Source: Trebouxia sp. TZW2008 (taxonomy: Eukaryota > Chlorophyta > Trebouxiophyceae > Trebouxiales > Trebouxiaceae). Taken from it: a stretch of DNA of 64,000 nucleotides. The notes below the pieces were generated by a model. That model was not told where the DNA came from. It saw only the letters and a list, made by a program, of their open reading frames with translations, and did not search any database. A program made the translations under genes and the position numbers. This document shows, in pieces, positions 1 to 64,000 of this stretch (position 1 is its first letter; each line of letters opens with the position of its first letter). Where the stretch lies: NCBI GenBank assembly GCA_002118135.1, contig BDIU01000063.1:186439-250438 (forward strand), in the 5' to 3' direction.

Positions 1-5
1 TGTCT

Positions 6-369
6 CAGGTGGTACAGCACCCAGGACACTCCATTAATAACTTCCCTGAATAGCTGTACTTGAAACCTGCTTGCATGCAGCATAGTTGTCCATACACTTT
101 TGACCTGTGTACTTGTGTGTGGTGTTCATTGCCCCAGACTTTGTTTGTATGCCATCCTCCAGCACCAAGGGAATTTCGTCCTCAAATAATGAGGGTTGCT
201 TTGCCCCTGCTTGGGCTCATCGTTGTGAAACACACAATTGCAGTCACTATGCACAAGGTGGTGCAGCACCCAGGGGACTTCACCATCAGCTTCCCTGGTG
301 ATCTTTGCTTTGAAACTCGATGATGAAATCTCCTGGGTGTTGCATTACCTTCTGCACAGTGACTGCATT
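6..369. repeat. Direct and inverted copies of a JmjC exon
   Basis: The 54-nt exon at 244-297 has a degenerate direct copy at about 6-50 (starts ctcag|GTGGTACAGCACCC and runs into a stop). It also has an inverted copy at about 369-316 that reads, on the minus strand, QHPGDFIIEF. The arms 241-293 and 369-317 are roughly 80 percent identical by eye and could pair into a hairpin enclosing the donor site. Confidence 0.7.
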
Positions 370-3325
370 TGTATCTTCTGCAACACTATTGGCTCGGTGT
401 TCACAATGATGAGCACAAACATCTTTTCTGCCTGGTGAGCTTCGCTTGAAACCTGCTTGCAGTCGTATTGTTGTGACCATTTTCCTGAGCCCTGCTGATG
501 AACAATGTGCCTACCTGGCTTCGCATACGCTCCTTGCAATCAGCAACTGTGAGTCACTGCATGTCCAGCAAGCATCATCACCAAAACACCTATCACAGAC
601 AAGCTTTATGTGTGGTCAAGGCATGCTATGCCAATCATTTCATGCATAAGTATTTCTTGCGTTGACTTGAAACTGCTGTGGACATTGCACAGAAGGATGC
701 CTTGGTGCTCACATTTGCATGTCAGAATGCAACCTTTCTGGCTGCAATTCACCAATGTATTGTACTTTGACTATGTACTAGAAACAAACCTTTGTTCAAC
801 CTTGCAACTCTGCATCAATACCCTACAGGGTGGACATACCACTGAATGCACCTGAAAATCAAATGAGAGGGATTGTCTCCAAAGATCCTACCTCCAACCC
901 TCACCTAGTCAGTACACTATGATGCATCTTTTTGCCAGCTTGGCCTGGAACTTTTTCACATGTTTTGCAGCGGTGACATTCAGTTATTGCTGCAGGCGCA
1001 CACCTCTTATACGTCAACTTAGGAATCTGCACAATTGAACCTTGCATTGAAGCCTGAGGGGTCAGCACCTGCAGCAACAACAAATTTGGCCACCAAATGC
1101 TGGATCAAGCATGGTGGAATTGCTAAAAGTGCACCTGCACCCTGTATCAAGAGTCAGTTTTGCAATTTTGACAAACCCAACATTCTCTGTTACTGCTGCA
1201 GGTGCGTACCACTCCGGCTTCAATGTCGGATTCAACTGTGCAGAATCCACAAACTTTGCGACAAAGTCGTGGATCCAGCATGGGGCTGTTGCCAAGTACT
1301 GCACCTGCACGCCTGGTCAGGAGTCAGTTCGCTTAGACATGGGATTGTTTCTAAACGAGGCACCCAATGAGAAGGTTAGACAGCTCGTTAGGCGCAGAAT
1401 GCAGTCAGACAGAAAGGCACGTGATGAAAGCCTAGATGCCTTGAGTGAAGCAGAAGCTGGCAGTGGGTCGGGATCAGACGAAGGCTCCAGCAACCTTCAG
1501 CAGATCAAACGGTGCAGGACAAAAGGTCCTAGCGGCAAGCCACAGCATGCACAGCAGGCTCTGCAGGCTCAGCAGCTGTTTAGATCTGACAGTGGGGCTA
1601 GCCAGAAGGCGAAGAGGCTAATCAAGAAGGCAGTCAAGCCAGCTGGCAGCAGCAAAGCTGCAAAGGTCAATAACACTGGGAAGGGCAAGGATCAGGCAAC
1701 CAGACCAGCTGTGAATCAGCTGAAGAGGAAGAACGGTGCTGAGGCTCCAGCTGCAGCTGTCAAGAATTCAAAGCCTAGCTCAGCACAGAGGTCGCTTGAG
1801 CCTAGACAGGACAAGCAAACTCAGACTAACGCCAGCAGGACATTGCGGCATAAGCCCAAGGGCTCAGTCCAGGCAGCAGCACGTGCAGTGCCTGCTGCAC
1901 AGCAGGCACAGCAGGCACAGCAGGCTCAGCAGGCCCAGCAGGCACCTGAGCAAGATGTGAGCCTACAGCAGCCAGAAGCTGCCGAGCAGCTGGTGACATC
2001 ACTTGCTGCAGATGGCCCATCACATGAGGCTGCTGTTGAGGCCTCACAGCATGCAGGCAAGAGGGAGCAGCCTGACAGCACTACAAGGCGAGCCTTTCTT
2101 GGGAGGTTGAGGAAGAGGACTGCTGATGCAGTCAGTTGGATGACTGGCCGCAGCCAGCCTGGTCGGGATAACCAGCAGGGTGAGGGTCCACTGCTGCAAG
2201 AGTCTAGCGAGCAGGCTCAGCAGGCACAGCACGCTCAGCAGGCCCAGCAGGCTCAGCAGGCCAAGGAGGATGAGCAGGCACAGCAGCCGCAGCAGGCTCA
2301 GCATGCACAGCAGGAACAGCAGCCCTGGCACGCTGTGTATGTGCGGTCCTGTGTCCAGGATACCCAGCCTGGCCAGCGTGCGCAGCGTGCCCAGCAGGTC
2401 TGGCATGCCCTTCAAGCCCAGCATGCTCAGCAGGCTCAGCAGGCCCAGCAGGCCCAGCAGGCCCAGCAGGCCCAGCAGGCCCAGCAGCCTGCTCCGGAGG
2501 CTCAGTCTGCTCAGGATAGTGCTGATGACATCATTGACCTCACACAGGATGAGCCATCACAGCCCACACAGGCAGCTGAACAGGCTCTAGGTGGCAGGTC
2601 AAACAGTGTCGAGGGAGCGGCAGCGGCACAGCAGTCACAGGAGGCTGCTCAGACAGAGATGAGGAATGGCACAACACATGCTGCTGCATCAGAAGCAGCT
2701 GCAAGTCATGAGGGTGCCAGAGGGGATGTGTCAAATGGAGCACATGGCCTCAGCCAGGCTCAGCAGGCACAGCAGGCCCAGCAGGACCCCACAGCCAAGC
2801 CCAAGGGGGACAGCAAGGGTAAGGCCAAGGGGCAGGGCAAGAAGGAGGAAGAGAGTAAGCTTTTGACTCACTGACTCTCACTGTTTTCTGATCTATCTTG
2901 CTTGTGCTGCTATACTTTCCTGGCCAGCTGAGAGCGCATATCGGCAGCAGCTGTTGGAAAACAACTGCATCACCGTGTAGGCTGCCAGTAAGAGAAAAAT
3001 TCCAAAATCATTGGCACAGCAATCAGCGCATGTGGCCGCCTTCTACTGAGGACAATTTGCTTGTCCCCAATCATGACATGTTGCTACAGCCTTCTATTGA
3101 GGACAACTTCCTTGTGCCTCATCATGACTTGATGCTCTAGCTTTCTCCTAAGAACAACTTCCTTGTGCCAGATCATGAATTGATGCTGCTGTTGCAGGCA
3201 AGAGAAAGCCATTGCGGCCGGCCTCAGCCCCTCTTAAGTTCACCAGCCGTAAGGCGCGCAGCGCATTCTCATGCTGCAGGGTGGCGAACTATATCGCCCC
3301 CAAATCCTTCCTTGAGCTCATGAAG
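244..3325 (+). CDS. KDM4-like JmjC histone demethylase, 3' part (gene starts before window)
   Basis: JmjC enzymes are nuclear Fe(II)/2-oxoglutarate histone lysine demethylases. Exons read here: 244-297, 1202-2854 and 3198-3325, with GT-AG introns in matching phase. Exon 1 ends in QHPGDFTISFPG and joins exon 2, which begins AYHSGFNVGFNCAESTNFA, the KDM4-type strand carrying the third metal-ligand His; a TKSWIQHGAVAKYCTC segment follows. The other two iron ligands lie outside the window. From about 1400 the protein becomes low-complexity with long runs of QAQQ repeats, Lys-rich patches and one IIDLTQDEP motif (near 2535) that looks like a SUMO-interacting motif. Exon 3 is basic (SKRKPLRP, FTSRKARSAF). 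The 3' end after 3325 is not resolved; a short terminal exon near 3629 is possible. Partial exon copies surround the first two exons. The family call is firm, the substrate unknown. Confidence 0.8.
985..1160 (+). repeat. Partial upstream copy of the JmjC exon 1202-2854
   Basis: An acceptor-like ctgcag at 990-995 precedes a decayed copy of the first part of the exon. TTNLATKCWIKHGGIAK here mirrors STNFATKSWIQHGAVAK in the intact exon. The acceptors lie 206 bp apart. The copy has stops and indels and is probably spliced out. Confidence 0.7.
3037..3197 (+). repeat. Three tandem copies of an intron 3' end
   Basis: Units of about 50-60 bp containing cttctaytgaggacaa, cttgtgcc and atcatgac are repeated three times. 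The last copy leads directly into the acceptor of the 3198 exon. Only intron sequence is repeated here. Confidence 0.75.
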
Positions 3326-4670
3326 GTGAGCAATGCGAAAGTCTCACTGCCTCAACTGACTCAATCTTACTTGACACAGTCTTCATGCTCACGCATATGC
3401 ACACTTGGCATAAACTCAGTTGCCCATTATCCAGGATTGGTATAAGCAATGTCACTGTATGCAGCTTCCAATGCATCAAGCCGGCAAACATGTTGGCAAT
3501 TGCTTGACTGATCATGCGCATGGGTGATCAAAGCTACAAACAATCTTTTGCTGCTTTTGGCAAGACACAGGTGTCACATAGTACGCCGTTTTGCAGCACA
3601 GCTGGATTGAGCGAATCTTATGATGCAGGAGGCGTAAGCGCCCACCCTTCAGAGCACAGCCCGCTATCTTTGTGCAATACAGTCAGCTTGCACAACAGCC
3701 CCACTGGCCATTTTGATAACAGGCTCTCTTTCTTGTACTGCCAAAGCCCATCATTGTTTTTGCTCCAGTCTTTACGCTCCATGCCAAACCCCTGGCAGCT
3801 TGCAATTAATTGCGCAATGTTGAAAGTACTGACCAGTTGCAGCTTGACAATAAAGTTGGTGCTGATTGTCCAATACAAGTGCTCAATGGCTGTACCTTGA
3901 TGGCCACAGACAATAAAGTACTACCGGTATGTTTTTGAATAAGTTACGTACACTGTAATGTACACACAAACAGTGCTATACACAGACACATGTCTGCCTA
4001 GCTTACAGCCAGATTTATTTCGAAACTTCTGCGCATGTGCAATCAATGCACCTACTTGCGGCTCAAAGGAGTCTGGCACTCTTGGAAGGCTGGCCATTGC
4101 CAGACATTCACCCTCAGCAACATTGCTTTCATTACACAAACAAATGAATGACCAACACTTTAAGCCAATCTGCCCACTGCATCCTGTAGCAGTGTCAGGA
4201 ATTAGCAATCTGTAACAGATCATGTACATCTTGTACAGTGACAACCGCTGTGTATTTCAGTGTGTGCACTATCTTGCTGGGCTTACGATGACAGGCAATG
4301 CTGACAGCAATTTGCAGCTCACCATATACAGTGTGTACATACTGACTGAAGTTTGCAATTCACCATCAAAGTATATTCTATCACTATATAGATATTTCTG
4401 AACCAGTCATACTGACAAAAGAATCACACCACAGGGCTGATCTCATCCACGCAAGTATTCCTGCTGTGACAGCAGACTGGTTGTTGTGCGTACCAGTGGG
4501 CAGATAGAGCACCAGCTTAGCTTTGCATTGGCAACCTGGCAGCCCCTGAATGTCAAAGCACATTTTCAGCCCCGCTGCAAGCAACTTGACTAGTAAGCCA
4601 GCACCAGCAGCCTTGTTGAGGTGCTGAATGTCTGTGGCAAGGCCCCTTCGATAGCAATATTGGAACAGAT
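3326..4670. other. Convergent intergenic region, JmjC gene / DHAR gene
   Basis: No convincing coding exon was found. It holds the unresolved 3' end of the JmjC gene (+) and the 3' side of the DHAR gene (-), including an AT-rich stretch with agtatattctatcactatata near 4370. Confidence 0.4.
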
Positions 4671-6335
<1,665 letters not shown>

Positions 6336-6746
6336 CACTGCCAATTTAGCGGAGCAAGAGTTGAATCGTGATGTCTGGAATGTGCAGCTTTGAACGTTCA
6401 CACTCACCTAAGTCATCTTAGGGTTCTCAGCGTGGATTCTGGCAACCCTACAGAGGGCTGACAACACCTTGCAGAAGGTGGTCCGTGCTTTCAGTCTTTG
6501 CGGACCTGGACAAGGGTGTATACCTTGTCAGCTGCATTTGTGGCTGAACATATTTGTACTCACTGACGTCATCGTAGTGGGTGTGGCAAGGCTCTTGCGT
6601 TTTTGAAACAGCACGATCTTTCAAGCAGCCCCGACCCGCACAGCGTGCGCGTCTTGGCTGTTTGGCTGGCAGCTAAACACCTTTTCGACGTGGCATTCAG
6701 CAACGCTTTGTAGCTAGTGAGCGCTGAAACAGTCGGTGCCCGGGGT
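6336..6746. promoter_or_regulatory. Shared divergent promoter region of DHAR and TBP
   Basis: The start codons of DHAR (6335, minus) and TBP (6747, plus) are 411 bp apart on opposite strands, with CpG-rich sequence on the DHAR side. A ttagGTGAGTGTG donor-like site at about 6410-6399 on the minus strand may mark a 5' UTR intron. No TATA element is obvious. Confidence 0.45.
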
Positions 6747-8863
6747 ATGGACACGACGATGGCAGAAGCACAGGCTGGGCCAAGTCAGGAGGTCGCAGTC
6801 ACAGAGTCATCAGCATCCATTGACAGGACCAAGCATGCCTCGGGCATCATTCCCACCCTACAGAACATTGTTGCTACCGTCAATCTGAACTGCAAGCTGG
6901 ACCTGAAGACAATAGCTCTGAGGGCTCGCAATGCAGAGTATAACCCTAAGGTCTGCTCTCACCATCAAGCTAGACCTGACACAAAGCTGTAAATACAGTT
7001 TGCAATGCCTGAGCAGCATTGCGGTGGTGCAGAGGTTTGCTGCTGTCATCATCCGCATAAGGGATCCAAAAACAACTGCGCTGGTCTTTGCTTCTGGCAA
7101 AATGGTAAGAAGCCTGCCTAAACATGGCTGAGCGTATGCTGAAACATTCTTGACCCACCACACGGTTGTGTTGCGGGACATGCCACTAAGCCTGCCTGGT
7201 TCTGCAGGTTGTCACAGGTGCAAAGAGTGAGGCAGCTTCACAGCTGGCAGCTAAAAAGGTAAGCACAATGCTGTTTGTTGGCATTGGACTCATCTCTCAG
7301 TCAACAGATTTCATGTGACCTGCTGGGTTTGCAGTTTGCCAAGATCATTCAGCAATGTGAGAATGAAGTCAGCTTCAAGGTGAGCAACCTTAGATCACCT
7401 CAACCAAAGGCTGTTGTGCTGTGCGCTCGATGCTTTGCTTGGTATGGACAGCGAGTCCTTTTTTTGTAAATACTGCTTTGGTCATCAAGAAAATCGTCCT
7501 TTTATTGGAATGGCCTTCTGCAGAGGTACAACTGCAGTCAGAAAGCAGTGCGTTGGTTCTCAACTGCAATGTCTACAAAGCAAGAATGTCCTTGTATCAA
7601 ATGTCCTTATATTGAGAGATCACTACACTCAATCTGAAGCAGCACTGGCTTGACCTTTGCAGGAGTTCAAGCTGCAGAACATTGTGGGCTCCTGTGATGT
7701 GAAGTTTCCCATCAGATTGGAAGGTCTCTCTTACTCACATAGTCCGTTCTCAAGCGTAAGTCAATGGCCCCAGCAAATCATATTTTGGTCAAATCTGAGC
7801 ACACTTATGCATCAGTTCCTTCACGTGGTTGCCGCTTCTCATTGTTGGTGTCATACGTGGATGGTTCAGTGCTGACTGACTAACGCTCTGCATGCAGTAT
7901 GAGCCAGAGCTGTTCCCTGGGCTTATCTACAGAATGAAGGTCCCTAAGATTGTGCTGCTGATCTTCGTCTCTGGGAAGGTGGTGCTGACAGGTGAGCCAA
8001 GCACAGCGACTTCTTTTCGTGACGGCTGCTTTGCTTACCAGGACAAATTGTTTCTGCGTCAAATTGTCCTTGCATCAAGTTGTCCTTGCATCAAATTGTC
8101 CTTACTCCGCATAATGATGGCACTCAGAATGCAGTGATTAATTCACAGTTGCATTGTCCTTACATCAAGAGTCTCCTTACATTGAGTGTAACCACAAAGA
8201 CAAGTTGCTGTAATGCCTGTCTGAGCAGCAGCATGTGTGCCCGCCAAAAGTGTCTCTGCCATGAACATCTCTAGTGTGGGTCTGTTGCACGCATTCATTT
8301 AATCAGTCACTCAGTCAGTAAGTCAGTCAAGGAATGATGCTCAGCATCAGCTGCAAAGCATGCCATCATTAGCTTGCTCCATCTGCCTCATGGTCTGCAG
8401 GTGCCAAGACCAAGGACCAGATCTATGAGGCCTTTGAGAAGATCTACCCTGTCTTGGGTCAGTTCAGGAAAGGGGATGTGCCTGCGCCTGAGGTGGTAAG
8501 GCTCTTTACCCTGTTTGATTGAGCTGTTTGTGTTGTCTTCCGCAGGTGACATCCTTGTTACATCACTTATACTGTTGCACAGCTGGTCAAACCGCGCAGC
8601 TTTGCTCGCTGCCGCTGATGCTGCTGTTCTTGCTGTTGCTGCTGTTGTGCTGGCCACGCATTCATCATCTGTCTGGTGAATGTCGTTCAATTGTGTTGCA
8701 TGCTCTGGGCAAAGCTGAGCATGTGCAATGGTGATAGCAGGAAGGCAGGCAGCAAGCTGCCCCTGCCCTTCCCTCGCCTGCCAGCCAGGCTCGTCCTAGT
8801 GACATGCCTTTGGGCATTGGAGCACCAGCTGCCCATATGCCGCCGCCAGCCGCTGGCAGGTGA
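6747..8863 (+). CDS. TBP: TATA-box-binding protein
   Basis: TBP nucleates transcription initiation in the nucleus. Eight in-phase GT-AG exons: 6747-6950, 7033-7104, 7208-7258, 7335-7379, 7663-7755, 7898-7991, 8401-8495, 8741-8863; predicted 258 aa. The N-terminal region is short and acidic. The saddle core has two direct repeats: first [20 protein letters not shown] with [19 protein letters not shown], then [19 protein letters not shown] with [20 protein letters not shown]. The core ends at [13 protein letters not shown], and the last exon adds a 40-residue Pro/Ala-rich tail ending MPPPAAGR. That is unusual because TBP normally stops soon after FRK. ATG 6747 begins [11 protein letters not shown]. 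The splice into the last exon is supported by phase and acceptor only. Confidence 0.96.
7490..8185 (+). repeat. TGTCCTTRYATCAAA-like motif repeated in two TBP introns
   Basis: Short degenerate units of about 15 bp recur at 7583-7616 (intron 4) and 8044-8105 plus 8155-8180 (intron 6), with a weaker one near 7496. The clearest is caaattgtccttgcatcaag at 8074-8093, partly tandem. They do not overlap exons. Confidence 0.7.
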
Positions 8864-9462
8864 CAGATATGTGCCGCCATGATGCAGCAGCATAGCCATG
8901 TGCACCTGGTGCTCAGCTGATGGCATTGTGTGGCTTTGTGAAGTTAGGTTTCGAGACTTCTGCTTTGTTAGATTAGGCTTTGCAGTGCATGTTTTCGAAA
9001 ATACACTGGATCTGTCAGGATCCGATCCTGGTAGATGCTGATTATGCAAATACTCGAGCCGCTCCCTTTAGGCACTGTCAGCAAACCATCTCTCTGCTGG
9101 TCTTGCTTTCTTGCTGTGCTTCAAAACGACGCTTTGATGGCCCAAGTGTAAGCCTGCATGCTCTGAACCGGGGATATCACGGGATGATGCATGAAGCGGT
9201 TTCACGCAAAGATCTGTTGAGCACCAACCGATGTGCGCCATGCTAAAATAGACGCTCACAAATGTATTATCCTGTGACGCCGATAGCATGCATTGCATCT
9301 AGCAGTTTTGCATGCCATACCAGAATTACGCATTAAGCTGATTTACGGGCCTTCGAAAGAGGCTGGAGGCCTGCCGCTGCGGTTATGAGACGCCATCTAA
9401 GTCTGCGGCATGGCAGCAGCGCTGCAAGATACGCTGCTTGTTTGTGACAGTTGCATTGGCGT
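8864..9462. other. Intergenic, TBP 3' flank to GTPase promoter
   Basis: No gene seen. The right part (about 9340-9460) becomes CpG-richer, as expected near the start of the next gene. Confidence 0.4.
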
Positions 9463-10380
9463 ATGTACCAGAATCAGCCTCCGGCAGGTCTGCTTGATCA
9501 CTTGCATGCAGCTGAGCAGATCATAAACGTATGCGTTGCCGGTAAGACGACTTCCTGCATAACAAGCATGTACTGCACGACGTCAAACCAGGACTGCGCG
9601 CACACGACGGGCCTGGACATGACCTGCATTGAACATTGCGATCCATCTTGTTTACGTTGATAACAGGAAAAGCTGGTTCAGGCAAAAGCGAGGTCATCCG
9701 CAGACTTACCCGTGAGTCAGCGAGCTCTCCTTCCCCTACGCTTGGCCTCCAGGTGTCGTCTTGCTCATGGACAGTTCAGCCGAGCAGGCAGCCTAGTATC
9801 GCTTCCCGTTTTTGCTTCTGGGAGGTATGGCTATCAACACTTGTCAATTTGCAAGTATTTGCGATTGTGCAATCAGCTTTACATGCTTTACAGAGCATGC
9901 CTGAAGCCATGCAGGTTGGGCATGCAGCAGCTTCACGGGACCCATCCCTGTTGGCAGCTGCAAAATGTATGCCAGCTATAGCACTGCTTGTCTTCTCAAT
10001 GACAGATAGGACTGGCTTTGAGCAGACAAAAGCACACCTTGCAGAGCTGGCAAACCTGCCATGTATCATTGTTGCTACCAAATGTGACCTGGTCCAGTCC
10101 TGGGCGATTACCATGGTGAGCTATCCACTATGCATTGCTTGTCTGTCTGGCCAAGATGACAGTAAGGTGTGGCTCTGGCACCAATACTTTTGACCGATTG
10201 ATCACTGGCTGTGACGTCATGCAGGTGGACCTGACTGTGTTAGCAAAACAGACTGCTGCGTCAGTATTTCTGATGCAAGATGACTCTAGCTTTAGTCTCG
10301 ATGAGGAGAAGCGTACAGATGCATTTACGAATGCAATGATGTCCAAGATGTGCACGCTGGCGGAGAAAGCACTGTGGTGA
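9463..10380 (+). CDS. Small GTPase-like P-loop protein
   Basis: Probably a small Ras-superfamily-like GTPase. Exon 1 (9463-9541, MYQNQPPAGLLDHLHAAEQ) joins exon 2 (9667-9711) to give INVCVAGKAGSGKSEVIRRL, a beta-strand followed by a GxxxxGKS P-loop. A later exon ending at 10115 encodes ALLVFSMTDRTGFEQTKAHL and the guanine-specificity strand IIVATKCDLV (TKCD as the G4 motif). The last exon, 10225-10380, ends AEKALW. The middle exon(s), which should hold switch I and the DxxG switch II motif between 9712 and about 9900, could not be placed. The TDRxGFE segment resembles Rab-like/RSG1 (CPLANE2) proteins, but that assignment is a guess. The start ATG follows a CpG-rich promoter. Confidence 0.6.
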
Positions 10381-11130
10381 TGTACGCGAATCTGTGAATG
10401 ACCATCAGATAGAGCTGATCCTGAAGCAATGATTGCATTGCAATCATATGCACAGCAGTGAACTCAGCTTTTAGCAAGCTTCAGCTCAGAGTTACAGCGC
10501 GTAAAGTTGACCACTCCTGTGCTATGATCACATGGTGCACATCGCAGTTGGTCCTGACTGTATGACGCTATGTAGAATTTTGTGGACCTTGACTTCTGCC
10601 AACCATCACCAAAACGAAAAGTGCAGCCACGTATTGTTGCTTACATCATACCTGACTGTGCTTTTGAGCAGTCGACAAGAGCAAGTCTTGGGGCAAAATT
10701 TAAACGGCTGCTGTTCTGAGCAGGTGGACACTCAGCCTGGCAAACACAAAGCATCCATCTTCAAGTTGTCTGCTTGATCAACGTTTATGATCAGACAACC
10801 AACTCAACAACTGAAGAAGCTGAGCACTACTAATGCTATGACTAGCTAGCTAGCTACGTCCTGCAGAAGACCACAATCTACGCTGGTCCTAAACGTTATT
10901 GCCACACACAAAAATCTGCATGCTAGGAGACAAGCATGCAGTCAATACCAGCTCACTTGCGCTAACAGGCGGTCCCTCACTCAATGCTGCAAGACTCCCA
11001 TGCTAAATTCAGGAAGGCTTGCACAGACGGTGTGCAGAATAGTGTACAAGGTACCCTGCCAGACCAAACTCGACTAGCTGCAGGCTACTTTGACTGATTC
11101 TTTTTGACTGGACACTGCATAGGTTGGCAA
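10381..11130. other. Convergent intergenic region
   Basis: It separates the 3' ends of the GTPase gene (+) and the BtuF-like region (-). It contains a short (CTAG)n-like run near 10845-10855. No coding sequence was recognised. Confidence 0.4.
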
Positions 11131-14100
11131 TCAATGGAAGGGCTTGAAATGTTGATAGATCATTTGGGGCCGACACCGCTGCCCGTTTTGCAATGAAAAC
11201 TTCAGGGCTGTGTTTGCTGGCACCAATTTGGTGACAAGATTGCGATGGAAAATCCGAGCAAGAAGCTCAATGCCATTCACAAGCCTGCAGCAGCATGCGA
11301 TTTCTGTCAGGTCACCATTCATTGAGCATTATTGACAATTCTTTCAACATTTGACAAAGTCAACACCCGCTTGTGTCAGAGCATGCAACATTGATCCTGA
11401 TTGCTTTTACATAGCTTGGCCCTGATCGGCTTTGCCCCAAGATTCAGGCCTGGCCCTTCCTGACAGCTGAGCATGCCAGTGCAATACGCCCATTGTCATA
11501 TCAAGAGAAACATGAAGTCGCATTTCTGTGCAGAAATGTGTGACTTTGTTTCCGGTGATGAGTGTGTACCTTGGCCCTGGTCGGCTAAAGAGGCTATGTT
11601 CCAGGATGTAAACCTGGCCTGTCCTGACAGCAGGCAATGCCCACCAGCCAGGCTGTGCTGCCAGGTTGCACACCTCACCCAGGCTGCGCTCTAGACTAGC
11701 AGAGCAGGGGCACAGCAGCAGCACCTCTGGGGCATACTGCCGAATGGCCTCCCATGTGATGCGCTGAGGGGCATCGCCGGGATGCTGCCACTCGTCTCGG
11801 CCACCTGCTAGCTCCTTCATGTCAGGCAGCCACTGCCCACCTGCACAAGTTGAGAAGTCAATCCAGGAATCAATCAATGAATCAACCAGTCAGTCATGCA
11901 ACAGTTCATCAGGCTGATGGACCTTCTGTTTCAGCCATGGCCCGCATGCAAGAAGCAGACGCTCTGTGGGCTTGACCCAGCATTGAGTACCGTGATCACG
12001 AAATGTGCACCTGGTAGGGATACACAACAGGAATTGTGCTTTCACAACGCGCAAACAGATGGACATGCTGCCTTGAACATGTACCCGTATCGCTGATCAT
12101 GCAAGTCACAAGCTGGGACTAGTCATGCTGACGATGCCCTGCCCTGAGCTGCCAATGGTGTGCGGTGAAATGTCTCACGTCAGAGCAAGCATTAGTGCCT
12201 ACAGCATTGCCACTGCTAGATGCGTACCTAGGACCAGGGGCTGTAGCCCCTCCAAAGACAGGACCTTGGGGCGTTTGGCTCCGGCCACCTGCCTACCAAC
12301 AGCCCTCAATCGGTTCTGCAGGCTCTCAAGCAGCTGCAGCGCCTCTGCCTCAACCTTTGCTACCACTCCCACCTGATACCAAACAGTCACATTCATGCAT
12401 TCGTTCATTCGTTCGTTCGTTCGTTCATTCATTCATTCATTCATTCATTCAACACAAATGCTAAGCAGGCTCTGTAGCAGCTGCAGTGCTGCCGCCTCAA
12501 TGTTCCGACCTGAATCGTGGTCAATGATGTTCATGATTAGAATAAGCACAGACGCTGACACTGAACAGATGCGGCAGTGAGTAGCCAACAGATGCAATAA
12601 TCATTGAAGCATTTTCTTCGGCCAACAGCTTCTGTATTGCAGGTTCTCTATCGGCTGCAGCAACTCTGTGTCAACCTTTGCTGCCAAACCCACCTAGATT
12701 ATGGACCATGCTCATTAGGGCTTACAGTTGAGGGACAATGGACAGTGACACTCAGCACTTTTGACAATGAAAACTCAGCAGATGCAACAATGGACACGTG
12801 GCAGATGCAACAATTATTGACAGCATCCTTTGAATGGAGAGCTTTCTGGATTACAGCATGATCCAATGTAAGCACACCCTGATTCTCTGAGATTCTATCA
12901 AGAGAAACAACAGTTGCAATACAGGGATTGCTAAAACCTCATATGTCTTGTGCATACATTCATGCCAATGCTGCTGACGCTGACAATGACAGAAAAGAGT
13001 GTCGTACCCGCAGTATGTCTTGCAAGGCATCTGCAACAGTCCTGGGTGAGAGCACAAGCGGCTCTGTGTCTAGCCGCATCTCATGAATGACCTGCAGCAA
13101 TATAACAGCTAAGTCAGAACTGTGCAGCATGCTTTTGTCAGGGAATGATTACAATGCAGTCATGAAGCAAAGCTTTGGAGCAGCGGCAGTCAACATTTTA
13201 TACTAGGTGCTCTGTCTTAGCCTAACATCAGCTTTGCAGCCCCAACATGCAGCAGCATTGCAGCTTCCAGCCTGCTGATGCCAGTACATGATGTCACAGT
13301 TGTATGGGTGCAAGGCAAGTGCTAGCAGGGCAGGACAGGCACCTGACGGGACTGCGCTGTGCAACAGGGCAATGCACATGTTTGACTCAACAGGGCTGCA
13401 GACCCTATCACAGGCTAAGGCAAGACAATTCACAATGTCACAGCGCTTTCACCAGTGTATGTCATGTTACAATGTAGCAGGGCGCTTTGGTAAATAAGGC
13501 AATTGTGTACATCAGAAGGCTTGGCAGGCTTGATGGGTCGAGGTACAACAGGGCAGAACAAGGACAGGGCACAATGGCAAAGAGCAAGACCACTGGAGGC
13601 AACCAGGGCAGATCAGGGCAGGGTACAATAAGCATAATCAGGGCCAGTCAGGTTTCAGCAGGGCAGGGCACCTGAGCCAGCAGGCTGCTGTGGACAGCAA
13701 AGGCTTGCGACATGTGCAGCGTGAGCAGCAAAAGGAGTCAAGGTGCGATAGGGAGAAGGAGGTACTATCACCTGAGCAACTTGGCTGCTATGGACATCAC
13801 AAGCTCGGCAGGCGTGCTGGGTGAGCAGCAGGGCAGGGGGATGCTGCTGCAACCACTCCCTATCCAGGGTGAAGGGCGACTGCTTAGCTGCTTTCAGCTC
13901 CTGCATACGAGCCTCCACCTGCACCATATGGGCATGCGTGAGACCATAAGAGCATGCGTAAGCAAATCACGAGCCAGTATTCCAGCTGTATGGTGCTTGA
14001 GCAAACTATGCATGGAACTCTCACAGCTATACACAGCTTCTGCCTGCTGAATTTTCAATCCCTGTCTTCAGCTCCGGCGTGGGTGTCCCCACCTGCCCTC

Positions 14101-15100
14101 TGATGCTGCAAATGATGCATGCAATGTGAACCCTGCAGCTATCCTCGTCTCCGCTTGCTGACTCTTGAACTTAAAGTATAGCAGATGCCAGCGTCACCAT
14201 GACTTAGTGCCATGTCAACATGAAGCTGAGCTCTACTGGTTGCATGTTGATGCCTTGACAGCTGTTCTGTTCCAACCAGAAGTCTCAGTACACAGTCTAG
14301 ATGCCACAATGCTGAGCGCCTCATGCAGCTCTGGCCTCAAGATGTAAAGACTGATTGACTTTCTGCCTGCATGGTTCTGCTGATGGCATCCCCTGCACAG
14401 CTTTTGGTGTAGTGCTACTGTTACTGACAAACAGAATAGAACATAGCAAGCAGGGCGCAAGTTTAGAGACACAGCAGAGACCAAAAGCCAGCGAAAGGCA
14501 GCATGACAGTTGAAAATGCATTACGGTGCATAAGAAGGTAAAGACAGCAGGCGCTCACCTGTGCTGATGACATGTTGGCTGAGTCAAGGCAACTGCGGGA
14601 GACCTTGGGCTTAGTGGCAGCCTCTGGCGGGTAGTCACACAAGTCACTCACACCACTCACCCTGCACACACAACACATACTCCTTTGAGGACTGCAAATG
14701 CTGCACACAGCTGCCGGCTGTCCACACAGGACGGATGTAACTTTGCGGCGCGCTGCTGCTGACAAAAACACTTTTCATGTGTTGTCAAAATTGATTAGTT
14801 GATTTGACACCTGTGCCTGCGAGGTGAGTCCCATGCTGCCAAAAGAGCTGGGCCATTGTGGACTGCAGTTCAGAATGTTGCTGCAGCGCTGGCGGTGAGA
14901 CCAAGCAAGGCCCAACACAAAAGCTCCTTTTGACTCACAGCTGTGTGGGTCAAAGCGCATGCTGTGCAGTCCTGTCTGTCAAGCTCTTTAGTTTCAACTG
15001 CATTTTGGCTGCATCAGAGGTCTGACCTGTGTCCCAGGCCCAAGGCAAATAGGATCTCAGTGCCGCTGGGTAGCAGGCTCACAATGCTGTTGTCACTCAT
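11131..15100 (-). CDS. BtuF-type corrinoid-binding protein, possibly the C-terminal module of a CobB fusion
   Basis: Bacterial BtuF-like proteins (COG0614, helical-backbone metal-receptor fold) bind cobalamin for uptake. Exons (5'-3'): about 15100-15027, 14661-14559, 13918-13772, 13091-13008, 12372-12228, 11840-11570, 11284-11131. All phases agree, giving 325 aa from the Met at 15100. Motifs in order: SIVSLLPSGTEILFALGLGH; GVSDLCDYPPEAATKPKVSR; DREWLQQHPPALLLTQHACR; PLVLSPRTVADALQDILR; PKVLSLEGLQPL; GGQWLPDMKELAGGRDEWQH; and RPGPRLVNGIELLARIFHRN. These follow a bacterial cobalamin-binding protein end to end. No signal peptide is seen. The reading frame stays open upstream of the Met, so it may be fused to the CobB gene 0.6 kb upstream on the same strand; no CpG-rich promoter separates them. 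Several exons carry partial tandem copies. Confidence 0.8.
11400..11470 (-). repeat. Short downstream copy of a BtuF exon 3' end
   Basis: The 11400-11440 stretch (ttggccctgatcggctt) matches the end of the 11840-11570 exon (ttggccctggtcggcta). It is one more partial exon copy placed downstream of its source. Confidence 0.5.
12391..12450. repeat. TTCA/TTCG tetranucleotide microsatellite
   Basis: About thirteen units of attc/gttc run from 12391 to 12450. The tract lies in the intron about 20 bp upstream of the acceptor of the 12372-12228 exon (minus strand). Confidence 0.95.
12455..12700 (-). repeat. Two partial upstream copies of a BtuF exon
   Basis: On the minus strand, about 12695-12630 reads VGLAAKVDTELLQPIENLQ and about 12515-12460 reads IEAAALQLLQSLL. 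Both match VGVVAKVEAEALQLLESLQ at the start of the intact 12372 exon. Confidence 0.75.
13540..13680 (+). repeat. GGGCAG-rich imperfect repeat
   Basis: Irregular repeats of agggcagr/gggcacaa fill this intron segment (13540-13680). The pattern is too variable for a single unit length. Confidence 0.5.
13673..13735 (-). repeat. Downstream copy of the 3' end of a BtuF exon
   Basis: Minus-strand translation LLLTLHMSQAFAVHSSLLAQ followed by a GT donor mirrors LLLTQHACRACDVHSSQVAQ at the end of the 13918-13772 exon. This copy keeps the 3' half and the donor and lies downstream of its source. Confidence 0.75.
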
Positions 15101-15289
15101 GGAGGGACCGGCAGGCGCCAAAGCAGCAGCAGAAGCATGGGACCAGGCTGCATGCTGCTCATGCGCTGCTGCTCCCATCCTGCGGGTGAGCAGACAGTGG
15201 TCAGCACAACAATGGCTACAAAGTGAAGAAAGAGAAGCTGTTCATGAGACCCTGCTCCCAAGCTGCAGGCAAGCAGACTGTGGTTGACT

Positions 15290-15430
15290 ACAGACTGACA
15301 ATGCTGTCATCACTCATGGTGAGACCAGCAGGCGCCAGGGCAGCAGCAGAAGCATGGGACCAGGCTGCATGCTGTGCATGAGCCCCTGCTCCCAATCTGC
15401 GGAGGAGCAGGCAATGGTCAGTGGATGTTT
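15290..15430 (-). repeat. Upstream copy of the first BtuF exon
   Basis: About 130 bp matches 15073-15205. The copy keeps the acceptor-like catgcag, the CCTGGTCCCATGCTTCTGC block and an ATG that opens MSDDSIVSL before a stop; the intact exon reads MSDNSIVSL and continues. The two ATGs are 217 bp apart. Confidence 0.85.
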
Positions 15431-15456
15431 GTCACCATGATAATGTAAATGCTGTT

Positions 15457-15720
15457 GAGTGAGGTTCTGCAACCCTGCTAGGTGCCTAGAGAAACAATGC
15501 ACTGCCTCCCAACAGATCAGCTCAAGTCTGACAGTGAGCTGCAAAAGCTTCTGCTGAACTGTCGGGGTTTACAGATGCCGGACTGATCTAAGGATTCATT
15601 GAGCATCTGAGTTGTGTAGTCAGACAAATGCACTTCATGATCAGCCTTTGCATGCTTTCTAGTGAGGTTCTGTGACTCAGCTAGGTGCATACAGAAGCTA
15701 TGAACTGCCTCCTTATCCCT
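15457..15720 (-). repeat. Direct repeat pair, about 204 bp apart
   Basis: 15463-15510 and 15667-15715 share gttctg, gctaggtgc and actgcctcc blocks. Minus-strand translations are EAVHCFSRHLAGLQNLTQQH and EAVHSFCMHLAESQNLTRKH. One of them may be an unplaced exon between the CobB linker and the BtuF domain. Confidence 0.6.
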
Positions 15721-18700
15721 TTGGAACAACGCACCTGCCAGATGAAGAAGCAGTGCAGGTGTCATCGTTACGGTACGACACCCCGTCAGGATGCATCAGG
15801 CTGCTCATCCTGTCAGCCACACTCAATCTCCCGCTGCCCAGCATGCCACTATGGGCTGACTGTACAGTTGCGAAGGCTGACCCCATGCTGTTGGGTCTAT
15901 ACACCACACCTTCTGGAAGCATCCCGCTGTTCACTGAAAGCATACCGCTCTGCCCTGGTAGCATCTCACTGTGTGCACGTAGCATTGCATCAGCTGGGAG
16001 TAGGGTCCCATTGGGCTGAAGCACGCCGTTGAGCACAAGCACTTCGCTGCTGTTGCTGCCGTCTAGGGGGGGTGGGTAGGTGGGGGAGGATGACCCCTGC
16101 GAGGGTGAGTGGAAGGGCGTGTGCTGCATTGAATGATGGTGGTGATGCAGCTGCTGACTAATCTGTTGATGGAGCTGGGGGTGGTGAGGGTAGCCAGGGG
16201 GCTGCTGAGGGGCCCCTCCCCACTGGGCAGGGGCTGTATGTGCAGGGCCGTTTGGTACAGCCTCCATGCTGCTGTGCTCGGCTACATCATGTAAAGGGGA
16301 AGCTGGCATCGAGTAGGGCTTGACTGATGGCTTGTGAAAGATGGGTAGGCTAGATGTGCGCTGAGGTGAAATGGATTGGTAATCTGCTGGGTTGTACGTC
16401 TGTGCATAGACGTCCAGAGACACAATGCGTCCATCTGAGTCATACCGCACCTTCCTGGGCACCTGCTGCTGCTGCTGCACCTGCATCACGTCAGTCATGC
16501 TTCTCAAAATAGACTGCGCGTCCTGGCACAGGTGTGCGCAGCCCGAGTTGTGTTTTGCTAGGCCAGCGTGTTTTGAGCATCAACTCATTGCTCATGCCAC
16601 CAGGCCATGGCTGGCAACGTCTGTTCATGGACATAAGCAGCCTCAAGACCATCGTCATGCAACTAGGAGCTATGTGTGAGACCAGACAAGTGCAAAGGTG
16701 CTAATGCTGCACCTGCTGATGCAAGTGAGAAGGCTGTTGCTGGGAGTGCCCTCTCCCCCAAGGCGTTTCCACTTCCTCTCCTGAACGGCGGCTGAAATGA
16801 CTTGCCTGTTGATAGCCTGACTGCTGAAACGGCATGGCAAAGTCAGGCACAGACATCATCTTAGGCATGTTCCCTTGATGCACCCCATTCTGCATGTGCA
16901 CATCATGTCTCTCACCTGATGCGCTTACAGTTACTTCTCAAAATATGGACACTGGATCTAAAGGCATTCTCAACAAAAGGACAATGCAATCGGGAACCAA
17001 TCACTGCATTCTGACTGCAGTCCTCTGCGTAAGCGTTCAACTCGGTACAAGAAGGAGTTGTTGGGAACCAGAGCAGTTGTTACAAAAAGCAGTTGCTGTT
17101 CAAAGCATGAGAGACCCTGCCTGAGCTTTGTGACAGATGCAGCTGTACTCACAGTAAGCAGCAAACAACAATACACAACGCAAAGGATGTGTTACGAGCA
17201 AAGTCAACCTGCATGTGCGCGTGTGCGAGGCCGCCCATGTGGCCTCCATGAGTCATCGCCACCTGCTCTGCAGCTGCAGCAGCATGCTGCTCCTGGTGAC
17301 ACGCTCTCTGGGCAGCAGCATTGACAGCTTGCAGATCTACGCTGTGGCAGCGGGCCACTAAGGAGTAAGCTAGCTCAGGCGCACTGCCAAAGTGTAAGTG
17401 CACATAGCTGGCCAGCACATTCTTCCAGACAAAACCCTCAGGTACTGCCTCTGCTCCTGGTACCTACAAAGACACAACCAACATGGTGCGCTGCCAAAGT
17501 GTAGGTCAATGTAGCTGGCCAGCACATGCTTCCAGACAAAACCTTCAGGTACTGCCTCTGCTCCTGGCACCTACAAAACACAACCAACATTGGTGCGCTG
17601 CCAAAGTGTAGGTGAATGTAGCTGGCTGGCACATTTTTGCAGACAAAGCCCTCAGGTACTGCCTCTGCTCCTGACACCTACAAAGCAGAAGTCAGCGTTC
17701 AAAAGTGACATACGTAGAGCAAGCAAAAGGGCCATTCGCAGTCTCACAAGCAGCCAGCTTTCACGCTCCACATGTTGACGAGCATGCATGCAACAATGAT
17801 CACACAAGAGCAAGCTCTGACACAGGCAACCAGGGGTTGATTCTCACACTGGTGACACTGCAATGCATCTCAGTATGCATGACAGGGATCAGATTGCCAG
17901 ACTGCATGCACCCTTGGAAATTTGTGAAGAAGTCTGCACCCTCACAAAGATAAGCTTCGTGTCCTAGCCATTTGCACACATTACATAAAAGATGCACGGC
18001 AATTTAACTGCCATGGACAGAGAGTTTCAGTTCTAGTCACCTGCATGGTTGCTTGGTAGCCTGTCTCCCATTCCAGGTCTTTGGTTCTACCGTTAGAGAA
18101 GCCGCCCACGACCTTCTCTTGTAGAATTTCACTAAAGTGGTACACATGACCCCGAGCCTTGCAGTTTGCAGGAAACAGATTGCAGCCCTGCTGCGTTTCC
18201 ACCTCAATGTACCCCATCTTCATCTTGTCCTTGGTCATTTGTGTGCGGAATGGAAACAAGCCAGCTGCACACAACATGCCATCACTCTGCTAGTCATAGT
18301 AGTGATGATAGACATAGAGGTGGCAGGGGCAACAGCACGTATGCTTTGTGCTGTCTTCGCAAATCTTGAATCATGTCTAACCAGAGCTCATGTGATGGTC
18401 CTGATGCATGCTATACAGACTGACAGCATGTCGGGCTCAGGCCAAACACTCAACGCTAAGCAAAGATTACAGCAGCACTGCAAACAAAAGACTGAATGTA
18501 CCAGCAACTTGGCCATCTGTATCCCTGGTCATCATTCATGATAGCTGCAGTCTAGACAGACAAAGCTGATGCGTTGATTCAGTATCAATGAACATTGCGT
18601 CTAGCTGCAATTGTGGCATCTGCCTCGACTGTGACTTGATGATGTCAAAAGTGGATCTGACTTGTTTTGACAGCCCAGGATATCAAGCATGCATTTCTGC

Positions 18701-21222
18701 GTCCTATTGCAAAGTGAACTGAAGTAAAGTGCTCACCCATGCTTGTAGGAGCCTCCTCAAGGGGTTGAATGCTCTGCGACAAATAGATCAGCCCTCCACA
18801 CTCAGCATACACCACACCACCAGCTTCAGCAAACGCCTTGACAGCCGTGAGCAGCATTCTGTTGCTGGACAGCTGCTGAGCATATTTCTCAGGGTAACCC
18901 CCTCCCAGGTACAGCCCCCCCAGGTTGGCTGGCAGGCAATCCTCAATTGGGGAAAAGGGCACAAGCTCAGCTCCTGCCTCTTGCAACAGCCTCAGGTTGC
19001 TGCAATATCAGCAATCAAATCACATAGCAGCAACACCAGCAGATGATTGAGCAGAACAGCCTCAGATTGCTGCAGCATCAACAACTCGATCGACAAACAA
19101 GACACTCAAAACATTCAGGTATTGAACAAATTGACAAGTGTGACAAGCCTGCACTCAGCCTATCATAAACACTAGGGCATCACTGCTGCCACCCTGTTCC
19201 TATGACCAGAGCCGCTTCAAAGGCAACTTGACTGGGCTCAAGCAAATGCTTTGCATTTATTGCCAGAGCTTACCAAGTAACGAGACCATGGAACATTGCC
19301 TGTCCGCTGATCGAGGGTGGCAGCATGCAGAAATGAGCAAGGAGCTATTTTGCAGCTTCATGCTGATCAAGAAGGTGCATTTGACCGTATGCTGTGTGCA
19401 TGTGCTTCTCTGCTGCAGCCTTGCATGACACAAAAGCTAAGGCAACACTGACAGCAGCAATGATGCATGCAAAAGGTGCCGTACAAACTATTGAACTGAA
19501 ACTCCTTGAGCATGCACACGTGCTGCAGGCCCTTAGTCTGAGCAGCTTACTCATTGTAATAGAAGTTGAAGGCCGCATCCTTGGCATAGCCAATGCGCAC
19601 ACGCTGCTTCCCATTATGCAGGTGAGCAGCAATTCTTTGAGGCTGTGGAAGTGCTGGCACTTGAGCTGCAGCCGCAGTCTGGAAGACTTGCTCCATGTCA
19701 ATATGGGCCTCCACAAGGTCAGCCAGCTTGGTCAAGTGCACTGGCATTGACTGCAGCTCATGCGGCATCTGCAGGCCTAGATACCTCTCCTTGATCACAA
19801 TACTGTCATCCTGCAACATGCCAATTGTGAGCAGTTGCAAGTGTGTTGCAGAGAGCAGCAGTCATAGCTGATCACACAGCAGCAGTCTGTAAGACTTGCT
19901 CCATGTCAATGTGAGCCTCAATAGGGTCAGCCACCTTTGTCAAGTGCACTGGCATTGACTGGAGCGCATGCAGCGTCAGGCCTGGGTATCTCTCCTTGAT
20001 CACAACACTGTCATTCTGCAACATGCCAGTTGTGAGCAGTTGCAAGTGTGTTGCAGGGAGCAGCAGTCATAGCTTATCATACAGCAGCAGTCGGGAAGAC
20101 TTGCTCCATGTCAATGTGAGCCTCAATGGGGTCAGCCAGCTTTGTCAAGTGCACTGGCGTTGACTGCAGCGCATGCAGCATCAGGCCTAGGTACCTTTCC
20201 TTGATCACTATGCTATCATCCTGCAGCATGCCAGTTGTGAGCTGTTGCCGCACTGCAGGAGTGCCTGTTTTGCTACAGAGAGCAGCAACTGCAGTAATGG
20301 AGCTGCGTTCCTGCAGTGCCCATGCTCATGTCCCAATTGCATAATGCTTCCATAGTGCTGATTCTCATCGGCGCTGATGTCGGTAACATTCAGAATGGTG
20401 TTACTGATGCCACAAGCAGACTGCCTGGACCGATTGCACCTCACTGCAGCTTCACGCACAGCCCTGTCAATCTCATCAACAGCATCGGCAGCTTCAGCGA
20501 GGATCGAATACCTTAGGAACGCCACCAAAGACCTGTGTCTTGCTTCCACTAGCACGCACAGCGTCTGTAAGCCATTGGGTGTGGGATGCGCTACCAATCT
20601 TGTTGAAGATGACGCCCGCCAAATTGAGGTCTGGGTCAAACTCCTGGTAGCCTTTGACCATTGCTGCAGCCGATCTGGCCACGCTAAAGCAGTCCATCAC
20701 CAGCAGCACTGGAGCGCCTAGCCACTTGGCAAGCTCTGCTGTGCTGCCAGCTTCTGTCAAGCCATCCCTTCCATCAAAAAGGCCCATCACCCCCTCAACT
20801 ATGCAGATGTCAGCGTCTGCAGCGTGCCTGTAAAAGCTTTCCAGGTTCTGCTGCTTGTTGAGCATCCACCCGTCGAGATTGACTGATGGCCTGCCTGTGG
20901 CCACTTCATGATGCAGAGGGTCCAGGAAATCTGCAGGCAGGTGATAGTGTGAAGAGGCAGCAGTGACATTGCTTGAGTAACGAGGCATGGCAGGTGACTG
21001 GACATACCAGGACCAACTTTGAACGCCTGCACCTTAAACCCTCGCCTCCTATACATGACACAAAAGGCTCATGTCGTTGAGGCTTCAACTTTTGCAGTCT
21101 TATCGAAACGGTCAACGTTCGATCAGCATCTTGACCACCAACCTGGCCGCAGCCATCAATCCAACAGTCAATGACGTCTTTCCCACACCACTGGTGACGC
21201 CACTGACTACGATGACCCTCAT
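15713..21222 (-). CDS. Cobyrinate a,c-diamide synthase (CobB/CbiA family) with C-terminal linker
   Basis: In bacteria this enzyme amidates the a and c carboxylates of (hydrogeno)cobyrinate with glutamine and ATP. Exons: 21222-21143, 21048-21008, 20930-20512, 19810-19551, 18999-18737, 18264-18041, 17463-17209, 16910-16713 and 16513 to about 15735 (or to a stop at 15713); all phases through 16513 agree. The N-terminal P-loop domain has VSGVTSGVGKTSLTVGLM, FKVGPDFLDPLHHEVATGRP and CIVEGVMGLFDG. The class-I glutamine amidotransferase domain has GLYLGGGYPEKYAQQL, nucleophile Cys in YAECGGLIYLSQ and the GHVYHFSE histidine motif, so the catalytic residues appear intact. FVWKNVLASYVHLHFGS is the family C-terminus. 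A Gln/His/Pro-rich linker follows and may join the BtuF domain. No transit peptide is obvious. Bacterial origin by transfer is inferred; introns and flanking algal genes argue against contamination. Confidence 0.88.
17464..17680 (-). repeat. Two tandem 107-bp partial copies of CobB exon 17463-17209
   Basis: Copy starts are at 17677 and 17570 and the intact exon starts at 17463, exactly 107 bp apart. Each copy keeps a tag acceptor and GAEAVPEGFV.K.V.ASY..LHFGSAP, then ends near the next acceptor. Only the 17463 exon continues. Confidence 0.95.
19050..19073 (-). repeat. Short copy of a CobB exon start
   Basis: Minus-strand gctgcag|CAATCTGAGGCTGTTCTG resembles the start of the 18999 exon, gcag|CAACCTGAGGCTGTTGC. 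The match is about 17-24 bp and about 70 bp upstream. Confidence 0.6.
19811..20230 (-). repeat. Two tandem 205-bp copies of CobB exon 19810-19551
   Basis: Acceptor|exon junctions fall at 20220, 20015 and 19810, spacing exactly 205 bp. Each copy encodes DS.VIKERY.GL.LHALQS.PV.LTK.AD..EAHIDMEQV and then stops at TAAV. The third copy (19810) reads through into the rest of the exon. Confidence 0.95.
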
Positions 21223-21675
21223 CCTAATGGTCTGAGCCGCTGAGTCCCAGCGACCTGCTGCAGACCGTTTAAGCTGCGCACGCACGCACGCAAAGTGATT
21301 TGAGCATCGGCCTGCTAAAGACTGCCATGAGTTGGCACTCAAGATCCACTTTCAGATCTGCCCAGCGCCAGCGCCGCAGGCGTCAGCGTCAGCGACTGCC
21401 CGATCAATGTCGCTTTGTATGACCTGCAGAGCTAAGCCATGACGATAATCTTCCTCTTCTTCTTTTGAGTTGGTCACAGCAACTCGTCCGGATTTCAAAG
21501 CAGGCCCAGACTTGTTGACCACTTCACGTCGATTGTTTGCGAGAACGCGCGGTGAGCTTGGCTCAGGTGGATTGCTGACAGGTCGTGATAGCAGCTCTGG
21601 TAGCCGAGCTGCATACGTATGTTCAAGCGTCAAGCAAATGTCGCAGCTGGAGGGTGAGGCTGCTGAGCGTCTAGC
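21223..21675. promoter_or_regulatory. Divergent CpG-rich promoter region, CobB gene / Ca2+-ATPase
   Basis: The start codons at 21222 (minus) and 21676 (plus) lie 453 bp apart. The interval is clearly CpG-richer than the flanking introns (gcgcacgcacgcacgc, gccagcgccgcaggcgtcagcgtc). No TATA-like element stands out. Confidence 0.5.
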
Positions 21676-24600
21676 ATGGCGTACCAGAGGCAGGCAGAGG
21701 CGCTTGTGTCTGATTTCCAGCCTGCATCTTCTGCGTACGGCATCACTGCGGCAGAGCTGATAGAGTTGAACGAAGTAAGCAGCAAATTGTTGCCTTTCAG
21801 ATCACTGTCATTCCTACTGGCAGTGACAGACGGTGCACTTGTGCAGAATAAGGATGTCGGCAAGCTTGAGGCGGCAGGTGGCGTTCAGGGACTGGCCAAA
21901 TCTCTGCTGACTAGCACAGCTGAAGGCATCAATGTAGCCACGCAGGGAGAGGGTTCCCTTGAGCATAGACGACAGACTTTTGGTGCAAATGCCTTCAAGG
22001 AAGTCAAGCAGAAAGCTTTCTGGTCGCTCTTGTTTGAGAACCTGCAGGATCCAACACTGATACTACTAATGGCTGCTGCACTGGTACGTTTGACAGATGC
22101 CAAGCTTCAGTGTGCAAGTGCGGTGCCAGTGCTGAGCTGGAAGTATCAACAAATATGTGAGGCTTGAAGTCGCTGTGTACACACAGGTATCAACAGTGCT
22201 TGGAGCAGCCATTCGGGAAGAGCGAATACAGCACTCATGGACAGAAGGAGTGGCTATATGGGTTGCAGTGATTGTTGTCAGTGGCGTAGGTGAGTAGGTG
22301 TTGTGCACATCATTACATAGCTTTCTCAACAGGTGCTTATGTTCCTGAGGCATCACAAGATCAAGTCTTCTGTTGTGTTGTAAGCTGACTTTCCAACTTG
22401 TCGCACAGGCGCTGGAAATGACTATCAGAAAGACAAGCAGTTCCGCAAACTGAATGAAAAGAAAGACTTGCTTGATGTCAAGATGATCCGTGGAGGCTCT
22501 CAGGTTTTGGTTCCAAACCCACAGATTGTGGTCGGTGACATCATCATATTGCAGACTGGGGACAAGATCACAGCAGATGGCATTGTGATTGACTCCAACA
22601 ACATGGTAGTGGATGAAGCGTCCCTCACTGGTGAAAGTGAACCTATCAAAAAAGGTTCAAAGGACATGTTTTGCCGAGCTGGAACAACGGTGGGTATTAG
22701 CTGGTGTTCTTTACCTTGACACTCTCTTGTCTGTATACTCAAAGCTTGGCCATGTCAGCAGTGTTTCAGCAACGTTAGTTAGCAATTTGAACAGCTTAAT
22801 AGGATCCTTCTCACTCAGAGAGTGAGGTTGTATGCAATGATCAGCATGTAGGTGATCTTGCAACTACAATCGGGTGCTCAGAAGCAGCATAGCAGCATAC
22901 AGGCGGTGCACAATGTCAGTCTAGGGTGTCAACTGCTCTGCATCAATCCAGGCATCAAGTCCATGTGACACATGGTCTCAAGACGCATACTTGCCTTGGA
23001 GCTCAGTCTCTTGAGACGGCCATCTTGCATGATTAGCTGGCATGAATCGTTCATGAGATGATTGTTGGCGCTTTGATGAAGGCAGCTTTTGTTGCAGCTG
23101 AATGAGGGATCAGGCTCCATCCTTGTAGTGGCAGTAGGAGTCAACACAGAGTATGGCAAGACAATGTCTCTGGTCATGACAGAGCCTGCCAGCACGCCGC
23201 TTCAGGAGCATTTGGAGGTGCTTGCTGCCTCTATTGGCAAAGTGGGCTTCATTGTGGCTGTCATCTGCTTCATAGTCCTGCTCATCAGGCAAGCATTGCT
23301 TCCATGGGCTACATGCTGCTGTGCATGTTGAGGTAGAGGGTGCTGTCACAGCTTGATACACAGTTCCAGCATGCAGATTTTTGGTAGAAATTTGCTTGCC
23401 AGAGAAGACGCTCCTGCTGTTGCATTGATTGCTGCAACGTACTGCTCGCCAGCATGCACAATCTGTGACATAGCGACCTTGATTTCAGCAATCATGAGAA
23501 GCACATGCATGACATGATGTCATCAAGGAAACCAACCTTAGCATCGCTCCATGAAGACGTGCATTGCGCACCAGCACGATGCTGTGTCGTTCAAGCTCGC
23601 CGACAAGACTACCAGCATCTAATCAACGCCTCTTGGGTCTGTAACAGACCTGCCAAGCTGCACTGCTTGCACAACTGGGACAACGCTTCTCAATGTCAAC
23701 AGTATCCACATGATGAAAAGCGGGTTTGCCAGCATATACACTGCACAGCCTGGAAGGCCCTTTGCACATCATGCCTTCGCTTGTGTTGCTTGCCAGCACT
23801 TGCATGCAGCAGCTGTGCTGATAGGATTTGCCATTCATGCTAGTTGTCAAAGGCCTCTTTGTCCTCTGAATGTGCCTTGCAAGCTTGTGACATCGTTGGA
23901 GGTGATGCTTGGGGCATGACCATGCGTTGTAGGTGGTGCGTTGAGAACCATGGCTTTCCACTGAAGAAGATTGCAGATGGACCCCTTGCCTTCTTCATCT
24001 TTGGCGTGACCATTGTGGTGGTAGCAGTGCCTGAAGGGCTGCCTCTGGCTGTCACCATTTCCCTGGCATACAGCATGAAGAAAATGATGAAGGACAATAA
24101 CTTTGTGAGGGTACTTGCTGCATGTGAAACCATGGGAGGCGCAACTGCCATCTGCTCTGACAAGGTGAAGGGCCTTCAGCTTTGACTGTTGCAGTCAGTC
24201 ACTGCTTATTGCTGTTCCAGCCCAGCGTTTAGCACACTTGACACTGTCACTTTCATACATAAGTCCAGCAGGTATCTGGTCAGTGCTGCTGGATCTCTGC
24301 ACCTCATTGGCATCTGTTTTGCTTCATTGCATGCACATCATCTTTGTTTTCATCGGTCATTCAAATCGTCCTGATATGTAAGCCACATAAGCTATTGCTT
24401 TCCAGCCAATGTGCTGAGTATGCTGTTTGTCACCATGCAGACAGGCACCCTGACAGAGAACCGCATGACAGTTGTGGAGGGTTGGTTTGCTGGCAAGAAG
24501 TATGACAGGGTGCCTCAGTTGGCAGAGCTGCCAGCTGACTTTGGCACAACTTTCCAAGCAAGCGTTGCTGTCAACTCATCGGTAGGGCAACTTGCTGTGC

Positions 24601-27600
24601 AGCTATAAAGCCTTGGCCACAGCATGTCCACTTCAAAAGCTGCTCATGTCTACAAATGAACACATTTGCATGTGATGCGTGTGAGTTGTGCCAGATACAT
24701 CAGCAAGCCTTCTGGAGTGTCCTTCTGCAAATGCTTTGATATGGAAATGAGCCAATTGCTGTGGTTGCAACAGGCTTTTCTGATCATCAAGGAGCCAATA
24801 GGCTTTGTGGGCAACCGTACAGAGTGTGCATTGCTGATGCTGTTGCGCACCTGGGGATCAGACTACAAAGCCATCCGAGACAGCTACTCTTCAGCAGTGG
24901 AGAAGGTCTGGGATTTTGACTCTGCCAAGAAGATGGCCAGTGTGCTCATCAAGACGGCTGATGGCTATCGCCTTTACAATAAGGCAAGTACAGGCGCACT
25001 GAAGTCTTCTGTCTATGCTTGTCTTGATTTAGTTGCATTGCGAGCACAATAGGCTGCACCTGTCACTGGCCGTACAACACTGGCAATCCCGACTCTGCAT
25101 CACAAGCCCAGGACCACTTTTGCTGGCATTCAGTTGTGCAGGGTAGGCTTGCACACTTCGTGCTGTACAAAGTCAGCTCAACAAACAACCCGGCCTGCTT
25201 GTCTGCAGCATCAAGCCGCAATCACAGTCCATGCTTGATTTCAGCCTTGCAATCGGCAGTTAGCAGTCACATGGCCCAAACGCAACAGATATAGCTTCAG
25301 CTACAGACCACACCAGACCTCATTTTGATAACAATTTTTGACCCTGTGCATAACCCTATTGTCAGTGCTATGTTGCAGATATTACCACATCAGGGGAACC
25401 TGTGAGTCAAAGCATGCAGCCATGGTGCATGCGCTCACATGCAGAGACATGCTTGCAGGGTGCAGCAGAAATGGTGTTGAGAAGATGCACCAGAGCAGTC
25501 AGCACAGACGGCACTGTTGCTTCCATGAGCGCACCCTTGCGTGCTGAATTGATGGACACTACCACAGGCATGGCAGCCCGGGGCCTGCGTACCCTGTGCA
25601 TCACGTACAGGGACTTTCCTGCAGCTGGACAGCGGCCTGCTGACCTGTTTGAGACAGCCCCAGACACAGAGCTGACCTGCTGTGCCATCACAGGCATCAA
25701 GGTGCTGTACAGGCTTTTGCCAGCCTTGTTGAGCAGACTCTGCGCAGATTCAAGCAGCACATCTGTCCACGTGTCTATTTGCCAAATGCACCAATGCCTA
25801 TGCTTGTCTGCCCTACACTGCACCATGCTGCTTCCTGTCAATGCTGAATGGCTGCTGCTGACTGATTGCCATCTTTAATGATCATCAAACTATGCAGCTG
25901 GGGTGTAAGTGCTGTTGTATGTGATTGCCAAGCTGCTGGCAGTCAAGCTGTGCTCTGTCCCTGTCTCATCATTGAGGTGTGTGCTCTGAGCATATTATAG
26001 TACAAGCGTGGAGCCCGACCAATCTGAGCTTTGCTCAGCAGCATTGCATTTGGCAACTTGGAATTGTTGCAGGATCCAGTGCAGCAGGAGGTGCCAGATG
26101 CAGTGGCTGTCCACAAACGGGCAGGTGTCACAGTGCGCGTGGTGACTGGCAACAGCATGCACACAGCCAGCCACATTGCCCTAAAGTGTGGCGTCCTTGT
26201 GTATTGTTCAGCGGGACCATAAGCTGTTTACAATGCTGCAGGACCCAGTAAGGCAAGAGGTGCCAGATGCAGTGGCTGTTTGCAAGCGAGCTGGCATCAC
26301 AGTGCGCATGGTGACTGGTGACAATGTGCACACAGCCAGCCACATTGCTAGGGAGTGTGGCATTTTCATGGAAGGAGGGCTGGCCCTGGAAGGCCCCACC
26401 TTCAGAGGCATGACTGAAGAAGAGCTCATCCCCATCCTGCCCAAGCTTCAGGTGCTTTGACAATGCTGTAAAGTGTCTAGATGTAATTGACAAGCAATCT
26501 GAGGCCATGCATATAAGTTGACAGACATTGTAAGCAAAGAGATACAGGCAAACAGCTTTGAGCCGTGCTAGCACCCATCTTCCTTATGGACAAATTCCTT
26601 GCTACTGGCTTACATCATTTATCGTTGCAGTTATCCACCTCAGTCTGCATCCTTGCAAAGCAAATGCATCAGCAGCATGTCTGCAGCTCTTCATGCAGCT
26701 GATCTTCAGGCATAAATTCCAAACAATCGGTCTATCTGACTTTATCACCTTTCCCGCAGAAGCCTGCTGTACTGCATGCAATAAGCCTCCTGTCATGCAT
26801 CATGATCCCAATGCATGTCAATGCAGGTCATGGCCCGCAGTTCACCAACCGACAAGTACAGTCTGGTCAAGCTACTGAAGAAGACCGGTGAGGTTGTGGC
26901 AGTCACCGGTGATGGTACAAATGATGCACCAGCCCTCAAAGAGTCAGATGTAGGGCTGGCTATGGGCATAGCCGGAACTGAAGTGGCCAAAGAGGCAGCA
27001 GACATTGTCATTATGGACGACAACTTCAGCAGCATTGTCAAGTCAGTGCTATGGGGCCGCAGCGTCTTTGCCAATCTCAGGAAGTTCCTGCAGGTATTTA
27101 CTGCCAGCTTCATTGTTAGTTGTGCAAACATATTCAGTTGTGATGTGCTCAAAAGTGCCCGTCATTGCATTGTATTGCTTCATTCCTGACAATGCCTGCA
27201 ATCGAGGGAACACTTGTACGGCCAATCAGATCTATCATCAGTTGCTAGCAGACGGAGTATGTTAGATGACAGATGCAATTGAGTAGCGGGGTCAATGTGC
27301 AAGTTTGCTCAAGAGGATCTGGCTTGTGTCTGCATTGTGCAGATTTCATGCAACAACAACCGTCGCCAAGCCTCAAATTGATGTGTATGCCTGGTCATGC
27401 AGTTCCAGCTGACAGTCAACTTTGTGGCGCTGGTGATTGCGTTTGTGTCAGCGCTGACAAAAGGCGAGACACCCCTGACAGTCATCCAGCTGCTGTGGGT
27501 GAACCTTATCATGGATGCTCTGGGAGCCTTAGGTGAGTCTTGCACGGAACTGCTTAGGCGCAGACATTTAGTTGGCTGGCAGCCTTTTTTGTCACCATGG

Positions 27601-30064
27601 GTTCTGGCGCCTTTCAATGGACACTATAAATTGGATTGGATTTGATAGACAAAGTTTCATTGCCACAGCACATGCAATCAGACTTGTTGTCTGGCTGAAG
27701 CATGTAGAATTTCCCCCTCCTTCTCCTTACATTTGCTGTCTGGACTGCAAATCCTACCATGGGCAGGCAATGGGTATCAAATCTGCTATGACCATCACAT
27801 TGACAGTCAAACAAGCGGTCGGCAGTGTCAATGCATTTTCACCTTTTTATGCCCTACAGAGTCTGTCTAGCAATCATTGTGGCGCAGCCTGCATTCCTGC
27901 AGCACGTCTAACACTTAGGACACTCACCACTGACCTGCTGCTCCAGCTTCCCCAGTATACTTGCAGACAACGCAGGCAGTGCGACATACCTTACTACAGC
28001 TCATACAGATGCGTACAAAGCACGTACTCATAAGTGCGGTAACCACAGTCATAAACAGTAAATGCTTCCTGAGCGGTTCTGCTGTCTGCCTGCAGCTTTG
28101 GCAACAGAGGCGCCTACACCTGACCTTTTCCTCATGCAGCCTCATGGCCATGGCAAAAGGATCACCAAGCTCATGTGAAAACACGTCCTGACTCGAAAAC
28201 TTTGTATTTCCTGATTGCAGCGTTGGCAACAGAAGCACCCACACCTGACCTGCTACTGATGAAGCCTCATGGCCGTGGTGAGAGGATCATCAACAAGCTC
28301 ATGTGGAAGCACATTCTGACTCAGGGCTGCTACCAGCTCTTTTGGCTCTTCCTCATCATCTACGGAGCCAACAAATACATCTCACGCTACAGTCTACCCT
28401 CTGAATGCTACACCTACCAGAGACTAGATCTCAACTATGACACTGTTGAGACGCTCAAGGTTGTGGCCAGTCAGACTGGTGGGCAATTTGATGTGTGCTG
28501 CTCTGGCAGTGACTGCTACGAGGACAGTGGAGGGATATACATGCCAGGTGAGCACAAGGCATGCCTGTCTGTCAATTTCAAAGCTGCTGCCTTTGACTAC
28601 GTCGCACGAGCTTCCTGAAGGCAATGCAGACTCAGATTGGCCAAAAGTGCTCCTCCTTACGGTGCTGACCATCCAGCATAATCATGCAGGCTTTCCTTGC
28701 ACAACTAGCAGCTTGTCGCAAAATGTCCTCAGATGTTGTACAATAGCATCAGACTTTACTGCATGTACGCAACAGGGAGGTTGCATATGAGAGAGCTATG
28801 GCCCGTGCAGCAATGATTGCAACTGAGCCCGTTCTGGGGCCTTTTTGCAGGAGAGGTACCTTTGTGTGATACTGGAAACAGCAAGTGTGTCATTAGTGAC
28901 CCCTCCAAGCTTTCCAGCCTCTTCTGTACAGCAGACACTACCAGCAGCACCAACTGTGATCGTTACCAAGAGTTTCACTCCTTGTATGAGCGTGGCAGTG
29001 ATCAGCGCACTAGAGACCTGGCTGATGCAACAGAGAAAGCCAACTCTGTGGTGTTCAATACTTTCATCTTTCTTCAGGTGTGGCTCAATCCTTGCAGCAT
29101 GCTATTCTTGCATGCACTAGTTTCAGCATGGATCTCGTGTTTGGTCTTTAATGTTGAACCTTGTCTGCAGCATATCTGCGCTCAAATATGCCACACAGTA
29201 GATAGCTGCATCCTTGTCTGCTTGATAAGCTTTTACTATTGTGGTGATTCAAACAGCCACATCTGCATTGATGACTTGCATGCTGAAATCAATGCACAAA
29301 CTAGTTCTCAGACCTGACTTCAAATGATGCTGCAGGTCTTCAATCAGATCAACTCACGCAAGATCAGAGATGAATACAACCCTTTTGCAGGCCTGTGGAA
29401 TAGCGCAACCTTCCTGTACATCCTGGTTGTGGAGGTTGTCTTGCAGGTGCTGCTTTCCTGCTGTATGCTGCGGTTTCCAGTCATTGACGCTTTGCAAGAG
29501 CATTGCTCGTTTCCCAATCTGTGACGCAGCTTGTTGCAGCATCTCCAGCATGACTTGCTGTGTGTCATAAACAACAAGCAAAGGCAGCCTGCTATCTGCA
29601 TTGATCTTTGGCAGAGCATGTGTGCTGTTGCTTGTGTGACACGTTCCAGGGACACAACACAATCCGTCTTGTCAAGTTTTCAGTCAGTGGTCAGTTCATG
29701 CTTGTGTGTGCTATATGCTGTAGTGTACAGGCTCCAAATTGCATTGCCCAACAATGAGGTGCTGTTGCAGCTCATCATCATGCTTACGCCAATCCGGACC
29801 TTCTTTACAGTCAGCCCTCAGATATGGCAAAAGTGGCTGTTTGCAATTGGAGTCGCTGCTGGCTGTATGCTGCTGTCCCTGCTTGTGAAGATCATCTCAC
29901 GGTAAGTAATATGCAGCATGTGACAATGCCCCCAAAAGATGCTGAGCATGCGTTTCGTTACAGCAATTGCGATTGGGCATGTCTCACAATGTCATGGCTG
30001 CCGCAGGGTAAAATCAGGACACTTTCTGCATCAGTATTCGCCAATAGCCGTCGAGCCCCTGTGA
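21676..30064 (+). CDS. P2B-type Ca2+-transporting ATPase
   Basis: Exports Ca2+ from the cytosol across the plasma or vacuolar membrane. Seventeen in-phase exons: 21676-21774, 21847-22083, 22187-22289, 22409-22689, 23098-23288, 23933-24164, 24441-24581, 24774-24983, 25459-25701, 26242-26451, 26827-27093, 27403-27532, 28221-28547, 28851-29077, 29336-29446, 29771-29901, 30007-30064; about 1065 aa. Motifs: [17 protein letters not shown] (actuator), [20 protein letters not shown] (TM4 Ca2+ site), phosphorylation loop [18 protein letters not shown] split by intron 6, [50 protein letters not shown] and [20 protein letters not shown] Cys-rich insertion (28480-28960) lies in the TM7-8 loop region. The C-terminus is short, so no long calmodulin tail is seen. 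Introns 5 and 8 have GC donors. Two exons have decoy copies. Confidence 0.95.
26073..26200 (+). repeat. Decoy copy of Ca2+-ATPase exon 26242-26451
   Basis: After a ttgcag acceptor the copy reads [20 protein letters not shown] and [19 protein letters not shown]; the intact exon has [19 protein letters not shown]. The TGDN motif is lost. The copy runs to a stop, with no donor at the matching place. Spacing is 169 bp. Confidence 0.9.
28096..28180 (+). repeat. Decoy copy of Ca2+-ATPase exon 28221-28547
   Basis: After ctgcag the copy reads [20 protein letters not shown] and ends with TGA. The intact exon, 125 bp downstream, reads [20 protein letters not shown] and continues. Confidence 0.9.
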
Positions 30065-30410
30065 CCAGGTGTAGAAGGAATGCTGGAAAGCCTTCATTGC
30101 GTATGCAGTGCAATCCCAGCAGGCAGAGAGCAACCATCCTTAGATCAGCAGATGACCATGAATGACATAGCTGCACCTGCCTTTTGTCCTAGAACTTACC
30201 CATAGCTGATCGTGATGCGTTTGCATTAGCTATGGCAAGGAAAGATCTCTTAGTACATCCGGCTTTGACATTTGTCTCAATCGATTCAACTGATCAGATG
30301 AAGTGGGGACAGCGCCAATGTAAATAGGTTAATTTAGTGAATTCCAGTCAGTGCATCTGGAAAGGGGGGAGGAAATGATTTGATAATGTACAATAGCAAT
30401 ACGCCAGTGG
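30065..30410. other. Convergent intergenic region
   Basis: 3' flanks of the Ca2+-ATPase (+) and the large helical protein gene (-). Nothing else was seen. Confidence 0.5.
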
Positions 30411-33400
30411 CTAATTTGCAGGGCTGTAGTTCAGAAGAAATTGCTGAATGTCATCTCTGGCAACAGGCTGTGGTGCTGGATAAATTTTTGCACATCTTGC
30501 AGCCAGTTGCTGGTACCACTGAGCGCATTTGACCTTCCTAGTATAGTCATCACTTGTCAGCAGCACCTCATTGATAACATTGCATGCTGCCAGCTGCAAA
30601 GCTGGGTCTGGACCATTCAGAAGAGCATCCTGTGCAATCATCAGTGCTCCAGGCAAGAATTGGTACTCCACAACCAACAGCATCTGCGCCAGCAGCTTCA
30701 TCAAGTCAAGACCAGCCTGTGAACTCTGCTGTTGCTCTGCTGATTGCTGCAACAACTCACTTGCATGCTTGCCCAAGCTCTGCAAGGTGAGCAACACAAC
30801 TGGGCTGCCAGAGGGCAGCTCGCGCATGGCTGCATCTACACCAGCAGATAGGCCTGTGATTGGTGTACACAATGGATACGCCTCCAGTGCCCTCTGAGTG
30901 TAAAACGGTAGAAGCTCCTCATTCTGCAGACGTTCAGTGAATGCTTGGCTGACCATGCCAATGCAAAGCGTTCAGTACAGGACATGTCTGCATCAATGGA
31001 GCCAAACATGATGCATTCACAAGCCGAAAAGGACATGTCCATCAGCCTTTCCTTGCTGCAAAGTACAGTGTGAGAAGCACAGCACTCTTCCATTGGGCCT
31101 ACAATGAACTGTAGTGTCCAGCATCTTGCCGAGTAGAGCAGCCCACCTCCTTTGATGCAACGGACAGGCTACATGCTGCATGCATTTGTGCTCAAGATGA
31201 AGATGAAAGTCAAATGCGGATGTCAACCAATGTCTGCCTTACCTGTTGACTGTGTTTCAGCACTGCACAGAACAGGCTATGTGCAGCCGCAGCTAACGTC
31301 TTCTGAGGGTGTTGAAGGTACAGAAACATGACTGGAGCAATCTGTGCTGTTGCAGTCCCCTGCAGAGTCCACACTGTACCGCTTATGCGCAGTGTTTGGC
31401 TTGACAGAGAGGCAAGGCCTGCTCCTGCGTGTGTCCAGTGCCAAGGCCAACACAACCCATCAACATTGGCTAACTCAACTTGAAGCTGCTTGGTAACAAT
31501 CTCTCACACGCACCCAAAAGCTTTTGTTGGCAAAATTGTTCTCATACCATTGAAAACATAAATCAGCATTCAGCATGCTTGACAGCAACTGCAACGCCAT
31601 GACATGTGCACTGCAGCTAATTTTTCTTGTTGCTCACTAAATGCAGTGGACATTTAGAATCACCTGGGGTAGGGCAGGCAGGCAAGCCCCCATCAAATTC
31701 ATCAATAAGTGCATGCGTGTGGCCAGAATGGCATCAGCCACCCAGACAGAATCCCTTTTGCCTGCTTGCTGCTCAGCAATTGCAACAGGCGGCGTCACTG
31801 GTGCAGCAAGGTCCTCATAGGGTGGCAATCTATTTAACAGCTGCTGAGTTGCCTGCACTGGACATCTCAATGTCATGTGAGGAAGTGGCACAAGAGGATG
31901 GCAAGGTGAACATGTGCTTGCTGGCAGACGTGCTGTTCTCTCTTTGCACCACCTTCATAACTAGGATACTCTGCTGACATGTTGCCGTGACACTGCCGCT
32001 GTCAGCAGCAACAGTTAACATTTGGCATGCCAGTCACTAACTTGTCTGTTTTCTGGCATGCCAATGCTCAAGTTAGGTTGAGCTTTGCTCGTGTATGCAT
32101 GCAGACTGCCTGATGCTCAGATAGTTGCGGGCTGCAGGTCATAACATGCAAAAGTTGGACCTGCGATACTGATATCTGTGCTGTACCATGACTCTCAAGA
32201 GGTGCATGAGATGTGATGCAGCAGACACCGCAAAATGCCATGCTTATGTAAACATGCATGGACTGCCAAAAAAAGCAGCTGTCCCACCTGAGCATCTGCT
32301 GAAACAGCAGTGAGGGTGTTCTTCAAAAGGCTGTTGTAAGCTGTCAGCTTCATCCTACAGAACTGCAAGTATGACATGCTATCCAACAGCTCTGCTGCTA
32401 TCAGGCTATTGTTGCTGATCTGTTTGTCTCCCTGGACACTGCTGCTTGCCGGCGGTGCTGTTACTGCTGCCAGAGTCTGCTGACCTGGTGCAGTACTGCT
32501 GTCAGACACAATGTCAGCAGTGGTGTCTGACACGGCAGCGGTGGCAGGCGCAGGTGTAGGTGCAGATGATGGGGCTTCAGCTGTGGCAGCATCACTGCTG
32601 GCAGTGGTGCCTGGTATATTGCGTGTAGCTGCGACAGCAGCAGGTCCAGCTGGGGTTGGCGAAGCTGCTTTGGGCTTGTTGCAGCGCTTGGATGGTGTGG
32701 CTGTCTGGCCTGGCTGCTGCTTGGCTGTGGCTGTGGTCCAAAAGGCTGTCATGAGCAACATGCCTGACATGAATGCTTTGTCCAGCACCTGCAACACCAT
32801 CAGCTGATCTGCACACTGACATCAAAGGCCAATGTGCAGCCCTGACACTGGTTGGTGGCATACAGCATGCTCTTTGCAACACATGGCGATTGTACACTCA
32901 CTCACATACTCAATTGCGAGCAGCTGCATTCGCATTTCTGTCCAAGCAAACGCCACACACAGTGAAGACGGTAACTGTTCTGCATGCAGAGCACTGATGT
33001 GCAGAACCTTGTCACGTGCCTTGATACATGCCCTGCTACACGTACTTTGCTGACTTTGTAGACACCACTGCTACAAGCAGAGCAGAGGTAAAGTCATTTT
33101 GTCACAAGAAGCATAGGCTAGTACCTGCCTGACAGAGCTTGAATCTATGGACTGCATCCAGGATGCAGGTGTTGTTAGGGCATAGGCTCTGTATCCCTCA
33201 TATAGCTGCCTTGCACCATTGTGCAGTATCTGCCGACACGCCTGCATCACAAACCCTGCACATGTTAGCAGCCAGTATGCCGGCACTCGTTAGCAGCCAA
33301 TACGCCTGCACAAGGCCTACACATGTCAGCAGCCTTTTGCCTGCAGAAAACCTGCACATGTTAGCAGCTAATGTCTCTGCAAAAGGGCTGCGTATGTTAG

Positions 33401-36400
33401 CAGCCACTGCGCCTGTATAAGGCCTGCACACGTGACCATTTGACACTCCTGCAGAAAAGCACGTGTTGGCAGCATGCCGCAGAACATGAACCAAAGGTCG
33501 CGCAGCATCACGCAGGCAAACATGGGAGCGTTCTCATCACATGCATGTTGAACCTCAAGCAGGGCTCCATATGCAATGGCTGCATGACATATGGAGCTCT
33601 GCTTGTGATTGAATATGCTCATGTGAGCAGAGGGCTGTCTCAAGTTTGCCGACTACGCATATCACAGCCATGATAAGCGCACCGGGATTCCACACTGGAC
33701 ATGCAAAGGCAATGAAAGTACAGGTTTGCATCTTATGTGTCCACTGACCTGCTGTGATTCGGTGTCAACAAGTCTGTACTGCTCAGCAGCAATACGAGCC
33801 ATGGTAGCAGCTTCTTGCTTTGGGAGGCTGTCTTGACACCATTTCACCCAAGCACTGCCCTGCTGTGGGTCCTGCCCAAGGTTGACATTGCACATGCAAA
33901 GACAATTGAATCATATCCTTGCATCGTGTGTGCAGACTGACCTCCTGTGACTGGCTGTCAACCAGTCTGTATTGCTCAGCAGCAATACGAGCCATGGTGG
34001 CAGCTTCCTGCATGGAAAGGCTGTCCACATGACCCTTCAGCCAAGCATTGCCCCATTCTGGGTTCTGCCATAGGGCTGAAGCTTGGAAGAGCCCTTTGAG
34101 GGTGAGGCTTGTTTCCCAGAGGCAGGACATGACACAAGATGCTACTGCAGGGGATGCAGATGGCAGCCTGCATGCCTGCATGCCACATGACACTCTTGAT
34201 CACAGCTTGTTGTACATACACATACTCGTACATGTGCATGTTGATGTCTGTGAGTCTTGCCCAGAAGCTGCTGCTTGGACAACTGCGCTGAGGATGAGGC
34301 TTAAGCCCCAGGGATATGACACAAGCTGCTGCTGCAGAGGATGCAGCAGGCAGCCTACATGCCATGGAATGCTGCCATTCGTCACAGGACTGTTATACAT
34401 GCATTGCAATGTTTGCACAAGTGAATGCGCTTTGCCGAAGCCAGTTTGTCCCTGTTGCATAAATTTGCAGGCAAACAGCTGACATGCTTAACAGCTCAGT
34501 GCAGAAAGGATAGTGCACAGACAGACAGACACAAGATGATGCACTCACACAGAATTCCCGTTCAATGTGTAGTCTCATTGTACGATACACAGCTGCAAAG
34601 CACTCTGATCTCTGACAATGTTGCACACTGACCTGCCAGGTATTACAGTAAGCCAAAGCTGCTGCATCACGCCAATGCACACATCCAGGCTGTCCAACGG
34701 TATTGTCTTCAGGCTGCACTCCTTCCGTTGCAGTAACTTCAGCTTGGGAGTCAGCACAGGCAGTTGTGAGAATTCCACACAAAGCCTGGATGACAGGGCT
34801 GCGCAAGGGCAGGGCCAATGTGCCCTTGGCTAGCCCTAACAACAGCCCTGCTGCTGCCAGTACCGCTGTCATGCTCTCCTGCCTGCATACATGTCATACC
34901 ATCTCATGTGTTGAAGGAGTGCTTGAGAAACAGCTGAGACATGAGGCCTGAGAGCGGACTGATGCCCCAGCAACAGCAACAAGAAAAATTTTCTGGTGCT
35001 GCTTGTTGTTCAAACAACGCCTCTCAAGAGGGTGCGAGGCAATAATCTGTCAAGCAGCTTGAGCAAATCTACGGTCGCAGTCATTGTCTTGAGACTTTGT
35101 ACAGGATTGTTGAAGATGCTCAAGCATATCCTGCCACCCGTACACACTTGACTCAGTAAAACTTTGGACTGTAACAATCTGGCAAAAGCCTGAAGAGGCT
35201 TGCAAGAGGCTGCACAGGCAATTTCTGCAAACACCGTTGCATGATCCAAGGACAGCGATGGCAACAAGCATGACTGCAAGATGGGTTACCAATCTTTGCT
35301 GCATACAGAATTGACCTGTGGTGCAAGGCAATGTGCCGCTTACCAGTGACCACTTTGCAGAGCAGCTGCCAGCAGCTCAGTCATCTGCATTGCTGTGTCA
35401 GCACACTGAGCCTTGTTTTGCAGCATGGCAGAGCCGACTTGCCGCATCATGCTATACAGCATCATGGCTTGTCTGACAATATCAGGCTTGATGCCGCCGC
35501 TGCTGCCTGTGCTGTTGCCAGATGAGTGAGCACTCTGGGTTGCAGAGGAGGGATGGAAGCTCAAGGCTTTAGCATCAGCAGGCGACCAAAGAGTGAGGGC
35601 ACTCACAAGCAGCCACATCACTGAACTGCCCTGACACTGCACAACAGCATGATCATCAGGCTATGCTGCAGAGACGCACAGAGTCATGCACAAAAGCCAG
35701 CAATCCAGCATTGAACATTTGTTATCAGACAGCTTGACAGCTGAATGACAGGAGCCTCGTTGGCGAGACGCTTATAGCATGGTTGCTAGCAAAGCATGAC
35801 CGCTTGACTGCAGTTGGCCAAGTACCTGTAGGCTGATCATGATGTCAGCAATGCCAGTCCTGAGATCAGCAATGCCTTCAGTGCTGCTGCTGTTCAGCTG
35901 TCCCCTGTGGGCTTGCAATGCCATACAAGCAGCTGATGCAATTTCCTCCCTCTCATGCTCTGTAAGGCCTGCATTACACAGCTTGTCATGTCACTGACGC
36001 AGATGATTGCAAGGAGTTGAGGTCGTGCGGATGCATGCCAGTGTAGCAGCTTGTATGGCAGAGAGTACAGGTATCACCTCGGCTAGCAGCTCCCAGGAAG
36101 AGGATGCAAGCTGCAAACGCCTGTGCTGTGCACCCAGGAGAGTATAAAAGCTGCAAGGCACTGGCAACTGCCTGCTCGAGGTGTGCTTTGTCAGCTGTTT
36201 TGTTTCGTGAGCCAAGCTTTGTGGTAGCCCACTGAGAAAGGATCTGAAAGACTTGGCTGTAGACAGCACTTCGCTGCGGCTCAGTGCCACGATGATCTGG
36301 CTGATCTGACAGGTGCTGCAGAACTTTGAGCAGTGTTGCAACTTGCGTTACGCTCAACTCTGGGAGAAAGTTTCGGTTGCTTGCCAGGGTGTTGAGACTG

Positions 36401-36808
36401 CTGAGAGCCTGCAAAACAGCTTCCTTGCTCAAGTCAAGGTTGAATGTCGTGCAGCCTATAACAGGATTATTTTGCGACAAGGCACCTTCGGATCTGCTTG
36501 TAACTGTGTCCAAGCGTTATGCAAGGCTGACATGACGCCGCAGCAGTTACAACCACAATTTCAAGCCCCGTAGCGCTGATCTGCAGACCGTCAACGATCT
36601 TCCAGAGCTTTTTCACTGCGTCGAGCCAGAGCCCCCACAGCAGGTCAAACGGCACGAGTCCGCGTTCAGCCTGATGCACCTCACTTGCACAGGGCAACGC
36701 CGAGAAGAAGCAGGCGCTGTAGCACAAGCTGAATGCGTAGCAGACAGAACGATGTTGTTCACGATGTGCGTTCACGGGCTCAGAAACCAAAACAAGCTCT
36801 TCAGGCAT
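30411..36808 (-). CDS. Large multi-exon protein, probably helical-repeat; function unknown
   Basis: Not recognised. Gene start is placed near 36808 (MPEELVLVSEP) inside a CpG-rich stretch; the stop is at 30411. Convincing exon pieces on the minus strand: about 36411-36078 (ALSSLNTLASNRNFLPELSV, ending LFLGAASR), 35640-35345, about 35270-35040, about 34895-34636 (MTAVLAAAGLLLGLAKGTLA), 34190-33943, about 32800-32290 (LDKAFMSGMLL, an Ala/Pro/Thr-rich stretch, then LLDSMSYLQFCRMKL), about 31890-31669, 31440-31243 and the last exon ending LLNYSPAN. The pieces are Leu/Ala/Gln-rich and helical, as in HEAT/ARM-type solenoids, but no family signature was identified. The exon chain is incomplete and could conceal two genes. 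Confidence 0.5.
33240..33440. repeat. Minisatellite of about 35-50 bp units
   Basis: Four to five degenerate units with the core ttagcagcc.atrygcctgca and cctgcacatg are arranged head to tail in an intron of the 30.4-36.8 kb gene. Confidence 0.75.
33745..34370 (-). repeat. Partial exon copies on both sides of one exon
   Basis: The exon at about 34190-33943 carries ATMARIAAEQYRLVDSQSQE before its donor. A downstream copy at about 33875-33745 keeps the 3' part and donor (ATMARIAAEQYRLVDTESQQ). An upstream copy at about 34365-34260 keeps the 5' part (ACRLPAASSAAAACVISLGL). Which of the two 3' copies is spliced cannot be decided by eye. Confidence 0.8.
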
Positions 36809-37028
36809 GCTAAGTCAAGGAAGTGTACCTATCACAGAAGGAAAGCCACGGTCATTGAAAAGAAATCGCAAAAAGCAGCTGTGGTATTGCCAGCAGCTGT
36901 TGTGACGCATGCGCAGATTGCGCAGGTTCAATTGCGCTGTGTTGAAATGTGTGAACGTGTGTGAGCCTGACAACTGTTACACCAGATGTCAGCAACATTC
37001 CACGTTCCTGTCTGCTCAAATATCCTGC

Positions 37029-38563
37029 TCAGTATTGCCATCGATGGAACCACTCAGAATCGTCACCAATCACCAGAATCTGCATAGACTGCCAATGACG
37101 TCTTGCTAACTGCCCTGCCCATCCTTTAACATTGTTAGAGCCTTTTCTGAGCTGCCTACCACTCTTACCTTGCAATGCCCTGACGAAGTCTGCATCGTAC
37201 TTTTCTGCACCAACAACCAAACACTGTAGCATATGCCACTTGCTTGTACTAAGTACTTCCAAATCATATGTGTTAAGAGCACAATTTGCCAGATTCAAAC
37301 ACCTCAAACAAGGAAAGTTTGCTTCAGCTAGATAACGCATCATGGGTACAGGGAATTGGTTCAAGCTCAAGTTCAACTTCTGCAGGCTTTGAAAGGTCCC
37401 GGGCAAAGCAGTCAAGTGGCCCATGGCTACATCGCTGAGATCTGGAGCATGGTCGGAGAGATCCAGCACTGTAAGTGAAGACCACTGAGTCTTGCTCAAC
37501 TTCGCAATGCAATCAGCTGCAACATCATTGCCAAGCATGTGGTGGCCGTCAGTCAGGTCAAACATAGTCTTTGACAAAATCCACACTTTCAAAACAGGCC
37601 AGTGTGCCTGACTCAAGAAATCAAAAGCATGAGACCCCAACGAATTGCCATGAAGATCCAAGTAGGTCAGGTGTGGCCACTGCCCTTCCACCAAACATGA
37701 CACGCTTACACCATTGATGTTGCATTTGCGTAATTGCAGGCATCCCAATTTTGACCAGTCACCAAGCTGAAACTGCAGAGCGCAGCTCCTACGGAAATCG
37801 GCGCCTGTGAGACTGATGTGTTTCAGGTTCTTCCAAGCTGCCGTCAACAGGCAGCATGTTGCCATTGCATCTAGCTCACATCCAAGGCGAATAGGTTGCA
37901 AAGCTGGCCATTCACACTGACACAGGTAATATGCCCCTGTCTTGCCAAGGTCTGGATTATGCTCCAGATTGAGCATCTCAAGATTGCTCCATTTGTTGTT
38001 GGGAAGATAGCAGAGGCCAAACGCATCAAGGTTGCAATGCGTCAATTCCAGTGTTTTCAGCTCTGGCCAATTGCATGAGCAAGCTGAGCCATGGCCTCTG
38101 CAGACAGATCATTGCAGCTAAGATCAATGGCCTCCAATGCTGGCCACTGTCCCCGTGTCAGGTATGTCATGGCCTCAGGCTTGACAAGCTCGGGCGGGTT
38201 TTGCCCTCGCAGGATCAGCTTCTTCAGATGAAGCCATTGCCCTCCTGACATCACTGACATGGTGAGCACAGTAGGATGGCGAAAGTGCAGGCTTTCAATG
38301 AAGAAGTAGTTCTTGACCAGTACATCCATATTTGCTTTCAACCGCACACTCTTGGTCAGGGTCTGTAGTGCTGTTCGCAGCTGGATGCTGGTTGCCCTCA
38401 AAGACTTCAGGGCAACGCCTGAGAGAAGTTGTAGAAATTGCTGACATGACAGCGCCTCAGCAAGTAAAGCTGCCTGTGTCACACGTCGTGCTTTACTTGA
38501 GAGTAATATAGTGGATACATCAACACAGGCAACGTTGAGTGGCGCCAGCTTATCGGTGCGCAC
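37029..38563 (-). pseudogene. Leucine-rich-repeat protein with a one-base frameshift
   Basis: Two open frames (38563-38057 and 38045-37029) together encode a continuous LRR array with units like GQWPALEAIDLSCNDLSAEA and WSSLTVLDLSDHAPDLSDVA, about 500 aa without introns. They are out of frame by one base near 38065-38075: the first frame ends AHAIGQS where the repeat pattern calls for AHANWPELKTLEL. The first frame also has no ATG before KANMDVLV. The protein ends IGDDSEWFHRWQY. It may be a decayed gene or an assembly/sequencing indel at an AA run. LRRs bind proteins; the partner is unknown. The N-terminal segment (LAEALSCQQFLQLL, ALKSLRATSIQLR) is shared with the neighbouring paralog. Confidence 0.8.
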
Positions 38564-38725
38564 AACGTCAGCAGAAAAGCACCTGTCTGTTGAAGCCGGG
38601 TTTACTGCGCATGGCCAGCATAATTGTAGCTGAGCTTTGATTGGTCTGAGTCGTCATTTCGCGGCTTGATCGCCTGATCAAAGAGTTTGATCGCGACCAC
38701 TAGCGAAATCTAGATATAGGCAGTG

Positions 38726-39157
38726 ATGTCCAGAGAGGGATGCCTGCCGATAGATCTGGCTGTGCGCAGGTTGAGTGAGAGTGCTGAGAACTTGGCGGTC
38801 GCTTGGCCAGCAGAGGATGTGAGAGACAAGTTGAACTCGATCTGGTGCGCAGGCGGCACAATCTTTTTGCGTCTGTGTTCAGCTCTATACTGGTACAAGC
38901 TATGGTGCTGCTTGACGAAGTTAATGACTGAGCATCAAGTCACAAGTGCTGATGCTCTCATGGAAGCAACAATCTCAATGACAGCGTGGGAAATGGTTTC
39001 TTCAGCTCTGACTAAGGCTGAGGTAGCTCATCATTACCAGCTTTCACCATCTAGTAGTGGGCCTTTACTATCTGATAGACCTGACTTCGAGACCGCCAAT
39101 TTGCCTACCATCCAATTAACACCGCAGGGGAGAAATTATGCAAAAGCAGCACAGTGA
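38726..39157 (+). CDS. Possible small uncharacterised protein
   Basis: A 143-aa single-exon frame starts MSREGCLPIDLAVRRLSESA just after CpG-rich sequence shared with the 5' end of the LRR gene on the other strand. No recognised domain. It could be a first exon or a chance frame. Confidence 0.25.
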   Translation: MSREGCLPIDLAVRRLSESAENLAVAWPAEDVRDKLNSIWCAGGTIFLRLCSALYWYKLWCCLTKLMTEHQVTSADALMEATISMTAWEMVSSALTKAEVAHHYQLSPSSSGPLLSDRPDFETANLPTIQLTPQGRNYAKAAQ

Positions 39158-39639
39158 CTGCTGCAGCGCACGTGCATACACATCAGATTGAGCGCAGCTT
39201 GTGACAATGCAAAGGAAGTGGCGCTGAGGGCAGCGAGAGGGCATGCATTCAAAAGCTGGCAATTGGTGACTGCATTTAATCTCTATACTTTAACTGATGA
39301 GGAAGCTGCTGAGCATAATTGTAGCCTCGAACAATGTATGCATTATGTACCGTAAATGTATCAAACACACCAAAAATCAAATGAATGTAACTCCCTGCAA
39401 TAATGACTGCAGCGCAAACTTTGACAGGTTTACCACAGGCTGTCATGCAGACAAATGCACCTCAATGCTTTTTGCCTGATGAAACAGGTAGAGGCTGCAT
39501 GCCATTCTGCAGGAAATTTGTTCCAATTTCACATCAAATACACATTTTAAGCAGAGTGTTGTGTTTCAAAGACCCTGAGTGCTCCAGAAAACAGTCATTA
39601 AGTGTAAGTGTGAAACACGTGTGACCTGTCATCAATCAC
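39158..39639. other. Intergenic, no feature recognised
   Basis: AT-rich sequence between the small plus-strand frame and the LRR pseudogene. No coding exon or RNA was recognised. Confidence 0.4.
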
Positions 39640-41285
39640 CTAAATCTGCAAGTTTGGCCATAAACCTTGAGCAATTGGATCCCACTTTGAAACATTGATT
39701 ATGCCCTTTTTGAGTTGTCTGGCCTGCTGACCTTGCAAGATCCTGAAGAATGCTGCGTTGTGCTCTGCAACACCAACAACAAGACACTGCATGGCAGGCC
39801 ACTGACCTGAAGTCAACAGCTGCAAGGTGCACAGGGACAGCTGACACTGTGCCAGATTCAGTGCTGGCAACTGAGGAAAATGGCCTGTAACAAAAGCCTC
39901 GATCATTCGCTCATCAATCTTGTTGGAGCTCAAGTCCAACTTGTGAAGACATGACCAGATGACCCCTAGGCCAACAAATTGCGCCATTGCATCAGCACCG
40001 AAGTATGGGCCATTGTTGGACATATGCAATGACTCAAGTGAATGCCAACACCCCTAAGTCAAGTTTGCAATACACTCAGTGGCAATGGCGCACCCGTCCT
40101 TTGCAACCTGGGTAGATTGAGGTACCGTTCCAGACACCTTCAACACCTTTAGGAGTGGCCAACGTGCATGACTAAACATTTCACAGCCCGCAGGCCCAAG
40201 AATGCTTCCTTTCAGGTCCAGCTGAACAAGGGATGGCCAGTTGCCTTGTACAAGCAACTGCATGGCTGTAGCATCTAACTGACATGCGTGCAACTCAGCT
40301 GCAACCACCTTCCAGATTTGAAGCATTGCACTGATGTGGAATTGAAGACACCTCCTTCCAAATGCAGACGCTGAAGTCCTGCCCAGTCTGCTGTTGGAAG
40401 GCAGCAGATGGCATGAAAGTGTACTTTTGGACCAAGCAGTAGGCACCCCATCAAAGGCCATTGACCCTGACACAAGAACTTTGCACCATTTGCGTTGAGG
40501 CCACAGTTGTGCTTCAGATTGAGGTCAAGAATGCCATTTGCTAGCAATAAGGAGGCGGAGACCAGAAGTATTGATCTTGCATTGCTCAAGATCCAGCTGC
40601 TGAAGCTTTGGCCAATCTCCAAGCACCAGCTCTGCCATGGCCTTTTCAGACAGGTGATTGTGACTGAGATCAAGAAGCTCTAGGGCGGGCCACTGTCCTT
40701 GGGCTGTGTGTCAATGGCGGCCACATTGATTGGCTTATAGTTAGCTGTGACTTGTCCTCTCAGAATCAGCTTCTTGAGTTTTGGCCATTGTCCTTTGGAC
40801 ATGATTGCTGTGCTGTAAACGCTGCATGGACCAGAGAAATGCAGCTGCTCAATATAAAAATAGTTGTCCACCAGGGTTTGCATGTTTGCTTTCAGTCTGA
40901 CGCTGCTTGTTTCCCTTCTTACTGCTTGACATAACTGGGAGCTGGTGGCTTTGAGAGCTTTGAGAGCTAACCCTCCCACAACCTGCCGGAAACGCTGACA
41001 GATTAATATCTCAGCCAGCTGTACAACCTGCAGGCGATCCGGCATTAAGACCACATACACGCGAGCAGCCAAGCTGTCGAGTGGCTGACCAATGTCTGGA
41101 CACAGACTGCTGCCGTGCTTTCTTTCACAGAGCCTCATTACCTGAACATTCCCCCCACGTCCTTTGCATTCGGTAACAAACAAGGCGGCAGGAGAGCTAG
41201 ACTCACCCTGCTCCATCTGATCACTGACATGTGGGAGACACTTCTGCTGCCTGACGGAGCCCTCAAGGTAGGCAAATTGATGCAT
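39640..41285 (-). pseudogene. Second LRR paralog, broken by several frameshifts and a stop
   Basis: It starts with a good ATG (41285, MHQFAYLEGSVRQQ) and shares N-terminal QVVGGLALKALKATSSQL and IEQLHF segments with the LRR gene 1.1 kb downstream. The LRR array then jumps frame at about 40695 (QGQWPALELLDLSHNHLSEK continues in another frame), about 40525, about 40300 and about 40030. Near the end a TAG replaces the expected Leu codon in LWPNLQI-VIDDR (about 39647). At least four frameshifts and one nonsense change make this a pseudogene. It is a tandem duplicate of its neighbour. Confidence 0.85.
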
Positions 41286-42536
41286 TAGTCAGACTTGCTC
41301 ATGATGCGTGAAATAAGCCAGCGCTGAACACGCACGCGATTTCCGGTGCAGGGCAAAGTGCCAGTATAGGCTTTGTTGACAATTGCAACAAATCACGCTG
41401 CAGCAAGCTCCTTTAGGAATTCAATTTCACGGGCAGTGTGCAGAGGGTTTCCAGACTGAATATAATTTCAGCTAAAGTTAAGATCATGTCTAATTGCCTT
41501 GCCTTGCCTTGCACCTTCTTTTGCAAATGCAAGCAAGGTGCCAAATGTATTGGTGCAGTTCAGGCATGCTTGCATAGCAACATCTGCTGAAATGTGCAGC
41601 CTGCGCTTGACCTTCCAAAGTGGATACAACAAACTAGTACTGCAAATCCTCATGGTGTCGAAGGCAGCCATCAAATTACAGCAGCTCAACTCTACTGCAT
41701 CTTGATTCAATGTTCAAATGAAAACTTCAAAGATTAGGTTCGGATCACTGTCCAAACTTTGCCGATGTAGCATAATTTTACTGACGGTGCTAGCATGATT
41801 CATTGATCTTGAGCCTGCAGCCAAGTGGCATGCGCTAGTGTCAGACGGTTTTGTTAGCCAAAGGTTCATACATAGTCTGCACGACAACAGACAAAGCTCA
41901 GCGTATTGCGAGCATACTGTCATGCATACAGAGTCATATATGACATAAAAAGCAGTGATCCCACAGCACATTGCAAACTGTATGAAGGCACTAAGCTAGG
42001 GCTCAGCTGATAAGGCAATTGCAGACAAGTGCTCGTGTGCTTGCAAACGGGAGGCTATTTTATTGCAACTTTGAGCACTCATATGGGGATGCTATCTAGG
42101 CTGCTATTTACCTCGTCTTTGCAGGTTGCCAGGGCTCTCAGCATTTGTGGATGCTTGCAGGAACAACAGTTGCCACAGGCTCAAATAGCAATTTACATAG
42201 CCAATTGCGCATCATTGGAACAGCAAAAATGACACAATGACACCAGATGATGGTTCGCTGTGTCAGTGAAGCAAAATAACCTGCAGATGCGAGCAGTGTG
42301 ACATCCGTCAGTGGTCCTGAATTGCATGAGACCATGTTCATGCATACACACCAACACTGAACTGAATTTGCAAAAATGGTTGTCATGCAATCTAATCAGC
42401 ATGAGGGCAGAGGCAATGGCAGAATCAATACAAAGCGCACAAATGCTGTAAAAGCATTTACAGGTGGCAAATTGCCAGGTAAAGCCAACCTGGACTGTTT
42501 GTTTCTTTCTTTCTTGAAGGGCATGGCAGCATTGAC
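41286..42536. other. Intergenic, no gene recognised
   Basis: About 1.25 kb with only short, stop-rich frames between the LRR pseudogene and the lipocalin-like gene. Confidence 0.4.
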
Positions 42537-43264
42537 CTAGGCAAGACGCTTGAAGACCTGCATGGCAGAAGTCTGTGCTCACAACCATCTTTCAGGTAAA
42601 CATGCAAAGATGTCATGTCACACAATAAGTCCAAACCTGCTTGCACAAGAGAATTTGACCGTCGGCTTCAACCTTCGCTTCAGTGACTAATGTGTCTGAC
42701 TGGGGTTCGGTGTATGTCTCTGTGAGGACCACTGCACGCCCATGGCGGCCTCAGTCGTTGTTGATTGCATGATTGCAGATGAGTCTTACAAGCTAAACAC
42801 AGACCTGGATTAGGTGCTCCCCAAGTGACAGTGGTCTGGACTCCTTTATCAAATTCAGACAGTCTTCCTGTTTGATGTCCAGGCTGCCCATCCCTTCTGC
42901 TCATTTTTGTGTCTTGACCGAGACTGAAAGCCTCCACACTGTCCAAAAATTTGACACGCGACACCTCATATTCCACGGTGAACTGCGGAGAAGCAGCTGT
43001 ATGCCGTATGCGCAGCCCATTGATCAGCTTCACAGCGGCCACTCGTTTTATGCCTGTGATTCCTAAAACGGCCAACATTTTATCGTAAGCGTTCATGTCA
43101 CTTTGCGTTTTGTCCTTCTGCCATTTGCCGGATAGATCCAGTTTGTTGACTATTATTCGTCTGCATGCTGGGGGAAACCTTGTTCTCACTGATAAGCTGC
43201 GCGAGTTGCTGGCCGGTATGAGTCTTCTAGACGGTACTGCTGAGCTGTGTCCAAGCACTTGCAT
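42537..43264 (-). CDS. Plastid-targeted lipocalin / fatty-acid-binding-like protein
   Basis: Exons 43264-42805, 42719-42637 and 42557-42537 join in phase to 187 aa. The first about 35 residues (MQVLGHSSAVPSRRLIPASN) are Ser/Arg-rich like a chloroplast transit peptide. Then DLSGKWQKDKTQSDMNAYDK, IKRVAAVKLINGLRI, FTVEYEVSRVKFLDSVEAF and TTVTWGAPNPG follow the beta-barrel pattern of plant lipocalin/FABP-like proteins, which carry small hydrophobic ligands. Exon 2 ends VEADGQILLCKQ, and a 21-nt terminal exon adds VFKRLA. The start lies in CpG-rich sequence. Family level is fairly sure, the ligand unknown. Confidence 0.72.
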
Positions 43265-43279
43265 TGAGTGAGACGTGCG

Positions 43280-43450
43280 CTAAACGCTCAATTGCTCCAA
43301 AGCTATGGTAAGCGTCTCAGGATCGCCAAAATCACAGGTTGGCCCAAGCCCTGTAGGCGATATCTGCATGACATTCACGCAATGATTGCATAAACTGCAT
43401 ACAGGCAGGACCAAGCAGCGTGACCAGCACTTTGTGCAGCGCTCAGCCAT
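43280..43450 (-). CDS. Possible small Cys-rich (zinc-binding-like) protein
   Basis: A 56-aa frame from ATG 43450 starts MAERCTKCWSRCLVLPVCSL and continues CNHC, giving CxxC...CxxCxxC spacing that suggests zinc binding. It ends only 15 bp upstream of the lipocalin-like gene on the same strand, so it may be an exon of a larger gene or a chance frame. Confidence 0.3.
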   Translation of the reverse strand: MAERCTKCWSRCLVLPVCSLCNHCVNVMQISPTGLGPTCDFGDPETLTIALEQLSV

Positions 43451-45301
43451 GGTGCACAATCTTGAATTGTCATGCCTACTTCTGCAGCACAAAATCTTTC
43501 CAGTCCTCAAGCCTTTCCAACCGACAAGACCATTTTCTGGATTGAGACCCAAAGGTCACTTGGGCATGAGAGAGTATCTGCATTTTCTGGTCTGTACATG
43601 CAACACACAAGCATGCGTACTTGTCCGCCTCATCCAGGATCCCTGGGCATCATTGTTGCTTGCGCCTGGAACTCAAAGGCCTTCAAATTGTGAAGAGCAT
43701 ACAGGAATCTTATCAAACTTGGTATAGGCAAGTGGCTCATATGCCCCAAAGCCAATCGCACTGTACAATGTCATGTTGCTGTTCTTCACCTGACGTCATG
43801 TATGCTTCATAGCTATAGCATGCTGTTAAAGGTCAAAGATGTCATGCTGCTGCTAAGGATGTCAGTGAAGCATCAGTGCCTGACACATCCAACGTTTGAC
43901 AACAGTGACTACCGCTTGACTAGTACTGTACAGTGCGTTTGAGTGTTTGTTTCTGAAGCTGATTAATTAATCCTGCATCTATGTCAATGCCTGCCAGCTG
44001 AATCACACAGTATAAAAAGATAACTTGAATTTTGGGACAGGGCCATAACTGCATTACGGGTGCAGCATTTTCGAATCTCGTCGGCATTGGGGTAAGCATA
44101 CACAGGGAACCATGGCGGCAAGGTTCCCACTGCTTGAGTAGCCTGCAATACTTGAACATCGCCTGTCATGAAAGCGCAATTGTAACTGCAAGCTTGCATG
44201 TCAGCAATACTGAAAATGTCTGGCCAAGTGCTGAGTGCTGCACGCATAGAGAACTACTGCTTTCTGTAAGAGACACCTTAAAACGACTCCTGGTGTGTGC
44301 AATCATTTGCAAAGCGTAGCACTCGTGAACGCGCAAGTTGGCCTATCATGGTGATGCACAACCAGAAAGTCACGAATGCTTGCCATAGCGTAGTTTCTCA
44401 AAACAAGGCAAGGTCAGCGTAAAAAGAAGCAAGACGCTTTGGTAAAGTGCTGGCAAAGTCAGCAGCAGCAGAGACGGGGGTCTGTCTAGGACTGAGCGAC
44501 CTGCTAAACATCTGAAGTGATGACGTACTGTAAGCGACCTCGTACCAGAAAACTCACTCGTACCTGCTTTTCTGGTACGAGGTGAAAAAAGCTTTGCGAC
44601 AGACCGTAAAGCGCCGGTCGGCCCTCGCTCATACCTACGAGCACGCACGACGAGCTCGACCTCTGCGCAAGGTCGACGTCTGCCTGTTCAGATCCTACCC
44701 TACCCAAACCCTCCCGGGCCCCATACTCCTGTCTGATATCAAAGTCACCGTGGCCTTCATAGAGCGCGCCAAAATTGGGTCCAGCATCAGTGATGACGGT
44801 GTTGAAATTAGCTTCGTGATGCGGACTTCGGACTGCCGAGTTAGTTTTCAATTGTCAAAGGCGGGTGCTCGGGACTCCGACAAGCATGCATTCTCAGGAA
44901 TGGCTAGCTGGCAAGCCACGACGTTTAAGGTCCGACAATGAGATTCGACCCGGTCGTGGCCCAAGGTGTGCCACTGAGGAGGGGTGTAGCGCGGAGTGCC
45001 ACCCTTGCCTTTGCACCTGAGCTGTGTATTTTTGGGGTGCGATATGGCCGCACGTTCTCGTCGTGCACCCTGTCCACGCTTGCAATTTGCAAGCGGCTGA
45101 GACGGCCATTATGTATTTCAGACAAAGTTTTGCCCGAAATATCACATCATCAGTGCAATCCGGCTGAGGACACTGTATTCAAACTCCAGACTTGTTGGTA
45201 GCAACTGCATGGTGCCACCTGGGCAGGTTGAGTCGTAAGCTGGAATGCATCATTGGCCGCCGATATGACTTGCAGTGATTGGAAGTAACAAACAAACACA
45301 G
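43451..45301. other. Region without a recognised gene; CpG-rich 44.5-45.1 kb
   Basis: 43.5-44.4 kb has only weak frames. About 44480-45080 is CpG-rich and open in both directions (plus 44582-44941, minus 44851-44504), with no recognised protein. By analogy with other gene starts here it may be a promoter/first-exon island, or an inserted element. Confidence 0.35.
44538..44582. repeat. Perfect 15-bp inverted repeat (hairpin)
   Basis: cctcgtaccagaaaa at 44538-44552 pairs perfectly with ttttctggtacgagg at 44568-44582 around a 15-nt loop that again contains cgtacc. It lies at the edge of the CpG-rich block. Confidence 0.9.
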
Positions 45302-45412
45302 CAGGAAGAGATCCCGGAAGCCTACAAGAATGTATCAGATGTGGTCAGCGATCTGGCAACGTACGCTGACATTGCCGCTGAGCTGACTCCAGTCATCACA
45401 TACAAAGGTTGA
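45302..45412 (+). pseudogene. Isolated RtcB-like terminal exon
   Basis: Following a cacag acceptor, 36 codons read QEEIPEAYKNVSDVVSDLAT and end LTPVITYKG before a stop. This matches the C-terminus of bacterial-type RtcB RNA ligases (AYKDI...VKG-end). The catalytic His/Cys regions, which would need over 1 kb, were not found upstream, so this looks like a gene remnant or the end of a gene whose earlier exons I failed to see. Confidence 0.5.
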
Positions 45413-45773
45413 GCGCGTTTTGATAAGACAGAAAATGCAGCGTCAACAGTGGTTTGAGGCAAGCAAGAGCGCTGCTGGAGGTTGATGTTCAACAACAAAA
45501 ATGTAGTAAAGCCTGCGTTCACCTTCTAGCTTCTGTGTTTGCCTCCACTAATTGCCGTTGCAAGCTGAGCAGGGTTGCCCTCATTCTTGCCTCCATCTGC
45601 TTGGTTGTGGCTTGCTGTGTAGCAACATCAGCAAGCTGTTCCTTGATCTGCATGACTACCTTATATAGCCGAGACGTCTAGCTACCATCATGGTGGGCCT
45701 TAATGCATGAATGCGTGTCCAATTGCTTGTTTCAAAAAACCAGCGGTTCTTACTTCTTGCTAAGTTCATTGTA

Positions 45774-45932
45774 GGTGAGGCAAGTTTGCAAGGCTGTATA
45801 ATCAGCATGGCTCAAGACTTTGTTGGAAGCAACAACATACACCTTCTCAATCCCAATGGACAATTTGGGACCCGGCTGATGCCAGGCAAAGACGCAGCTA
45901 GTCCCAGATACATCTTCACGAATCTTGCATCC
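45774..45932 (+). pseudogene. Isolated topoisomerase II exon fragment
   Basis: Fifty-three codons after a tgtag acceptor read [20 protein letters not shown] and later [21 protein letters not shown]. This is the conserved breakage-reunion core of eukaryotic topoisomerase II, including the R-Y pair with the active-site Tyr. No other part of this roughly 1400-aa protein is visible nearby, so it appears to be an orphan exon copied from elsewhere. Confidence 0.75.
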
Positions 45933-46186
45933 CATCACATGCTCCGAAACCAACTCATTGGTGAACTGCTAGCAGTTGTCATTCGCCTGCAGAGCGCCAG
46001 CACGATCTGGACCTGATTGATGTTGCATTCATCGGTACTTGCCATGCTCATGCTGCAACACGCCAAGATCGCCTACCGCTACGCGGCCGTTTATGCCATT
46101 CTCGTCGTGCTAATCTTCTGCTCTTGGACCGGCAGAAGCTTCATTTGTTGTGAAGTTGAGGCCGAGCTTATCGGAAAATTACGCAG

Positions 46187-49100
46187 ATGGACGTGGTTCT
46201 TACATCTCAGGTCAATGCCCAGGGCCCGGCAATGGTCCCTCACAGCGTCGCGGCATTCGATCAACTTTTGACGCATGCAGAGAGGAGACAGACCAGAGTG
46301 GAGGCATGCGTTCAACCCGGAGACTTTGTCATCGGTGGTGTCAAAATGGCTGTGCGATCATCTCGGGATCGATGCTGATCAATGTCAGCTGTACTATCAG
46401 GACAGGCCATTGACTGATCAGCCCCTGAAGCAGGTCTGTAAACGCAGCCAAGTGAGGCCAGTGACAGTCTTCACCAACTTGTGTTATCTGAAGCCACGTC
46501 CTTTGCAGGTCCAGCAGAGCGCTTGCAGAGAAGTCAGAAAACAGCTGCCATTGAAACAGGCCTTTCTGTGCATTTGTGGCAAAGCTTGCCAAGCACAATT
46601 GATACAACCTTCCCAGAGTTTTGGCTTGAGGCAGCAACATGCATTGCTGACCAGCAGCATTGACCCCTACTGAGGCTGAGCAGCTCCAAGATGCTCACTG
46701 ATTTTGTTGCCTTACCTCCTGGCAACCAGATTCCAAATGGCTTCCAGTTGACCAACTGCAAAGATCCCTCAACTTCCTCTGACTGGGCTGGTATCAGTAC
46801 ACCTGCAACGCCTCTGGTACTCCTAGTGCACACCTTCCTACACATGACAGCCCTGAATCACAGCAGGTTGCCTCAGGACTCTTGCATCAAACAGGGACTG
46901 CAGCAGTTGAACACACAAATGCAGCAACTTGCACTTCGTCTAGAAAGCACAGCTCCTGCACAGCAGACAAGCACCTACATCAAGCACTTGCGGGTGTGTT
47001 CCTTGCTTCTGAAGATGCTTCAGCTCCTGACAGCCATCAGAATACCTGACAGTCCTTTGGAAAAGGTGGTCCAATCACTGCAAGAAGCCACGCTAGCAGC
47101 ACGCTTGGCAGTGGCACAGAACAAAGCGAATTGCAAAGGTCAAGCTGCACAACAGGCAGAGGCCCTGTTGATGCCCACAGTCAGACTGGCCTTGTCAGCT
47201 TCCAGACAGCTGTCCAAGTCACAATCCCTGGACCTGCGTGCAAGCTCATCTGGGTGGTTTCGCAGTGTGCTAGCTGGCCTTCTCCCAACCTCTTCTTCTG
47301 AGCTGTTCCCACACTTTGTTGATGGCACCTTGGAGTCAGGTACATGGTTGTTTGATCATGTTCTGTAGCAGAGAGTTCTTCTGAGCTATTCACAAACTTT
47401 GTCGGTGGTCTTGGAGTCAGAAAGAATGCTGCCCAGTCATGCACTGTGGCATTGACTCACCTGTTTGTCAGCCTCAGTTGACACATTGTTGCATAGACTG
47501 GTTTGCTCTAGCTCTGATGCAATGTCATGTGCAGAAGCGGCTGCTGCCCAGTCAAATGCAACTCTGCTGTTCTATGCTGCTTTGTTGATTCAGATCACCT
47601 GCGCCCATTTTGTGCACAACGAGCGCCAAAGAATGAGCAACACTGGGCAGCAGCAGCAGCATCTTGAACAAATGCTGAGTAACATGGCTATCATTGTACA
47701 ACACACAGCATTTATTGTAGCCTGAAGAGGCACAAAGCCTTCTGTACTTGTGCTTGTTCAGGCTGATCATATTCCTTACTCATTTTGAATTCTATGATAC
47801 AGGCATTATTCCTGTCCTGGTGATGGGGCTAGATGGTGCTGAGTACAGCAGCAAGGCTTGGGCAGATGCACATTCAGCCTTTTTACCGCTGGAATGCCTG
47901 ATGTCCAAAAAAGCAGAACACACACAGCTGACCAACAAAGTTCAGGCTGTGCTGTTGCGCATGCAAGCTGTGCCCCGATTATGCAAACTTCTTCAACCTT
48001 GCATACCTAGCTGGCTTCGCTCTGTGGAGTTTGAATGGGGTGCTAGTAAGTCCCTTCAACGGTACAAGTTGCGTTGTGCTGTGCAACTCCTGCAACCTTG
48101 CATGTTTGGCGGGCTGCAATCTATGGAGATCTGATGTGATGCCAGTGAGTCCCTGCAACAGCGCGTGCTGCAATCTGTTGCTTTGTATGAAGCTGTGAAC
48201 TTGCTTTGCTGTACTGGGCTGCGTTGTGCTATTTTGCTCTGGATCATGCATGCATGCGGAGGACCAACAAGATGCCCTCAGCGACATGAGCTGCCACATG
48301 CTGTTCTGCTTTGTATGCTTGTGTGAACTGTGCTGTGCTGTGCTGTGCTGATTTGCTCTGCATAAAGACACTCCACGCAGTCTGTCAAGGACTAAAGGAA
48401 CGCCAGTGGGCCTCTCCAGCAACATGAGTTGCAGAACTCAGCATCGCTTTGTATGCTTTCGTGGTGGCTGTTGTGCTGCGCTGTGCTTTGCTCTGCTGTG
48501 TCATGTCATGCCAGCTATGTCCTGTCTCAAATAGGCCATTGCTGCCCTAGTGTAGCGTCTCTACACCAGAGCAGTCTTTGAGTTGGCACCTAGGACAGCA
48601 ACATTCATACATCAGCTCAACATTGGATCTTTGCAATCAGGACAGGATGCTGAACACTGACAGGGAGTGACTTGCTGCTGTTGCCCACAGGTAGAACGCA
48701 GCAGGGAATGTGGATACAACAACACGCCTCACTGCAGCTACCCCGACTACAGCGCATACTAGACCGCATCCACAAGCTTTTGGACTCCACTGACCCCCCT
48801 CAAGACCCCAACCAGACCTCCCGACCCCCACCCCTGCTGCCTGGGAGGCCCTCCAGCATTCACTCCAGATAGGTGTCAAGACCTGCCCTTTCTACGATAT
48901 CAGTGCTATGACCATATTCGACAACTACCCAGGCGACGCCGTGCAAGCCATCTTCACATGTGATTGGCCGTATCGTCTGCGGGACTTGAAGGATGGGCTT
49001 GAGACCTTGCCTGGCAAGCTGCTGGCTGGTCACATGCCAAACCTGGACTTGGACGTCACAAAGCTCATGAGGTGAGGCAGCATGGACAGACATGTGCTTG

Positions 49101-52100
49101 TTCTTGTCAAGCTGCACTGCGACACAAACAATGATAATGAAAACAAAAGTTTGTAGCATGTACTGCCAAGTTTATGTGGCATAAGTCCTGTGTCGTCAAG
49201 CTGCACAGCAACGGCATCATCAGATTATGGCGGGCACTGTGGACAGCAGCATCCTGGCATGCATTTCTGAGTGCATCAGCCGCGTACTTGACAAAGTGGC
49301 AAAGGTGCATTGCAGACATGCTGCAAGATTGCTGCCACACTTAGCAGCTCTGCTCAAGTGCACAGGCATGTGGAGCATGGCAGTGCTTTGGACTTTTCTG
49401 CATATAAGAGTGCGCATTGTGTTGTTGCCCTGCACTTGTCCTTGTGTACCCATCCCGTACAGTAAGAAAAAGCATCTAGCGTACGCTAGCAACATATGCA
49501 TGCCTGCTTGATTCCGGCCCATGCTTTGTGCATGTACTACAGGTCTCATCTGCAGAGGCTTCTGCTGACAGACAACGCCATGAAGGAGCCAGACTCACAT
49601 CATGCATACCTGTCAAATTCAGGCCCAAACTTTGTGCACATACTCCAGGTCGCATCTGCAGAAGCTTCTGCTGACAGACAACGCTATGAAAGAGCCAGAC
49701 TCACATCATGCCAGGCTACTCACACTCTTTCTCAGAAGACTGTCCAAGGAAGCATCCCTGCTACTGCACAAAGGCAAAGAACTCAATCTCAACAAGAAGG
49801 GCATCACACGGCACATCAATGGGCAAATCTGTGAAGGCTGTCCTGACTGCAACGGTCCTGACTGGCACCACAAGTCTGCCAGTGTGGCGATGCTTTGGGC
49901 CCTGTGCTGTAAGTCACCTTGCTTGCACGTGCGCTTGCTTTCAGTGCCCTTGCTTACTCAGCATGTCGTCACCAGGACGATCTGTGAAGGCTGTTGTCCT
50001 GATTGCAATGGTCCCAGCTGGCACCACAAGTCTGCCAGTGTGGCTATGCTTTGGGCGCTGTGCTGCAAGTAAACTTGCTTTCACATGCCCTTGCTTTCAG
50101 TGCCCTTGCTTACTGAACATGTTGTCACCGGGACAATCTGTGAAGGCGGTTGTCCTGATTGCAATGGCCCAACTTGGCGCTACAAGTCTGCAAGTGTGGC
50201 TATGCTTTGGGCCCTCTGCTGCGAGTGTCCTTGCTTACAAGGGCCCTTGCTTTCAAGCGCCCTTGTCTGCATTGTGTCATACAAGCCTGACAATGTGATG
50301 TGCCTCTGACTTGGCATAGACGCCTTCTTCCTTCCTTCCTGCAATCATGATCACGATGTTCACAAATGCCCTCTGGTTGCACTACCGTGAAAAGCTTTGC
50401 CAAGTTGCTGCCTGTAAGCTGCTGTCGTGTGTCGCTGCCATTATGTCTGCCGATGTTGGATGCTGATTGTTGAGCATGAGCACAACAGCTAAGTTTTTGT
50501 TTGGAGCATCACATTATGACTGCCAGGTGCTGCATGACACAAAAGCATTGGACTCATTACACTATGCATAACAAAACGCTGCAGCTGACATGCAAGTAAA
50601 GCAACCCCTTTCGCAAGCGTGCATCTTGCATGCAGGTCACTGCTGCACCAGACCAGAAGCCCATCACATTGCAGCAGTGGCAGTGGACGCAGTATACAGT
50701 CCGCTTACACAAGACGAGCACTGCAAGCACATTTTGCTGTAAACGCACAAGATGACAAACGTAGACACCCAGGCAGATGACACACCTGGGATTGGGGAAA
50801 CCATCCGGGGGCTGGGGGTTGACCTGACCCCCCTTGGGGATGGCTTGACCCTCCAGCTGACCCTAGCAGCCCGTCTTGCTAGGTTCTGCACCCAGGTCTG
50901 AACCCCATGACATCCTTATGCTGTTGTTTCCACCTACTTAGCAACAGTGTATGGCCCTGCTGACACCTTTATGCTGTCTTTTTTGCTTGCATAGCATATG
51001 GGTTTCACCCTGCTCGCTGTCATCGTTGCCATCTCTTTCACCTGCTCAACGCAGAAATGATCAACCACATACGCGCAAATGTACTATATTATTGCTGTAA
51101 GACTAGGATCTGCCACGATGATCCTGCAATTTGGTGCACTCAGCTTGCCCAATTCCTTCCCATTGTTGTCGCAGCCGTCATGTATAGCACTTTGCGCTAT
51201 GAAGCGGCAATATCATTCATGCTGCTTCTAAGTACATTGCCCAACATTTGTTCTGAATAAGACTTTTGAGGTCCCATTGCGTGCATGTTGTGCAGGAATT
51301 GAAGCGTGCAGGCAGGGGAGCAGGTGCCACCACTCCATGGTTCAGCAAAGCTGTGCAAGACAAGACCTTTGACATTGTCTACGCCAGGCTGCACTCCGCC
51401 AGCAATGTCTCAGCGTCATCCTTCTGAGCACTTCATTCCCATTTGCATTGTCTTTGCTGGACCAAGTAAACGGGTCTCTTGTGGTTCTAGAATCAGGGTC
51501 ACAGGGTCTGCGCTGCATCTTTATCGTCCTGCACAAACGCTGCTCAGCAAGTGGACTGTCACAAACAAGCTGTCGCAACATGCATTTGGGTTCTTCATTG
51601 ATGGCAAAGTTGCATATGTAGCAGAGCCTTGGCAGCTGGGGAATGTCCCTGTGACACACACACTGGCAGCCAACATCTACTGCCCTTTCTGAGACGCTCT
51701 GCCCTGCGCTTATTGCATTGCTTCCTTTGTTTCAGGTTGAATGCATGTCGCTTCACCGAGGGCATTGCGCCACAATCATTCTGGTGGGCTCTTTGTCCCA
51801 TAGTCACCCATGCTCTTTGCAGCAGTTGGTCTCAAGATCAACAAAATCTATCCTGTGCAGGCAGACGCACCCTGGAGCACAGGCAGATGTACTGCAGTGG
51901 CCCACAGCCCTGCAGCTTCTCTTTGGGGAGTTATCAAAGTTGTGCTGTGCATGCAGACACACCCTGAAGCACAGGCAGATGTGGCGTAGTGGCTAGAGCC
52001 CTGCAGCTTTTGTTTGGTGAGTTGACAAAATTGTGCTGTGAAGGCAGACACACCCAGGAGCACAGACAGGTGTGTCGCAGCGGCTAGCGCCCTGCAGCCC

Positions 52101-55100
52101 TTGGTGAATTGACAAACTTATTGTGAGCAGGCACACAGCCTGGAGCACAGACAAGTGCCTCGCAGTGGCCAGGGCCCTGCAGCTTCTCTTTCATGAGTTG
52201 ACGAGATTGTGCTGTGCAAAAGATCACACCCTGGAGCACAGAAAGATGTATTGCAGTGGCTAGAGCCCTGTACAGCTTGGCACAGCTGCAAGCAACGCAG
52301 GCTTCAGACTCTGCTTTCCAGCAGGTGACACTTGCTTTAAACATGCCTTGGCTTGACCGATTTTGTATTGATCTTGTTGCAATGTCTGCTTGATGATGGT
52401 CAGGACGTCCAGTGATGCATGTAGACGGCATCAAGATGCTGACTTGCAATCATGTTGTATCTGAGCATGCCTGAGTGCTGACACAAATTGCCACAAGCAG
52501 CTGAAGCCATCAGGACAATGCGGGTATAGATCAATTGACCAGCAGCAAGGACCTCAAGTCAATGCAGCAGTTGCAGCATCGCTTGCTGCACACTGCAAAC
52601 TTGAGCTGCACATCGCCATGTGACGCATGTCTTGCATGTTGTATCAAGCCATGCACATTTCTGTTGCAGCTGACCATAGCTTGCTGCTGCCTCTGGCAGT
52701 CACCTTTGTCCGTCTCTCGCTTCTGATTGCTGCAGTTCAATGAGAATGTCACTGCACATCAGCAGCTGCAGTATTGACTGCTGTGCACTGTAAGCATTGC
52801 CATGTGACGGAGCTCTTGCATGATGCCATGCACATTTCTGTTGCAGCTGCTCATAGCTTGCCTCTGGCAGTCACCTTTCCCATCTCTCACTTCTGCAAAC
52901 AGGTTTGCTTATGTCTGCACAGTTCCAGGAGCAGCAGGCAGATCAGCTGGTGAAGAATCTCATTCCAAAAGTGGCCACAGCTCACCAGGATGCGGCTACA
53001 AGATACATTCTGATGGGTGCAATGGTGCACATTCTCAAGGCTACTGGTGCCTACACAAACACCTTACCCATCAAGGATCAGCCAAAGAAGAAGGTAAGCA
53101 TTGCAGGCTGCAATTACAGCAGCGCTCTGTTCCTCTTCTGCCTTTGTGCTTGTGCTAGTAGGCTTGCTGATCTTTTGTATCCGTCTGGTCGGCAGCCAAT
53201 CTGTGTTGACTGTCATCAAATGCCAACATGGGACCAAGCAGTTGCGTCAGAACAAATGAGTCTAGTGCATTGTCATGCATATGTTCTTGATATGTGGACA
53301 GTTGATGCCAGAATTGCAAAAAGTGACCCTGAGCCTGTTTAATCTGCTGGTCAGCCCATCTTCTATTTTTTTGGGCAGCAACTGACATGCAAAAGCTGAT
53401 GCCATGCTTGCAGGAGCTTGTCTTGAGCCTTATTGATCTGCTGGTGGGCCCTGCCCTTCTCCCTCATGGTCAGCAAGCCACATCAGATCACAACCCAACT
53501 GGGCTCTCGGGCTCCCCCAACAACACGGCCCTCAAAGTGGCCCCTGGGGGGTTGCACACTGGAGTCCCCCAACTGATCATTGGGGGAGACCACACTGAGC
53601 TGCCTCAACTGACCCCTGGAGGGGAACACACGGGCATCTTGGGCTTGATTGCATCAACCTTGGAGTGGATTGCTTCATGCTTGGACCAGGACGCTGATAT
53701 CTGCAGTCACTTCTGGCATCATGCCATCCCACTGATCCCACAGTGGTTCCAGATGAGTGCAACTCATATGCCTCATGAAACAGCTTCCGAGGAGAGCTTT
53801 GCATCTATCTGCGGTGAGGGGTTGCTCATGTCGACTTGTCTCCCTGAATTGCCAAGCATGCAAGCAATTGTGGCATTGACACATCTGTATCACTTCATGT
53901 ATGCATATGTACGCATGGCTCATTGACAAGTTGCACGCCTGCGCTCACTGCAACTGAGCTATCGTTATCAGCCTCAGTCTTGACTCACACATATCAAATG
54001 GAAAAGCTGTGCTAGCTGTAGTTCAAAATACTGCTCATACATACTTTATATTGCATATTGAACAAAATAAACGGTGTTTTGCTGAAGAAACACAATTTGC
54101 TGCAGTGGCATATTCAAAGTGGCACCCAAAGGCCATGCCTACAGTTCCAGCCCCCAAGGCGGCAGCTCTAGCAATGCAAACATCTATCTGGAGCCTAACA
54201 CAAGATCTGCTGCGTCAAGCGGAGCTGGGGATCAGATCACGGATTGCCATGTACAACAGCGAGGAAAGCGACAAGTCTGCTGCTTCAACTTCACAGTCTG
54301 AAGCGCGCATGGCTGAAATCAGGAATGCACTGGGTGAGCTTTTTACACTGCTGATCAGCACTGCTTTGCTGTCTCTGGGTTTGCATTGCATATGCAACAT
54401 CAGGATTTGGTCAAGTTTCAAGGTTGAGGTTGGGTTATTTGCTGCCTTGATTGTTGCCCATGTTGCTAAAAGGCACAGTCATGAGTGTGTAGTGGTGTGA
54501 AGGAAGTGTCGGTTGGTAGTAAGTTCAGTGGGGACTTGTGCATTCATTGCTGCTATACAGGTTCTGACTCCTTGCTCTGTTGTCCTTGTGGCAATCTGAC
54601 TGGAGCATGGCATGATGCATCTGCTTCTCACAGTCTACTTGGGCAGCACGAGCTGCAGCGCAGAGCAATTCAAAATGGGTTTAGGTTGTCAAATTAAGAA
54701 TTTGCAGGAGAAAACTCAAAATCGTGACTAAAACTGCTGTTCTGCAGACTTTCTTGGCAATCAATGGCGCCTCATGCAGCAAGACGCCACTTGAGAGTCA
54801 AAGTTTCATGACTCATTACACCATTCTGCACAACTTGTGAGCGGCAGTTGCAGCAAGACGCTATGTGGATGTCAAACGTGAACACTTTTTTACAACATTT
54901 TGCAGACTTCCTTGACGTCAGATGCAGCAAGATCTCATGTGGAAGTCCTGACAGTAAAGCGCTATACGCAAGTCAAAAGCCAATAACTTATGACATCGTC
55001 TTGCAGACTTTCATGGCAATCAGTGGCGCCTCATGCAGCAAGACGCTGTTTGGAAGTCAAAGATCCATGACTCATTACACCATTTAGAAGAAGTTCTCAG

Positions 55101-58100
55101 CAACAATTGCAGCAAGACGCTATGTGGTTGTCAAAAGTGACTTACCATTATGCCGTTTTGCAGGAGGGTCTGACAAGCAGTGACGCCACATGCAGAAAGA
55201 TGTCATGTGGGAGCCTGTCCTGACAGTCAGACGCTATGCGCAAGTGAGAAGTCTTTGACTTGTTACACTGTTTTGCAGACTTTCTTGGCAATAAGTGGCG
55301 CGACATGCAGCAAGCCGTCATGTGCAAGCCTGTCCTGACAGTGAGACGCTATGCGCATGTCGAAAGTCACTCACTTTGCTAGACTTTTCTGCAGACCTTC
55401 TTGGCGATAAGTAGCACCTCATGCAGCAAGATGTCATTTGCAAGTCTGTCCTGACAGTAAGACGCTATGCAAAAGTCGACAAATGTTACCTATTTACACT
55501 ATTTTGCAGACTTTCTTGGCAATAAGTGGCGCCACACGCAGCAAGCTGTCATGTGCAAGCCTGTCCTGACAGTAAGACGCTATGCGCATGTTGAAAGTCA
55601 CTAACTTTGCTAGACTTTTCTGCAGACTTTCTTGGCAATGAAGTGGCAGCTCATGCAGCAAGACCCCATGTGGAAGCCTGTCCTGACAGAACTGCTGAAG
55701 CAGTCAGAGAGCCCAGCAGACTTTCAGCAGATCAGACAATTTGCAAGCGCGCTTGCACCCTCACAAAAGCAGAAGAAGGATGCTGCAGCAATTCTGACTG
55801 CCAGCTTGCTTGACAAGCTTGAGGCTTGCTTTGTCATGACGGTAAGCAACTCACAGCAACATCTAATTCTCCATGCTTCAATACTAAGACTCACTTTGCG
55901 TTGCAACACAGCGCTCATGACATTTCAATTGCAGCTTGAAGCATCAACATGTATCAGCGTCCCAAGACATAAACAGTGAGGCCAAAGCTGGCATGTATGC
56001 AGCGTCTTTCCTGCCGCACCAATGTCCTACAACCCTTGCAGCTTTGTTGTGTGGCAGGACAAGACATTGCCTGCAACGCTGCCTTGGCATGCATATACCC
56101 TTGTACCCAACACTGCGCCAATGCAGCACACTCAACATGTACTTGCAGACATCAATTGCAGTTCACCCTGCAGGCTTTGAATAAAGTGCATCTGCAGGTC
56201 AACTGCAAGACTTGTCTTTCATGTCTGCGGTAGTGATCAGTACGCCCATCTCATATGGTCATGTTTGTCTGTGAGCATCTGCATGAGTGATTAGTAAGTG
56301 AGCTCCAAAAGGCAGGTCAGGGTTGTATGCCCTGCCAAGAACACAAACAAGACATTGGCTTACCACAATTATAGCTTTTGTCTGGGATGACTCTCTCTGT
56401 GCCAGGGCTCAAGGGCAGCATATACTTGTCTGCAATTGTTTCTGCATATGCTACAGCTTCTTCAGGCTGGCTTCACACGCAAGGGACCCTTCTGTCATTG
56501 CAAAAGTCTTTGGCATGCACGTGTTCAGGATGTTCAGGATGACAGCCAGTCTGACAGAGCTGCCCAGTCAGCCGCTGAGCTCATTCAGCAAGAGGGCCAA
56601 GAACTTGAAGCAGAAGCTGCCAGGGCAGCTGCCAAGAAGGCCAAGAAGCTGAAGCAGAAGGCCAAGAAGCAGCAGGCACAGCAGTCACCTGACCCACATG
56701 CCTCCCAAGCTAACAACAACAACAGCCTTGAAGACAGTAGCAATGGTGGTGACGCTAGTGGTGATGATGGCAGTGGTGGCGATGGAATTGGTGGTGGTGA
56801 TGGTGGTAGTGGCGGCGGCAAGTCTGCAATGAAGCATCCGTCCTTACCTCCGCAGACACCACCTCAGACAGCATGTCAGAGGCGCAACAGAGGCGTAGAC
56901 AGCCCCGATGGCACTGTGCCTCAAAATGTCAAGCAGCAGGGAGCTCCCAAAGCAAATGTGCCAGCCGCTTCAGAGGACACTGCAGCTGCTGTCATCAATG
57001 CAAGTGAGGCTGAGGGCTCTTCTGGCAGCATCAACATGAGTGGAGACAAGGGTCTGGAGGGGCTGCAAGGTGCAGCGGCAGTTGCAAGTGGTGATGAGGG
57101 TAATGGGGGCCAGGCAACAGCCCTGGATGCTGCTGCAGCCCCAGAGGCGGACAGTAACTTTCTGCAGTCCCTGTTCTCATGCCCCATCACCAAGGTCAGA
57201 AAACAGTAACTTTGCCATGCCTCATGACACACAGTGCGGATGCAACACTTATGCATAGCCTTGCTTGTACTTGCCTGTTTGCCTCTGGAGAATGGCTGTG
57301 TAAATATGCAGCAATTTTGGCTTGTTCAACCACTGGATGCTTGTGCATGCTACAAGAAACAAAAGGCATGCCAACCCGCTGTAATCCCTGCATGACAAAG
57401 TCCATGGCTGAGTCTCTGATGTGCTGACAGCCACTGCACTGTGGTTGCAGGCAGCAATGAAGGAGCCAGTGATTGCTGCTGATGGGTACACCTATGAGAG
57501 GGCTGCCATTGATGGCTGGCTGCATGATTACTTAGTGCTTGATGCATGCAGAAGTTGTTTTTGTTGCATGCCAAGGTTGACAATGCAGAGCTTATACTGA
57601 ATGCAATTGCACTGTGGCTGCATGCAGCAGTGAAGGAGTCAGTGATTGCTGCTGATGGGTACACCTATGAGAAGGCTGCCCTTGAGGACTGGCCGCATGA
57701 TCACTAGTGCTTGATGCATGCAGAAGTCTGTTCTGTGGCATGCCAAGCCTGACAAAGTGTCTGCCATGCTGAGTGCAATAACACGGTGGCTGCAGGCAGC
57801 AATAAAGGAGCCAGTGATTGCTGCTGATGGATACACCTATGAGCGGGCTGCCACTGAGGGCTGGCTGCATGATCACTCAGTGCTTGATGCATGCAGAAGT
57901 CATTTCTGTTGCATGCCAAGGTTGACAATGAAAAGGTTTTGTTGAATGCAACTGCCATGTGGCTGCAGGCAGCAATGAGGAAGCCAGTGATTGCTGCTGA
58001 TGGGTATACTTATGAGAGATTTGCCATTGAGGACTGGCTTCAGAACAGCTCTGTGTCACCTGTCACTGGAGACTTTTTGACTCACATGCGCATTGTGCCA

Positions 58101-58142
58101 AATGTCCTAGTCAAGAACCTCATCAATGATACTCAGCAGTAA
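46187..58142 (+). CDS. Large multi-exon protein with C-terminal U-box (E3 ubiquitin ligase)
   Basis: The U-box recruits E2 enzymes for ubiquitin transfer. Terminal exons are clear: about 56436-57194 (coiled, Lys/Gln-rich KKAKKLKQKAKKQQAQQ, Gly/Ser linker, then NFLQSLFSCPITK) joins in phase to 57969-58142 (PVIAADGYTYERFAIEDWLQ, SPVTGDFLTHMRIVPN, end NLINDTQQ). Likely upstream exons: 46690-47339, about 47465-47720, about 47805-48050, 48691-49073, about 49222-49305, about 49651-49910, about 50752-50896, about 51298-51430, about 52907-53094, about 53390-53810, about 54115-54330, 55622-55840. They are Leu-rich and unrecognised. The start at 46187 (MDVVLTSQ) is in CpG-rich sequence; no later CpG-rich start is seen, favouring one gene, but this is inference. 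A frame break occurs near 48.8 kb. Five or more exons carry partial copies. Confidence 0.55.
47371..47425 (+). repeat. Downstream copy of an exon 3' end
   Basis: tcttctgagctattcacaaactttgt repeats tcttctgagctgttcccacactttgt at the end of the 46690-47339 exon, 83 bp away. It includes the GGAGTCAG end but not a GT donor. Confidence 0.75.
48060..48420 (+). repeat. Downstream copies of an exon 3' end
   Basis: ctgcaaccttgcatgtttggcgggct... at about 48087 mirrors cttcaaccttgcatacctagctggct at 47990 and again ends near gccagtgagtccctgcaac (exon: gctagtaagtcccttcaac). Weaker echoes continue to 48420. Confidence 0.6.
49507..49720 (+). repeat. 106-bp tandem duplication at an exon start
   Basis: LLLTDNAMKEPDSHHA is encoded twice, at about 49558-49605 and 49664-49711. 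The first copy breaks off; the second continues RLLTLFLRRLSKEASLLLHK. Confidence 0.85.
49827..50230 (+). repeat. Three copies of an exon 3' part, period 153-156 bp
   Basis: ICEGCPDCNGPDWHHKSASV (49827) recurs at 49980 and 50136 with modest changes. Only the first copy ends at a canonical donor (TGCT|GTAAGT); the second has GCAAGT and the third cgagtg. One other frame stays open through all three units (about 49708-50298). Confidence 0.9.
51860..52300 (+). repeat. Five-unit array, period about 85-93 bp
   Basis: ggagcacaggcagatg... and ccctgcagcttctctt... blocks recur with ggagcac/gaagcac at 51873, 51966, 52057, 52142 and 52232. One frame of unit one reads HPGAQADVLQWPTALQLLFG. Later units acquire stops. 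It is probably an exon with decayed copies. Confidence 0.85.
54743..55621 (+). repeat. Seven decayed copies upstream of exon 55622
   Basis: gcagactttcttggcaat-like junctions occur at about 54743, 54902, 55013, 55160, 55275, 55391 and 55506, before the intact exon at 55622. The last intervals are 115, 116, 115 and 116 bp. Each unit keeps the acceptor, catgcagcaaga..tcatgtg.aagcctgtcctgaca and gacgctatg. Only the last reads FLAMKWQLMQQDPMWKPVLT and continues. Confidence 0.93.
55850..56400. other. Intron-like region without recognised exon
   Basis: Lies between the 55622 exon and the coiled-coil/U-box exon. No supported coding sequence. Confidence 0.35.
57451..57968 (+). repeat. Three tandem decoy copies of the terminal U-box exon
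   Basis: Copies at about 57451, 57624 and 57796 precede the intact exon at 57969, period 172-173 bp. All encode VIAADGYTYE with nearby variants (RAAIDGWLHD, KAALEDWPHD, RAATEGWLHD) but end at HDY/HD-H-type stops or novel tails and lack the SPVTGDFLTHMRIVPN half. Each has a gcag acceptor in phase with donor 57194. Confidence 0.95.
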
Positions 58143-59005
58143 AGCATTGGGCTCTAACAAGCTGTAGATTATGGCGGGATGCAGAGAAGATCAATTTATG
58201 CAATGATTGTGTTCGAGAGGGGATGCCCAGGGAAGGTGTGTGCTGCAAAGTCTTTTGGCAGTGCTGATTGAAGTATTATGTGCAGTCTTGTTATGCTCAC
58301 GAAGGTCTCAGTTGCCGTCAGCATTAACAAGCAAGTTTTGGAAATAGAAAATCAAGTAGCATAGTTGAGATCTGGTTGTACACTCGTCTAGACAGATTGA
58401 TTGCACCTGCAATGATAATGCACAGCAGCAATTGTAACTTGCAGCTGTAAAATATGTCACGACACCGCCATTGAGGATCAGTCCCCAACACAAGATTCCC
58501 AGGAGACCTCTTTCCCAACATTTGTTACTGCGGTACCAGCATGAGCTCAAGTGCATGTTCGCAAGTTTGCTATCAGAAGGTGATGTCATTACACATGCAA
58601 CCTTCACGCTCACAGCAGAATATCAACTTCATCAGGTGTGAAGAGGTCTAGGATGATCAAGCACAGACCTGATGCAGCACTCCCTCTAAACAAAGTCATT
58701 AATTGAGTCCCGACTGCACTATTGGTGATCACGAACTGGACAGTAGCATCCCAGACCCAGGCACTACGTAGCATCACTGCTGGATGGCACACATCAGAGT
58801 TCAAACCAGACACACACAAACAGAAACAGACTCACTCGTAACTCACAGACTCAATACTGATTACCACGCAATACAAGCATCGAGATGGTCATCATGTTGA
58901 GGCAAATCCACATCACCTGCAGGGTCTCAGCTAACAGTGTACACAGCAATCTAGCGCATATGCCAATCGCTCAGGCCTATGTCAAATGCATTTCCTTCTT
59001 TTCTC
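58143..59005. other. Convergent intergenic region
   Basis: 3' flanks of the U-box gene (+) and the GT92-like gene (-). No coding sequence recognised. Confidence 0.45.
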
Positions 59006-60676
59006 TCAAATCCTGATTGAATCATCAATACTACGCAATCTGCTAGTAGTCCTGTGCCTATGCACTGCCCAATGATGCTTGTTATCAGGCAAACCTGCAC
59101 TTGCTATCCTATCTGAGAAAAGATTAGGCAAATGCACAACAAACACGCAATCTTCTGCCAGGTCAAAGCCCTTGTCACTCACAACCACCGTGCTTGCCTG
59201 ACTGCCATCAGCAGCAAAAGGGAAATGCAACCAGACCTGTCCCACTTTGTCTACGTCAAAAACGCTCTTTGGGTCCGGGTGGAAACTGATCACTTTGCTG
59301 AAGGCTTGCAGCACTTGTGTGGAGTCTGACGCACTCCAATGCTGCTGGAAATAGTCCAACTCAGTCATCCCCTGGCTGGCACAGGAATTGCACACCATTT
59401 CAACCCGTGTTGCTGATATGATGTCTGACGAAGGAAAGCATTTGTCAAACCACTGGTTGACGGTGACAGTTGCATCCTTTGATGACCACATCTCATCAAT
59501 GTCCATTACAGCTAGATGAAATCTATCCCCCCACAGCATCAAAGCAGCGTGGTTGTACGCTATGATCTTGTATGCATCGTACACTGTTCGCGTGTGGTTG
59601 TCGTACAGTGGCACTTGCAAAGCATCCAGCGATACTGTCTGCAGGCTGCCCGCGTGTATGTAGCTTGCTGTGACTGCATTCTCTTGTAGCGCTTTACTGA
59701 GGGCTGTTCCTCTGACGTAAACCAGGTAAAGGTCAAAGCCCAGAGCGAAGTGGTGAGTCATATGTGTAGCCAGAATCTGAGCTCCAACTGTCACATTCAC
59801 TCCATGGAGATCACCGATCACCACAGCATTCTGGAACGTGCCAGAGCTTTTCAGTGTGGGTCCATACTGGTTCTGGTTGGCGAGGTCTACGAGGTTCAGG
59901 GTGTAGTAAATGGGCCAATCCAGAACCCTCAGGCGGAAGTCGTCTGATGCCAGAGCTCTTGGAATAGTGAGTTCATGTACCACTGGCCCGCTGCCTGTTA
60001 GTAACCCATGCATTGACAATTGCAAGGGCTGCCAACCCATTGAGCTGCTGTTGTGCTCAAGGAACATGTCAAGTGGCTGTGGAGTGGGTGAAAAGTCGCC
60101 TGCAAATGAAAGAAAATGTCAATTCCCTGAGCTTGTGACAGGGCAGACTGCCTGTCGTGCATGCAAGCCTCAGCAAGTGCACTGCAACAATTTGCTGCAA
60201 GTGCAGCACACACAGAGAGCCAATCTGTAGCTGGTGCGGCAGCGCAAAGATGAAAGTGTTGTGAACAGAACAAGAAACAATCTGTAAACGCTGGCTGCGC
60301 GCGGCTGCACCTAAAAGTGAGATTCTACGGCACCTCGAGACAACTACAGACAAACAACTCAACTTTGTCAGGCACACGATGTTGATCGCGGACACTCACC
60401 CTGTACATTGACTCTCTCGGGGTACGAAGTGGTGCGCACGACCACGGAACCATTTGTGCGACGCTTGACCTTGACCAGAACGTGCAGCAGGATCGGAACC
60501 TTTGCGTCTTTGCCCGCCCGCACTGAACCGTGATAAGTATACAGGGGCAGCCCTGATGTTTGCAGATTTGTATAGACAGACTTAGCCTCTATTGCCTGAC
60601 CATGAACCTCGGCGATGCTGAACAAATAGCAAGCTAGTGACAGGGCTCGCAGTACAGCATGAGGCAGGCCGCGCAT
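59006..60676 (-). CDS. Secreted GT92-like glycosyltransferase
   Basis: Two in-phase exons, 60676-60400 and 60099-59006, encode 456 aa. The N-terminus MRGLPHAVLRALSLACYLFS plus an AEVHGQA cleavage-like site is a signal peptide or anchor, so it acts in the secretory pathway. The core HHFALGFDLYLVYVRG, YDNHTRTVYDAYKIIAYNHA, then FHLAVMDIDEMW (D-x-D metal/nucleotide-sugar site) follows the GT92 (formerly DUF23) layout, whose known members add galactose to glycans. FHPDPKSVFDVDKVGQVWLH and FVVHLPNLFSDR come later. Potential N-glycosylation sites NVT and NHT are present. It ends SIDDSIRI. Donor and substrate cannot be read from sequence. Confidence 0.78.
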
Positions 60677-61552
60677 TTATGCTTGCTCTCTCGAGCTCCC
60701 GACGCAGCGCCTTTGCCGCGTCGACGATCGGCTACGCTCTGGTGAGTGCGTGCATCGCACACTAAGCCAGACTTGTCCGCTGCGCTGCACGGTGCAATGC
60801 AGGCCGCTGCAAGCGCTCCGAGACCAGACCTTACACCTGGCACCTGATGTCATTCTCCATGGCAGCATCGAGCAGCAGCTGGTGGAACTCATGCGTGCTT
60901 TCTTTGCGCAACATGGTTATTTGGGGGTGTTTCACTATGTTGCTGACTGCCTGAACCTCATGGACATGTAGCCATTGCCACTGAGTGGCCATGGCACATG
61001 CGATCAACCTTATTGGCTGGCTAAAGCGTGTAAAATTGCTCTCCCTAGCACTATTGGAGCGCCAGCATTTGCTCTGGGCGTCTTGAATTTGGTACAGTTC
61101 ACAGCTGCAGCTGTCAAGGCTCGCAACGCTGTATGTATTGTGGTCAGCTTGCCCCCATGAAATGACTGCATGTCGCGATACAAAATCCAGTGTAACTTTA
61201 AAACTTTTGAGGCATTGTCATTTCTGTTGCCAGCTTGCGCATACACAGGCATATGCCGAAGTCATGAACATACATCCCGACCGCTGGTTGAGTTCAGTTC
61301 GCTTGACATAAAATGAATTGGACTGCAAGACCTCATCATGCAGAAGCTAATGATGCCTTGAGCCAGAGACCGCGGGGGGGGAAGGGCCCTGTCTGGGGTA
61401 ACCCCCTACTCTTACTCAAAGCCTCACATAAGGGGTTTCGAACCCAAGTCAAGCTTAACACTTGTGTTCGCAACTGCAATGCCGCTGCGACGCCTGCTTA
61501 CGCTACAACGCATCCGGCGCGTCTTTCTTTGCCGTATAAACAAATTGACGGC
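60677..61552. other. Divergent intergenic region with a possible small exon
   Basis: CpG-rich at 60690-60790, between the GT92-like gene (-) and the hydrolase (+). A plus frame at 60750-60971 (HLAPDVILHGSIEQQLVELM, end YVADCLNLMDM) has no ATG at its start and no known domain; it may be an exon of a small gene. 61350-61440 contains a G8 run and TA-rich flanks. Confidence 0.35.
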
Positions 61553-63561
61553 ATGAGAACTTTCCTGTTCTGCCTTGCATTTGTGTTCGCATGCGATTTG
61601 ACCGCGTCTGCGCCTGCTCCAGTTCCAGCGGGAGAAAACGAGACGGGTGCGATACCCCTTCTCAACTTCTTGCGATGTATCTTGAGATGCTTAGTGGCAG
61701 CCGTGTGAGTCACACCAGTACATTTGCTGTGCAGCCCAACAAGCCTGTGCCAACTACACCTTGGAGCCACAGTTCTACCCCTACACAGACACCAGCTTTC
61801 TTGGCAAGGAGCGATCCATACAAGTTGGCACTGTCAACTATAGCTACTTCCAGTTTGGTCCTCTACATGTCTCGAAAGCAGCTGCAGGTGAGTCATGAAG
61901 CAAGATGTTCAGATCCTCCACACGAATCCCACTCAAAACCTGTTGCAACACGTTCCATCATAGAATGCTGCACCAGAAAATCCAGCCTGCTGTGAAAGGC
62001 TTTGTGCTGCTCACCCTTGCAAAGTGGCTTGCACCAAGAATGCATGATGCCGCTCAATGGCTGTGCTTTGTACCAATGCAAAACACATCAAGTTAAATCA
62101 GAGAAACAGCATCACTGCAAGTAGCAGAGGCACTGACATTCCCTGGTACGCTTGCAGGCAATCCGTTGGTTCTGATGGCTGGCGTGGGCAGCACCAAGTC
62201 TGCCTGGACCCCTTGCTTGCTCAAGCCATTGGCAGCAGGTGATTGCAGCTTCACATTGTGAAGCAATGTTCATTTTTGGCAGTTCGGATCATGCCTTTAC
62301 TGCAGGCATGACAATGAATTTTGTGCTGCAGATCGCCAAGTCACCATATTTGACAACAGGCAGGCCCTTTATGCCCACTATCTACTTGTTAGCATATGCG
62401 CTGGGTTGCTTTGAGACTCAAAGATCACTTAACCATAAGAGCATCAGCGACACCACTCGCATCTAGAGTGATGCATATGCCGCTGCATTTTGTGCAGAAT
62501 GTAGATTTCTCACTAGCTGCTGCCGATTTTGCTGCATCTGTGTATGCCTTGGGTTGGCTTGAAGTTGACTGCACTCACTGCCAACCACTGCAGGGGTATT
62601 GGTATGAGTAGTGATTCTTACACTGGCAATTACACTCTTGATGATTATGCCAGCTCTACAGTGGACCTGATCGACGCCCTTGGCCTGTCAACACCAAGCA
62701 TTCTGGGCGCATCCTTGGGCAGCCTCATCACTCAGACAATTGTCGTCAACTATGGCAGTGAAGTGTCTCACGCCATTCTGTGCGACACTGCTTTGATGGG
62801 AGCTGGCCTGCTATCAATCCCAGATCCCTTAAACAGCAGCAATGTGTTTGTTCAAGCTCAAGGCGCAGACTCAACTGTGCCTAGCCGCACTTATCCTTAC
62901 TACCTTCCAGCCGGCCTAGATGGCCTTTGCAGGAACCTAAACCTCACTTCTTACATGCCAGTGGACAATGCGACATCAGCACAAAACATGCATCAGGCGA
63001 CAGTTGCAAATGATATTGCTGGCCCTGGTGGGGATGAGGTAATCAGTTGCGAACAGTCATTTCTGTAACTGCACTTGAGGAATCTGCAGGACTCTGAGCG
63101 CGTTTGCCTTCTTGTGTGGTCTCTGAAAGCCCCTCATACCGTCACTTGCTGTATGCTGATGATATCCATTATGCCTAAACCTCTGCTGACTGCAGTCACC
63201 TGACTGTTGTTGTCGTACTGCAACAGTACGACAGCCTCACGGTTGTTGCCTGACTACGATTGCTTCACTGTTGGTGCCTGATAAATTCATCTCCAGTGTT
63301 GCCACAGAAGCAGTTGCATGCTAGCAAAGGGCAGCATGTGTTATGCAGGTCTACTACGGGCTGCCCAACATCACAACTCCTGTCCTGATCATTGCCGGCG
63401 ACCAAGATCAGGTTCTGCCAGTGCAATATGATATCAAAGCAGCGTCTATTATTCCAGGCGCGTCCTTGATTCAGTGGCCAGATGCAGGCCATGACTCTGT
63501 CAGCCAACACTGCTTGACGAATGCTGCCATCATCAACAGTTGGTTGGACGACAATGAGTAG
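61553..63561 (+). CDS. Secreted alpha/beta-hydrolase
   Basis: Six in-phase exons: 61553-61676 (donor least certain), 61735-61887, 62158-62238, 62332-62359, 62594-63038, 63349-63561; 347 aa. Signal peptide MRTFLFCLAFVFACDLTASA. Fold landmarks: NPLVLMAGVGSTKSAW (oxyanion strand), RQVTIFDNRGIGMSSDS spanning the 28-nt exon, nucleophile elbow ILGASLGSLITQ (G-x-S-x-G like: GASLG), LIIAGDQDQVLPV (acid Asp) and WPDAGHDSV (catalytic His). The intron after the 28-nt exon starts GCAGGC, so it is GC-AG. N-glycosylation sequons NYT, NYS, NLT and NTT-like sites fit secretion. Substrate unknown (esterase/lipase/peptidase possible). Confidence 0.85.
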
Positions 63562-64000
63562 CAAAGATACTTTGCAAAAAGGATCCTCATGCTTGCGTCT
63601 CTTCAGGCCAGTTGTTAAGCAACATGATGGTGTCGGATATCATTGACCATTACATAGCTTTTGTACAGGTCATTTGCTTTCCTTTTTGTGATTGACTGCA
63701 GAAACTGTTGAGTACTGGAAACTGCAATTGTTCAGCTACCTCAGGCCCTGGGGTCTTTGGAAGGCTGACCTACTAGTATTCAAGCAATCCTCAGGCCGTC
63801 AGGAGGCATAGCTTGACAGTTTTACTTGCTGCTACTTGACTCGCTGTTGCATAAAGTAGGCATGTGATCAGTCTAGAGAAAGGCCTGCAACTGGGTGATT
63901 AGCTCTGCAGCTGTGTTTTGCAATTGATCTCCTGGCCAAAGTCCAAGTGATATGTATAAGCTGAGGATCTTCCGGAAACACTGCTGAAGGCTGAGTCGTG
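63562..64000. other. Right-edge sequence, no gene recognised
   Basis: 3' flank of the hydrolase. No supported exon up to the window end. Confidence 0.4.

What the first reader, a model, noticed from the sequence alone, without database searches (positions are those of the whole stretch)
1..58142. Exon echoes: tandem partial exon copies beside intact exons in many genes
At least fifteen exons in seven or more unrelated genes (JmjC, DHAR, CobB, BtuF, Ca2+-ATPase, the large helical protein, U-box gene) have one to seven partial copies in the adjacent intron. Copies on the 5' side keep the acceptor and exon start; copies on the 3' side keep the exon end and donor. One contiguous exon always survives. 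Simple explanation: tandem duplications with one breakpoint inside an exon are tolerated because splicing can ignore the copy. The density in one 64-kb window and the exact periods suggest an active, genome-wide process that feeds decoy or alternative exons.
Basis: partly seen in the sequence, partly recalled or inferred. Interest (0 to 1): 0.88.

Follow-up and report, generated by a model that had tools for sequence, protein, structure and literature searches.

The report
Exon-edge copies scattered through algal introns
In this lichen-type green alga, pieces of gene exons, mostly taken from an exon's edge, have been copied again and again into the neighbouring introns, where they decay as dead copies, which points to a frequent local DNA-copying process that helps introns grow.

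Summary
In 254 kb (the window plus 19 stretches from 14 contigs of the same 68.5-Mb Trebouxia-like genome) there are 89 families of nearby direct repeats. 61 sit at an edge of a predicted exon (5 of these at start- or stop-codon edges); 8 lie wholly in an intron. Inverted pairs are nearly absent. The echoes look dead: exon-echo differences are spread over codon positions as a free copy predicts, 28 of 35 indels break the frame, and splice dinucleotides survive at about the neutral rate. So a supply of decoy exons is not supported, and 'active' is not shown.

Tandem duplications that cross a splice site and are ignored by splicing explain at least 23 of 40 testable pairs, whose intron flanks are still alike. 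The other 17 of 40 show no detectable flank similarity, where simulated tandem duplications show it in 92-100%. Edge pairs also outnumber intronic ones far more than simulated (61:8 against 502:401). This exon-edge bias is the unexplained part. Closest known: a tandem duplication across an intron-exon boundary in one potato gene. New variant of a known kind.

The parts
5082..5263 (-). GST/DHAR-like gene: exon 5032-5160, acceptor-side echo 5168-5263 (spacing 86, 79% identity)
   Evidence: Pfam GST_C_2
12317..12695 (-). CobB/Peripla_BP_2 gene model: exon 12228-12372, acceptor-side echo 12638-12695; match stops 2 nt past the exon edge
15074..15421 (-). same gene model: exon 15027-15179, acceptor-side echo 15291-15421 (85%, no gaps in 131 nt); intron flanks still alike (p 0.008)
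17378..17690 (-). same gene model: exon 17209-17463 with two acceptor-side echoes, period 107
19669..20248 (-). CobB-like exon 19551-19810 with two acceptor-side echoes, period about 208 (89%); intron part alike too
26065..26361 (+). Ca2+-ATPase: acceptor-side echo 26065-26192 before exon 26242-26451; the predicted echo exon 26073-26141 is an insertion against PMCA1
28091..28322 (+). Ca2+-ATPase: acceptor-side echo 28091-28194 before exon 28221-28547; match begins at TGCAG
33692..34069 (-). large unnamed gene: donor-side echo 33692-33876 of exon 33942-34167
34097..34363 (-). same exon 33942-34167: acceptor-side echo 34289-34363
51841..52278 (+). array of about five copies, period about 92, ending at predicted exon 52257-52324
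54737..55689 (+). array, period about 115 with higher-order spacings, before predicted exon 55638-55841 (its start is a start-codon call, acceptor uncertain)
57411..58042 (+). U-box gene: three acceptor-side echoes before last exon 57969-58142, period 173
   Evidence: Pfam U-box
1070..1329 (+). weak pair (75%) near the JmjC gene; not an exon-edge copy by the gene model used
49492..50265 (+). two repeat families (periods 105 and about 153) in a stretch where the gene model is poor; relation to exons not settled

Best explanation
Short local duplications that include an exon edge and its splice site (in the short-match class 23-126 nt of exon) are laid in direct orientation into the adjacent intron, close to their source. 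Splicing still uses the one contiguous exon, so the copy is tolerated and then decays as a dead pseudo-exon; later slippage or unequal exchange turns some pairs into arrays of 3 to about 5. At least 23 of 40 testable pairs are tandem units that also contain intron sequence; the other 17 look limited to the exon edge plus, as a rule, a few to about 30 nt of intron. Shown here: the copies, their spread, orientation, edge preference, flank similarity or lack of it, and neutral decay. Inferred: that the start is local repair synthesis (fill-in of staggered breaks, or template switching), and that exchange makes the arrays. Not explained: the preference for exon edges.
For: 89 families in 254 kb: 61 at exon edges, 8 intronic, 7 exonic, 5 intergenic, 8 other. 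58 direct against 0 inverted clusters in the 191-kb sample. Codon-position differences 0.129/0.105/0.227, 28 of 35 indels not a multiple of three, 13 stops: the pattern of one constrained and one free copy. AG kept in 30 of 35 and GT in 17 of 25 (four of the eight losses are stop-codon ends), against about 0.78 expected from the measured divergence. Gapped flank test: similarity at p<0.05 in 23 of 40 edge pairs with exon identity of at least 0.80, simulated tandem units 111-120 of 120 at six settings. Intron part at most 30 nt in 25 of 35, simulated 26%. Echoes lie nearer their source edge than uniform placement (mean relative position 0.27). Pfam coordinate searches show repeated profile ranges elsewhere, e.g. 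contigs C318, C87, C73, C130, C273 (read by eye).
Against: 24 of 61 edge pairs match over at least 0.9 of their spacing, and 11 of 27 short-match pairs with exon identity of at least 0.80 still have alike flanks, so a separate exon-edge class may be smaller than the simple length test suggests. Exon edges come from a home-made gene finder without RNA support. Exchange with the exon could make old tandem units look like fresh edge copies; a test for patchy identity was inconclusive.
Confidence: 0.5

Rival explanations
1. Plain tandem duplication plus a survival filter: units of 60-350 bp duplicate anywhere; those inside exons are removed by selection, those crossing a splice site or inside introns survive, and exon-containing pairs stay recognisable longer because the real exon is constrained. 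All pairs are of this one kind.
For: 24 of 61 edge pairs match over at least 0.9 of their spacing; flank similarity at p<0.05 in 14 of 15 of the long-match and 14 of 35 of the short-match pairs tested. The geometry (acceptor kept on the 5' side, donor on the 3' side, one intact exon) follows automatically. Three of four pairs at stop-codon edges are long-match.
Against: 17 of 40 pairs lack flank similarity that 92-100% of simulated units keep, even with three times the measured indel rate. Simulated one-boundary to intronic 502:401 (833:401 if every class containing a boundary is counted), observed 61:8. At 80% identity or more the match is under half the spacing in 20 of 37, simulated 9%, 2% and 0% in three identity bins. 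None of 8 intronic families exceeds 83% identity.
Confidence: 0.25
2. Tandem duplication followed by concerted evolution: unequal exchange or slippage between echo and exon keeps re-copying exon sequence into the echo, while the intron parts of the unit drift apart. Echoes then look younger than they are and end near the splice site.
For: Arrays of 3 to about 5 copies show that exchange or slippage happens. It would explain both the missing intronic pairs and the fading of similarity at the splice site, and the intermediate flank scores of many short-match pairs (median p about 0.1).
Against: Patchiness is no stronger than in simulated pairs without exchange: 4 of 31 and 4 of 21 at p<0.05 against 14 of 160; combined p 0.049 and 0.003 against 0.004 in the control. 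Young intronic pairs, which this model still requires, were not seen (0 of 8 above 85%).
Confidence: 0.17
3. Exon-templated copying linked to transcription or splicing, for instance synthesis at the ends of RNA-DNA hybrids formed by exons, seeds the adjacent intron.
For: Edge preference at both kinds of splice site; direct orientation; nearness to the source.
Against: No exon-exon junctions in the copies (3 of 58 at p<0.05), so not spliced mRNA. Most donor copies include GT and some intron bases, so not a free 5' exon. Acceptor copies do not end at the branch-point distance. Four edge pairs end at stop codons, where no splicing occurs.
Confidence: 0.05
4. Functional decoy or alternative exons kept by selection.
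For: AG is kept in 30 of 35 acceptor echoes, slightly above the roughly 27 expected; the stretch before the echo's AG scores like that of real acceptors and above intronic TGCAG sites, though shared ancestry of those bases explains part of this.
Against: Neutral codon-position pattern, frame-shifting indels and stops; GT kept in 17 of 25.
Confidence: 0.02
5. Assembly artefact.
For: Short near-identical repeats are a known assembly hazard (general knowledge).
Against: The best-scoring pairs of the 89 families are 69-96% identical, beyond sequencing error.
Confidence: 0.01

Closest known systems
Tandem genomic duplication across an intron-exon boundary (potato RdRp gene; PMC4974935, abstract and results section read)
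   Same: A direct duplication that contains the 3' end of an intron and the start of the next exon; a small part of the upstream exonic copy is swallowed by the new intron.
   Different: There one event made a new intron and added coding sequence. Here the echo appears to be skipped as a whole, 61 edge families were found in 254 kb, and 17 of 40 tested lack alike intron flanks.
Intron gain by tandem duplication of an AGGT-containing exon segment (PMC2891723 and PMC3443670, passages read; Hellsten 2011 known only as cited there and from recall)
   Same: Local duplication of exon sequence ends up as intron sequence.
   Different: In the pairs viewed the intron exists already and the echo sits inside it; the AGGT-to-AGGT intron was not the pattern seen.
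Small tandem duplications from fill-in of staggered breaks (PMC8355091, abstract and introduction read; rice and plant nick studies recalled only)
   Same: Short direct local duplications.
   Different: Copies formed that way abut (inferred from the fill-in model); here 37 of 61 edge pairs match over less than 0.9 of their spacing, and they prefer exon edges.
Introners (PMC9860276, title and start of abstract seen in a search listing)
   Same: Origin of much intron sequence in a eukaryote.
   Different: No shared element: 9 dispersed matches, all from 2 of the spacers tested.
Tandem exon duplication with mutually exclusive splicing (recalled)
   Same: Extra exon-like copies in introns.
   Different: Copies are partial and evolve neutrally.

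Membership tests
[quoted passage not shown]
   61 of 89 families at exon edges, direct orientation
[quoted passage not shown]
   Not scored family by family; in the pairs viewed the echo lies inside a longer intron, and no outgroup DNA was available to show intron gain
Simple tandem duplication from staggered breaks | Copies abut, so that the match length equals the spacing | tested here: not met
   Met in 24 of 61 edge pairs, not met in 37 as a BLAST match; with gaps allowed, flank similarity in 23 of 40. Not met by the class as a whole
Introners | Many introns share one repeated sequence | tested here: not met
   9 dispersed matches from 2 spacers; 35 inter-locus matches in 254 kb
Mutually exclusive or alternative exons | Reading frame of the copy kept by selection | tested here: not met
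   28 of 35 indels not a multiple of three; 13 stops; neutral codon-position pattern
Retrocopies of spliced mRNA | Copies run across exon-exon junctions | tested here: not met
   3 of 58 echo flanks resemble a neighbouring exon at p<0.05
Mutually exclusive or alternative exons | Copies present in mature RNA | not testable with these tools
   No RNA data held

The most novel reading that the evidence does not exclude
Trebouxia-type algae have a copying process that takes exon edges as its template: a break or nick near a splice site is repaired by synthesis across the exon border and the product is laid into the neighbouring intron. Introns there would grow in large part from copies of their own flanking exons, and exon borders would be mutational hot spots at the DNA level.
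Probability: 0.15. Interest if true: 0.85.

Novelty: new variant of a known kind. Interest (0 to 1): 0.58.

Why it matters
Where intron sequence comes from, and how introns lengthen, is poorly known. A genome with 61 exon-edge copy families beside 447 predicted exons would let the birth, survival and splicing tolerance of such duplications be measured directly. It is also a practical warning: gene predictors can pull echoes into proteins, as my own gene finder did with about 23 extra residues in the ATPase.

Tried and rejected
Rejected: assembly error (divergent copies); dispersed elements; spliced-mRNA origin; branch-point-limited reverse transcription (acceptor-side extension has a median of 10 nt, while CTGAC peaks about 20-30 nt upstream); selection for decoy exons.

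Corrected on re-checking: I first read the L025 1541-2225 array as five acceptor copies of which three had unrelated flanks. A gapped comparison shows that one of them (2225) keeps a short match to the real flank, so that example is withdrawn. The same check showed that 14 of 35 short-match pairs still have alike flanks; the odds of the novel case were lowered from 0.2 to 0.15 and those of plain tandem duplication raised from 0.2 to 0.25 for that reason. I had also first counted 17 contigs; it is 14 for the 19 stretches analysed (15 with L022).

Led nowhere or inconclusive: whole-spacer against flank similarity; a first alignment view that degenerated; patchiness as a sign of gene conversion; strength of echo acceptors with short extension, 12 cases; a BLASTP self-scan for internal repeats that printed nothing, replaced by a diagonal scan (timed out, searches ran); a PDB search of the CobB-like protein with no match. 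Literature listings for Trebouxia with exon, intron and tandem duplication (3 papers, 12 of 31 listed) showed nothing to the point by title and abstract start; 'partial exon duplication' with four other terms gave no paper.

Rows set aside: five edge pairs (four exon ends that are stop codons, one start-codon call) were removed, but not. One search placed 60 of the 61 edge pairs; start from those 60, and further dropped pairs with a spacer under 25 nt or a short flank (50 tested, 40 with exon identity of at least 0.80). L022 (1.3 kb) and L029 (9 kb) were fetched but left out of the 254 kb; L022 is counted.
Full report
What the genome is. The window is G000:C62:186439-250438 of a 68.5-Mb, 527-contig genome with TTTAGGG telomere-type repeats. 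Its Ca2+-ATPase is 84% identical to proteins of Trebouxia sp. A1-2 and C0004, so the organism is taken to be a Trebouxia or a close relative; the data do not name it.

How it was checked. I fetched 191 kb from 15 contigs outside the window and used the 19 full 10-kb stretches (14 contigs) plus the window, 254 kb in all. Having no eukaryote gene tool, I wrote a small hidden-Markov gene finder that trains itself on the sequence. It converged on a donor CAG|GTRAGY and an acceptor TGCAG|G, with 447 exons (median 127 nt) and 365 introns (median 277 nt). Seven typed window proteins matched known families (GST, TBP, CobB-like, U-box, JmjC, hydrolase, glycosyltransferase) and the ATPase matches PMCA chains. 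Exon edges are predictions, not RNA-proven.

The repeats. Self-comparison gave 89 families of direct repeats 60-1000 bp apart: 61 at an exon edge (35 acceptor side, 26 donor side or gene end), 8 intronic, 7 exonic, 5 intergenic, 8 other. The window holds 19 of the 89 and 12 of the 61. Among the 61, four 'donor' edges are stop codons and one 'acceptor' edge is a start-codon call. Inverted clusters: 0 in the sample and 1 in the window, against 58 and 15 direct ones. Scaled up, 61 per 254 kb would be about 16,000 in the genome; this is an extrapolation. Coordinate-only Pfam searches show the same elsewhere as repeated profile ranges: E1-E2_ATPase on contigs C318 and C87, protein kinase on C73, C130 and C273 (lists read by eye, lower bounds). 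DEAD gave only a weak overlap on C32.

The echoes look dead. Over 61 exon-echo alignments, differences per site at codon positions 1, 2 and 3 are 0.129, 0.105 and 0.227; 28 of 35 indels are not a multiple of three; 13 stop codons appear. A free copy diverging by about 0.115 beside an exon that changes mainly at third positions gives this pattern. AG is kept in 30 of 35 acceptor echoes and GT in 17 of 25 donor echoes (17 of 21 without stop-codon ends), against about 0.78 expected. The ATPase echo 26073-26141, which my gene finder took for an exon, is an insertion of about 23 residues against PMCA1 (6a69). Three Trebouxia homologues lack the repeat; one of them, P0003, has an unrelated insertion at that place (by eye). 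Two echo-bearing exons of an M16 peptidase (L025) are single in the Trebouxia A1-2 protein P0121 (by eye).

What plain tandem duplication explains. Geometry alone explains why 5' copies keep the acceptor and 3' copies the donor. 24 of 61 edge pairs match over at least 0.9 of their spacing. With gaps allowed, intron flanks beyond the splice site are more alike than unrelated flanks (p<0.05) in 14 of 15 long-match and 14 of 35 short-match pairs; among pairs with exon identity of at least 0.80 it is 23 of 40, of them 11 of 27 short-match.

What it does not explain. (a) Simulated tandem units at three divergences and two indel rates keep flank similarity in 111-120 of 120 per setting, so 17 of 40 without it is a real shortfall. 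(b) In a simulation of random placement with the measured rates, 1,840 of 3,000 duplications are detected: 502 cross one boundary, 331 others contain a boundary of some kind, 401 lie in introns. Observed: 61 and 8. The two classifications differ slightly (the observed one asks that the exon run on beyond the match, and 8 families are unplaced), but neither 502:401 nor 833:401 comes near. (c) Among observed edge pairs of 80% identity or more, 20 of 37 match over less than half the spacing; simulated 9% (80-85%), 2% (85-90%), 0% (over 90%). Part of this is indels that cut BLAST matches, as (a) shows. (d) The intron part of such matches is at most 30 nt in 25 of 35 observed and in 26% of 606 simulated; medians 14 and 69 nt. 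In the short-match class, ungapped similarity on the intron side falls from 0.82 in the first 6 nt to near the background of unrelated splice sites by about 16-20 nt (acceptor) and about 26 nt (donor). Clear single cases are L009 4875 (87% match, starts at TGCAG, flank p 0.16) and L009 8637 (93%, flank p 0.12).

Against my reading: exchange between echo and exon could make old duplications look like fresh edge copies, and the patchiness test could not tell. The simulations assume equal mutation rates and my own gene models. An array in L025 that I first took as the best example does not hold up in full.

What it is not. Spacers are not a shared element. Echo flanks do not continue into the neighbouring exon, so spliced mRNA is not the source (3 of 58 at p<0.05). 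Echoes lie nearer their source edge than uniform placement would give (mean relative position 0.27, 35 short-match pairs).

Relatives. A scan for internal near-duplicates flagged 7 of 120 ATPase homologues; the strongest, P0011 of Trebouxia sp. C0006, has a 36-residue repeat 32 residues apart in a conserved membrane region, and most of the others are low-complexity. Among 120 M16 homologues 4 were flagged, including long repeats in two flowering plants, and the Trebouxia protein was not. So protein annotations give at most a hint that other Trebouxia share the trait.

Known ground. A boundary-crossing tandem duplication is described for one potato gene (PMC4974935); tandem duplications as sources of introns are reviewed in PMC3443670 and reported for Drosophila in PMC2891723; a break-repair mechanism for small tandem duplications is given in PMC8355091. 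The searches named in Tried and rejected returned nothing to the point for this pattern; the library lacks most subscription journals.

Noticed in passing
window 10846-20988 (-): A CobB/CobQ-type amidotransferase and a Peripla_BP_2 (BtuF-like) domain, the latter just below its cut-off, lie in one predicted gene model of an alga; a real fusion, two neighbouring genes or a gene-finder merger was not decided.
   Followed up: partly
window 33942-34167 (-): One predicted exon has echoes on both sides: donor side 33692-33876 and acceptor side 34289-34363.
   Followed up: no
window 1861-2514: Long in-frame alanine/glutamine-rich coding repeat (9-nt period) downstream of the JmjC part; an ordinary protein repeat, not an echo.
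   Followed up: no
L012 9698, L014 6389, L019 7210, L021 4416: Four copies cross a stop codon rather than a splice site; three of the four are long-match tandem units. They argue against a purely splicing-linked cause.
   Followed up: partly
P0011 (Trebouxia sp. C0006): Annotated Ca2+-ATPase with a near-duplicate 32 residues apart inside a conserved membrane region, perhaps an echo taken for an exon.
   Followed up: partly
L015 9091-9419: Intronic spacer with similar stretches in L023, L025, L026, L027 and the window; the best candidate for a true interspersed repeat in the sample.
   Followed up: no
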